From the NCBI RefSeq assembly GCF_010389155.1, contig NC_057761.1, positions 50,776,587-50,840,586 on the forward strand: 64,000 nt of DNA, read 5' to 3'. Below, piece after piece: positions 1-64,000 of this stretch. Positions within the stretch are counted from its first letter, which is position 1. Each line of letters opens with the position of its first letter. Both the position numbers and the translations under genes were made by a program. This DNA is from Erigeron canadensis (lineage: Eukaryota; Streptophyta; Magnoliopsida; Asterales; Asteraceae). Below the pieces are notes generated by a model. The model worked only from the letters and a program-made list of their open reading frames with translations, was not told where the DNA came from and made no database searches.

Positions 1-570
1 TGAATATAGCTGTTGAATGATGATAGACAATTGAAGATAGTCTTAGAGGGATAGGTTGCAATTCAGAAATGAAAAGGTTCCAAGAGACGATAAAAGATAG
101 CTTCAAATTGATCACAATTTATACAGAGGACTAAGCCTCTATTTCTATACAATGTTATTATTATTAAATGCATTCGAAACATCTACTGATGTGTACTACA
201 CACTAGTGTGGTCCGAGGGCTTATATTCTTATTATCATACTTACATAATGATACAAATGACCAAAACACTTACATTGTTACAATGAGTAATATATGATCT
301 ACACCGTATCTTCTAATTGATCATCCAATCATATTATACAATCTCGTTGCTTTTTACTATTTGCCCCTCTTCATACACCCACCGAACAAACAATCAACTT
401 CCAGTTGTCGATTAATTACCCAATGTGAAGACCTTTATTATGAATTCCAGAAAATGGTAAAATGACCACATCTCAATTGGATAAAAGAAATATTGTAGTT
501 TAAGTAAACAATGCGGGTAAATGTGGTTTATATGAAAAAGGTTTCATGCGAGGGTGTGAAGTAAGTAAAA
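1..570. other. AT-rich intergenic DNA, nothing recognised
   Basis: No open reading frame, RNA gene or terminal-repeat structure could be supported here. It ends at a (TA)n tract that adjoins the first Helitron. Confidence 0.6.
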
Positions 571-592
571 TATATATATATATATATATATA

Positions 593-1210
593 CTAGGTCT
601 TTTACCCGCACGATGTGCGCGTGATAAAAAAGTTGAAAAAAAAAGTAAAGATTGTAAATATTTTTAATATTAAAAACCCGTATAAAACATAAAAAGAAAA
701 TGGTTTCTCACCCATCGAATAAGAAAATTACTTGGAATAAGAAAAAAGATAAAAACACAAATTATAGGTTTTCAAAAAAAGTTATATGTTTTTGATAAAT
801 AAATACTTTCCAAATTTAAAAATATATGTTAAGTTTATACCTGTTTTAGTTTTGGTATAGGATTTGATTATGTTTTTTTTTTAATGTATGTGCTTTAATT
901 TTGATATGGGATTTGATTTTGTTATTTTTTCTTATAATTATGTGTATATAAAGTTTTTATTTAGTTTAATGTACTTGTAGGGAATCCTACGTATATCCAA
1001 AGTTAAACTATTATATTTTTAATTTTGTATTTGTATATTAGTCTTTATTTTAATATTTAAATTCTTTTTTGACATATATAAATAAGATAAATATTGTAAA
1101 AAATTACGGAGATGACACATATGATATAATCCTAGGTGGCAATGTTTTAAAATAGGTTTAATTTTGAAGAGGGCTTTAAAATGCTAGGATTCTTACTCTT
1201 TTAATATAGA
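593..1210 (-). mobile_element. Helitron 1 (nonautonomous, minus)
   Basis: On the minus strand the element starts TC (1210) and ends CTAG (593), followed by T, as Helitrons do. A GC-rich hairpin lies just inside the 3' end (about 601-622: CCGCACATCGTGCGG-like, partly decayed). The 5' region, with AGGAATCCTAG-type sequence and a GCCAC-ATAGG block, matches Helitrons 2 and 3. It is flanked by (TA)n and encodes no Rep/helicase, so it is nonautonomous. Confidence 0.72.
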
Positions 1211-1431
1211 TATATATATAGGTTTTAGGTAAAATAAAACAAGTATTAAAGTAAAATAAATAAAACAATAGATTTTTCTTCACTAACAATCATTGTGCAT
1301 CATTAAAATCATCGTGTATCAATATATATATGTGAATCTCCGTGCATCAATTTTATCATGATCTAAGGGTCAAGATCTTATCTTATTTGTTTTACTTTAA
1401 TAATTGTTTTACAATAACTAACCCCTATATA

Positions 1432-2463
1432 TCTATATAAATATTAAAACAGTAGGAATCCTAGCCTTTTAAGTCATCCTCCCTAAATCAAAGCTATGCT
1501 TAAATGTTGCCACATAAGATTTATCCTATGTGGCATCTCCATGTTTTTTTTAAATTATCAATCTATTTTATAGAAAATATAGTATAAATTATAATATAAA
1601 AACTATAAAATTGGATATATCGTATATGAAAAACAATATATTTATGGGATTGATCAACATTAATTTGGCAAGAATATTACAAATCCACAAATTCTTACAT
1701 ACCCTTTATTATTGTTGTTGTTGTTATTATTATTATTATTATTTATTTTTATTTTTATTTTAATAAAATCGTCACTTTATACGTATGATTACAAATTCTG
1801 TATTACTAAATCCTTATATTTGTTAGAATTGTACGTATGATTACAAATTCATTTGTTATTGATTCCATTTGTATGTATTTAGGATGAATGGTAATATAAT
1901 CTAACCACATTAGTAATTCTATAAAAAGGGTTTTTTTTTAAGCTTTATTTTGTGTATGTATATAATTGCTATTTAACAAATAGTTAAACATTCATCAAGC
2001 TCTATGTAGTCAAAAGATTCAATCATCATGATGTGGAAATAATATACTCTATATGAACTAATAGACAATAATAGATGTATCAAAATAGGTTGGTTCAGAG
2101 TCCAAACATCTTCACCTAATTCTTGATCATATACTCTATGAACTCCAATAAATCAAATTCGCGTGTTTCAACTTTACATGTAGGTCTACACTACACTTCA
2201 TTGTTTTGTTTTGTTGACCTAATTGTATGTTGCAGGTATTTGACCAACTATAACAATTCTTTAAAGTATAGCCAAAGTCCTCAATGTCAAATTTCAACCT
2301 GAATTTAGGTCTATTTGTATGTTAAAACATTATGCATGAAGTTTACATTACATAATTTATCATCCAAAGATTAGAGGTCACTATATTTTTCATGTTTCAT
2401 AATATAGTTTATTATTGTACTGCTTTAAAAAAAATCCGCACATCGTGCGGGTAAAAGACCTAG
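1432..2463 (+). mobile_element. Helitron 2 (nonautonomous, plus)
   Basis: It starts TCTATATAAATATT and ends in a 3' hairpin (CCGCACATCGTGCGG at about 2436-2450), then GTAAAAGACCTAG, then T. It contains a GTT/ATT microsatellite (about 1711-1760). Same family as the elements at 593-1210 and 2474-3541, and no coding capacity is seen. Confidence 0.75.
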
Positions 2464-2473
2464 TATATATATA

Positions 2474-3541
2474 TTTATATAAATATTAAAACAATAGGAA
2501 TCCTAGTCTTTTAAAGCTTTCTTCAATTTAAACCTATTTTTAAAAATTGCCACATAAGTCTTCATCCTATGTGGCTTCTTTATATTTTTTTCACAATATA
2601 ATAAATCCACTAAATTTTATTATATAAACATAATATTAGATTAAATAGAAATAAAATCTATATATACACAATATTTAAAAGAAAAACAAAAGTAAAAAAT
2701 CAAATCCTATGTCATAGTAGAAACTGTATGAACTTAAATTTTATTTTTATAATTGGAAAATATTTTATACTATTGGTTTTTAAAATGTTCATATCTTATT
2801 CTACTATCATATTGTAATTTTTTTTATCCTTTTTTTGGTGGTGATTTTACGTTTTATAAAAACTATTTCAAGACACTTGCATCAATTACATGTTAGTTTA
2901 ACCTAATTTGAATCATAGGTTTGTTCTTAATTAATTGTAATTACCATTGCATCAATTACCTTTATATCAACTACTTTCAAATAAAAAAACACATTATATC
3001 AAATATAAAAGAAAAAGGGCGTGTTTGTTTTTTTAGCCGTTAAGTGACTGAATAGATAAATAATGTTTGTATGGATTAAGTCATTACAGTTATTTTTTGT
3101 TTATTAAGTCACGAAAACAAACACTTTTGATGACTTAATGGAATAAGTATTTTTGATTAAGTCATGACTTATTTTATTAAGTCACAAACAAACACCACTT
3201 AAGTTTCATGAAACTATATTATTTGAATGAGTGTGATGAAATTCTAATAGATTACATATCATTTTGAAAAAATAACAGATGGTTATGATTTTACATTACA
3301 TTTACATTTTAACTTAATTTTATGTTTATTAGTATTGCATGAAGTATAATATGTGATATTTAATATGAATATTTTATAATGTTTTTTTTGTAAATGCAAA
3401 GATTTTCATAAACAATAAGAGTTATATTTTGGTATATATACATGCTTAAATAATTTATAATTGTTAAAAGTTATTATAAATATTCATATAACTAAAACAA
3501 CCTTTTTAAATATCCGCACATCGTGTGGGTAAAAAACCTAG
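2474..3541 (+). mobile_element. Helitron 3 (nonautonomous, plus)
   Basis: It begins 10 bp after Helitron 2 ends. It has the same 5' block (AATATTAAAACAATAGGAATC) and the same 3' hairpin (CCGCACATCGTGTGG) followed by ACCTAG|T. The first two bases read TT instead of TC. A MITE-like insertion (about 3019-3197) lies inside. Confidence 0.72.
3019..3197. mobile_element. MITE-like insertion inside Helitron 3
   Basis: Imperfect terminal inverted repeats: GGGCGTGTTTGTTT at the left and AACAAACACC at the right. The interior carries repeated AAGTCA/TGACTT blocks that fold back. The superfamily is uncertain because I cannot fix a target duplication. Confidence 0.5.
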
Positions 3542-4875
3542 TATATATCTATATATGTATATATAACGACTTTTACCGTTCACTTAACTATAGGTTAGAA
3601 ATTTTATATGCAAGGTACGTAAAAATCACAATGTGATTGGTCTACTGCGTTGTCATTTGGTGTTGGTTGGATCATAACATTTATTGGTTTAAACTATGAA
3701 CTAAAATATGAATTTTGTTAATGAAAGTCTAATAGTCATCACTAACACGTTATTACTATATGCATTAAAAATTTATAGAAAAATATCCGTACTGCACACT
3801 TTACCAAAGCTTAGGTACTGTCACTTTAAAAAAGTTAAAAATTAAACCTTTGAATTTGATAAACATACATAGCCCTTTAAATTTACATAATTCATTTATT
3901 TTACCTAATATAGATACTGCATGTTTTACCTAACATTTCCCCAAAATTGATACCTAATATATAATGAAAAATGAATAGTTTGAGATTGTCATTAATAAAA
4001 CACAAAATACATAAACATTGTCTTAATAATACGGAGTATTAATTAAATTTATTTTGTTGATTAGGTGAAAGGGTGTAGGAAAAGAAGATCGGGATTCGAA
4101 TCCAAGTGTCAGCAATGCAAGGTTTTTTCAAAGGAAATCGAAGGGTAGCTCTAGTGAACAACTTAACAAATCAATATAGTTAAATTTTTATATTGGAAAG
4201 ATAAGTATGGTGATCATGAAGATTTTATGAGTTTCAAGCAACCAGAATCATGTGATTGATGTGTTCACTAAACTTATTAGCTTAATTTCCGTCAAATTTG
4301 TGCTTCTCTTGAAATGGTTAGTAGAAGCACTTTGTTATGTTTTGAATTTAATGTTCACCAAATTGTTAGACTAGTCACACAATCACACATGACGGATTCG
4401 ATATGATCAATTTAACGACAAATTTATAAAATTTAGTAGCTCATAAAAATAATAACGATTTAGATAACCAAAATAACTAAAGAAGGTTCGATGGGTTTAG
4501 GATATAGAATGGGAGTTTAAGAATCTCGGCCCATGTACTTTTAATCATTGTGTTACATAAGACCAAATCAATAGAATCCATAAGTAACGGCTTAAGACAA
4601 CTATATTCATCAGTCAAGGTTTTACTTTTTCCAGTATCTATGTATCGGTTTTCCGGTTAGAATGTTGAGTTTCATATATAACCTAATTTCGTATGATATG
4701 GTAAAAGTCAAAAGTTTACAAATTACAATGAAATGTGATATAAATAAATTGGGCTTTGTCAATTTGTGGGCACAACTCAACTAATCGAAACTACAAAATT
4801 TAATGAGAAACTGGGCTAGCTAGTAATGGCACAAAAGAACTCGGAATAATAGCACCACTAAAAGATTTTACACTT
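3542..4875. other. Intergenic; one dispersed repeat copy at about 3775-3950
   Basis: There is no gene. Positions 3775-3950 are the reverse complement of a repeat found in intron 1 of FMO copy A (21498-21535 plus 22170-22295), sharing blocks such as GGGCTATGTATGTTTATC and CAGTACCTAAGC. The remainder shows nothing recognisable; a lone GATTCGAATCC (about 4093) resembles a Pol III B box. Confidence 0.55.
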
Positions 4876-5016
4876 AGCCATCACCACTTTGGTGGGGTGA
4901 TAAAAACTTTGTTCTCTTGAGAAAAAGACCAAGGTTTAAACCTTGACAATGGTGTTTTTTTATGTATTTAAATCGGGTAGTAGTACTTTAAAAATTTGTT
5001 GTTCAAAAAAAAAAAA
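4876..5016 (+). mobile_element. Short SINE with poly(A) tail
   Basis: A unit of about 140 bp ending in an A-run (5005-5019). It is flanked by a perfect target-site duplication of about 15 bp (AAAGATTTTACACTT, ending at 4875 and again at 5031). A degenerate Pol III B box (AGGTTTAAACC) lies at about 4932. The size, tail and long target duplication are those of a retroposed SINE. I do not recognise the family. Confidence 0.75.
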
Positions 5017-5047
5017 AAAGATTTTACACTTCGTATCTATTTTAAGT

Positions 5048-5225
5048 ATTTACCAATAAACTAAAACAAGATTGAGGTGTTTTTAAAACGACACGTGACT
5101 TAATCCTTGATCGACATGTGTCATTTTAATTTATTTATTTTATTAAAATAAATTAGCTTTTGTAATTGTATAAAGATTCAATTTTCTTATTAGATTTTTA
5201 ATTAAACTCTAACTCTTGGCTAATC
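5048..5225 (+). mobile_element. 5' fragment of a CACGTG-type Helitron
   Basis: Matches the 5' portions of the elements at 8839 and 20107: ACCAATAAA, then a GATTGAGGTGTTTTT block, then a CGACACGTG/CATGTGTCA pair. It stops at the (TA)n tract where the 3.06 kb Helitron begins, so the 3' half is missing or displaced. Confidence 0.55.
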
Positions 5226-5241
5226 TATATATATATATATA

Positions 5242-8200
5242 TCTATAAACCCTTATAAAGAGTATTGGGTTTAAGACATTCAGCACTTTTTTCATGCCCA
5301 TAATACCCCTGCTTAAAAATACAACCTACCTGCCTATAATCATAACACACACAAAACAAACATACACGCCCTTCATCACATCTCCCTCCACCTTCACCCA
5401 CCGACCTTCAATCTCTACCGCCCCTATCAACATCATTACCGCCTTTCACTACCATCACCAATCACGACTGCCGCCACACAGTCACACAAATCAAACCTCT
5501 CCCCCTATTCGATTCGCCGGCGCCACCACCAGGAAATAAAATGTAATTTATTGTTAAAAAGATCTTCATTTACATAAACCTGCCATCGTCATGTTCCTCC
5601 GGCCCATTTGCCGCCGCCACTTCTCAACCATATACTCAACGCCACAACCGCCACTACACCATTACTTTGATTCAAGAGATTAAAATTCTTAATCCTTATG
5701 TAGGGACGATCATGAACATAATTTATGTTTGATGCAGGGGATTAAAATTGTTATGTAGGTACGATCATGATTCGCTGGCGCGGCCCCCTATTGGATTATA
5801 TGGATTGATATGAAGGTACAATTCGAATAATGAACCTTAATTAATAATTTTATGGTTTTGTTTTTGTTTCCCATAAAAATGCTTATATATGATTTTGTCT
5901 TTGACTTTATGAATCCGCTTAAACCTAATACTATAGAGATTGTGTTAATTGATGAAAAGGTTTGACTAACGTTGTATTTTTCTGATGTACATTAGATTTA
6001 TTTTATATAGCCTCTGTTACATATGTATAGAAGACCATGTTGATCGGTTTTTATCTATTTTGGAAGGTTTAACTTTAACGTATCAGATTTAACGTCGACA
6101 AAATCCCGTTCCTTTTTGCTCATATACAATGAAGGTTGAACTTCCAGATTGATAATTTGCTTTCCCAATATGGAATTATGATTTTCTTCGGATTTTGTTT
6201 TCTCTTAATTTTGGAGTTTCAAAGGGATAAGTGATAGTAGTAGTAGGTCGTCTTTGTATATGTCCAAGTGGAAATTATATCTATGCCTTCCATTGAGGTA
6301 CTCACCATTCTACAAGTTGTTCTTTTTCAATGCACGTTTTTTTCTTTAAAATGCTCAATGTCAACTTAAGCTGGAAAATGGAGAGGTTGGTATGGGATGG
6401 GTGTGTTTTCAGCGTTTAATCTGTGGGTCTTTTGCTAATCCTCTTACTCATATATGGCTTTATTGATGATTGTTTGTTTGCGATACAATATTATAGTGAT
6501 TTCTCTATAAAAAAGCACATAAAGCCAACCATTTAAAGTGGGGTTTTAGTGGTTTGCTTGAAGACCAGAACCATCTGTTTGGATTAAGGTAATTCAGCAT
6601 GTCGACATTCTTTGCTCATGTTGTTTCAAATTCTAAATATACTATGGTTATATAAGGTGCTGAGATTATTGATTCTGTTAATTGTGTGTCCCGGGATGGT
6701 TCATGTGGGTAACATCACTTTCGTCGGCTAGGAGCCAAAGAGACTCAAATTTGAACTTTTCCTCTATACTAATCAGTTATATGTGTTATCTTTGATATAT
6801 TCTTGGCTATGCATGTTGGCGATAAGTTGTTTAGTGTCATAGACGCTTGCTTATCTCTCTAAAATCTTTATGTTTGATTGGTTTTGCATATTCTTTCAGT
6901 CATGAATTACTATTGAAATGCTCCGAACAAAATGCTTTGCTTCTGGACCGTAGAACATGCTTCAAGGTATTTATAGCTTTCAATAGAGGTAACGAGTTAA
7001 AAAAATTTTAACCAATGTGTTACAATATTATTTATCAATTACATTGAGTGTGAATTAGCTGGATACTTCATACATATGGGTTACAATTTGAGTATGATGT
7101 GGCAGACTTCACCTCATGTTGGGCGGAAGCATCATGTAAAATTTCCATTCTTTGGTACGTAACATTCTAAAATATTTTACTTGAGATTCTATTACTGCAC
7201 AATATTAAAATTGTGTTGTTTGTGTAAAGTTAACATAGATTATAATCTTCAACTATGTACGATATAGCTTGGAGTCTGCTCTCTCTGCTCTTTTTTCGGT
7301 AATGATTTTTGGTCAAAAGAGAATTTAATGATTCTATCTTTCATTGTTTCAGCTCCTTATATTTTTGGACAATCTTGATAAGGTCAGGTTAGGCAATGTC
7401 AAATCTTGCATTTCCAAACTGTAGGTCAATGTCCAAGGGCGATCCACATCCAACTCGACTCAACCCAAGATGGGTGGACAATTCTTGGCTATCCGTCAAA
7501 GAAAGAAATCTTCCAAAAAAGGCTATACAACTTCACCAGGATACTATATGTCACATCTATGAGTGTACATGGAAGGTTCAAGACCAAGAACCTGAATCCA
7601 GGTTGCTAAGAAGCAAAAGTTAAGATTTTCCACACTTGATTACTACTTACCTGAACATATGGTTTCGACGTGATTTAGTTATCGAGAAGGTTAATGATGA
7701 AGAGCAAAAACAGGAGAATGTTTTCCTCAGAGAAACAATACTCATACGATTGTCTGTATTGTATTGTTTTGGTATTTGTAATTGGTGAAAGGTATTATGG
7801 TAACCATTTTCTCCTAATAGTCATTTTCCTCTATACCACTATCGGTGATAAATGGTGATTGTTGGTTTGTGATGAACAACTTGGGTAAGCGATAAAAAAT
7901 CATATATGGATACACAGCCTTTCAACTGTTTTTATTCTGTTAATTGGTTCTATACCTATAATGATTTTAGTGGTGCAATATTTGTAGAGTTTTTAGTTTG
8001 ACATCCACCGAATGTTTTCATGATCTATTTTAATGTTTTAGAAATTTGGGCATCCAATGTGAGGGTTAGTTCTAGCGCAATTTGTTATTCTTACAATGAT
8101 TTTTGGAATTTGATTGTCTATAATAATTTTGTTTTCACCTTATTATTAATTTTATTTTATTTTTTATTTATATTTAGAATGCTAACCACGGTTAGATCCC

Positions 8201-8304
8201 TCATCGATGCATCTCATGAAAGTAACCTAGAGAGCTTGTATTACCGTTACGACATCTCAAGCCTTATGAACTGTTTCCGCTGCAACGCCCGGGCACCATG
8301 CTAG
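5242..8304 (+). mobile_element. 3.06 kb Helitron with gene-like interior
   Basis: It starts TCTATAAACCCTTATAAAG after A and ends GGGCACCATGCTAG before T. The GCCCGGGC hairpin sits just upstream of the 3' end. The same 3' terminus (GCAACGYGCGGGCAC) recurs at 44170 and, inverted, at 44660. The interior alternates AT-rich and less AT-rich stretches, with a compact GC-richer block at about 7390-7625, but no helicase or Rep motif could be read. It is probably nonautonomous, possibly carrying captured host exons that are now frame-broken. Confidence 0.65.
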
Positions 8305-8329
8305 TATCTATCTATCTATATATATATAC

Positions 8330-8838
8330 AACAGGATTGAGTTATTATTTGGTCGACACATGGTGTATTACTTAAACGACAAGTGTCCTTTTTAATATCC
8401 TTAATTAAATCGAATTAAAATTCCTAATTAATTTCTACTTACCATCTAATATAGAACTTATTTATATGTTTTTTTTTTATTTCCTAAATTTAATACAACT
8501 TCTCTATTTTACTTAAGTGTACGCCTACCTCCCTAATATGTATATAACGATTGTTTACTTCGATAGATCGTAGTTATTATCCGATTAAATTTTATTTTTC
8601 ATATATTGTCGCTATTATCCTTTGAATACAAAACTTGATTGTATTAATTATTCCAGTCTTTTGGCTTATATTAATTACTTGTTGTTTTTTTATTATTTAT
8701 TTTGTAATAAAGTTTTGTTTGTTCTATGTGTATGGTATGTTTTATGTGAACATATATTGCGATCTTAATTTTTTCCCATCCAAAGTTTAATCTCATATCT
8801 CCATGTTTGTTTCTATATTATAACTTTTGATATTGATA
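8330..8838. other. AT-rich segment with a partial Helitron 5' block
   Basis: It begins ACAGGATTGAGTTATT followed by a CGACACATG block, resembling the 5' region of the next Helitron. The rest is AT-rich without features. Confidence 0.4.
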
Positions 8839-9404
8839 TCCATCAATAAAATAAAACAGGATTGAGATATTCTTGAAACGACATGTGGCGTAATCCTTGA
8901 TCGACACGTGTCATTTTAACTTATTTATTTTATTAAATTAACTTTTTTAACACTAGATTTAATTTCCTCATTAGATTTATAATTAAACTCTAACTCTTGT
9001 TTTATTAATACAACAGACATTATAACCTTATTTGATTAATCGTTTTCTCATTAATAAATTTTCTTTTTTTTTTTATCAATTTTTCAACTCTTATTACTTA
9101 TATTACTTACAATAAGTTATTAACAAAAAGACTTCAAATATTTGAGTTTATGATCCGAAATTACAAGGTTATTTGTCGTCATCTACTATACTTACAAGTT
9201 CCGATTTTGATATGGTTCTAAAAATTTAAGGTAAATCCAAAACTCTAACTAAACATATATTATATTTATTATAATTTAGCTTCGATCATCGATTTACTTT
9301 AACCACAATTTATTACATACTCACGAATTATGTATGAGGCATATTCGAATTTTTTATGATACAATTTATATAGCTACCGTACATCGTACGGGTATTAGGA
9401 CTAG
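8839..9404 (+). mobile_element. Helitron of the ACCGTACATCGTACGG family
   Basis: Starts TCCATCAATAAAATAAAAC after A and ends with a 3' hairpin (CCGTACATCGTACGG at about 9377-9391), then GTATTAGGACTAG, then T. It is about 566 bp, the same length as the relative at 20107-20669 (563 bp). No coding capacity. Confidence 0.75.
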
Positions 9405-9416
9405 TAAATACTAAAT

Positions 9417-9825
9417 ACATAACACATTATAACCTAATTTGATCGATCGTTTTCTCATTAATAAAATTGTCTCTTTTTCTTTCTCAAATCTTCAACTCCT
9501 ATTACTTATAATAATAAGTTATTAACATGAAGACTACAATAATTTGAGTTTACGATATGACTCACGAGATTACTTGTCATCATCCACTATTCTTACAAGT
9601 TCCGATTTTGATGTGATTGTAAAAATTTAAGGTAATTCAAAACTTTAACTAAACATATATTATATTTATCATTACTCATTGCCTTTCCTAATTAACCTAG
9701 CTTCGATTATTGATTACTTTAACCACAATTTGTTTCATACCCATGAATCATGTATAAAGCATATTTGAATTTCTTTATGATACAATCTATATAGTTACCG
9801 TACATCGTACGGATATTAGGACTAG
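9417..9825 (+). mobile_element. Second 3' end of the same Helitron family
   Basis: A direct repeat of the 3' two-thirds of the preceding element, starting near ATTATAACCTAATTTGATCG and ending in a second hairpin (CCGTACATCGTACGG) plus ATTAGGACTAG|T. It has no 5' end of its own, so 8839-9825 looks like one Helitron with two consecutive 3' termini, or a truncated tandem insertion. Confidence 0.65.
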
Positions 9826-11073
9826 TGTGTATATATATATATAATTGCGGAGTGGCAAAAACTATTTTAAGTATATTAGTAACGATCAAAGTATAATCTC
9901 TTTTGGGACGATAATAATTTCATATTAACTCAAAAAAAAAAAAAAAAAAAAAAACATGTTTGAATCAAACATTCTGTTATCTTTCACTTTTATTCATTTA
10001 CTTGTTTGTTTAAACCATACCACAAAAAACACAAACCAAAATAAACAAAAAGTCCGAATCAAAACCGTATGCACGAAATATCTTGTTAAACAAGACATTG
10101 TTGCCTCACAAAACAACATTGTTGTAGAGAGTGGCAAACATGTACGATGAACCAAAATAGATAAAACTATCAATAATTTCTAAACATTATGTTACTTTAC
10201 TCTCTGCAGATGTCGATCATTAGAAAAGGCCCATCTGACTTGCTAGAAAAATCGAGTGCTAATATACTTACATACAAAAAGGTTGTCAAACTATAACCAA
10301 CGGAAACATACTTTATACTTCCATAGGACTAGTTGCTCTAATTTTCTTGTCAACTCACGTTCACTACTTCGATCATTAGAGATTATATTAGCGTCTTAGG
10401 GAATATAGCAAACCTAGTCACACGAGTTATATGATCGTTTTGAATTATAGTGTAACGTCAATCTACATTTCCTCTCCCATGTACCTACCTCTGCTGGAAT
10501 ATAATTGGGTATAGTTGTTCTTTTCCTTTGTTTGGAACTATGATCATATTGTTCTCATTCGGAAGTATATGAAATTACACAGATAATCACTACTTACAAA
10601 ACTTCCTATAGTTTTGTTCCTGGAATGAACGGCCAAGTCTAGTCATGTAAAAATCACATACCATAAAGTCAAATTTTCAAGTCTGGTTTCTTTTTTATTC
10701 TGTCTGTATATATGATGCCTGACTTGTTTATCATCCAAACGGGTCCATAACTAGTCCATAAGTCATTTAGGTTGTGGTTTGTGGTCAGTTATCAGTTTGT
10801 GAAACCATATATTTTGCACCAGGTTTGCAAGGAATCACACAATCTTTCCCTTGCATTTTGCAAAGAGACTGTTTTAGTGACCAGGCTTGTCTGCAATCAA
10901 TCTTTTCTAATCATCAATAAACATTGAACGAAACACCTCAAACACATAATCATCGTTAATGTTAGAATTTCAGGACAACAGAAACTAAAAAACCTAGGAT
11001 AATAATCAAGAAGAAAAACTAGAAATCCAATAACTACCACAAGAATCAATCTTCATCTGCTTCTACTTCATAA
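9826..11073. other. Intergenic, 3' flank of the DUF863-like gene
   Basis: No gene is supported. A poly(A) run lies at 9932-9954. The part nearest 11073 should contain the 3' UTR of the minus-strand gene. A minus-strand AATAAA-like hexamer is visible near 10693, but its use is a guess. Confidence 0.45.
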
Positions 11074-13848
11074 CTATCTCTTTTTCTTCGGACTAACATA
11101 CTGAACTTTTGACCGTTTGTTTTTCACAGGTGTAAACCAATTTTCCCCTTTGCCTGATTTTGCTTTATTCAGCCGTTTGTATTCTCTTGACCTTATCGCG
11201 CCGTCCAAAATCTTAATATCTTCCCAAATTTCATCTTTTGAGAGTGATGACAATGTGGGAAGTATTTCTTTCTGAAAATCTTTCATTCTCCTTCCTCTTC
11301 TCAACTTGATACCATTTACCTTTTGACCCATTTCGTATATTTCAAACGCTTTTGATGTTGCAGAATCCTCATCTATGCTGCTGTCTCCTTGCTTCAGCAC
11401 AAGTGACTCGTAAGAATCTATAGAAGATGTTCGTTTGATTGGTTTTTTCTTGTTCTCTTTGACCGTTTCAGTGTCATTTGACCCTGATTTGGTTTCAGAA
11501 ACTTGATTGCTAGTTGAAGTTAGCTGTTGCGAGATAGAGACGAGTGAGAGTGCTGCATCTTGTATTATATAATCACAATCTTCCTTTTCTTCGATAAGTT
11601 CTTTTTCTTCAGTAAGATCAGATGACGACTCGGGAAGGGACTCGAGATCTATGGTGTAGGTCTTAGTTTGACTATCTTTTGTACTAGTTTGACCTTTTGG
11701 TTCCTTTGACTTAGGAATCTGAGAAGTGGTTATTTGACTGCAAGATTCACCATCTTTCGGTTGTTTTGATATAGGAGTTTGAGTAGTGGGAATTTGACTG
11801 CAAGATTCACCATCTTTCGGTTGTTTTGATATAGGAGTTTGAGTAGTGGGAATTTGACTGCAGGATTCAGCATCTTTCGGTCGTTTTGATGTAGGAGTTT
11901 GAGTAGTGGTAATTTGACTGCAAGATTCGTCACATGAGCCATCAGAAGAAGGATAAGGTCCTAATGGTTCGTTTGAGTGAAAAGAAGATTCATCAGGTTG
12001 CTCTTTGTTGAGATCAAAATCCATTAATACTGTCCGTTTGTCATCATGTCGACTGTTGGATTCTGCAAGATAAAGATATGATCAAAAAAGGGCATTGTTC
12101 GAAAGGGAGTAAAGTTTGACTCTTAGCTTGTAAAAACTCAAAACTGGCATATAAGTTCGTGTTTGACTTTTGAAGTCAATGGACCGTATTCTGAGATGAT
12201 AAAATAAACAAAAGGTCAAAACTGTTTTAAACAAGATTAGATAGCATCGTAAAAAGAATATGGTGACATTACAGCTAGTAATAATACCGTGTTGATTATT
12301 ATCCGAGTATCTGACTTTGACAAGTATCATGTTTGACGTTGAAGGGTAAAGAGGAAGAAAAAAACAAAAAGGTATAGATTTTCATACCTGAATGGAAGAA
12401 GTTGCATTCCTCTTGCATGTCACCATTCATCTTCAAATGACCTGTATAATTTCTACTAATATTAGTGGTCTGCTAACTATTCCAGAAAAGTCAGTGTTTG
12501 ACTTTTAAAAGTCAACTTCACAACTTTGAAGACCGATAGCAAAGTTAAACCATCTAAATGACTACCACCTTAAACTCGTAACAAATACTACACCCAGAAA
12601 GTAATGTGGTGCCATAACTAAAATCATTATGACTTTATGTCCACATTGATTCCAAGTATCGTACAGTTACCTTTTGCAAATAAGAAATAATAAAATTAAG
12701 GGTATAGGCTGACAAACCTTGATGCAAATTTGGAGAATTTTTCACAATCTCATTTGATCCCGATCCAGTAGAATCCTCTAGATCAATTATAATTGGTGAC
12801 GATGGATACACCACCTTGTTCTTCCATGATTTTTCAGAAATTTTACTTCTTTTATTGATACTCCCTCCGATACTCAAAGAAAGATCAACCTCCTCATGAT
12901 CCAGATCATCAACATTACAGGAGTTACCAATTGCAAGTCTAAGATCAAGAGATCTTTGCTGATATCTTGAGCAGACGTCTTGATTTTTTTGTAGAAAAGA
13001 CTCGTGTAATATGGATCGTGTGGATTCCACCTGAAGATCATATAACTAAACATTCAAGGTTCATGTGGAGCCCATTTCAAGAATTGCCAAAAATGGATAT
13101 TGTCTTAAGATTATTACGAACTTCACATATCTAGGGGCGCTTAAATGTGCGTTTTAAAACAACGATGTTGCTATTAACTGTAAGTAAGATGGTATTTAAG
13201 TAATTCTAATATTCCCTGATATAGTTCATTAAGAACTTTTTCAGAAAAATGTCATCTAATAATTAGTACTACTTATTTTCCATATAAAGTAAAACTGAGA
13301 GTTACTTAAGACTTATAATGTTCCCTTAAATAATCAGATTTGTTAAGGTTGGTATGAAACACATTTCCCCAAAATGCTAATTATTTGACCCCAAAATGAG
13401 ATAATCATAATCAGAATCACTTTTCCCAATCAGCAAACTGATAGTTAGCTCTTCAAGTGACGATAATAAGATAACAAGTTTCATATTGCACATCCAAACA
13501 CACCCTAAAGAATGAAGCTCAAGACAAATTAAAACGCGATAAACTACTTGCATAACACATCTAGTCCTTATTAATGTTATCTAAAAGAAAATTTAGTGAC
13601 ATTTACCCGATGTCTTTCTGTAAAATTTCTTTTCATGGGAAAAAGTTCACGCCTTGTATACCTCGAATCACTCTTCATCATCGACTTCTGTACTTCATAC
13701 AACCGATGAAGCTCGTGCACCTTCACATTATACAATCAATTCAATACTTACCACAAAAAAGCCAAATACTTTGCTGCATAAATGCATTGAAAATATCACA
13801 TACCTGGTTCTTGAATATGATCTTGTGTTCGAACATGGTCTGTTTCAT
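11074..13848 (-). CDS. DUF863-like plant protein (five exons)
   Basis: Minus-strand gene. Exons: 13848-13804, 13720-13607, 13030-12718, 12441-12388 and 12062-11074, with GT-AG introns and phases that join exactly to about 504 aa. Exon 1 reads KQTMFEHKIIFKNQ and exon 2 continues VHELHRLYEVQKSMM; this block is the N-terminal signature of the plant DUF863 family. The C-terminus has LRRGRRMKDFQKEILP and a following acidic/basic region typical of the same family. Exon 3 holds LDLRLAI and VDLSLSIGG, which resemble EAR (LxLxL/DLSLS) repressor motifs. Exon 5 has four copies of a 20-residue repeat (ESCSQIPTTQTPISKQPKDG type). The extreme C-terminus is Lys/Arg-rich, suggesting a nuclear protein. Start: I chose the ATG at 13848. 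The family usually begins Met-Gly-Thr further upstream; here the frame has AAG-Gly-Thr at 13887, so the true start may be lost or differ. Function is unknown. Confidence 0.78.
11743..11942 (-). repeat. 60-bp in-frame tandem repeat in exon 5
   Basis: A period of exactly 60 bp is read across 11701-11940, giving four protein repeats of 20 residues. The two middle copies are almost identical and the outer ones more diverged. The period is a multiple of three, so the frame is kept. Confidence 0.85.
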
Positions 13849-13914
13849 AGATACTTTCCAAAACCGGTATTCTAGTTTCGTACCCTTTTTATAGATTCTT
13901 CAAGAGGGTATTTT
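13804..13914 (-). other. Possible full exon 1 including 5' UTR
   Basis: A minus-strand acceptor-like TTTCATTCCAG ends at 13915, so the exon carrying the first coding residues may span 13914-13804 with a 5' UTR intron upstream. This is inferred from splice-site appearance only. Confidence 0.4.
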
Positions 13915-14693
13915 CTGGAATGAAATATGTCAAGAAAACCTTTCATCAAAAACAAGAAACTTGTCACTTTATATTATTATAAAAGCTAAAAAGCATATAA
14001 ACTAATAGCACAAAATGGATAAACCACATGCTCATACTTTATGGTCATGGTTTTAGTATGAAAGTATTGACATTGGACTTTTCTGGTAAACAAACAATAT
14101 ATATGTAGATAATATATACATATAATACACATACACATACAAATTACAAAGAATGTTCAAAGGAAGAAATTGATAATAATAATAATAATACTCCGTAATA
14201 AATATATATGAAAATAGTGAAACTCGTCAATGGGCATCAAAGTACAAATTTTTAAGATAAATGTACAACTAATGCAAAAAGTTACCTAATTATCAATCTC
14301 TCACAATATACCCATGTTTGGTACACAACTATCTTCTCAACAACAACAACAACAACAACAACAAAACACACCATTTTTGTTTCTTGATATTTTTAGCATT
14401 CCAAGATCTTATTTTTCTTGAAAGAAAAAATCATTAAAAATCTCATCTTTATGCATCAAAAGTAAAAAAGATCAAATTTTGCATACAACCCTTTTCATAT
14501 ATCATGATATTATATATAAATATATCATTATATACAACATGTAAACGGTAAAAAGAAGAAGAAAAAAAGTACCAGAGGTAGCGGCGCATGTTAGCAACAA
14601 GTGAGATGGGACATGAAAGTTGATAAAACAGGTATGGAGGTGTGTTTGTTGAGTGATCCGAAAAAGGATTAAAATTAATGCACCACCAGTTGC
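13915..14693. other. 5' flank of the DUF863-like gene
   Basis: No coding signal. It contains an (AAC)n microsatellite at 14338-14363 (GTT on the gene strand), which would lie in the 5' UTR or 5' intron if transcription starts farther upstream. Confidence 0.5.
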
Positions 14694-14730
14694 CCTCTCT
14701 CTCTCTAGATATATATCTCTAGAGAGAGAG
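14694..14730. repeat. (CT)n/(GA)n near-palindrome
   Basis: A CT run, then CTAGATATATATCTCTAG, then a GA run: a nearly perfect inverted repeat. CT/GA tracts are common near plant transcription starts, and this one lies about 0.85 kb upstream of the DUF863-like start codon. Confidence 0.6.
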
Positions 14731-17350
14731 TAATATATATCTGTGTGTCTGTTTATGAGAGATAGATATATGTATGTATAATTATATTGATATAGAAATA
14801 GAGCTATAAAAGAGGAGGTGATATATTGTTAATGTTGGAGCTATAAAATAGGAGGTGATATATTGTTGATGTTGTGGTAGTGGCTAATTTACGCGGTAGG
14901 TGCGTATGTGCGTAACGGACGAGATCTTGTGTTAAAAACTGTATAGTGGTATTGTATATATACACGTACTATTGATTATTGATATTTAATGTAATGTGAT
15001 GATTTAGAAGTATAAACTTCATAAATAAAATATGATTAGTCAACTTAATTATTAATATGTAGAATATTTTTAAAGAGAGATTCTCTCAAATTACCTTAAT
15101 AATCTTACCTTTAAATGAAAATCAAAGGTAAAGATTTAAATATCATCTTTAAATTTTGGCCTCTAATTTTCATTTAAAGATCAAGATTATCCTCATGTTA
15201 AGGTTATTTGAAGGAATCCCTTGTCTCAAAAGGGTCAAGATTTCCCAAGTTAGCGAAATAACTTGAAGAAATCTTCTTCATATTTTTCTTTATCCTTTTT
15301 TTCTTCAATTTTATCAGTATTTTTTTAATTTGAATGTATTTATGTTTATCAATTTTAGTCATATAAAACTTTGAAGTTAACCATTTATGCTCTTTAAAGC
15401 TAAAAGAATACAATAAAAGGTGGGACAAATTATTTTTAAAAATAACTGGTTTTTACCTATAATTTTACTGCTATTAAGGGATATTAAAAATGTAACAATA
15501 TTTGATTCGATATCTCTATCTGGGAAGTGTATATTATTTTTCGAGAGAAAAAAAGAAAATGTGTCCGTAATATATTCTGGTTTATGAAAGAAGGGCAGGG
15601 ACGAGTCAGACCTGTTGGACGGTTACCCTGCAAAAGTACCAAATAGAGGGCTTTATATTTCAATATCTAACCCTATTTTTTACATTCTTTGCTCAACTAA
15701 ACCTTGGGCTGTAAATAGACTAGTATTTTGATTGTAGTAAAGTATATTGAACTTGAATTGTTAAAAGCGTGTAGTAAACTTCAATTTTATGTATTATATG
15801 TAATAAATATTTAAATCCCGAATATTGAATGTATCCGAGTATATATAATAACCGTATAAGTTGGTACGTTGTCATTTTGTAAGTTTTTAATTGTTTGGAT
15901 ACAAGTTCGGATACATATAATAACTGATATTTTCAAAGTTCACTACATATAATGCACAAGAGTAAAGATTCGATATATACTATGGTCAATCATGAAAAGT
16001 TTTTTACATCCTTAAATACTAAACCCTTCTACTAGTAACATATTTATGTATATATATATGATTATATATCGGGGTTCACTATAAAATTTTAAATTGAATA
16101 CTTATGTTTTTTTATTTTACACTTTTAGTGTGGTATAAATACACTAAATTAAAAAACTAAATACCCAACTATTAAAAGCGAAAGGATGAAGAAGAAAAAA
16201 AGGCAGATACTTTGAGCCTTTTAAAAAAGTGAGATTGGCTTATTTGCTTGTCAAGGGTGAAAACGTTATTCTATTGGATAGCATATTTGAGTAAAAGGCC
16301 GCCGGCAAGCATGGCAGTACTAATTAAAGTTCTATAATATTATCATACTCGAGTTAAATAGTTAATTTATAGCTTAAGCCAATAAATGAACACATAAAAC
16401 ATATATTGTTTCTTAACTAAAGAAGTTTTTAGCTCAAACGTATGAAGTTTTACCAATTCAAAGTATTTAATAAGAGGAGCTTTCTTTAACTCAGATATGT
16501 ATAAGGTTTTAATTAAAGTTATGGTCTAACTATATTTCCTTGAACATTGTTAACAGAAGGTATTTGATTATGAAACCTTTTATAAAGATGTCCACAATGT
16601 CCTCGTTATTATTGAAATGGCTTATCTTAATTACCGAAGAGAAAAGTTGTATTTGGTAAACATAACTATATATATAGGCATTAACATCAAACTCAACCTA
16701 TCGTAATCATCGCGTGACTAAACAAACAAAGAAATTGTATTTGGCTTCTAAAGTGTATCTTTTCGCCTTTTCGGCCCCTTTGTGTTTTCATATTTGATTT
16801 TACTTAGTCGTAATTTACCAAAGATTTAACACAGAATTAAACTTCATTATATCTTCTAACATTCATACTTTGTGTTTGTGACATTCACAAAACATAAAAA
16901 TCATGAGCCATCTTAATTAGCAGTCCCAACGAATTAGTTACACATATCATCATCATGAATTAAACTTTTCAATTCTATGTATGTTTACTAACTAGTGATC
17001 TCCGTTCTATATATCTGTTCATTCAACTATATACAAGGTTACCCTCCATAGATCCAGAAATATCAATAAATCATTAAAAAAAAGAAAAGAAAACAAAATT
17101 CGGAGTTCCATAGATAGTTTAGAGGATTAGAATATGAATGGGGAATATTTGTGGGCTTCCGTAAAGTAATTAAATCCCGTAAAACTTAACTAATTGTTAA
17201 ATTTCTGCAATAATCGCTTATTACTTGAGCACATTCGTGTTCATCTAAACGTATATCAAGGAGCTAGGTTGAGCTAGGTTTGTTTCGAATTGTAACATAA
17301 TCAGACAAAAATCTAATAAGTGTTTGGTGGCAGTTGCTATATTATTAATA
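14731..17350. other. Intergenic, with one MITE-like foldback at about 15074-15227
   Basis: No gene. Positions 15074-15227 fold back: GATTCTCTCAAATTACC at the left pairs with GGTTATTTGAAGGAATC at the right, with inner TTTAAATGAAAAT arms, so it is a small MITE. The rest is AT-rich and shows nothing I can name. Confidence 0.5.
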
Positions 17351-17480
17351 GGAAGTGATATTCGTACCATTTCTTTTAATAGATGTACCATAACTGTGCA
17401 TTTTTAACTTATACATTTAGCAATACGGTTTGTACATTGAGGTACATCTATAAAAATTAATGGTACAAATATTATTTCCC
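17351..17480. mobile_element. 130-bp MITE, Mutator-like target duplication
   Basis: Inverted termini GGAAGTGATATTCGTACC and GGTACAAATATTATTTCC. It is flanked on both sides by the 10-bp direct repeat ATTATTAATA (17341-17350 and 17481-17490). The arms extend inward through GATGTACC/GGTACATC. Noncoding. Confidence 0.75.
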
Positions 17481-17903
17481 ATTATTAATATACTAAATAT
17501 ATTGATGTTAATATATTATAAGAATAAATACATACCCCATTAACAATTTAACATATGATGGAAAAGCATAGGTGGGGTACCTTGGTGTGGAGGTTGACGT
17601 ACGTAGCGAGATCGGCAATGGTGGGTAAGTGGGGTACGTGTGGCCGTGTTTAATTTGGTTTTGAGAAGTTACATCATACCCTTAATTGATCGAAGTTAAT
17701 TATTAGTTTTTATAAGTAAACAAAGCTTGCATTATATACTTTAACTTCGTTTTTTATATTCACTACACCGACTTTTCGATAAAGGATATAATTAAACCTA
17801 ACAGTATTAGAAGGACTACTGTTCTTATTTAAAAAAACTTTATCCATTATCCTTATAAATACATGTTTAATATAATTTTAATATGCACAATATTTCTGTT
17901 ACC

Positions 17904-17920
17904 ATTTAAAAGTTAACTAA
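17904..17920 (+). repeat. 17-bp target duplication of the SINE (left)
   Basis: ATTTAAAAGTTAACTAA, repeated at 18164-18180. In unit B (about 42354) the same sequence occurs once, uninterrupted. Confidence 0.9.
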
Positions 17921-18163
17921 AGCAGCATGGTTGGATCAGTGGTAAACACTCTTGTCTCTGGAGACAGAGGTCATGGGTTTGATCCTCATCTCATGCAAAA
18001 GTTGGATGGCCTTTTCTACCATTTAGGTATAAACTGGAAGCAGTCTCTCTACTTAGGTAGAGGTAAGGTCTGCCTACATCTTAACCTCCCTCATACACTA
18101 TCGAGGTATTGGGGCTCAAAACCCGCGAAAGACGGCACTGAGCAGTTACTTACTTTTTTTTTT
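17921..18163 (+). mobile_element. tRNA-derived SINE, full copy
   Basis: A 243-bp element with a Pol III A-box-like TGGATCAGTGG near the head, a B-box-like GGGTTTGATCC about 35 bp later, and a 3' T-rich tail (TTACTTTTTTTTTT). It is flanked by a 17-bp target duplication, and the empty site is preserved in unit B. The head-body-T-tail layout resembles the plant Au-type SINE group (from memory). An 80-codon open frame across it is incidental. Confidence 0.87.
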
Positions 18164-18533
18164 ATTTAAAAGTTAACTAATTTAGTTATAAACTTTACCG
18201 TTAAAATTTGTTTATAGTATTATATTTATTAATATCAATTTATACTTTAAATATTTTTTCTATATAACTTAAAGAGAATATGAAAAATCATATATGACAT
18301 ATTTATTAAAATGACAAATAAGATTTTTGATTAGTTGTAATTTTTATAAATATTTTTTTATTTTTTGCATGTCATGTAGATAATTAATTCTCAAAATAAA
18401 TTGTTAGTAATTTTTCAATTTATTTAACCTCTTAATATTTGATATGTATCTTTTATTTAAATGTGGATAATTTAGGACTAATAAGGCTTAAGTTGTGAAT
18501 GTCAACTAAGTTTTCTGTCTATTTGTCAATACT

Positions 18534-19221
18534 CAGTGGCGAATCTAGTTTGCAAGCTCATGGGGTCCTTGAAATCCTGAAGTGATAACTTGGTTGACAT
18601 TTGACAAAACTAAAAGAAACTGGTCAGGTCGGGTCATAAGATAACAAAACCTATTTGATGAGATTTCGAGAAAAGACTTCTATAAATTAACAATACCTTT
18701 TAAAACGATTATTTTCAATAATTAAACAAACATTCTTAAAGTTATTATACATTTCACACTCAATGTCATTTAAGTTGTTGAATATATTTGTATATTATTT
18801 TGATTAAAAATTAAGATATCTAAATATAAGACTATTAAAGAAAAATAATAAAGCCATGTGGTATTTTGTTAAGATACATCAATCGATCTTACAAAATATG
18901 CCATTAAAAGGTCAAAACAACATGTACACTAAAGGTTAATAAAAGACAACTTTATATTAGTGTATTAATCTCTATACATATAGAGTCATTAAAAGTAAAA
19001 GTAGAAACTCAATTTTGTACAAGTTATAACTATGAGGGTTAAAATAAAAATGTAAGCATATGGTCTTCTTTTTTGATAGAAAACCTGCAACAAATTTCTT
19101 AAAAGGGTTCCAAACACAATTTTCATGGGGTTCAAATACAATTTATTTAAAGTCTTCTAAATAAATTTAGTTCCTAAAGGTGGTCCATTAAACCCTTAAT
19201 ACTAAGGTAGATACGCCACTG
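18534..19221. mobile_element. hAT nonautonomous element (688 bp)
   Basis: Termini CAGTGGCGAATC and GATACGCCACTG form a terminal inverted repeat. The 8-bp target duplication TCAATACT lies at 18526-18533 and 19222-19229. Unit B at about 43188 keeps a single-copy empty site. No transposase frame. Confidence 0.87.
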
Positions 19222-19344
19222 TCAATACTTCTTCTTTTTAATATCTTGCGATATTAAGAAAAATACTTACTCAAATATATTATTTAAGTATTATATAATG
19301 AATAAAACTTTCAAATTTGAAACTTAGTTGCGTATTTATTTTAG

Positions 19345-19870
19345 TAATTATTTAGTGTAATAATTACATACAAATTAATTTTAGCACTGAATTAAATATG
19401 ATATAGTGTTTTTATTTTTATTTTTCTTGAATTTAATAGTTTTTTTTTGAAAGGTGAATATCGCTTGAAATTTCGTGTCATGATTCGACAGCGAGAAGTC
19501 TAACATACGTTGTCTTAACCGGGTCTGCGCTAGATAGCTCTTTAGAAGTAGAATTGTCTGTTCAATTATCCAATGAGGAAAACCCCCTACTAATCTGCCC
19601 GAAAGCATGACAATTAATAGGGGTAAAACTTGTTCCCTTAAACCAAAGTATACCAAAAAAATAATAAAAAAAAAAAATCAAGACCACATAAAAAGACTAC
19701 CTATATATCTCAAAGTTGGTGGAATGGGGATTCAAACTTGGGATCTATAGGTCACAAAAAGAACTCTAAACCACACTCCGTTAAATTTCAAAATATCATT
19801 ATATCTTTAGTTATCAATTAAAAATCCAATTTCTTGCTCGATTTAAATAAATTATTTATTTTTTTGAAAA
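19345..19870. other. Segment inverted relative to unit B
   Basis: This stretch matches unit B (about 43305-43525) only as reverse complement. For example TTAGCACTGAATTAAATATG here corresponds to CATATTTAATTCAGTGCTAA there, and the flanks on both sides are collinear. Copy A carries an extra insertion of about 350 bp inside the inverted part. Confidence 0.75.
19441..19795 (-). mobile_element. SINE-like insertion (minus)
   Basis: It is absent from the matching segment of unit B. On the minus strand it starts with a tRNA-like region containing a B-box-like AAGTTTGAATCC (about 19735) and ends in an A-run (T-run at 19441-19449). No convincing target duplication, so this is only a candidate. Confidence 0.4.
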
Positions 19871-20106
19871 GTAGTCTTTTTGGCCGATGTTTTATACATT
19901 AAAATTGAACTCATGTGGATGTTTTACTTATTTATATTTATACATTTATTTTTTGATTTTATTTATTGTTACAAGTTTGTATAATTTAGATAATATTATA
20001 AAATAAAAATTCATTGATTAATATTAAAATGTACTCATTTATGATATACCTACTTTTAATAAATAAATATGTACTTGAATAAATTGTTGATATATATATA
20101 GTTTTA

Positions 20107-20669
20107 TCTACCAATAAAACATGATTAAAATGTTTTTGAAACAACACGTGTCATTTTAATTTATTTATTTTGTTAAATTAGTTTTTTTTTAATTGTATAC
20201 ATAATCAGTTTCCTTATTAGATTTAAAACTAAACTCTAACTCTTGGCTTATTAATACAAAAGATATTATAATCTTATTTAATTGATCGTTTTTTCATTAA
20301 TAAATTGTCTCTTTTTCTTTCTCAATTCTTCAACTCTTATTACTTATATTAATTATAATAAGTTATTAACATGAAAACTTCAAAAATTTGAGTTTACGAT
20401 CCAAAATCACAAGACTATTTGCCATATTCACTATGATTATAAGTTCCGATTTTGATGTGGTTTTAAAACTTTAAGGTAAATCCAAAACTCTAACTAAACA
20501 TATATTATATTTATCATTATTGTTTATTACGAGTATCATTTAGCTTTGCTAATCGATTTACTTTAATCACAATTTATTTTATACTCACGAATCATATATG
20601 AGTCATATTCGAATTTCTTTATAATACAATCTATATAGCTACCGTATATTATATGGATATTAGAACTAG
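20107..20669 (+). mobile_element. Helitron (563 bp) upstream of FMO copy A
   Basis: Starts TCTACCAATAAAACATG after A and ends GGATATTAGAACTAG before T, with a decayed 3' hairpin (CCGTATATTATATGG). Unit B (about 43670) lacks it, with the flanking bases joined. Same family as 8839-9404. Confidence 0.78.
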
Positions 20670-20860
20670 TACTTTAAATGTATAAATGATGCATTATTTA
20701 TTTTTTACATATTTTTACCACAAAAATTATTTTATACAATGCAACGTGGATTAATCTAGTTTTATATAAAGGGTTAAATGCTGTGGACAGGAGGTACTAT
20801 ATACAGTATACACAAATCATCTTCTTCAACTTACACGTGATTAAAATAATAAACCCCTTA

Positions 20861-20868
20861 TATAAATA
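20861..20868 (+). promoter_or_regulatory. TATA box of FMO copy A
   Basis: TATAAATA lies 55 bp before the ATG, with an ACGTG core at about 20834. The stretch of about 130 bp holding it (roughly 20761-20890) is missing from unit B. Confidence 0.55.
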
Positions 20869-21497
20869 GAAACCAAACATGTGTTAAACCAAAACTCACA
20901 AATACTATACCCACCATGTCTCCCATCACCGCCTGCAACGTCGCTGTCATCGGCGCCGGAGCAGCCGCCCGTCACCTCCATAAAGAAGGCCACACCGTCG
21001 TCGTCTTCGAGAAACAACGCCAGCTTGGTGGAACTTGGATATACACACCGACCACCGAACCCGACCCACTTGGTCTCGACCCAAACCGACCCATTATCCA
21101 TTCCAGCCTATACGCTTCTCTCCGGACCAACTTGCCCCGAGAAGCAATGAGCTTCAGGGAGTACCCGTTTGTTGCTAAGAAAATGGGTCAAAGTCAAAGA
21201 GACCCGAGAAGGTATCCGGGTCATGGTGAGGTTTTAGAGTATTTGAAAGACTATGCTAACGAGTTCGGACTCAGTGAGTTGGTTCGGTTTGAAACGGAGG
21301 TGACTCGGGTTTGGCGAGATGGAAATGGGAAATGGGAAGTAAGATCAAGAAAGATTAGCGGTGATAAAAAAGATAATGTTGTTTGTGAAGGTTTTGATGC
21401 TGTTGTTGTTTGTAATGGCCATTATTCGGAGCCCCGAATTGCTCATATTCCGGGTACTCTGATCATATTTAATTTGTTTTAAGTGAATTTTTTTTAA

Positions 21498-22295
21498 GGG
21501 AAAGGTTAGTTAAAGCAGGCAACAACTATCTTAGGCAGTGATGGAACTTAAACAAAACTTTTGGAGGGGCAAGTTTAATGGTGAACTTTATTAATTTCTA
21601 TCATTTGTCGAGAAAAGATTTAAGTTTTACATGTTTTCATTCGATTATGTCAAGAAAATTTAGATATGTGACTACTTAAAAGATCACAAAGTATTTGAAA
21701 TTTGATCAATCATACAAAACATATAAGTAAATTCCTCATTAACATCGTAAATTAAATGATCTTAAGATAAACTTATTTAACATAGAATACTAAAGCTTTT
21801 GAGTAACACAGGTGTTAAGCAATGGTATATAAATATATAAATAATAAACCTTATTAACCATAAAGTGATTATTAGATATAGTCTGTTATAATTCTTTAAA
21901 ATAAAAAATATAGTTCTTATAAGTATACTTAGGTTACTTGGTAAATTACTAACAATTTAAAAGTGATATAAATACTAGGAATTAAAAAGCATAAAGAGGG
22001 AATTGAACTTGCGATCTCGTCATATAAAAAGCATCCCTATATAAGTAGGTTAACCAGTTGATCTAAAGCATCATATATTAATTTCTGTAAACACAATATA
22101 TTTAACTCAAACTTTTAGGGGGGCTAGGACCCCTCCCTACCCCAACATAATTCCGTCCTTGATCTTAGGTAAGCAGGAGATTATGTAAAATTCATGGGGG
22201 CTATGTATGTTTATCAAATTTAAAGGATGAAGTTGTAACTTTTTTTTAAAGTGGCAGTACCTAAGCTTAGATAAAGTCTGCAGTACGAATCATTT
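21498..22295 (+). repeat. Dispersed repeat in intron 1, split by a hAT element
   Basis: The two outer pieces (21498-21535 and 22170-22295) together match the reverse complement of 3775-3950. The repeat is absent from intron 1 of copy B, so it inserted in copy A and was later split by the hAT element. Confidence 0.6.
21536..22161. mobile_element. hAT nonautonomous element (626 bp) in FMO-A intron 1
   Basis: Termini CAGTGATGGAAC and ATTCCGTCCTTG are an imperfect inverted repeat. The 8-bp target duplication ATCTTAGG is at 21528-21535 and 22162-22169. On the minus strand at about 22075-22000 there is a tRNA-like stretch (A-box-like TAGATCAACTGG, B-box-like AAGTTCAATTCC), possibly a captured SINE head. 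No transposase. Confidence 0.83.
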
Positions 22296-22384
22296 TCTCT
22301 TCTTTTTATATAGAAAGTTGTAGTTTTTATCGTCAATAAACATATAGTGTTAAATGGTTATGAAATTTTTTGATTAGTTAGTTA

Positions 22385-24278
22385 GGTCGGTCCTTATACC
22401 CGCGTTTTCCGGCGTCCGACGCACAACCAAGTTTGGACGCTATTAGCATGGCTGCGTCCAGGTTGTTTCTTCCAAGTTGAGACATGCGTTTGTAGGGAGA
22501 GAGGTGGGGTCCGCTGCGTATGAGCCGTTGCAAAGTAAAAAAATTTTAGTGAAATAGCCGTTGCATTTAAAGTCCTAGGCACGCTTCTCCTCCTTTTTTT
22601 TTCCTATTGAAACCATCAACATTACATTTCTTTTACCACCATTTCATATTTTTTACTCATATTTCTCTCAACAATTCATATTTCTTCACATTTGTTTCTC
22701 TCAACAATTCATCCGCCATGACTAAAAGAATCAACAAAAACCAAAACCAAAACACAAACCAAAACCAATACCAAAACACTATCGATCAAGATTTTGACTC
22801 GTTGCTTATGGGGGGATCTCTACCAATGGGATCTCCCTCGTTCATGTCGTCGTCTAATATGATGGGGGCATCTAGCAGCTCAGGTGCTATGAACCAATCA
22901 TTTTCGCATTTGTTGAATTCGCCACTTCTTAACGAACAGTTTCAGCAGTTCATGTTACTGCAACAATTCCAACAATATCAAGCTACGAATCAACAATTTC
23001 AGCAATTCTAAAGGCCAGTTTGTGAGACTTCGTCTCAACCGACACGAACTAGTGTCGCCTCTGCAGAGGAAGAAGTGGAAGAAGTTTCTGCCCCACCCAA
23101 ACGGTTGACAAAAAAAGGGGTTGTTGTAGCGAATAAGGCGAAGTGGTCAATTCAGGAGGCGGTTTTGTTGGCTGAGGCGTGGACACATACTTCACAGGAC
23201 TTGGTTGTGGGGATTAGCCAAGATGAGACAATGTTTTGGGCTAAAGTGATCGAGGGGTTCAACAACAACCGCCTAGCGGGAGAGCGCAACAAGAGTCAAC
23301 TGCAAGGGAAATGGAACAAGATCAAGAAAACCACCAAGCAGTTTGGAGCAATCTTGAAGAAATTGCAAGATCAAGGACGACAGAGCAGTGCAGATGACAG
23401 ACAAGTGTATAATTCTACTCATGAGCTTTATATAGAGCTTCATGGTCCGACCCTATTTCCGTATGAGGCGTGCTACGATGTGCTAAAAGATTGTCCCGCC
23501 TTTTGGCAAGACCATAGTATTGCCAAACGAACCGCAACTGATTTTGTTGATTTGGGTGAGGATGAGGCACACGTTGGGGTGAGGATGAATGTGGAACCTG
23601 ATGTGGCATTGGACCAGTTGTTTGGAGACGACCCAATTAGGAAACCACCGGGTTGTAATGTTAGCCGGAAAATGTCAAGTGGTTCAAATGCGACTTCTAG
23701 CCATGGTGGTTCGAGTGGGTCAGAAATGGCGTTGAGCAAGCTTGATCAAATGCTCATGTTGCAATAAGAGGAGATGAGAAAAGTTGATAAGGATAGGATG
23801 AGAGTAGAGGAGCGGAAGAAAAGAGAAGATAATCGCTTCTGAAAGCAAGTCAGGGTGGCGTTTAAGCTTCTGCAACAGCTAGTTCCCACCGGTATAGATG
23901 AAGACGAGTTGGAGATGATCTAGACTTCGCGTAAAAACCTTATGGATAAGTACGGGCCGTATTTTAAGGATATCTAGGTTTAATTCTTAGGTTTAAGACG
24001 AGTTTGTATTCTAGTTTAATGTGTTTTAATTCTTAGGCTTAATTTGTAGGTTAATGTGTTTTTAGGATTTAATGTTTTATTTCTAAGTATTGTAATGTTT
24101 GTGTTTAATAATAAAATGTGTTTGTTTAACTTTTTGAAAAAGAAAAATGAAATAATAAAATAATAGATAAATAGTGGAAGAAGTTGGGAAGAAGTGGGTA
24201 GTATAAGGGGGGTGTTCTAAGAGAGAGAAAACTGATGAATAATGGAAGAAATGGGTAAGAATAGTATAAGGAGAGGCC
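22385..24278 (+). mobile_element. PIF/Harbinger element in FMO-A intron 1
   Basis: A 1,894-bp element with termini GGTCGGTCCTTATAC and GTATAAGGAGAGGCC (imperfect inverted repeat). The target duplication TTA is at 22382-22384 and 24279-24281, the usual Harbinger target. Intron 1 of copy B has the empty site GTTAGTTAGTACTGG at about 45918. It carries only the Myb/SANT-like ORF (degenerate) and no DDE transposase, so it moved in trans. Confidence 0.9.
22718..23977 (+). pseudogene. Harbinger ORF1-type Myb/SANT-like protein, with stops
   Basis: One continuous frame (Met at 22718, last codon 23977) interrupted by in-frame stops at 23009 (TAA), 23765 (TAA), 23840 (TGA) and 23921 (TAG). The N-terminal part is Asn/Gln/Ser/Met-rich, followed by an acidic stretch and then a Myb/SANT-like trihelix (KWSIQEAVLLAEAW ... 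RNKSQLQGKWNKIKK). After that come the conserved downstream segment of plant ORF1 homologues (CYDVLKDCPAFWQ) and a charged coiled-coil tail. In Harbinger elements this protein helps the transposase bind DNA. Plant databases often mislabel relatives as glutathione S-transferase T3-like or NAM-associated. Confidence 0.82.
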
Positions 24279-26784
24279 TTAGTACTGGTCTGCTTTATAT
24301 TTGATTTGATTCGATATAAAAGTGAAGTAGTGAACCAAGATTCCAAGAACATTTCATAAGGATATTTAGAGAAAGGAGGGAAATAGTAAAGTAATGAATA
24401 TATGAATTTGTTCTCATTGGTTATTTTAAGTGCTTATAGCTTATTGTGTTTTTTGAAAGCTATCGAGCAATTATAAACGATTGGATAGACAAACCAACTT
24501 ATACTTTTAGCTTATTTTGAGAAGAAAAACAGCGTTTTCTAAAAGCACTTAAGGAGATGTTTAATTTGAATGCGATAAATACTTTCAAATATGCAACCCC
24601 AAACCCCTTTTAGTGTTTAAGGGGTTGTCACTTGTTTAATTTGAATTTTTAGGTGTTGATCGGTGGCCCGGGAAGCAAATTCATAGTCACAATTACCGTG
24701 TCCCTGATCCCTTCGGAAATCAGGTACTATACTTACTGTTTCTTTCTTAATTATGTATGGTCTCCATGAAATAAGACATAACATCATAACACTTTAGACT
24801 GATTTGGCTTACTTTTAAGCCATTTGTCTCGTATTATTTGCTGCTAAATATGTATTCTTATCTATTTGGCTGGTTCGATAGGTTGTGGTACTTATAGGGA
24901 GTTCAGCAAGTGCCGTTGATATCTCTTGAGAGATTGGAGGTGTTGCCAAGGAAGTCCACATAGCATCTTGGTCGACCTCCAGTGAAGAAATTGCAAAGCT
25001 ACCTGGATATGACAACATATGGCTTCGTCCTATGGTATTTATAACTTCTCATACTGGGCTTATTTTTGTATGAATAGTTACACCCAATGATACGACAAAA
25101 GGGGTTTTAGAAATTTGCGTTACAGGATATCTCGGTTGATGGGGAATGCTGACACCAAGTAATGTAATGCAGATTGAAAGTGCTCATGAAGATGGTACTG
25201 TCTCATTTCCAAGTGGGTTCAAGGTTTCCGCTGACATTATTCTACATTGTACGGGGTGAGTGTCTCCTACTTGGTTTAGCTTGTTGAACATTTTCATTTT
25301 CAGATATGGGGAGAACTTCGAATTTCTATCTGTTTAAGCAATTTACCAGTTTGCTTTGTGGGTGTTTATTTCTTTTAGATAATGTAAAGAAGATCATGTG
25401 TGACTGGGGGTCCTAGACTCTTAGTTATCTTGATGCTTAAGACATGTACAATTTATAATTTTTGTCTTTTCAGGTACGAGTATCATTTCCCGTTCCTTGA
25501 TACCGAAGGTATAGTGACCGTTGATGACAATCGAGTGGGGCCACTCTATAAGCACGTCTTCCCACCATCATTAGCCCCTTGGCTTTCTTTTGTCGGATTG
25601 CCAAAGGTTATTTTTATATTTGTAGCACATATACATTCATCTGGCTTCGAATTCCTTTCCAACTTATCCATTTCCTTTATGATAATTTATGCAGATTATT
25701 CCATTCCCACAATTTGAATTACAATGTGAGTGGATATCAGGCATTTTATCAGGTCGAATTTCACTACCTTCACCAGACGAGATGATGAAAGATGTTGAAG
25801 CATTTTACTCGTCTTTGCGAGCATCTAGTGTCCCAAAACGATATACCCATATTATGGTGGGCTATCAGGTAAGATTTGTCTACCCCTGGATCCATATAAT
25901 TTGTTATGCATGTCATATGTAGGTTAATTCTCAATAGAGGTGCTAAAACTGGTGTGTCAGTTGACTTATCAAAATGTGTTCGGGTCCTAACTGGTGACCT
26001 CAGTAGTATGGGTTAGGCTTGGTTAGGTTGAGGCCTATACATTTTTGTCCTTTCCTAATGAAGAATTAACGCATTAAATATGACTGCATAAACTATATTT
26101 TCTATTGTATATCAAGAAGTGATTTTTGGAGGCTGTTTACATTAAAAAATAAAATTAATTTATACATAACAACATGGGAAGGCTTCCCTCCCAAAAATCG
26201 GTTATAAACCCTTGAAACTGGCTAAAATTTGACTGAACGGAACCTTTATTTAAGACTCAAGTTTGATAATCAAGAAACATCATCTACTCTATGTTCGCAA
26301 ACAAGAGTTGAATGTTTTCCTTTAAGTCGCATATTATTAATTTTCATATTCAAACTAGTTAATTTTTCTCCACTTACATTCTTATTATCTTATATTATAA
26401 CATTTCGTATACAACAAAAAGGTCAATCTGCTCTATGATCTGTCCTAGTTGATATGAACAAATCGGATCAAGTTTCAGTTCAACTTTAGTCCGGTTGACT
26501 TTTGAAGTCAGTCTGTATCACTTTCATAAGTTTTGTTAATGAGGTGCTAATTTCTACAGTTTGAGTACAACGACTGGCTTGCCACACAATGTGGGTGCCC
26601 AAAAACGGAAGAATGGAGAAAGAAAATGTATCAAGCTGCTTCGTTAAACAAAAGAGAACGACCCGAGACTTATCGTGACGAATGGGAAGATGACGATTTG
26701 GTGCTGCAAGCTCATCAAGATTTCGCAAAGCAAATATCCTATAAATACAGAGTATCTTATCAACCACAAAACTTCAATATGTGA

Positions 26785-27130
26785 TTTATTTTTATTTTTT
26801 ATTTTTGGTTTGTTTTTATCAATTTTGAAAGGCCATTGCTTGCTTTATACATGAATGGTCTAATGATCATCTTTACATGTACTAAATTACATATTATAAA
26901 AATGTGTTATTCAACTCGTGTCGTCTTATAAAAAAATCTCATTGGATAAAATGGTTTGTGCTTTATATTAAGAGCTAGAGGTTGTGGGTTTTAACCCTGT
27001 TTATGACTTTATATTGTAAAACTTGGAAATAGTAAAAAAAAAAGAAATTACTCCACCGGTAATATAATTCGAAAGATTTCTGTTGTACTACTTATAGTCA
27101 CTTGTGGTTAAAATAATTATGAATAGAGGT
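26785..27130. other. 3' flank of FMO copy A
   Basis: Shared in part with the flank of copy B. A small A-tailed segment (about 26935-27045) with a B-box-like GTGGGTTTTAACCC differs from copy B and may be a SINE relic. No gene. Confidence 0.4.
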
Positions 27131-27490
27131 TATTATAACTGTTTATTGCTTCATGAGACGATCAAATTCTGAACAAGTGGATTTGGAGGAGGACGAAAAC
27201 TCAAAATTTTCATTTCAGCACTAAACATGAACCCATCCAACCTAGCTTGACCCGTGGTCAACTTGCCTTGAATTAAGCAGCAATGAGTTTGAGGGAGTAG
27301 CCGTTGGCCGTTGTGAAGAAATAGGATCAAAGAGATTTTTGAGGAGGTTCTGGCCCACTTTGGAGAATTGGAGTTGGGCTTTATAAGGGCGTTGCAAATA
27401 TCCCGTGAATATTGAATCAAATTTCTTATTCGCCAATTAACTATTTGTGTTTGGTTATGGTCTAGCAATCTAGCATGAACTGTAAATTTG
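27131..27490. other. Segment conserved downstream of both FMO copies
   Basis: About 350 bp that matches 48870-49202 closely (for example CTAGCTTGACCCGTGGTCAA in both). Open frames over it are not conserved between the copies because of indels, so I do not call a protein. It is less AT-rich than its surroundings and could be a UTR or exon relic. Confidence 0.5.
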
Positions 27491-27498
27491 ATCTCAAG

Positions 27499-30400
27499 TA
27501 GGGGAGTTGAAAATAACCAAACCCAAATAACCCTACCCAACCCGAATGGGTTTGGGTGATACGGGTTGGGTTATTTGGTTTGTGGGTCGTCATTTGGGTT
27601 AACCCAAATAACCTAAAGCTTAATCGGTTTGGGTTGTGGGTGAAAATGTTATAGTTTGGGTCAACCCAAATAACCAAATAAGATGCGTTTATATATATAT
27701 ACACTAATATAACACATTAAATTTGTTTAAAGTATATATTATTTGAATATTAAATTTTCATTTATAAACAAAATCAGAAACGTGTAAAGTTAAATAATAA
27801 TGGATGTTAAAAAATACACTAATAAAAGATGATAAAAATATGAATATAAAAAGAGTTATATGTCTCACCCCACCTTAGGCGGAATCGTAGGATATGACGA
27901 AAAGATATAGTTATAGCATATGGACTTTATAATAGAGTCATATTAAATGAAATTCAAATAAATGTAATTTTCACAAACGGAAAGTCTAGGCAACACGCCT
28001 CAAATAGCAAAGAAGTAACAATTGCAAATAGTGTTCAATGTTTCACATGCAATCTAGGAGTCCATGAAGGATCTTTTTATTGGTCTTCCTAAAGTCCATA
28101 AGCTCAATCTTCTTAAGCATTGTTATCACCTGAAAATGAATGCTCGAAAATGTCAACATAACGTTGGTGAGTTCGTAGGTTTAAAGGAATACAAATGAGT
28201 TTGCTGTGCATGATATATCAAGTTTTGGACAATAGTGTAAATATAAACATGTAGTAGCATACTAAATACTGATCAATGCCATCATAGTTATCCAACAACA
28301 CAATCCCCATCACTCCTGCCAACAACTCAATCATGCTTTAAATACCAACAACTACCAGCTGTAGTATATAGTTGGTCGATAGATATCAAATAGTCTTCAA
28401 TAGATATCAACAGACATCTATTGCATCATGGAATCAACACAAACAAGCTAGCATACACATTTCATAATTACACGAATTTGTCCAAGAAAACAAAAAAGTT
28501 TGGCACAACTACTAAAGAAATGAAAAGTGTTTTGAGCATCATTTTCCCCCAAACAAATAAAATAAAAAGGGGCCACGAAACTCACCTCAACAAGCAAGTA
28601 GTTATGCAAAGTCCAACAAGGTCGCTAGAATCTACACAACATATATATGAACAAGTTACAATTATGGACATGGTCAAGAACCATCCATTGTAACCCGTAT
28701 TTGATGATATATACATATATGGCTACTTTCAAAATATTCCCAACTGATTTGTCATCTATTATTAAGTTACAAGTCACATAACTTAATATAGAGTATTTGT
28801 TTTAATGATTTATGATTTAGTTCTACAAGCTCTTATTCGCTGAAATTTTTGGTAACTTTAACAATTTTTATTCTAGATCACCCGAACTAACCAAGTCCTT
28901 AAATTTTTACCACAGTAACTTTTATGTGTTAGATACTTAAATGAATTTTTACAGAATTTATTTTGTTCTTGAACTATTTTTAAAAATTCGATAATTACAG
29001 ACTAGTTAATAAATTCACTGTTTGCGCACAGAAAAGTTTTATAAAAGTTAAGGGCCTTCGAAGTTTCAAAAAAATCCAAATTTTTACTGTACACTCTTAA
29101 CATCTTAAAAATGTTTCTGGAAAAAAATAATCTTCCAGTTCATAAAATCGACCAAGATATGACTATTTGAAGTCGACCTAAATCTGTTCTGAAAACTCAG
29201 CTTTGCGCAGTTTTGTTATAAAATTCGTTTGACAACCTTAAACTTCATATTTTGACACGAAACCACTTCCACCAGAAAGTAGACTTCCTGAAATTAATTT
29301 TAGACACCAAAAACGTGACTTAACCATCTTCCATGACCAAGATACGACATTTCAAAGTTAACAAACAGAATCTGTCCAGATTCTGAAATAACTCAAACTT
29401 ACTGTTTTAAAGACTACTACAACTAATATACATATGTAAACTTTCAAATCTTTCCAACACCTATTTACGTCTGTTATTATGATTTTCATGCCTTCATAAT
29501 TGAATTTCTTTATTTACATTAATTATTATGCTACAATAAATACGTAAACTTTTAACATTAATATGATTTATACTTCAAGTTTTTGATTTAACCCTAAAAA
29601 AAAATACTTTCATTCATTATTATAAATTTGCCATAATATATATTCATCAAATAGGTTACTTATAAATAAAGATTAATGAATAAAAAGATATGCTTATATA
29701 TATATGTGTGTGTGAAAAGAGAAGACAAGTGATTTACCCCAAAATTGATGATCACTCCTTAGATACCTTGACAAAATAAAATAAATATAATTTATAAGAA
29801 TTTTACCATAGATTTTATATGATGAAAACCTTTTAAAACATAATGAAAAATTAGATTACTTACTAAATATCCAATAAATCTTTAGGATGAATGCTTTGAG
29901 ATAAAGGTTGTAAAGCTTGGCTTGATGATGATTTAAATATGTGCTTGTGGTGTGTGTTTGGTTTCGACGGCAGGGAAACAACAAAGAGTAAAAGTGTGTT
30001 TTGAGTTTTCCTTTGATAAATTATGATGCATATATATTTTATGTGTAGAGATAAGTATTTGATTTTGTTTATAATTACACCTAATAAATTATTATGAATA
30101 AGGTTTCTATTAGAATTGAGATTCCTTGCCAATCGTAAATTGTTATGCTAGAAATTAGAAGATTGAGTTGGTATTAATTTGATCTTCTTAAAATGCTAAA
30201 TTATCTAGTTTTATCATTATTATTGTTATGAATATAAATGAGTTGAAATGGGATTTAAATTCTTTTTGTTTCTCGTCGACTTACTAGTCAAGAAATTAGG
30301 AATTTAAGTTAGAGGCTATAATAAAGTACCTGTTTTGGTGACGGATGTCACATTATATATTGTCAAAATTTGTTTATTTAATATCAGTAGTTTCTATATT

Positions 30401-30794
30401 TTTATATAGTTTGTAATTTATTTTTTTGTCTATGACTTTTATTCTAATAATATTATCATTTTTTCATTCAAGAATTCAAAAAACGCATAATCAAAAGTGT
30501 TTCAACACATTTGAAAATAAAGAACTTAGTCTATATAAGTATCACTATTATTCAAGTTTTTGAAATTGAAATTATATTGTTGCAATATTGCGTAACTAAT
30601 GCACGTAAATTCAATGACATTTTATTTGGGTTAACCAAAACCTGATCCAAAAAACCCGAACCCAAACAACCCAAACCCAAATAACCCAAATATTATTTGG
30701 TTTGAGTTACGGATTAACTTATAATTCTTTGAAACCCGAATAACTCAAACCAAATAACCCGAAACCTAATTAACCCGACCCATCAACACCCCTA
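27499..30794. mobile_element. hAT element split by a solo LTR
   Basis: Termini TAGGGGAGTTGA and TCAACACCCCTA form a 12-bp inverted repeat with one mismatch. The 8-bp target duplication ATCTCAAG is at 27491-27498 and 30795-30802. Unit B has the single empty site at 49203-49210. Subterminal CCCAAATAACC/GGGTTTGGG repeats occur at both ends. About 800 bp belong to the hAT element; the rest is the nested LTR. Noncoding. Confidence 0.87.
27861..30352. mobile_element. Solo LTR, family 1, copy a (2.49 kb)
   Basis: Begins TGTCTCACCCCACC and ends GGTGACGGATGTCACA. Flanked by the 5-bp target duplication TTATA (27856-27860, 30353-30357). It matches copy b (36566-39309) end to end. No internal retrotransposon genes lie on either side, hence a solo LTR. 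It is nested in the hAT element. Confidence 0.82.
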
Positions 30795-30802
30795 ATCTCA
30801 AG

Positions 30803-30985
30803 TATGTGAATGTGATTAAGGTGGGGTTATGTACTTATGTGTGGGTATTAAACGAACATAAAGAAAGGGAACTTGTTCGTAAGTAAAATGAATAAACGTC
30901 ATCATAAGTCTTATTCGTTTTTGAACGTTCGAGTATTTGTTTGCGAATATTCATTTCTATATATATATATATAGGGGTGGGTTAT
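30803..30985. other. Unit A backbone
   Basis: Collinear with 49211-50110 of unit B outside its LTR (for example GTGTGGGTATTAAACGAAC in both). No gene seen. Confidence 0.55.
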
Positions 30986-31572
30986 TTACAGTACAAACAT
31001 TTAAGAAAGTACAAATAGTACAAGGTTTTTCCTCCTTCTACTTCCTTCTTCTTTCCATCTCCGACCACCACCACCACCACCGCCATGATCATCTCCGACC
31101 ACCACCATGATCCTCCGGCGACGGCGATCATCTCCAGCGAGACTTACACATGTGTAAGTTAAATTACACATGTGTAAGTTAACTTTCCGACGAGAATCAT
31201 GTTCGTTTTCAGGTGGATACGGTACGGGCCAGGGGCCCTCATCCATTCCAAACTGACCGTCAAGGGACGCATATGTGAATCGTATGGATTTGATGGGCGA
31301 CGATCTAAGAGATGGTGACGGTTTACTACGGTACGGGAGAAGCCCTTGCTGCCGGCGCTGACGCCGTGGTTGGTGTGGTCGGAGATGATGGTGGCTGGTG
31401 GTGGTTGTATCGCGAAGGAAAAACCTATAAATTTTAAACCCTAAAATGCTAAAAAAACATGTGTAAGTCTCGCCGGAGATGGTTGCCGTCGCCGGAGGAT
31501 CATGGTGGTGGTTGGAGATGATCATGGTGGTGGTGGTGGTGGTGGTCGGAGATGGAAGGAAGAAAGAAGAAA

Positions 31573-34172
31573 TGTAACATCCGCGAATTATGACACTTTG
31601 ACTTTTATGTAAAATGCTTGGTAAATTCGAAGAAAGAATGATTTAGCTCATTTGAGATTAAATAATGGGCAAAACGCTTAATGGGTCACTTGACCACTCG
31701 TTGGACGGTACAATTTTAGACGACAAAAGGGCAATGATTTATTTGAGCTAGTAATGTGTGAAGCGATCAACCCATGACCCAAGACCCGTGACCCAACCCC
31801 ATCCCCCTTATCCCCCTTCAACCTTCACCACTCCTTTCATTTCCCCGTCTCTTTCTCTCTCTATCTTTCTCTCAAGAACACACACACACACAATCTCACT
31901 CTCTCTCTAAATTCTCTTCAGCAATTAGTGTATCTCAAGCTAGATTAATGCAAGATTAAGTTTCATCATCATCTCATCTTCATCATATCAAAAATCCGGG
32001 TTCTGAAGTCCAAGGATTCTCCCATTCGGGTCAATTTCGGGTTCAAGCTTTTGGTAGAAGATTTGGTAAGTGAAACTCATCCTTAAATCATCATTTCATG
32101 TTAATTTACATATTTCTAGTTGATTGCAAACGAATTAGGGTCACAAATCGGGTCAAAATTCAACCTAGGGTTATCTAGGGTTTTGGTTTGGGTTAGAATG
32201 ATTTGGGTGTGATTTTGATGTTATAAGTTTGATTTGTGGTATGGGTTATGTTCATTTGAGTTTGTTTATGTGCAAACGTGTGAATTCAAGCTTGGAATCG
32301 AGTCATAGATCTTCCTTGGTCGACTTTGGGGTGAAAATGGGTGTTTTTGGGGTGTTTGGCTCGTCATGTTGCTGAACTGGGTGGGCTGCGGCGCAGCTAA
32401 TCAAGCTGCCCCGCAGCTAAATGAAATTGTTTTTCTGCTGCGGCGCAGTGATAAGTTGCGGCACAGTTGTGGGCTTCAATCACTTAAGTTTTTCCTAGCT
32501 TCAGTTCTAACATCCTAGGATTGTCCCGAACTTTCCGGAATGTACTCTTATGACCTTATTGGTGCCCTACACAAGACAAACCATTCGTTCAAAGTCGAGA
32601 GTCACTTTTGGAATCAAACTTGAGATTTTAACTCAAAATATATAAACACATATACTTATAACTTTTGATCCGTAAGTCCAATCGAGTCATATGACCTATC
32701 ATTGGAATCCTAAGAGAGTCTAGTTCTTTTGGTGTCATTTATGTGGAATGAATCTTCCTACATTTCTAAAAATGTCGAGTCTAAGTGTCTTATTTACACT
32801 CGGGAAGGTTGTTTAAGCGTTAGTAGGGTTGTGACTCAACTTGAACTTGCTAGACCAACTTGTTAAGGTTATAAAAGTTGGAATTGATTGTAATGTGATG
32901 TACATTGATAGGTTGTGGACACGTGGTGATCGTTGAACGTTTATAACCCAAATTTAACTTGTCGTTTTGCTTGGAAACCAAGGTGAGTTCCGTAGTTCCC
33001 TACTCGCTTGAGAATCGGGTTGGAAAGTGCACCCATACGTGTTTGTTTGTTTGATTGATTTATAAATGGTTTGATGGTTCTAATTAATTTATTTGCACTT
33101 GTTATGATTAAATATTGTGTGATTAAATGTTGATTGAATTGTGGATTGAATTATGGATTGTTTGATGAATTGATTGATTGATTATGCATATGATTGGATT
33201 ATAGTAGTTATTAGGATAGTTGTGCATACATGGATGTCGATTATACTTTCAAAGAGTTTGGTATGTGGTGGGAAGGCTGCGGGTGACCCTATATATAAGC
33301 ATCGAGAACTCGTTGGAAGTAGAATCCTCCTAAGTGTATGTACGCATGGTTTCGGTTGGTTGGATTGATGGATGATTATTGATGGAATTGTGATAGAGGC
33401 AACACACTTAAGCTTCGATATGGATATTGGCTAGTTTGTGGGACTTTGTGCTAAACCAAGGTTTGGGGCGGTTTGGGGAAATGCATTTGGGATGCATTGG
33501 TTGGTTGTTAATGGTTCTAAAGGCAGGTTGTTGAACCGTAAGGCCACTCTACGAGTAATGGTTCTAAAGGCAGGTTGTTGAACCGTAAGGCCACTCTACG
33601 AGTACTTTGGATTTTGGCATGCATATCATACGCATTCGACATTGGCATGCATATCATACGCATTATGACTTTGACATGCATACGATTCCTATTTGGCATT
33701 GGCATATTATGTGTTTACCACCACACGCTTGTTTATATTGTGAAATCATGATGGGTTAATAGTGTGGTACGTGAAGGCTGCTTGTATGCTTGATCTTCCT
33801 TATATGTATTGTGATTATTGTCGATGGCTCCTTGTGATCCATCGCTACGAACTCACCAACCTAGTGTTGACTTTGTTTAGTGCACTTTTCAGGTATTCAT
33901 GTGAAGTTGGAGTATTGATTGGCTACTTGTCGTTTCTGCTTGAGCTTGGATTGGGACTCCCATGGATCCGTGATCCGTTGTCCATTTAGGGTTCTTGTTT
34001 AGTATTCATGAAATTAGTTGTAATGACTTCTTGTTTACTTTGTATCTTGCACCTTAAATGTTGGCTTGGATTCACCGAATCCTTTATTTTCATGTAGTTT
34101 ATGTTCTACGATAATTCCACCGTGTGCTATATAATTTCCGTAATATTTCGAGCCCTAGCTCGGGGTGTTACA
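31573..34172. mobile_element. Solo LTR, family 2 (2.60 kb)
   Basis: Begins TGTAACATCCGCG and ends CTCGGGGTGTTACA. The 5-bp target duplication AGAAA is at 31568-31572 and 34173-34177. No gag-pol is present. It contains CTGCGGCGCAG motifs (about 32385-32450) and short tandem repeats (33510-33680). The 2.6 kb length suits large Ty3/gypsy LTRs, but the class is a guess. Confidence 0.82.
33510..33603. repeat. 47-bp tandem duplication inside the LTR
   Basis: Two adjacent, apparently perfect copies (33510-33556 and 33557-33603) beginning AATGGTTCTAAAGGCAGG. They are followed by a degenerate repeat TTGGCATGCATATCATACGC (about 33614-33690, two good copies plus one worn). Confidence 0.85.
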
Positions 34173-34239
34173 AGAAAAAGGAGGAAGAACCTTGTACTTT
34201 TTATACTTTTTTAAATGTTTATATATATATATATATATG

Positions 34240-34605
34240 AGACCCTTATTTTGAGAACCCATTTTTTTGTAAGAACCGTAAGAACTCCTAAATTTCATAT
34301 TGGATCACTTGTTTTTTTCGTTCATTCACATGTGAAACGTCATAAAAACATATGTTATAAAAATATTTTTTTTTTCAAAACCTTATATATAGTCGTTTAT
34401 CACATGTGAACAAAAAACGTGAACAAGTTCATTCACAAGTTTACAAAAGGCTATTTTGAAGGTTTCTTAAAAAAGTTTTTTGTACAACATATATTTTTAT
34501 ATTATTTCACATATGAATGGAAAAAAAAAACATGTTAACAAATATATATTTTAAGAATTCTCATGGTTTTTTAAAAAAATGGTTCTTAAAATAAGAAAAC
34601 ACATT
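34240..34605. mobile_element. Foldback MITE in TA repeat (TTTTGAGAACC family)
   Basis: The left arm CTTATTTTGAGAACCC pairs with the right arm GGTTCTTAAAATAAG. Inner arms TTCATTCACATGTGAA and relatives also pair. Flanked by (TA)n. Relatives at 50115-50600 and 55858-56212. Confidence 0.7.
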
Positions 34606-34639
34606 CTCTGTCTCTCTCTCTATATATATATAAATTTAA

Positions 34640-34950
34640 TAAACGTTGGATGTTGAATTGTATAATAGTATTTCTTATTACATGTTCTTTCACTTTTATT
34701 TTAGTTTTGTCTTTACTCATAAACAAAAACGGATGAACATGTAGAACCTATTCTTTAATAAACGAGTTTGTTTGTATATTTGTGAATGATGCCTTTTAAA
34801 TAAACCAACTAACATGAACAAAGGTTCGTACATGTTCCGTTTGGTTCATTTAAGTCGAGTAAAAAGAACTTGACAAAAAGGTAAATATTAGTCAAATTTA
34901 AACATGAACAAAGTTTGTTTTTTTAACAGTGAATTTAAGTTCATTTTCAT
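34640..34950. other. Unit A backbone
   Basis: Collinear with 50875-51215 in unit B (AAACCAACTAACATGAAC in both). No gene. Confidence 0.55.
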
Positions 34951-35425
34951 ACATCCAACCCCTATCTCCAGCCCAATGAACAATTTACTCATATTGGACT
35001 CAAGACCTTATAGTTTCAATTTCCATAAATATTATAATTTTATGCTTTTTAATATATAATTCATAAATTGTGGTCTAAAACATTGGAAAAATCCACCAGG
35101 GGGTTCGAATCTCGCTTCCTACATTTGTAGAAGTGGATTATTGGGAGGATGGGGGGTTCGAAAGTCCTGGGTTTTATCCCAGGCATGTGTGGTTCGAGCT
35201 CCGCATACGACCCAATTGGATGTCACTGTGGTGTCTTAAACGCTTACAATTGTTTGGGAACTAGTGTGGAATCATGAATGTTTTTACCTACAAACTAGGG
35301 TTCAAATCTTGATCGGGTTTTATGGTGCTTTTTTCATGAATATTAATGGTGCATAAGTTTACAATCTTATAGAAAATTTGTTCCAATATTATACTTCACG
35401 TAGAAGAAAATCCCTTATGCAATTA
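34950..35425. repeat. Local tandem duplication, first copy
   Basis: Repeats at 36005-36525 (about 1.05 kb offset). The shared order is ACTCAAGACCTTA, then GGTTCGAAT, then TTGTTTGGGAACTAGTGTGG, then AATTAATATATA. Unit B has it once, dispersed by two LTR insertions (51215-54020). Several B-box-like GGTTCGA motifs occur, so part may derive from a SINE. Confidence 0.65.
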
Positions 35426-35431
35426 ATATAT

Positions 35432-36000
35432 AGAGTTAATTATAGAAATCGACTCTGTCGAGTACCGTCATTTACAGCTTTCGTCCTTAACTTTTAAAAA
35501 TTACAGTTTTAGTCCAAAAAACTTTGCTCTGTCAACCCTTTTGGTCCTGATTACTAATGTCCGTTCAAAAACCTATCATGTGCTAGTCATGTGATGGTTA
35601 TTTTTGTCTTTTTGATTATTCATGGACCAAAAGTAAATTAAAAATAAGAAAACTAAAAAACAAAAGAAAAAGCCATATTTATAATATACATACACACATC
35701 TCAACCCCACATTCATGAACTTCATTCATTTCAAAACCATTGTCTTTGTTACTTCCTTCCCCAAAAACTGATTTCTAAAATCAAAGCTACCCATACTCTC
35801 CAATCTATATCTTTGATATATGTTTATACATACATTATACATATATGTATATGTCTCTGATCTAAATCTATAACTCCGACACACAAAAAGTGGTAGCAGT
35901 GGGTCAAGGTGTTGGTGGCGGTTGGCAGTTTGTTCCTCAATGCTCCTAATTTAGTGCCATTGGTGGTGTGGTTGTTTGGGTAGCCGCTGATTTATGCAAT
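35432..36000. other. Spacer with one-sided similarity to the 39827 foldback arm
   Basis: 35432-35640 contains AAAATTACAGTTTTAGTCC and CCTTAACTTTTAAAAATTAC, resembling the arm at 39827-40021 in a diverged form. No opposite arm or target duplication was found. The remainder is featureless. Confidence 0.4.
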
Positions 36001-36004
36001 AACT

Positions 36005-36525
36005 CCACTTAAGTTGGGCTCACATTGAACTCAAGACCTTAAACTCTCAACTTTTCCAATTATCAATCCATCTATTGGTAGTTGATATGTCAAGTGTATT
36101 TATTATCGCCAATAAGAAATAAATCATGGTCTTAGACATTTCGGAAATACATCAGGTTCGAATATCACTTTTTACATTTGTAGGAGTGGATTATTAGAAG
36201 GAGGAGGGTTCGAAAGTCCCGGGTTTCATCTCAAGCATACGTGGTTTGAGCTCCCCATACGGCCGAATTGGATGTCATTGTGGTGTCTCGTACGCTTACT
36301 ACTAACTAATAACTCGTGTTAAAAAAAAGACGTAAATCGACTTACAATTGTTTGGGAACTAGTGTGGAATCATGAATGTTTTTATCTACAAACTAGGGTT
36401 CAAAACTTGATCGAGTTTTATGGTGCTTTTTCATGAATATTAATGATGTATAAGTTTATAATCTTATAGAAAATTTGTTCTAATATTATTTTTCACATAG
36501 AAGAAAATCCCCTATGCAATTAATA
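36005..36525. repeat. Local tandem duplication, second copy
   Basis: Second copy of the 34950-35425 sequence, closer to unit B (53607-54050) than the first copy is in its central part. Confidence 0.6.
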
Positions 36526-36565
36526 TATAATATGATTCTTATTATTAATAGTTAAAGGTTGTTAT

Positions 36566-39309
36566 TGTCACACTCCACCTTAGGCGGAATCGTAGGATAT
36601 GACGAAAAGATATAGCATAGCACATGGAATTTATAATAGAGTCATACTAAATGAAATCCAAACAAATTTGTTTCCCACAAGCGGGATAAGTCTAGGCAAC
36701 ACGCCTCAGATAGAAAAAGATGTAGAAAATAGTAAATAGAGTTCAATGTTCAAATGCAAACTAGGAGTCCATGAAGGATCTTTTTATTAGTCTTCCTAAA
36801 GTCCTTATGCTCAGTCTCCTTAAGCATTGTTATTACCTGAAAATGAATGCTCGAAAGTGTCAACATAATGTTGGTGAGTTCGTAGGTTTAAAGTAATACA
36901 AATGAATTTGTTGTGCAATGATATAAGCAGTTTGGACAATAGTGTAAATATAAACATGTAGTAGCATGTATGCATACCAAATACTGATCAATGTCATCAT
37001 AGTTTTCCAACAACACAACCTCATCACTCCTGCCAGCAACTCAATCACACATTGCCTACCAATAACTCAATCACACATTGTATACCAACAAACTACGAGC
37101 TGGAGTATAAAGTTGGTTAATAGTTATCACTGTTATCCGTAAATAGTCTTCAATAGATATAGACAGACATCTATTGCCGTAAATAGTCTTCAATAAATAT
37201 CGACAGATGTCTATTGCATCATAGAAATCAACACAAGCAAAGCTAGCATACACATTTCATAATTACACGTATTTGTCCAATAAAACAAACAAGTTTTGGC
37301 ACAACTAGTGAAAGAAATGAAAAGTGTTTTGAGCATCATTTTCACCCAAAGAAATAAAATAAAAAGGGGCCACGAAACTCACCTCAACAAGCAAGTAGTT
37401 GTGCAAAGTCCAGAAAGGTCACTATAACCTACACAACATATATATGAACAAGTTACAATTTTGGACATGGTCAATAACCGTCCATTGTAACTCATATTTG
37501 ATGAAATACACATATGGCTACTTTCAAAATATTCACAACTGATTTGTCATATATCATTAAGTTACAAGTCACATAACTTAATATGGAATATTTGTTTTAA
37601 TGATTTATGATTAAATTCTACAAGCTCATATTCACTGAAATTTTTAGTAACTTTATCAATTTTTATTCTGGATCACACGAACTAACCAAGACCTTAAATT
37701 TTTATCACTGTAACCTTTATGTGTTAGATTCTTACATGAGGTTTTTATAGAATTTATTTTGTACTTTAACTATTTTTTAAAAATTCGATAATTACAGACT
37801 AGTAAGAAAAGTCACTGTTTGCGCACAAAAAAGTTTTATAAAAGTTAAAGACTTTTAAAGCTTCAAAAAAATCAATTCTTTTTGCTATCAACTTCTGAGA
37901 TCTTAAACACGTTCTTGAAGGAACAAAAACTTCCAGATCTTTAAATTTACCAATTTATGATTATTTGAAGTCAACTCAAATCTGTTCGGAAATCCAGCTA
38001 TGAGCAGTTTTGCTATAAAATTCGTTTGATGAACTTAAACTTCATATTTTGACACGAAACCCATTCCACCAGAAAGTAAACTTCCTGAACTTAATTTTAG
38101 ACACCAATAACGTGACTTAACCATCTTCCATGACCAAGATATGACATTCCAAAGTTAATAAACTGAATCTGTCCAGATTCTGAAATAACTCAAACTTACT
38201 GTTTTAAAGACTATTACAACTAAATATTTGTATATAAACTTTTAAATCTTTCCAACACCTATATAAATCTGTTACTATGATTTCCATGTGTTCATAATTA
38301 GATTTCTTATATTATATTAATTAATACACTAAAATTAATACGTAAACTTTTAATTAGTGTAATCAATACTTCAAGCTTTTGATTTAGCCTTAAGAAAAAC
38401 TTTCATTAGTTATTATAAATTTTGCCATAATATATATTCATCAAATAAGTTACTTATAATATAAGATCAATAAGTATAGAGATATATTTATATATTTGAA
38501 AAGGATATCAAGTAATTTATCCCAAGATTGATGATCACTCTTTAGGTACCTTGACAAAATATAATATAATTCTATAAGAATTTTAACTATAACATTTATA
38601 TGATAAAAACCTATTAAACCGTAGCGAAAAATTATTTAAACTCACCAAGAATTGCTCAAAGTGATGATTAGAATTTGATTTTGAGGTGATGTGCTTAGCT
38701 TGATCAAATGCTTCAGAAGAATGAAATTTGTTACGTGTTATCTAATTTGGTTTTGGCCGTGATTTCAAAGAGTACCAAAGGGTTTATATATTTTGATGCT
38801 AACTTATGTAGATTTATCTACAATTAGGATTTGATGGGTTTTTTCTTTGTCAACATAAATTAATCTTTGTATGGGATATCAAATCCCATTATCGGCCGAC
38901 TAAAGCTAGGAGGACATCTCCATGTCAAACTCAAATTCTAGTTTTTTTTTTGTTGGTTAGATATATTTTGTTATATAATTTTGATATTTAAATATTTGTT
39001 TCATCAGGTAATTTGGCTATTTCATTCATTTGCTTAATTATCGTGATAGAAATTTATCGATATCTAAAAATGAATATGATATATAACTATATGTCTAAAT
39101 ATCAACAAAATAATTATAACTGTCTAAATTTAGGAAGATAGAGTGACTAAATCCTAAACTGTTGTAATTTAAGTAATAGGAATCACAAATTGGCTTGATC
39201 ACAACATCTCTATACTTGTTATACTATGTAGACACATTGACTAGTTAAGAAATTAAAAATTCAAGTTAAAGATTATAATAAATTACTGGTTTTGGTGATG
39301 GATGTCATA
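36566..39309. mobile_element. Solo LTR, family 1, copy b (2.74 kb)
   Basis: Begins TGTCACACTCCACC and ends GGTGATGGATGTCATA (the terminal CA has decayed to TA). The 5-bp target duplication GTTAT is at 36561-36565 and 39310-39314. The empty site is visible at about 54052 (GGTTGTTATTAACAAACAGC). Same family as 27861-30352. Confidence 0.83.
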
Positions 39310-39826
39310 GTTATTACCAAACAGCTTATAAATTATAAACAATAAACTTATCAGCTTAATATAAATTATACACGCTCATTTTCATATTTTAGAATAACAA
39401 CTTGAGTTTCTTATATATATGCACGTTAGCCTCTTCCTCAAAACATAAGTTATCAAAATTCATAATTGTACACAATAAGCTGATTACCACGATCCAAGTC
39501 AAATGAAGCATAGATACAATATCCATTTTAAGATAATTTAAAATAAAAATGCTATGTTCATTTGTTGTGATATAAAATCTGAAAAGTATATTACTCGTAT
39601 CTTTTACTTTTGTTTCATTTAACTTGGTGCCATAAATATATGTAGCCCCAAGCGGAGGACCCTACGTTGATGGAAAAGGGTGGGTGGGGTAGCTTGGTGT
39701 GGAAGTTGACGTACGTAGCGAGATGCTGAGATCGGCAATGGTGGCTAAGTGGGGTACGTGTGGCTGCGTTTAATATGGTTTGAGAAGTTACACGATACCT
39801 TTAATCGATCGAAGTTGATTATTATT

Positions 39827-41272
39827 AGAGTAAATTACATTTTTCATTCTTGAAGTTGGCACGTTTTTCATTTTTCATCCTTAAAGTTTAAAAATTACAG
39901 TTTTGACCTTAAACTTAGCCAATTTTTTTAATAATCATCCTTTGGCCATACGGTGTTAAAAAATGGCCGTTAACTTGTGCATGTGCAAAACACGTGAGGG
40001 TAGAATGGTCTTTCCCCCTTAAGAAAAAATAATAAAAATTTGTTAATGATATGTAGTGACAACCATACAAACATCATCATCACCACCCATTGTATTTTGA
40101 AAAACCCCACATCCTGGATCTCTTCATCGAAAAATCCGATCATTTAGAAAATCAAAATTCTCCATGAATGGAATACTTCATAATCATCATCAAACTATTT
40201 AAAAATTCTTATTGTCCCATTCGTATAAGAAGATAACACCAAAACACCACAATACAAAATTCATTGAATACCATGATGCATATTAAACGAAAACAAAATC
40301 ATAGTACAAATAGTATATATATATATATATATATATATAACGAATACCATCGCAACCCTTCTTCCCCGCGGCAGATCTGACCGTAAAGTCGTCAACCCTA
40401 ACTCCAGATCGCTGCCACAATCATCAGCCACACCACCCATATATAAGTCAGCCGGAATAATCATGGTTGGGGTAAGTGGCGATCCCGTCTTTTTCTGTAT
40501 TATCTTTTCGAAATCACAACCATAACAATGGGATTCATATGGCCATTTCCATTTCAGACAGAGGTATAAGTAGCCAGATCCATCATGTGAGAGTTTTCCG
40601 GCAATGGTCAGTTTTTCGGCAGCGACTTACATTTTCAATTTTTTGGGTTTTCATGAACGTGGATTATGGTTGTGAATTATGCTTCAATAACCGTCAACAT
40701 TTTCACCTCTGTCCACCCTATCTTCACCGTCGTCTCGCACATTGTGCTCTTCCATCATCACCATTTTTGTTGCTTTTGTTTGATTTTGTTTCAGGATCTG
40801 TATATTTTCAAGATCTATGTGGTGGCGGGTGGCGGTTATGGCCTGAGTTTAGTGAAGTCGATATCATTTTAATCAATTTTATGAATAATAATATGTATAA
40901 ATATATAGTGAGCATCTAGATAAAGACATAGTTAGATTTGGGAAATAAGTGTTTTGTATATGATATGAATCTGGGTTTGTGTGGTTGGATGAGGGAGAAG
41001 ATGAAAAGATTGAAAGTGAAAGGCATGAAAACATGAGGAGCGAAAATTGTGATTCACTCAGTATATTAGGATGTTGTTAAGGGAAAAAGACCATTCTACC
41101 CTCACATGTTTGGCACGAGCGTTCATCAACGGCCATCTTTTAACACCGTATGGCCAAAGGAAGATTATTGAAAAAATTGGCCAAGTTTAAGGTTAAAATT
41201 GTAATTTTTAAACTTTAGGGATGAAAAGTGAAAAACGTGTCAACTTCATGGACGAAAAATGTAATTTACTCT
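39827..41272. mobile_element. Foldback element with about 195-bp inverted repeats
   Basis: The left arm 39827-40021 (AGAGTAAATTACATTTTTC ...) pairs along its length with the right arm 41077-41272 (... GAAAAATGTAATTTACTCT). The flanks are ATT repeats, so a 9-bp target duplication is plausible but not provable. The site is empty in unit A (about 17701). Long arms and a 9-bp target would fit Mutator-like elements. The 1.05 kb interior carries no recognised protein; a 147-codon frame there is not convincing. Confidence 0.75.
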
Positions 41273-41283
41273 TATTATTATTA

Positions 41284-41637
41284 AGAGCATTTCCAATGGG
41301 AGGTTATTAAAAGCTTTTTTGTAAAAAATAGTGTAAGAATATGTAAGAGGTTTTTTTAAAAAAACCTTTACCTCCAATGATAAAATGCTTTCAAAAACTT
41401 GAAATTAATCAAATATTATAGTACATGAATAGGTTTAAATAGAAGCCTATAGGTTAGTGGATATCAAGCTTTTCAACAATTCTTCAATCTAAAAAATTAT
41501 TATTTTATTTATTTTAAGCTTTTAAAAGCTTTTTATCATTGCAATCAAAAGCTTTTTTTTTTATAAAGCTCTTACATATTCTTACACCTTTTTTTTATTT
41601 AAAAAAAGCTTTTCAAAAATGACCATTGTGGATGCCC
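41284..41637. mobile_element. Tourist-like MITE (about 354 bp)
   Basis: The termini GAGCATTTCCAATGGG and CCATTGTGGATGCCC form an inverted repeat with AAAGCTTTT arms inside. Flanking trinucleotides TAA/TTA fit a Harbinger-type target. Absent from unit A. Confidence 0.65.
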
Positions 41638-41703
41638 TTAGTTTAAGTAGAAATAAGTAAACAAAGCTTGCATTATATTCTTTAACTTCGTTTTGTATAT
41701 TTA

Positions 41704-42212
41704 CTAGATTTTAGGCTCGTATCTAATACACGAGGCTTATGACGTTATCAATATTGGATGTTAATTTATTGTAGTTTAACATTTAATATATTATTTTAAA
41801 TAATAAAAAATTGATCTGTATATCAACACTTTGAGTTTTATATTGAAATATTTTTTAAAAATATGTTTATCGAATTTGTTTAATTTTAAAATCTTAATAT
41901 ATTTATATTAAATTTTATTTATTTATTTTTAATTAGTTAATTTTATTTTTACATGATAGAACATACTATTGAATATATATTAGTTATTATTTTATTGGAT
42001 AAATATTAGTTATAATTCTATTGGATATATTTTAACTATTATTATTTATTTATTATATTAAACTTTTTGGGTAAAAAGTGTAAATTTGTGATGAAAAACA
42101 AAAAAAATGTAAATTAAAGTCAAAATTGAAAACAAAAGTCAACTTAAAAAAATCAAGAGTTGTGATTGGTCGATAAGTTATTAGATTAACTGTGTTTTAG
42201 TATAATAAAAGA
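41704..42212 (-). mobile_element. Helitron (509 bp, minus) with empty site in unit A
   Basis: On the minus strand it starts TC (42212) and ends CTAG (41704). It carries a 3' hairpin (CTCGTGTATTAGATACGAG). Unit A at about 17765 reads straight through. Internal blocks recur at 62800-63125. Confidence 0.8.
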
Positions 42213-42415
42213 TTATACCGACTTTTGATACATGTTATAATTAAACCTAAGTGTATTAGAAGGACTACTGTTTTTATATTTAAAAAAACTTTATCCATTA
42301 TCTTTATAAATACATGTTTAATATAATTTTAATATGCGTAATATTTCTTTTACCATTTAAAAGTTAACTAATCTAGTTATAAACTTTACCTTTAAAATTT
42401 ATTGATATTTATTAA

Positions 42416-42830
42416 TCTTTAATATATATTAAAAGAGAAACTTTAAATAACAATATGAAATAATCTTTACTCTCCATTAAATTTTCATCTTTATTTTTCA
42501 CCTTTAGATCATATTGTTTACATCATCATTGACTAAACTTTTTTAAAAAATGATATTAGTCTTCCAACTTCAATTAATTTGCTTAAACTAAAACACAATA
42601 TTAATTACACTTTCAAATTGTCCGATTTGTAGTTTTGTCAAAACAAATGAAGATATAGAAAGGTATTTATGTTTTTATTGTTCGTTTGTGTAATTGTTTT
42701 TATTTATTATTCATTCTTCCAATTATTTAAACCTTTTGTGTTTTTTTATTTTATTATTATGTCAGTTTTTTATGTATAAATGTATGTATTTTTTATATGG
42801 TTCTTCCCTTTTACACGGGTTATAATCTAG
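42416..42830 (+). mobile_element. Helitron (415 bp) with exact empty site in unit A
   Basis: TCTTTAATATATATTAAAAG at the start, 3' hairpin CCCTTTTACACGGGT, end ATAATCTAG. It sits between A (42415) and T (42831). Unit A reads TTATTAA|TATCAATTT at 18232/18233 with nothing between, the textbook Helitron insertion rule. Confidence 0.9.
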
Positions 42831-43304
42831 TATCAATTTATACTTTAATTTTTTTTTTCTTTATATACATACAAACCAAACATCTTCATTTTTGTATTGT
42901 ATCTTTCTATATAACAAAAATCATATGTGACATATTTATTAAAATGACAAATAAGATTTTTGATAATCTATAATTTTTATAAATATTTTATATATTTTTC
43001 ATGCCAAGTAGATAATTAATTCTTAAAATAAATTTTGTACTTATCTTATAGTAGTATTTTAATTTATTTAATCTTTTTATATTTGATATGAATTTTTATT
43101 GAATCTTTTTATATTTAATATGGATAATTTAAAACTAATGAAGCTTAAGACTTGTGTGTCAACTAAGTTTTTTTTTTGTTTATTTGTTAATATTTCTTCT
43201 TTTAATATTTTTGCGATATTATTCAAGAAAAATACTTACTTAAATCTATGATTTAAGTATTATATAATGAAAAAAACTTTCAAATTTTAAACTTTGTTGC
43301 GTAT

Positions 43305-43525
43305 TTATTTAAAAGAAAATTAATTATATATTTAAATTGAGTAAGAAATAAGATTTTTTAATTAATATCTAAAGATATAATAAGATCTTTTGAAATTCAA
43401 ATGATAAAAACTACTAACTATTAAATTCAATAAAAATAAAAATAAAATCACTATATCATATTTAATTCAGTGCTAAAATAATTTGATACAAATTATATCT
43501 AATTATTACTTTAGATAATAACTTT
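43305..43525. other. Segment inverted relative to unit A
   Basis: Counterpart of 19345-19870. The AATTCAGTGCTAA end and the TTGAGTAAGAAAT end are in opposite order to unit A. Confidence 0.7.
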
Positions 43526-43739
43526 GGGAATTAGTCTTTTTGGTTTATGACTTATGCATTAAAATTGAACTCATGTGAATATTTTAACTACTTATACTTT
43601 ATACACTTTAATTAATTAATAAATAAATATAAATTTAAATACATAGTTGATATAATATTATAATTTTATGCTTTTAAATATATAATGCATTATACACCTA
43701 TTATATAAATTTTTACGACAACATGTGGGATTAATCTAG

Positions 43740-44637
43740 TCTGTCTATATTTCATTATAAAACAAATTACCTCTCTATCTTTTCAACTTTCTATCTTTAA
43801 ATACCCAAAATACTCTTAATTTTCAACACACCCTCTACTTACACTCTATTTCTATACTTCTCTATCAAGCATATTGGCTTTCTTATTTTTAGAAATTAAG
43901 CACTTTTTAGTATTCCCACAATACCCTTTATATCTCACTTAAACATAAAACCCTCATATACCCCTTATTAAAAGATTAAGCATATTTTTTCTTATCAAAA
44001 TACCCCTACTTAAACATAAAACCCTTGTATATCATCATCTCCCCATTTTCTCTAATCATTATACACTTTCATCGATCTTTAATCACTCTCTGTCACCGCC
44101 CTCCTTCTCCACCACCTCCCTCGATCTCCATCACCGCCTCCCTTTTATATTGTCCTCACCTTCTATTCGTCGCAACGTGCGGGCACTATGCTCGTATCGA
44201 ATATATATCAACCATATTTATTCAAACTATCTCTACTTTATTCATTAATTTAAATTTTTTCACTTAATATCTCTATAATACTCTTAATAAATTTATTTAC
44301 AAAAGATACATCCCTTAACCATAAAATAATTACACTACCATTATTTACAAAAGATACATAACCATAAAATAACTACACTACCATTTACATCATTACTATA
44401 AGCAGCATGGTTGGATCAGTGGTAAACACCCATGCCTCTAGAGACAGAGGTCATGGGTTCGATCTTTATCCCATGCAAAGGTTGGAGGGCCTTTTCTACC
44501 ATTTAGGTAGAAACTGGAAGCAGCATCTCTACCTAGGTAGAGGTAAGTTCTGTCTACATCTTAACCTCCCTTACTTTTTTTTAGATTAATAAACGCATCA
44601 TGCCACCGCCTCCGCCGCAATAGCGATACCCATCTCG
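43740..44637 (+). mobile_element. Helitron cluster with two 3' ends, upstream of FMO copy B
   Basis: It starts near TCTGTCTATATTTC. A first 3' end GCAACGTGCGGGCACTATGCTCG ends at 44194, and a second, GCAATAGCGATACCCATCTCG, ends at 44637; both are followed by T. The last four bases are CTCG instead of CTAG in both. The interior matches the minus element at 57940-58316. A SINE is nested at 44402-44582. Confidence 0.6.
44402..44582 (+). mobile_element. tRNA-derived SINE, 3'-shortened copy
   Basis: Same family as 17921-18163: A-box-like TGGATCAGTGG, B-box-like GGGTTCGATC, T-rich tail. It lacks about 60 bp between CTTAACCTCCC and the tail. It is not at the position of the unit A copy, so it is an independent insertion. 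Confidence 0.8.
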
Positions 44638-44649
44638 TTTTATATAAAA

Positions 44650-45105
44650 CGATAGATAGTGCCCGCGCGTTGCAGCGGTGAGATGGTGGGGTGGTAGGTA
44701 ATAGGATGTGATAAGGCATAGAGTATGATAGCCAAATATCTTAGTCGTACGCCCTCGAATTTGAAAATTCGTCAAAGGTATATCGAACGACATCTCTAAT
44801 GAAAGAGCACGAAATTTTAAGAACACCCATACAATTTTTATAGTTTATCGATGTACGGTTTTTGAGATAAAAGATCTTGAATAAATTAGAGGAATAAAAT
44901 GATTTATGGAGGAGAGAGAAAAAATGAGTGATTGAGATTTGAGAAGAGAAAAAAAAATAAATAGTTAAGATTTAAGGGTATTATAGGTATATTAGATAGA
45001 GATATTTAAATTAGTGAATAAAAAAGAGAGATAATATAGGTATTTCAATTATTTTTTGAGAATTAAAAAAAAAAAAAAAGTCGTCCTCTTTTATAATTTA
45101 GTATT
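44650..45105 (-). mobile_element. Helitron (minus) abutting FMO copy B
   Basis: On the minus strand the 3' end reads GCTGCAACGCGCGGGCACTATC, the same terminus as 8304 and 44194 in inverted orientation. The 5' end lies around 45105, about 50 bp before the FMO start codon. Boundaries are approximate. Confidence 0.55.
45092..45097 (+). promoter_or_regulatory. Possible replacement TATA element of FMO copy B
   Basis: TATAATTT lies about 65 bp before the ATG, at the Helitron/gene junction. It is a weak match and is listed only because the ancestral TATA region seen in copy A is missing here. Confidence 0.3.
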
Positions 45106-45157
45106 AGAAGTATTAGATAGAGACGTTAATCCATAACTCACAGATACTATACCTACC

Positions 45158-48100
45158 ATGTCTCCCATCACCGCCTTCAACGTCGCTGTCATCGGCGCCG
45201 GAGCAGCCGGACTAGCAGCCGCCCGTCACCTCCATAAAGAAGGCCACACCGTCGTCGTCTTCGAGAAACAACGCCAGCTTGGTGGAACTTGGATATACAC
45301 ACCGACCACCGAACCCGACCCACTTGGTCTCGACCCAAACCGACCCATTATCCATTCCAGCCTATACGCTTCTCTCCGGACCAACTTGCCCCGAGAAGCA
45401 ATGAGCTTCAGGGAGTACCCGTTTGTTGCTAAGAAAATGGGTCAAAGTCAAAGAGACCCGAGAAGGTATCCGGGTCATGGTGAGGTTTTAGAGTATTTGA
45501 AAGACTATGCTAACGAGTTCGGACTCAGTGAGTTGGTTCGGTTTGAAACGGAGGTGACTCGGGTTTGGCGAGATGGAAATGGGAAATGGGAAGTAAGATC
45601 AAGAAAGATTAGCGGTGATAAAAAAGATAATGTTGTTTGTGAAGGTTTTGATGCTGTTGTTGTTTGTAATGGCCATTATTCGGAGCCCCGAATTGCTCAT
45701 ATTCCGGGTACTCTTGATAACTCTGATCATATTTAATTTGTTTTAAGTGAATATATATATATATTTTTATATATAAAGTTGTTAGTTTTTATGGTTATAA
45801 AGTGTTAATTGGTTATGAAATTTTCATATTCCGGGTACTCTTGATAACTCTGATCATATTTTATTTTAAGTGAATATATATATATATTTTTTTATATATA
45901 AAGTTGTTAGTTTTTGATTAGTTAGTTAGTACTGGTTTACTTAATTTTTGATTTGATTCGATATTAAAGTAAAGTAGTGAACCAAAATTCCTAGAACATT
46001 TCATAAGGAGATCAAGGTAAAAGAGAGAACTAGTAAAGTTATAATGAATATATGAATTTGTTCTTATTGCTTATTTTAAGTGCTTAGGGTTATAGCTTAT
46101 TGTGTTTTTTTAAAGCTATAAAGCAATTATAAACGATTGGATAGATAAACTAACTTATATTTTTAGCTTAATTTGAGAAGAAAAATAGCGCATTCTGAAA
46201 GCTTTAAGGAGATTTTTATTTTAAATGCGATAAATACTTTCAAATATGCAACCCCAAACCCCTCTTAGAGTTTGTGTAAGGGGCTATCACTTGTTTAATG
46301 TGAATTTTTAGGTATTGATCGGTGGCCAGGAAAGCAAATTCATAGTCACAATTACCGTGTCCCTGATCCCTTCAGAAATCAGGTACTATAGTTATTGTTT
46401 CTTTCTTAATTATGTATGCTCTTAATAGAATAGGATTTGGCTTATAAACAGTTTGTCTCGTATTTTTTGCTGCTAAATATGTTTTCTTTTTTCCATTTGA
46501 CTGGTTCAACAGGTTGTGGTACTCATAGGGAGTTCAGCAAGTGCAGTTGATATCTCTAGAGAGATTGCAGGTGTTGCCAAGGAAGTCCACATAGCATCTC
46601 GGTCGACCTCCAGTGAAGAAATTGCAAAGCTACCTGGATATGACAACATATGGCTTCGTCCTATGGTATTCATAACTTCAAATATTGCGCTCATTTTTGT
46701 ATGAATAGTTACACCCATGATACGATAAAAGGGGTTTTAGAAATTTTCGTTGCAGGATATTTCAGTTGACGGGGAATGCTGACACCAAGTAATGTAATGC
46801 AGATTGAAAGTGCTCATGAAGATGGTACTATTTCATTTCCAAGCGGTGTCATGGTTTCCGCTGACATTATTCTACATTGCACGGGGTGAGTGTCTCCTAC
46901 TTGTTTTACATTTTCATTTTATGGGAATACATGTATTAGTGGCTCCATTTTATCAGATATGGGGATAACTTTGAATGTATCTGTTTTAGCAATTTACCAG
47001 TTTTGTTTGTGGGTATTTATTTCTTTTAATAATGTAAAGAAGATCATGTGTTACTGTGGGTCTTAGTTATCTTGATACTTGAACATATACAATTTTATCA
47101 TTTTTGTCTTTTCAGGTACAAGTATCATTTCCGGTTTCTTGATACCGAGGGTATAGTTAGTGTTGATGACAATCGAGTGGGGCCGCTATATAAGCACGTC
47201 TTCCCACCATCATTAGCCCCTTGGCTTTCTTTTGTCGGGTTGCCATGGAAGGTTATATTCACATTTGTAGACGTATTCATTCATCTGGCTTCAAATTCCC
47301 TTCCAACTTATCCATTTCCTTTATGAATAACATATACAGATTATTCCATTCCCGCAATTTGAATTACAATGTGAGTGGATATCAGGTATTTTATCAGGTC
47401 GAATTTCACTACCTTCCCCAGACGAGATGATGAAAGATGTTGAAGCATTTTACTCGTCTTTGCAAGCATCTGGTGTCCCAAAACGATATACCCATAATAT
47501 GGCGGACTATCAGGTAAGATTTGTCTACCCCTGGATGGCTGGATCCATATAATTTGTTATGCAATTATATGTAGGTTAATTCTCAATAGAGGTGCTAAAA
47601 CTGGTGTTTCCGTTGACTTATCAAGATGTGTTCGGGTCCTAAACGGTGATCCCAGTAGTATGGCTTAGGCTAGATTAGGTTAGGTTGAGGCACATACACT
47701 TTTTATCCTTTCCTAATGAAGAATTAACGCGTTAAATATGATTACATAGACTAAAATATGATTACATAGACTATCAGTGTTATCTAATGTATTTCAAGAA
47801 GTTATTTTTGGAGGCTCTTTACATAAAAGAAAATTATACATAACAAGATGGGAAGGCTTCCCTCCCAGATATCGGTTATGAACCCTTGATACTGGTCTAA
47901 AATTTGACTGAACTGAACCTTTATCTAAGACTTTAGTTTGATAACCAAGAAACATCATCTACTCTATGTCCACAAACAAGAGTTGAATATTTCCTTTTAA
48001 GTCGCATATTATTAATTTTCATATTCAAACTAGTTAGTATTTCACCACTTACATTCTTATATCATAACATTTCGTATACAATAAATAGGTCAATTAGCTC

Positions 48101-48444
48101 TATGATCTTTCCTAGTTGATATGAACAAATCGGATCAAGTTTCAGTTCAACTTTAGCCCGGACTTTTGAAGTCAAACTGTATCCCTTCCATAGTTTTGAT
48201 AATGGGGTGCTAATTTCTACAGTTTGAGTACAACGACTGGCTTGCCACACAATGTGGGTGCCCAAAAACGGAAGAATGGAGAAAGAAAATGTATCAAGAG
48301 GCTTCTTTAATCAAAAGAGTACGACCTGAGACTTATCGCGAAGAATGGGAAGATGAAGATTTGGTGTTGCAAGCGCATCAAGATTTCGCAAAGCAAATAT
48401 CCTATAAACACATATCTTGTCAACTACAAAACTTCAATATGTGA
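45158..48444 (+). CDS. FMO GS-OX-like monooxygenase, copy B (intact)
   Basis: Exons 45158-45707, 46312-46382, 46513-46665, 46803-46885, 47116-47251, 47340-47513, 48223-48444. All introns are GT-AG and the frame is open for 462 aa, the usual plant FMO GS-OX length. Motifs in order: VAVIGAGAAGLAAARHL (FAD, GxGxxG, residue about 9), WPGKQIHSHNY (FMO fingerprint, about 188), GSSASAVDISREIAG (NADPH, GxSxSA, about 213), HCTGYKYHFRFL (about 285), GLPWK, and an acidic C-terminal region. The enzyme class uses NADPH, O2 and FAD to oxygenate soft nucleophiles, typically sulfur or nitrogen. Arabidopsis GS-OX members S-oxygenate methylthioalkyl glucosinolates; if this is Asteraceae, which does not make these, the substrate here is unknown. 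No signal peptide is seen, so probably cytosolic. The upstream DNA is Helitron-derived, so expression is uncertain. Confidence 0.92.
45697..45930 (+). repeat. Tandem duplication of the exon 1/intron 1 boundary
   Basis: CATATTCCGGGTACTCTTG occurs at about 45698 and again at about 45825, each followed by the same (TA)n-containing tail. The second copy carries a second perfect donor site about 128 bp downstream. Copy A has one copy only. Confidence 0.8.
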
Positions 48445-48869
48445 TTTTTTTTTTTGGTTTGTTCTTACCTATTAAAAAAGCCATTGCTTGCTTTATACAT
48501 GATGGTCTAATGATCATCTTTACATGTACTAAATCAGATATTTGATTCATTATCTGAAAAGTGTAATATTTACAAAATGTGTTGTTCAACTCGTGTCGTC
48601 TTTGGCAAAAACTCAGACTTGTGGTGGTGGTTGTTCTTAAGGCGATTTAATTGGTCAATATGTGCTTTCAATTTGTATCATGAAATTTACTGTTCTGGTA
48701 TAAGTTTATAAAATGTTGGTTTTACTTTTGATTCAAACTTTACCATGGGAGAATAGGATAGATAGTAAAGATATAAGAAATTACTCCACGCGTAATATAA
48801 TTCGAAAGATTTTTATTGAACTACTTATAATCGATTGTAGTTAAAATAACTATGAGGGGAGGTTATTAT
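48445..48869. other. 3' flank of FMO copy B
   Basis: Partly collinear with 26785-27130. No gene and no clear poly(A) signal. Confidence 0.5.
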
Positions 48870-49202
48870 AACTGCTTATTGCTTCATGAGACGATCAAAT
48901 TCTGAACAAGTGGATTAGGAGGATGACGAAAACTCAAAACTTTCATTGCAGCACTAAACGTGAACCCATCCAACCTAGCTTGACCCGTGGTCAACTTGCC
49001 TTGAATTAAGCAGCAATGAGTTCGAGGGAGTTGTTGTGAAGAAATAGGATCAAAGAGATTCGAGGAGGTTTCTGGGCCACTTTGAAGAATTGGAGTTGGG
49101 CTTTATAATGGGCGTTGCAAATATCCCGTGTATATTGATCTCTTCTTATTCGCCAATTAACTCTTTGTGTTTTATTATGGTCTAGCATGAACTGTAAATT
49201 TG
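48870..49202. other. Conserved FMO-downstream segment, unit B copy
   Basis: Counterpart of 27131-27490, with small indels that destroy any common frame. Confidence 0.5.
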
Positions 49203-49250
49203 ATCTCAAGTATTTCTGTATGTGATTATGTTGGGGTTATGTACATATGT

Positions 49251-49981
49251 TGTTGGGTTATATAACAATTTATCAAATCAAATCACAAAGCATGCAACGG
49301 AAGATTAAAACTATGTAGTTAATTAATTAACCAAAAGAGATAGCATATACCTTTAATTGAAGATGATAAAGTAAGAAACTTTATGATAAAGTAAGAAACT
49401 TTATGAAAAAGTTTAAAGTAAAACCTCTCTACGTTTGCACACACGACACTAGAATGTATGCGTGCTAGCACTTGATCACGAACCGACAACGATTGACTTC
49501 TCCTTTCCCTTGCTTTGATCGAATCACCAAGAACCCTAAAAGGGGTTTTGATTTTCGGCTATAGGACCAAAAATAAGAGAGAGAGGGAGAGAGATTTAGG
49601 GTTTTTAGAAACCTTTGATTTGTATGTAAAAAACAATTAACCTAGCCCTCCTTATCTCGAGTAATAAACTTGATGACCAAGTTTATGGTTTTCAAAACCC
49701 TTTTTCTTCCTCCTATGGCCGCCCCCCTCTAGGAACATTCTAGAGGGTTTCTTAATTGTTCTTTTAATCACAATTATCTCCTCCGTTAAGTCCGTCAGTT
49801 AAGTACCGTTAACTATTAATATTTTAACGGACGACCGTTAGTTTTTCGTGATCTTTAATTAATTAATAAATTACATTAAATATATTAATTAATTATAGTT
49901 ACATTCGTGTCGAGACGTGTGACCCCGTAGGCTTAAATCATTTCTGGACATACGTTCATTTTACGTGATCATATACTAACA
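49251..49981. mobile_element. Solo LTR, family 3 (731 bp)
   Basis: Begins TGTTGGGTTATATAACA and ends GATCATATACTAACA. The 5-bp target duplication TATGT is at 49246-49250 and 49982-49986. Unit A at about 30837 has the uninterrupted site. No internal genes. Confidence 0.87.
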
Positions 49982-50114
49982 TATGTGTGGGTATTAAACG
50001 AACATAAAGAAAAGGAACTTGTTCATAAGTAAACGTGATCATAACTCTTATTCATTCATTTATTTATGATGATCATTTCCATATGTTCGTTTACTATATA
50101 TATATATATATATA

Positions 50115-50600
50115 GGGTAAAGTTATTTTGAGAACCATTTTTTTGCGAGAACCTTTGAGAGCTTTTCAAATCAAGCTCAACCGACGATTGTTCTTTACAT
50201 GAAAATTGTTTTTCGATTGTTTTCTGAATAACTTATGTGTAATTTTGAAGTTTATAATTGTGTGGAGCATGGATTATCATCCGTTATACAATTATGTGGA
50301 GATTTGGATTATTGATCACAAGTGCACGAATATTACTATGATCACATGTATGCAAGTCGATCACATGTAATCATAGCAATATTCGTGCGCATGTGATCAA
50401 GAATCCAAAACTCCACATAATTATATAACGGATGATAATCCATGCCTCCACACAATTATAAACTTCAAAATTACACATAAGTTATTCTATAAACAATCAA
50501 AAAATAATTTTCATGTAAAGAATAATCATCGGTTGGGCTTGATTTGAAAAGTTCTCAAAGTTTCTCACAAAAAAAAAGGTTCTCAAAATAACTTTTCACT
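50115..50600. mobile_element. Foldback MITE in TA repeat (about 485 bp hairpin)
   Basis: The two halves (50115-50350 and 50355-50600) are near-complete reverse complements: AAAGTTATTTTGAGAACC at the left, GGTTCTCAAAATAACTTT at the right, centre TGATCACATG. Flanked by (TA)n on both sides. Confidence 0.82.
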
Positions 50601-50608
50601 ATATATAT

Positions 50609-50797
50609 GGGAAAAGTGAGTATGGGGTTGTTCCCCATCTAAGCTTAGATGAAGAACCCCTCACATACAAATATTATATTATTTGTTTGAATTTAAAACA
50701 AATACATGGCCCCCATGATTTTCATAATTATAAAAAACAAATGTGAGGGGTTCCCCATCTAAGCTTAGATGGAGGACAACCCCATACTCACTTTCCC
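50609..50797. mobile_element. Foldback MITE in TA repeat (189 bp)
   Basis: GGGAAAGTGAGTATGGGGTT-type arms with CCCCATCTAAGCTTAGATG on both sides of a short centre. Directly follows the previous foldback, separated only by ACTATATATAT. A relative is at 56219-56398. Confidence 0.8.
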
Positions 50798-51339
50798 TTA
50801 TATATATATATTATATATATATATATATATGCATATCTATTTTTTTTTATAAAAAACTAGCAATTGTTTAGTTTTTAAACGTTGAACATTTTTTCTTTTT
50901 AATGTTGAATTGAATAATGATATTTTTAATTATATGTTTGTTCTTTCATTTTTATTCTTGTTTTGCATTTATTTATGAGCAAAAACGGATGAACATGAAA
51001 AACCCATTCTATAATGAACGAGTTTGTTTATATCTTTGTGCAATGGTGCATTTTAAATAAACCAACTAACATGAACAAAGGTCTGTACATGTTCTGTTTG
51101 GTTAATTTAGACCGAGTAAAAAAAACTTAACCAAAAGGTAAATATAAGTCAAATTTAAACAACATGAACAAAGTTTATTTTTTTAACAGAGAATTTGGGT
51201 TCAATGACATTATCCATAAATACACCCAACCTCTGTCTCCAGCCCACAGAACAATTTACTCACATTGCACTCAAGACCTTAAAGTCTCAACTTTCCCATT
51301 TATCAATCCATCTATTGTTAGTTGATATGTCAGGTGTAT

Positions 51340-52893
51340 TGATGTGCAAAATCGAGTTTTAAAATTTATATCTAGAAATACTTTGAACTCACTACTACAC
51401 ACTCTTGGGCAGTGGACCCGTTCGTATGCAATATAGTAAAAAGTAAGTCCGAGTTCGTTCACAGGGATTGGTTCAAACTAGTTGTTTTGTAAAACAGCTT
51501 GGAAAATGGGGTGTTACTTAATATCTCCTTTTGACAATTAAATTAAATTTAATTTGAAAAACACAGATCATATAAAAACAGAGAAACTTTAGACAATATA
51601 ACTAGAGGTCATCCACCTTGACTTCACTCGACTTCAAATGTGATTGCATTTAATTAAGACCAAATTCATTTGAGCTGAAAAGATAATCGTGAAAAGATAA
51701 AGTGCTCACGTGGTACCACCAACCATGAACAAATCACCAAATCACCTAAATTACTAGTCAAATTACCCAAGCCGGTACCACCAGTTCCAAGACAACTTTT
51801 CCAATAATTAGTTTGACTGACTATCAATTTACCAATTGAACCTATGTAAAATAACGTGGTACCACCAACCGTTACAAATTACGTTGACAAAATAACTCTT
51901 TTATTAAAATGATATTCACTATCATGTCATAAACTAGTGATAATTGCTTATAGACAAACAACTATTTTAAAATCACATATCAATTCAACTAGTACCACTA
52001 ACGGAGAATTAATACACAACCAATATCATAATAATTATTTAAAAGAATTTAATCAAGATCTCAGAACAACGATAAATAAATCAACTCTTTGAATTAAAAA
52101 TATTGCAATCACATCATTCGTCTTGTTACATCAAGGTGGATGATTAAACGTTTAGCCACTCATGATCAATTCAAAATAATAATTAAAATGAAAGAGAAAC
52201 ATGATGTACCAATCGTTTGAGAAAATGGAAAATTGCAAGACAGTAAAAGTAGATACGATCTAGATGGGTGCTCGTGAATCTTCAATGAATCCGCCTAAGA
52301 AAACTTGCTTGGAGATTGAAGAACCCGTGTAGAACAGCTCCTAGAAAGAATTTTCATAATCTGATAATTAGGGTTTTGTTTAGTATTTATACCCCCTTCA
52401 AATCTGATGTAGAAAACGTCTAAGACCTTCAGATCCCGTGCACCCACTGCGGCGCAGTGGCTTGCCTTTGACTTCTTATAACTGCGGCGCAGTGGCTATG
52501 GATATGTCCACTGCGGCGCAGTCCAAATCCACGTCCCATTTTGACCTTCAGGTGACTGCGGTGTAGTGGGTTTGGTCATCCCTCACTGCGGCGCAGTGGG
52601 CTCATGTTTCCCCCACTGCGGCGCAGTCAAAGCTGATGTCCAAAAACTTTTATTCGATCTTGAATTCTTGTTGAATCTCGCCATCATTTCCACTTGAAAC
52701 AACTATCGATATCATGAATCACTATCTTGACAAAAATTCATCCAAAAATGTGTCAAATGAACGCGTAACCTATTTAGAGTCTGAAAACACTAACAAACAC
52801 CATAAACGTGCCAAATGCATATAAAATCAACTTAAAGTACTTAATAAATTGGCCAATAATGATGTGGGCGATAGGTATAAATTGGTCACATCA
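51340..52893. mobile_element. Solo LTR, family 4 (1.55 kb)
   Basis: Begins TGATGTGCAAAATCGAG and ends AATTGGTCACATCA. The 5-bp target duplication TGTAT is at 51335-51339 and 52894-52898. Unit A at about 36095 has the joined site. Inside are recurring GGTACCACC motifs (51710-52010) and six CTGCGGCGCAG-type motifs (52445-52630). Confidence 0.85.
52448..52630. repeat. Array of CTGCGGCGCAGTG motifs inside the LTR
   Basis: Six occurrences (one with a T change) spaced 25-55 bp apart in otherwise AT-rich DNA. The core CTGCG/CGCAG is an imperfect palindrome. Also found in the LTR at 31573-34172. Confidence 0.75.
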
Positions 52894-52929
52894 TGTATTT
52901 ATTATTGCTAATAAGGCATAAATCATGGT

Positions 52930-53601
52930 TGTATGATCAAATAATCGCACTATGACTCAACCGGAGGTGTGAACTGGGTTGTAGGTGTTGAACGGCGATT
53001 CCCTTACGGTCAGAGGGTCCGAGAGACCGCTTTACGCCAGATGGTTTGATGGCTAAGTCGATTCGTTCGACTTAGGATTTACTCGGAGGATGAATAAACC
53101 GCATGTTAGGATTTAGGATTTTGGAATTATGTAAAAGACTTATTCGGAAGTCGAATAAGTTGTTAGGGTTTATAAGTCGATTTGTGCTCGACTTAAGGGT
53201 TTAAGGATGATTAGAATGAATATGCCGTGAGGTTCCTCCTCTATTTATATAGAGGGTGGATAACTTGGAGAGGAGGGTAAGAGAATTAGGGTGAATCTCT
53301 TTCTCCTTTATAAATATCTTGTTTCCTTCTTGAGGAGATTTGTGGTAATCTTGTTACCTAATTATGTCCGGGTATATCAGAGCTTTAGTATATATCTTTA
53401 ATAAGATTAATTGCGGAATAGATTATATCCGTCCTTTATTGTATATCTCCTCGGAGCTCGGTATTTATTATCTTCGGAGTTCCAGGATGATCATATTAAT
53501 CGGAGGTTAGGCTCTGTTATGGGTTTACTTGTACGAAGATAACTTCGTTCGCTGCTTCTGCTTCGGGTACGGAGCTAGAGCTCCGTATGGGTATATCATC
53601 A
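52930..53601. mobile_element. Solo LTR, family 5 (672 bp)
   Basis: Begins TGTATGATCAAATAATCG and ends GTATATCATCA. The 5-bp target duplication ATGGT is at 52925-52929 and 53602-53606. It lies 36 bp after the previous LTR. Unit A reads through at about 36128. Confidence 0.82.
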
Positions 53602-54166
53602 ATGGTCTTATATATTTCGGAAATACATCAGGGTTCGATCCCACTTTCTACATTTGTAGGAGTAGATTATTAGAAGGAGGGGGGTTCGAGAGTCTTGGGT
53701 TTTATCTCAAGTATGCGTGGTTCGAGCTCCGCATACGACCCAATTGGATGTCACTCTGATGTTTCGAACGCTTACTACTAACTACTATTTCGATGTTAAA
53801 AAAAAAAAGAGAGACATAAATCGACTTACAATTGTTTGGGAACTAGTGTGGAATCATGAATGTTTTTACCTACAAACTAGGGTTCAAAACTTGATCGAAT
53901 TTTATTGTGCTTTTTTCATGGAATATTAATGGTATATAAGTTTACAATCTTATAGAAAATTTGTTCCAATATTATTTTTCATGTAGAAGAAAATCCCCAA
54001 TGCAATTAATATATAACATGATTCCTATTATTAATAGTTAAAGGTTGTTATTAACAAACAGCTTATAAATTATAAACAATAAACTTATCAGGTGAATATA
54101 AATTATACATGCTCATTTTTAAATTTTAGAAAAACAACTTGAGTTTCTTAAATGTATGCACGTTAG

Positions 54167-54837
54167 TAGTGGCGGAAGGAATAGGAGGACTGGGGGGTGC
54201 CCAGCTCCCTCCAATAGCCCAATAGCAGTAGATTATAATTAGCCCATGATCACAATTTTGGGTCCAGCCCTCTCCATTGGACATTCACATCACAGCATCA
54301 CTTCATACGTATATCTTTTGACTCCTCCTCAAGCATAAACACAGTTTTCTTTCTATATTTTTATCTGTTTCCTTTAATTCATTGTATGTATTTTTTTCAC
54401 CATATCATAGTGTTTTCATAAATACTAATTATATAAGAAACATACTTACACAAGAAGTGTCAAACTTCGAATGCACAAGATAGTTTTTGTATATAAATCA
54501 ATTTTTTTAATCTATATTGTATTAAATACAACTTTCTTGACTTTTTTTTTTGTAACTAATTTAGTTACCCAGCATGTTCCCTCATGAAAAAATGGATCAA
54601 TATCTAGGATATTCACAATTTTTAAGAGTTTTTTTTTTAAGAACTTGCGTATAAATCCGGTACGTATCTTGTAAGTTATTGCTACCTATGTTGTAAAATT
54701 TTGACTATATCGTTTTTATTGTATTGTTTAAACTATATCGTAATAATACTTACTTATATTGTTTGAACAATATCGCTTTTATCGTATCATTTTATTATGT
54801 AAGTCCCCGTCAATCTAAAATCTTGGCTCCGCCTCTA
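54167..54837. mobile_element. hAT nonautonomous element (671 bp)
   Basis: Termini TAGTGGCGGAAG and TTGGCTCCGCCTCTA form an imperfect inverted repeat. The 8-bp target duplication CACGTTAG/CACCTTAG (one mismatch) is at 54159-54166 and 54838-54845. The site is empty at about 39430. No transposase. Confidence 0.8.
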
Positions 54838-55078
54838 CACCTTAGTCTCTCCCTCAAAACATAAGTTATCAAAATTCATAATTGTATACAATAAGCTAAT
54901 AACCACGATTCAAAGCATAAATACAATATTCATTTTAAGATAATTTAAAATAAAGATGCTATGTTCATTTGCTGTGATATAAAATCTGAAAAGTATTTTA
55001 TCTTCTACTTTTGTTTCTTTTAACTTGGTGCCATAAATATATGTAACCCCAAGCGGAGCACCCTACGTGAGTACGTGC

Positions 55079-55604
55079 GTTGTTTTCTCTAAAAAAACAA
55101 ATGAAGATAATATGTTGGTTGGGGCAATCTAAGATGCCATATGTTCGAAACTGTTTATTGTCAATGATCTTAATAATTTAAAAAAAGATAACATCTAAGT
55201 TTTTAAAATTTTTTAATTAAACAATCATCCTAATTATATACGAAATCTCAAATTAAGAGGTTTTTTTTTTTTTTTTTTGTCAATTTACTAAATATTATCA
55301 ATTAGGATGTATCTTGGGCCTAATCTTGAGTCAATAGCAATCATATATGTGGTCGAAAATTGATTTATGCATGTAATAAAAGTTTGTTAACGCTCGTTAA
55401 CAATCTTTAATGGCCGTTAAGACTTTTTGAAACCGAACCGGTTTGGAACATATAGGATCGGTTTGTATAGGTTCGGGTTCCCCACTCGAAAAATCGGTTC
55501 GTTTTTTGGTCAAAACCGATTTGGACCTTGTTGACCCAAACCGGTTCCGGTTCCGAATTGGTATGACCAAAACCCGAAAATTTGGCACGATTGTAAATAT
55601 AAAT
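55079..55604. other. Intergenic; hAT-like relic at about 55430-55590
   Basis: The piece 55430-55590 has inverted AACCGGTTT/AAACCGGTT and GGTTCGG motifs similar to hAT subterminal repeats, without clear ends. No gene. This is the first DNA past the duplication. Confidence 0.4.
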
Positions 55605-55760
55605 AAGAAAAGTGAGTGTGTATACCTAAATTAAGATATAAAACCTCTCACATATTAAATATTTATTGTACAATGAATACACGATTAGGCCTCCATATTT
55701 TTTATAGATTAAAATATTAAGTCGTGAGAGATTTTATACCTAAGTTAGGTAAATGATATA
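55605..55760. mobile_element. Small foldback MITE
   Basis: AAACCTCTCACATATTAA and its partner TTAAGTCGTGAGAGATTT, with outer TACCTAAATT/AAGTTAGGTA arms. Similar to the 50609 family but diverged. Confidence 0.5.
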
Positions 55761-55857
55761 GTTAGATAATATATATATATAGCATTTTAATATAAATTTA
55801 TTTTAATATATAAATATAAGTAGTGTAATCATTAATATATATATATATATATATATA

Positions 55858-56212
55858 GTTTTCTTATTTTGAGAACCATTTATTTTGTAAAAACCATAAG
55901 AACTCTTAAATAATATATTTGTTCACATGTTTTTTTTGTTCATTCACATGTGAAATGATATAAAAAGTATGCTGTAAAAGAAATATTTTTAAAAAACCTT
56001 CAAATGGCCTTTTATGAACTTGTGAATGAATATGTTCACGTTTTCCATGTTAACAAATGGGTATATATAAGGTTTTGAAAAAAACTTTCTTCTACAACAT
56101 ATATTTTTATAACGTTTCACATGTGAATGAAAAAAAAAACATATGATCCAATACAAAATTTAAGAGTTCTCAAGGTTCTTACAAAAAATGGGTTCTCAAA
56201 ATAAGGTCCCCC
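55858..56212. mobile_element. Foldback MITE in TA repeat (TTTTGAGAACC family)
   Basis: The left arm TTCTTATTTTGAGAACC pairs with the right arm GGTTCTCAAAATAAGG. Inner CACATGTGAA arms. Preceded by a (TA)n tract. Confidence 0.75.
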
Positions 56213-56218
56213 TTCATA

Positions 56219-56398
56219 TGTGAAGGGAATATGAGGCTGTTAGACATCTAAGTTGGGTGAAAAACCCTTCACATACCTTTTTTTAAACCATAAAAATCAT
56301 GGGGGGCTAAACATTTATTCAAAATATTAAAATATTGGTATGTGAGTGATTTTTCACTCAAAGTGAGTGCATAACAGCCCCATATTTACTTTTTTCTA
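56219..56398. mobile_element. Foldback MITE in TA repeat (50609 family)
   Basis: The left arm GAAGGGAATATGAGGCTGTT pairs with AACAGCCCCATATTTAC at the right. Followed by (TA)n. Confidence 0.7.
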
Positions 56399-57939
56399 TA
56401 TATATATATATATATAAATTTATATATATAGGAGAGAGATCAAATAAGAAGATTGTTTAAGGAGAGAAATGATGAGAATGTTGATATATTTTTTTTCTTT
56501 ATTTTTCATTTTCAAAATTTGTTTTGTTTTTCTATTTTTTTTCTTAGTGAAAACCCATTGCAAAAAAAAAGCCAAAAATAAGAAAATATTTAAAAAAATT
56601 CTTTACACATGTGTAACTTTTTACATACATTTGGCGTTATCTGCGAGGAACCGTCAATTAGTCATGACCAACTCTAAACCATAAGCCATTAAGCATTAAT
56701 GCAGTTTGTTATCCAATCAAATTAGCTCCTAAAGACCTCATAGGGTGGGCAGTGTACTCTGGGGACCAAACAGGTATCGACTAGTCACCAAGTGTAACAT
56801 CATTTCGCCTTTCAGGTACTGGTTGGGTGGGGAGGGCTGTCCCCGAGCTGCTCACCACCCTTTTTCTCTTTTCTTTTTCCTTTTGTTTTTCTTACTTTTT
56901 TTTATCTTTATTTGAGTGCGGAGAGGTGGAGACGAATGGTGAGACATTTTGTACAAGTGGAAAAAAGGTGAGGAACGGGTGGGAATGTACTCCCCCACCC
57001 TTATCAACTTGTGGAAATATGAGGATTTTTTTATCCCGTGTGATCTTGTCTATTAAATCAAAATACTACTCATTTGTCCCATTAAAAGTCTTCAATCTTG
57101 ATTATTCAAAGTTTTTTTTATAACTTTGACAAAAATAAATTTATTTGTATTGCATAATATTATATTATGATGAAACTTTCATGAATAGATCGAGGTTTAA
57201 ATGTGTTTTCACTGGGTATAACTTTCACAAAGTAATCCAATAAATACGAGTAATATTTAAGGTCAAATTTAAAAAAATAGATTATATTTAAAACTGGACA
57301 CATTTAATAGGACGGAAGAAATATATTTTATAACTATAATACGGTTAAATTCAGAGAGACTAAATGGTCATTGGCCAATGAAGTCTTGTAAATGAAGTAA
57401 GGACAAACTTTTCCTACTTATATCCAAACATTATAAAGCATATAATATCCTATAGATTCAATTCATAATTGCCATAATCTTTAAAAGGTCAACTTCAACC
57501 AGCCTTTCATATATTGCTTTAATAAACCCAACAAGTATATATTTATTCTTGTACTATTTAATCTTGAAATACTATAATTATCTACATAAAAAGGTAAGAA
57601 GCTTTACATAAATTTCTGAGTCTATGATTAAAAGAAGAGTTTTATAAAATTATAGAAAGTAAGTTTTGGTCATTGTTTATCAAATAATATCGAAGATAAT
57701 TTGGACAAGATTTCGACATTTTCTAAACGGATTTCACAGTACAAACTTTAAGGTTTTTGGGTTAATTTTACTTCACACATCAATGATTTTAGGTTATGTA
57801 CATCAAATAAACGTTTTAAAAGTTCGTTAATACCATAAAAATTGAATAAGTTCACTACACTTATGCAAAAAACTCATCTACATCTTGACGATATCCACTA
57901 ATTGTATTAAACTTTTACGTAGTTATAATCTTTTTTATA
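56399..57939. other. Intergenic, nothing recognised
   Basis: AT-rich with pyrimidine runs. Two open frames (56469-56684, 56827-57123) have low-complexity, Phe/Ser-rich composition and no family resemblance, so they are not called. Confidence 0.5.
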
Positions 57940-58316
57940 CGAGATGGGTACCCGCACAATGCGACGACGGTGACGGTGGTGGCAACGGGTGGTGCTGGTA
58001 GGGGTATGGTATGATATGGTTATTAATCTAAAAGTTGTAAATGTTAATGTAGTTATTTTATGGTTATGGGATGTATCTTTTACAAATAACTTTATTAAGA
58101 GTATTATAGAGATGTTAGGTGAAAATATTTAAATTAATGAATAAAGAAGATAGATAGTTTGGATAAATACTGGCGGAAAATATTTTAGGAATATATTAGG
58201 TTGATTTAGTGTGTGAGTTAAGATTATATTGAAAATTAAGGGTATTTTGAGTATTTGAAAGGTAGAGAGTTAAAAAAAGAAATGGTAGTTTGTTTATTAA
58301 TATAGTATAGATATAG
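57940..58316 (-). mobile_element. Helitron (377 bp, minus)
   Basis: On the minus strand the 3' end reads GTGCGGGTACCCATCTCG (CTCG variant as at 44637). The body matches 44195-44400. It ends near a TATAGATATAGATAG tract. Confidence 0.6.
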
Positions 58317-58367
58317 ATAGATTTAAAAAAAAAAATCTTTATTACTTTATAAACATAAATTCTTACT

Positions 58368-58836
58368 CAATGTTTTAAATACCGGTAAATACCGGCCGGT
58401 ATTACCGGTATCGGAGACCACGCCGGTATTTTAAGTCCGGTATTTTTCCGGTATTTTCACTATTCAATATCGGCCGATATTTCCGGTATTCCCGGTATTT
58501 TCCGGTATTACCATACCGGTATTTCCGGTATTTTCAAAAAATAAATTTTGATTTTTTAAAAAAATTATTTTTATGATACTTTAATGTTATTTTTTGTTAT
58601 TTGTGAACTTTAAAACCTATATTTTGTCATGAAATACATATTTGGTATTATTTTTGAGTAAATTATAATTGCATTTTGACTATTTTTGTTAAATTGTAAC
58701 AAGTTTTTAAAGATTTTTACACAAAAAAATATAATAAATTAAAAATAATCGTACCGGCCGGTATTTCCGGTATACCGGTAATACCGGAAAATTTTTTCAC
58801 GCCGGTATAACTAAAATGCTGGTTTTTAAAACATTG
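58368..58836. mobile_element. hAT element with ACCGGTATT arrays (469 bp)
   Basis: Termini CAATGTTTTAAATACCGG and CTGGTTTTTAAAACATTG are inverted. The 8-bp target duplication TTCTTACT is at 58360-58367 and 58837-58844. More than a dozen CCGGTATT motifs lie in the left 170 bp, with a smaller set near the right end. Iterated subterminal motifs are typical hAT transposase-binding arrays. Noncoding. Confidence 0.85.
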
Positions 58837-58844
58837 TTCTTACT

Positions 58845-60842
58845 AGCCTCAAGCATCTATCTTGGGACATCTTATGAGAACAAGCATATCTATTATATTT
58901 CACAGCCATGCTAGATTGTGACCTATACCAAAAACAGGTCGTTCGGTTGATTGAACTTTATTCGTTTCATATAGTGTTGTGACAATGACATGGCATTATG
59001 TCATTGTAAAATTATATATATTTACAAAATATTAATTTTGAACATTATATTTATGAAAAATATCGACTAATGTCTTCGGAATTTATACTTTTATTATTAA
59101 ACAACCTTATTTATGCTTTGCCAACTATAATAAACTATCCCATTACGGTTACCAAACAAAACCTAATAACCAAAATTATGTATCGAAAATCTGATGTATT
59201 TAATTTGTTGCCAACTTTTTCTAATCATCATCCATCAATTAATGGCAAACATTTAGGTAGAAATCATAAGTGTAGCATTAATGATCGTTTGTATAATTAA
59301 TTGTCGTATAAAACTATCACAATGACAACATGCGATTCAATTTGTCACAGAGTTAATTTGTTTTTAAACCCTCGTACGGTCTTAAATATAAAATGGTAAA
59401 TCTTCCTAAAAAATAATCTAAAAATTCTCCTAAAACTATAACAAGTTGACATGTTATGTTATTTATTATTAATTCTCTTTCCTAATCCAGCTCTCTGATT
59501 TTTTCATATGTCATCATCTCATTATTAAAAGGATTAATCATTTTTTGTCTTAAATATATGATTAAAGTAAATCTTATTAAGCGTGAAATTACTATGATCT
59601 TCTAAAAAAAATATCGTGACGGATCGCTACCTTTAACAAAAAAATAGCTTTGGTAGATATACTATTTTTTGTTCGAGGCTCTTTCTTCACAAAAGGTCAA
59701 TGATTCGAGTCTTATCCTATGCACATTTGTGGTAGCCACTGACGTTTACTTTCCACTTATGGTTGGCCGGGTGATATGGGTTTCGTTATCGAGAGGTTTA
59801 AATTGAGTATCTGTTTGACAAAGGACTCTCTAGCGCGTATCTAATTAAGATAACGTAAAATAAACCTCCCGATATTTACAAGTAATTCACACCTTAACAA
59901 AAAATAATATTTTCTAGCTATTGATAATAAGGAAACATTAGATGGAGCACATATAGGGGGCACAATGTGATCATAATTAAGATTTTGTGAAGCTATAAAA
60001 AAGATACATTTATGACTTATGAGTGCTATCAACCTATTATAAGACGAATAGATTTATTCTCGTAAAATAATTAAACTATTCATCTTAGAAACTTTTCGCA
60101 CGCAATAAGATCAATATTTTACGAATATAATATAGTGATATTAAAAAGTATCCGTGCAATGCAACAACGATAACGATCATGAGGAGTGATGGTGGTAGCG
60201 GTAGTTGTGGCAATGAGCCGATGATGGGTTGGCAATGTGGATATTAATTTAAAGTTTTAGAAGTTGAAATTATATATGTTATATATAATTTCGTTATGCA
60301 TATTACAAGTCTATAATTCTGTATGTTGTAAATTGTATTTTGACAACAAAAATGTAACTCAATATAGTTTTGATCCACTTTTAATGTTAATAAGTAACTT
60401 TAATACATTGATAGGGGTAAGTGGGTGGCCACCCTCTGGAGTCATGTACCTATTGGTACTCAGCGCGACTTTAATACATTAATATAGACATATACAAAAT
60501 GTTTGTCCAAATCAGTCTCAAAAAATGTCATATGTATATAAACTCTGATGAACAATATTGAACATACAAAGAACAAAATACAATTTTTATTAAATGAATA
60601 ATAAATTTCTTTAATATTCTTATTTTTTTGTTAAAAACAATCTAGCATACTCTTAAATTACACGAATGCTTATAATACAACCAAGAACTTTTGAAAATAC
60701 TCTCGATAATTGACTCACGCAGATGTGAAAGTAAAATTTGAACCCAAATACATCATTACAATGTCAAAAATCTTACAAATGAATTATCAACCTCATTAAC
60801 GAATATTTTTTTAATGACATGATCATTGGCATTTCAACAAAA
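58845..60842. other. Intergenic, nothing firm
   Basis: No gene. At about 60148-60240 a GTGCAATGCAACAACG/ggtggtagcggt stretch resembles the minus-oriented 3' end of the 57940-type Helitron without a proper terminus. Confidence 0.45.
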
Positions 60843-62144
60843 CTAGATTATAACTCGCGTAAAACGCGAGAGAACCATATAAAAAATACATTTATACATA
60901 TAAAAAACACATAATAGAAAAAAACATTAAAGGTTTAGAAAGTTAGAAAATTAAAAAAAAAAAAGAAAACAATTACACTAACTAATAATGAAAACATAAA
61001 TACCTTTCTACATCTTCATTTGTTTTGAAAAAACTACAAAATCGGACATTTTATTTTTTTTTTTGATCACCTTCAGGTATATATATGACATAGTTATAAT
61101 TTCTTTTTGTAAATAATTAAGTTTAAATACGCGGGTTATATAAATTCTCATCTGTGAATATATTTTTTGAAGATATTTTTGTGACATGAGCTCATAATTG
61201 AAAGGACTTAAGAAAAACAATTGAATTGTTAAAAATACAAGAAGATGGATATTAATATTTTGAAAGAAAAAAAAATTGATAATAAAGAAGTTAGATAGAT
61301 AAAAAAAAAAAAAGTGTAATTAATATTCTGATTTAGTTTAAGCAAATTTTCTAAAGTTGGAGGACTAATATCGACTTAAGAAAAGCAATCGAATTGTTAA
61401 AGAATACAAGAAGATGGATATTATTATTTTGAAAAAAAATTTGATAATAAAAAGTTAGATAGATAAAAAAGTGTAATTAATATTGTGTTTTAGTTTAAAC
61501 AAATTATCGAAAGTTTATGTTGACAGGTGCTGTATATTACATATGGCAGGAAAGGAATTTGAGGATATTCAAGAAAAGAGAAAGAAGCGAAGATGTTTAG
61601 TGCAGTTTGATCAAGGAGAATGTAAGACACAAGATGTTATCTCTCAAAATTAAAAAGTCAAAAAGTGTGGATATTGTGGCTGGAAGATGGAACTTGATGT
61701 GGAAAATAATGAATTGAAAGCCATTTCTGAATAGAGAAATGCATGGATTGTGGGTGTGCAGGCTGCTCATATTGGCGTGCGAATGAAAATAGAGAGCGGT
61801 GCAAAATGACGCTTCTTGCTAATTTGAGTAGTTGTGTTGTTTGGGTATGTAATGTTTGAATGTGCAGGTTGTTTCTAGTTCGTATTTTTTTTTTGTATAG
61901 TCTGTCAGTTCTATTAGGCAGAATTTTGGCATTCTTATTTTGTTTTGTAAATTTGTGCATATTAATAAAATTCACCTTTAAAGTTAATCATCTAAAGTTG
62001 GAGGACTAATATCATTTTTTTTAATAAAGTTTAGTCAAAGATGATGTAAGCATCATGATATAACGGTTAAAACTAAATATGAAATTTTAATGAAGGGTAA
62101 AGATTACTTTATGTTACTATTTAAAGTTTTTGTTTTAATATATA
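60843..62144 (-). mobile_element. Helitron (minus) containing a LINE tail
   Basis: On the minus strand it ends with a hairpin CTCGCGTTTTACGCGAG and then TTATAATCTAG (60843). The 5' region (about 62030-62144) matches the 5' region of the 42416 Helitron. Inside, a block of about 150 bp is tandemly duplicated (61218-61366 and 61385-61515), and a LINE fragment is inserted at 61516-61985. Confidence 0.65.
61516..61985 (+). mobile_element. 5'-truncated LINE (non-LTR retrotransposon) tail
   Basis: The frame 61523-61717 reads TGAVYYIWQERNLRIFKKRE, then a TAG stop, then IKENVRHKMLSLKIKKSKSV. This matches the C-terminal end of plant LINE reverse-transcriptase polyproteins, after the zinc-binding (zf-RVT) domain. 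A 3' UTR-like segment follows. Flanked by a 14-bp imperfect target duplication AATTATCGAAAGTT / AATCATCTAAAGTT (61502-61515, 61986-61999). The in-frame stop and the 5' truncation make it dead. Confidence 0.75.
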
Positions 62145-62800
62145 CTAGATTATTGTCCCGCGTAATATGCGGGTAAACATATTTTTATACTTATATATAT
62201 CTAAAATACTATTTTCTTAATTAATAGTTAACAAATTAAAATATTCAATTTCACTTTATTAACATTTTTTTTACCTTGATAATTTCACAAACACTTATTG
62301 TGTTGTTCATTAAGTCTCACTGAATAAATAAATTATTCAATGTCAAAAGTTATTACTTATCCATGTCATCACAAATATCTCGATATCATTCGGATTTTCA
62401 TGTCATATCATAAAAAATATCACAGATGACACATTATTTAGATGGTGCCAAAGCATACAACCTTCTAAACCGAGTTGCGAGATTGTCACCATCAAGCCAA
62501 TGATCATTTGTACATATCAATGCTAAATTAAAAAGTATCCAGACCACCAAAACCTAAACCACTCACTTTTTTATCTGGAAATTGCCTTCTAATAGATTCA
62601 TTACATTTCACTTTCCGAGGTTGACCCCCCTATACTCCTTTACCCCTTCCACCATATAAATGAAGTTGTCAAAGGTTAAAGGTAGACGTTCCCAAAGTTG
62701 TCACTCACTTAAGCTAAACTCCGCCTTCTCAACTATGTGGTTGATAATTTCTAAACCCGACATTATATTAAATATATATATATATATATATATATATTGT
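62145..62800 (-). mobile_element. Helitron 3' end and possible body (minus)
   Basis: The minus-strand 3' end CCCGCATATTACGCGGG, then ACAATAATCTAG, ends at 62145 directly against the previous Helitron. The 5' end is not identified. Confidence 0.45.
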
Positions 62801-63125
62801 AGATACATGGTGTTACGACATTATTAATATTCAATTTTATTTTATTATGGTTTAAAATATAGCTTAATATTTTTATTAATAGAAAATTGATTTATATATT
62901 TTATATGAAACATATCTTAAATATTTTAAATTAAAATATGTTTTTTTTCACATGATGTTAACCATTATTTTATTGGATAAGATATAAGATAGATAATATT
63001 ATTTGATTATTATGATATATATTAGCTATTAATCTATTGAATATACTATATTAAAATTATCAGGTAAAAAGTGTAAATTTATGATTGAAAATCAAAATGT
63101 GTAAATTAAATATAAAGGGGGATTT
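62800..63125 (-). mobile_element. Internal fragment of a 41704-type Helitron
   Basis: Shares ordered blocks with 41740-42120 (TAATATTTTTATTAATAGAAAATTGAT-type and GGTAAAAAGTGTAAATTTATGA). Bounded at the left by a (TA)n tract; the termini are not seen. Confidence 0.5.
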
Positions 63126-63393
63126 TTTTAAAATTATAAAAAGTATACGTATTAATATTGTCATTTAATAAAAATGAGATAATTAAATTTGATCTAATGG
63201 TTCTAAATCAAATATGGAATTCATCTAAGAGTTCTTGTTTGTTTATGAATAAATTTAACACCTTGTTATATATATTGATAGATTAGAGATATAAAATATA
63301 TATATATATTTTGAAAGTATTTCTTTCACAAAGAGAAAAAACCAAATGATCAATGATCGTATTCATAGTTTTTTTAGCAAAATCAAATCTTTA

Positions 63394-63757
63394 TCTTTAT
63401 ACTAAATAAAACAAAATTGTCATTTTATCAAAATATCTTACATGGCAACTCTAAAATCTTTTTTAAAAATAATTTCTTATTAAATTAAATTAAATTACAT
63501 TATTTAATTTATTTTACTTTTTAAATTCTTGTCATGTTAGTATAAATATTTTTATGTATATTCTTATAAATATATGTTTCTACCAACATGACAACATTGA
63601 TTCAAGATTATAATTATGTATTTTTTTTCTTTTTCTTTACCTTCATGGTTATGTATATATACACACATATAAATATAATAAATATAAATGATACACGATT
63701 GAACTCTAAATATGTATCTTCGATCTACCTGGGTATTACCCGGGTCCAATAAGCTAG
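63394..63757 (+). mobile_element. Helitron (364 bp)
   Basis: Starts TCTTTATACTAAATAAAAC after A. The 3' hairpin ACCTGGGTATTACCCGGGT is followed by CCAATAAGCTAG and T. Noncoding. Confidence 0.7.
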
Positions 63758-64000
63758 TAATAGCAATAGAATAGAGTTAAAAGAAAATTTAACTGTTTAG
63801 TACTCATATTTTTTAAATTTTCCATTTAAAATGGATACAATTACGAGAAGGTTTTTCTTTAGTTTTTTTTTCTCCGGTAGTAATTTGTTTGAAACCCGGG
63901 AATAGTTATTTATTTACTTTAGTTTTAAACTCACAACAGATTTAATTAACGAGGCGCATAACACGACCATGGCAAAAAGGATAACCCGACCAGGAAGCAC
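63758..64000. other. Intergenic, nothing recognised
   Basis: AT-rich; the window ends here without a gene or element I can name. Confidence 0.5.

What the first reader, a model, noticed from the sequence alone, without database searches (positions are those of the whole stretch)
17553..55078. Complete tandem duplication whose units act as each other's empty-site control
Units A and B are collinear and the A/B junction is visible. The left edge of A (GATGGAAAAGC at 17553) recurs at 39669, right after CCCTACGTT. The right edge of B (CCCTACGT at 55078) runs into new DNA. After subtracting elements, almost all the length difference (22.1 against 15.4 kb) is explained by insertions private to one unit, so insertions can be ordered relative to the duplication.
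Basis: seen in the sequence. Interest (0 to 1): 0.75.

Follow-up and report, generated by a model that had tools for sequence, protein, structure and literature searches.

The report
Tandem gene duplicate with homogenised exon
A stretch of horseweed chromosome was copied head-to-tail long ago, giving an intact and a broken copy of one enzyme gene; different mobile elements then landed in each copy, yet the first exon is almost identical in both, which points to a recent copy-over between them, so the locus is ordinary plant genome evolution that is unusually easy to read.

Summary
The tandem duplication is real. Unit A is 17556-39667 and unit B 39668-55068, joined directly with no N and no breakpoint microhomology. 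The units form one 21-segment collinear chain, but only 28% of A and 40% of B align. Twelve one-sided gaps give a net +6723 bases against 6711 observed. Eight inserts show target-site duplications and an empty site in the sister unit.

Each unit carries a 7-exon FMO GS-OX-like gene of Erigeron canadensis. B is open for 462 codons. A is a pseudogene: in-frame stop, part of the FAD motif and a conserved Trp lost.

The expected uniform divergence fails. A 552-site tract (most of exon 1 plus the start of intron 1) has 0 substitutions, against 8.8% elsewhere. The best reading is recent ectopic gene conversion within a roughly 600-base homologous island. No reads were seen, so an artefact is unlikely but not excluded.

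Allelic haplotypes are unlikely: divergence is high, and only two full-length copies of the gene body were found. Every process here is known; interest is modest.

The parts
17556..39667 (+). Unit A of the tandem duplication (22112 bases)
   Evidence: Collinear chain, edges
39668..55068 (+). Unit B of the tandem duplication (15401 bases)
   Evidence: Collinear chain, edges
39660..39679 (+). A/B junction, blunt: CCCTACGT joined to TGATGGAAAAG
20916..26784 (+). FMO GS-OX-like pseudogene in A, exons 20916-21453, 24653-24723, 24882-25034, 25173-25255, 25474-25606, 25695-25868, 26560-26784; in-frame stop in exon 3, 12-base deletion in the FAD motif, 3-base deletion of a Trp codon in exon 5
   Evidence: Splice model set by hand and translated, compared with 13 outgroup proteins
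45158..48444 (+). Intact FMO GS-OX-like gene in B, 462 codons, exons 45158-45707, 46312-46382, 46513-46665, 46803-46885, 47116-47251, 47340-47513, 48223-48444
   Evidence: 100% identical over 84% of it to an E. canadensis protein (P0123)
20937..21488 (+). Zero-substitution tract in A (read as gene conversion): exon 1 from about codon 7 plus 35 bases of intron 1
45179..45752 (+). Zero-substitution tract in B
17921..18163 (+). SINE-like insertion private to A, target-site duplication ATTTAAAAGTTAACTAA; B holds the empty site
   Evidence: class name recalled
18534..19221 (.). hAT-type insertion private to A, flanked by TCAATACT; end repeats match 13 of 15
   Evidence: class name recalled
19343..19862 (.). 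Segment inverted relative to B 43316-43523, with about 340 extra bases in A
21489..22302 (.). 814-base one-sided insertion in intron 1 of the A pseudogene, at the right end of the zero-substitution tract
22385..24278 (+). PIF/Harbinger-like insertion in intron 1 of the A pseudogene; Myb/SANT-like ORF; similar inverted ends (by eye), flanked by TTA
   Evidence: class name recalled; the Myb matches are below Pfam's cut-offs
27499..30794 (.). hAT-type insertion private to A, flanked by ATCTCAAG, with a nested copy 27855-29853 of the LTR-like family found at 36566-39307
   Evidence: class name recalled
30974..34219 (.). 3.2-kb one-sided insertion in A with about 52-base inverted ends, set in a TA repeat
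36566..39307 (.). Solo-LTR-like insertion private to A (TGTCAC...TGTCA); imperfect duplication around GTTAT
   Evidence: class name recalled
39825..41652 (.). 1.8-kb one-sided insertion in B: element with about 200-base inverted ends (39815-40025 and 41074-41284) plus a 0.36-kb palindrome
44638..45123 (.). High-copy dispersed repeat ending about 35 bases before the start codon of the intact gene; no match found at the same place in A
49251..49981 (.). Solo-LTR-like insertion private to B, flanked by TATGT
   Evidence: class name recalled
52930..53601 (.). LTR-like insertion (TG...CA) private to B, flanked by ATGGT
   Evidence: read by eye; class name recalled
54167..54837 (.). hAT-type insertion private to B, 8-base duplication with one mismatch (CACGTTAG, CACCTTAG)
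   Evidence: class name recalled

Best explanation
A segment of an Erigeron canadensis chromosome (contig C1) carrying one FMO GS-OX-like gene was duplicated head-to-tail by a join without visible sequence homology. The two units then diverged to about 8.8% substitutions and each took its own transposable elements, which explains the length difference. On average over the pair, the genes stayed under constraint for most of that time (dN/dS 0.27 outside the tract). Copy A was disabled, probably late. Recently, exon 1 of one copy was overwritten by the other through ectopic gene conversion, confined to the roughly 600 bases that still align between non-homologous DNA upstream and a private insertion in intron 1. 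Shown: duplication, junction, private insertions, lesions of A, zero-substitution tract. Inferred: non-homologous origin, order of the lesions, conversion as the cause. The direction of the conversion is not settled.
For: Chain, edges and controls. Length account. Empty sites. Gene models. Tract: 552 aligned sites with 0 substitutions against 476 in the other 5444 sites; the longest identical run is 563 columns, reached in 0 of 20000 permutations (maximum 190). Silent differences: 0 at 118 synonymous sites in the tract, dS 0.145 in exons 2-7. The tract includes 35 intron bases of A, so protein constraint alone does not explain it. Two full-length matches to the gene body in the genome, the other five at most 181 bases long.
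Against: The tract holds two deletions in A but no substitution; from the indel share elsewhere (93 of 569 events) the chance that two events are both indels is about 0.03. The deletions may instead be older and have escaped conversion. No reads were seen, so a base-level assembly fault cannot be excluded. One 0.2-kb segment is inverted, and most of both units does not align.
Confidence: 0.87

Rival explanations
1. The two units are allelic haplotypes placed in series by the assembler.
For: No reads were available; the genome comes in 356 contigs.
Against: 8.8% substitutions outside the tract and dS 0.145, far above allelic levels in a diploid that I recall as mostly selfing; no third full-length match to the gene body; ungapped junction with no N.
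Confidence: 0.03
2. The exon 1 identity is an assembly or polishing artefact: reads from B overwrote A.
For: The tract is short, and the sequencing method was not seen (the assembly paper is not held).
Against: A keeps two private deletions of 12 and 10 bases inside the tract, which polishing with B reads would be expected to remove (inference); reads from B fit B better than A.
Confidence: 0.08
3. Strong constraint on exon 1 (the FAD-binding part) alone keeps it identical.
For: GxGxxG at the N terminus of FMOs binds FAD (passage in PMC9960948), and exon 1 encodes it.
Against: No difference at 118 synonymous sites or in the tract's intron bases; A has itself lost part of the motif.
Confidence: 0.02

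Closest known systems
AT3-1/AT3-2 tandem pair in Solanaceae (PMC6343889; abstract and section list seen)
   Same: Tandem duplicates, one a pseudogene, with recombination between the copies affecting part of the gene
   Different: [quoted passage not shown] here it homogenised exon 1, and only one genome is available
Clustered FMO genes in rice, possibly from tandem duplication (PMC9960948; passages seen)
   Same: Same enzyme superfamily, S-oxygenation clade, clusters read as possible tandem duplicates
   Different: Family survey; no junction, empty-site or conversion analysis in the passages seen
Gene conversion between duplicated genes (PMC3924837; title and start of abstract in a search listing)
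   Same: Divergence between duplicates kept low by exchange of DNA fragments
   Different: Here a single tract in a roughly 600-base homologous island between non-homologous flanks

Membership tests
Tandem segmental duplication | Two adjacent collinear copies in direct orientation with a shared junction | tested here: met
   one 0.2-kb segment is inverted
Tandem segmental duplication | Not allelic: no further allelic copy, divergence above allelic level | tested here: met
   reads not available
Unequal crossing-over between repeats | Homology between the left and right breakpoints | tested here: not met
   No shared bases at the join; short homology could have eroded
Ectopic gene conversion | Identical tract in an otherwise diverged pair, including silent and intron sites | tested here: met
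   two indels lie in the tract
Ectopic gene conversion | Donor and recipient identified with an outgroup | tested here: inconclusive
   Only outgroup proteins were available
Plant FMO GS-OX-like (S-oxygenation clade) | FMO-like domain, GxGxxG motif and close match to named members | tested here: met
   B: (exon 1 ORF); A lacks the motif's last part
Plant FMO GS-OX-like (S-oxygenation clade) | S-oxygenating activity | not testable with these tools
   Needs an enzyme assay

The most novel reading that the evidence does not exclude
Transposon insertions and promoter replacement left only a roughly 600-base island, essentially exon 1, able to recombine between the copies. That exon now evolves in concert while all other exons diverge, so mobile elements set which exon of a gene pair is homogenised. 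In the same history the intact copy lost its old promoter to a dispersed repeat.
Probability: 0.25. Interest if true: 0.45.

Novelty: new member of a known kind. Interest (0 to 1): 0.3.

Why it matters
The locus gives a self-controlled record: empty sites for eight insertions, a readable junction, a fresh-looking pseudogene and a conversion tract whose limits lie close to non-homologous DNA. It is a good teaching and calibration case, and a warning that dating this duplication from exon 1 would give an age near zero. It does not overturn anything.

Tried and rejected
Rfam search of the window at gathering thresholds: 0 matches. tRNA search: 0. Pfam scan of 36 of the 72 stop-to-stop ORFs of 65 codons or more that overlap the units and are not low-complexity (my choice, leaving out ORFs of the FMO gene and some overlapping ones): only one Myb/SANT-like ORF matched, below Pfam's cut-offs. 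Protein constraint as the reason for exon 1 identity: rejected on silent sites. Homology between the non-aligning upstream regions (A 20691-20882, B 43670-45124): best local score 30, against a top of 33 in 50 shuffles, so none found. The horseweed genome paper is not held. Searches for print: 'Erigeron canadensis' with 'flavin-containing monooxygenase' gave 0 papers; 'Conyza canadensis' with 'gene conversion' gave 2, neither about this gene by title and start of abstract; the wider searches listed nothing on this locus among the rows shown. A passage of PMC8535903 lists a transcript like flavin-containing monooxygenase 1 in a table on glyphosate-treated horseweed; I did not test whether it is this gene. 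Genome copies of the Harbinger-like element, of the 3.2-kb element and of A's upstream region were not obtained (48, 54, 61; 60, 68, 69). The alignment used is a hand-trimmed form of the chain: exon 1 was split in two, overlapping ends were cut, and the short segment 18230-18266 was replaced by 18167-18253, taken from a match (18151-18253) that one search left out of the chain.

Full report
What the window is. The window lies at 50.78-50.84 Mb of contig C1 of a 426.2-Mb genome in 356 contigs. The intact gene in unit B translates to a protein identical, over 84% of its length, to a protein named flavin-containing monooxygenase FMO GS-OX-like 4 isoform X2 of Erigeron canadensis; it is the only hit at 100% among the 120 listed of 2112 (P0123). 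A table passage in PMC11129445 gives horseweed 9 chromosomes and sizes of 0.425 and 0.426 Gb, which fits. The species is thus inferred, not stated by the tools.

The duplication. A search of unit A against unit B gives 30 matching segments, of which 21 form one collinear chain. The edges are sharp: A is 17556-39667 and B 39668-55068. CCCTACGT ends both units at 39667 and 55068, and TGATGGAAAAG starts both at 17556 and 39668. The base before 17556 and the base after 55068 do not match the junction, so the join shows no microhomology. The window holds no N. Ten of ten versions of B shuffled in 3-base blocks give no match, and the left 15.4 kb of the window gives 4 matches.

Length account. The units differ by 6711 bases. 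Of 21 gaps in the hand-trimmed chain, 12 are one-sided and give +6723 in net; 7 are two-sided and give +39; 2 are small. One- and two-sided gaps together give 6762, 51 more than observed, from overlaps at gap edges and small indels. However, only 6.2 kb of each unit is common backbone. The two-sided gaps hold 4777 bases of A and 4738 of B; of these, one (1909 in A, 101 in B) is resolved by the Harbinger-like insert and one (521 and 212) by an inversion, while the rest cannot be ordered by an empty site.

Empty sites. Eight inserts have a target-site duplication and a readable empty site in the sister unit: a SINE-like element, three hAT-type elements with 8-base duplications (one with a mismatch), three LTR-like elements (TATGT, ATGGT and an imperfect GTTAT) and a Harbinger-like element with TTA. 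Several were read by eye, and class names rest on recalled rules for ends and duplications. For two LTR-like inserts the genome holds many relatives: 40 candidates were scored of 731 for the first and 40 of 1454 for the second, including pairs on the same strand about 5-11 kb apart, as expected of LTRs (lower bounds).

The genes. Both units carry the same 7-exon FMO gene. B is open for 462 codons. A has a TGA in exon 3, lacks four residues of the GAGAAGLAAARH stretch, and lacks a Trp present in 12 of 13 outgroup proteins. GxGxxG as the FAD-binding motif is from a passage of PMC9960948. Outside the tract dN is 0.0385 and dS 0.1445, ratio 0.27, over 277 codons, so most of the divergence built up under constraint on average, and the loss of A looks recent (inference). 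Both copies carry derived changes: of 32 differing alignment columns, 13 were scored as derived in A (gap columns and the stop included), 7 in B and 12 unclear. One of B's changes falls on a Pro found in 13 of 13 outgroups, so B's activity is not assured. With a recalled plant rate of about 7e-9 per site per year, dS 0.145 gives roughly 10 million years; this is only an order of magnitude.

The exon 1 tract. Aligned sites number 5996 with 476 substitutions. None of them falls in the 552 sites of 20937-21488 / 45179-45752. Exons 2-7 differ at 48 of 836 sites. The longest identical run is 563 columns; in 20000 permutations the longest was 190. The run starts at codon 7, where A has Cys as in 4 of 8 Asteraceae outgroups and B has Phe, and the tract ends in intron 1 where A carries an 814-base insertion. 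About 54 bases upstream of the tract the A-B alignment stops. The tract thus fills most of the 606 bases of A that can pair there. By the rule of three its divergence is below 0.54%, so it would be younger than about 6% of the duplication. The silent-site bound alone is weaker, about 18%.

Tension. A has two deletions in the tract, 12 and 10 bases, both between short direct repeats (AGCAGCC and ACTCT), and no substitution. From the indel share elsewhere, the chance is about 0.03. Either chance, or older deletions that survived conversion. They also speak against polishing with B reads, which would be expected to remove them.

Upstream regions. From about 35 bases before the start codon I detected no shared sequence between the copies (one search tested 192 bases of A). 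In B this DNA (44638-45123) is a high-copy dispersed repeat: all 39 other candidates among the 40 scored of 9658 match it at 87-92% (lower bound). Of three relatives aligned, L028 and L029 align along it and L030 does not as given; its hit is on the minus strand. In A the region has a TATA-like sequence. Which is ancestral is unknown.

Verdict. Each process is known; the combination is neat, not new.

Noticed in passing
window 48200-48243 (B) and 26535-26580 (A); L011, L012, L014 at about 1499-1544: A 44-46 base piece of the FMO intron 6/exon 7 border sits inside a dispersed repeat on C5, C6 and C7 (L011 and L014 are 95% alike over 2.4 kb); at two sites where A and B differ it carries a mix of their states, as an old captured fragment would.
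   Followed up: partly
window 45825-45925: Intron 1 of B holds a second, partial copy of the exon 1 end and intron 1 start (45698-45790), 1 substitution and 2 gaps in a 95-column match, with a second donor-like site.
   Followed up: partly
window 19343-19862 and 43316-43523: A segment of about 0.2 kb is inverted between the units, with about 340 extra bases in A.
   Followed up: partly
G000 C3:40944267-40953611 (L003-L005): Three further FMO exon-1 matches lie in the same direction within 10 kb on C3; two are 83% alike in DNA over about 0.75 kb.
   Followed up: no
window 11694-11928, minus strand: A DUF863 gene piece (ORF 11074-12081) holds about 3.9 copies of a 60-base (20-residue) in-frame tandem repeat.
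   Followed up: no
window 50106-50608: A palindromic element of about 0.5 kb in B (arms 89% alike); nearby stretches of B (50544-50793) and A (34220-34600) resemble 55838-56406 outside the units.
   Followed up: no
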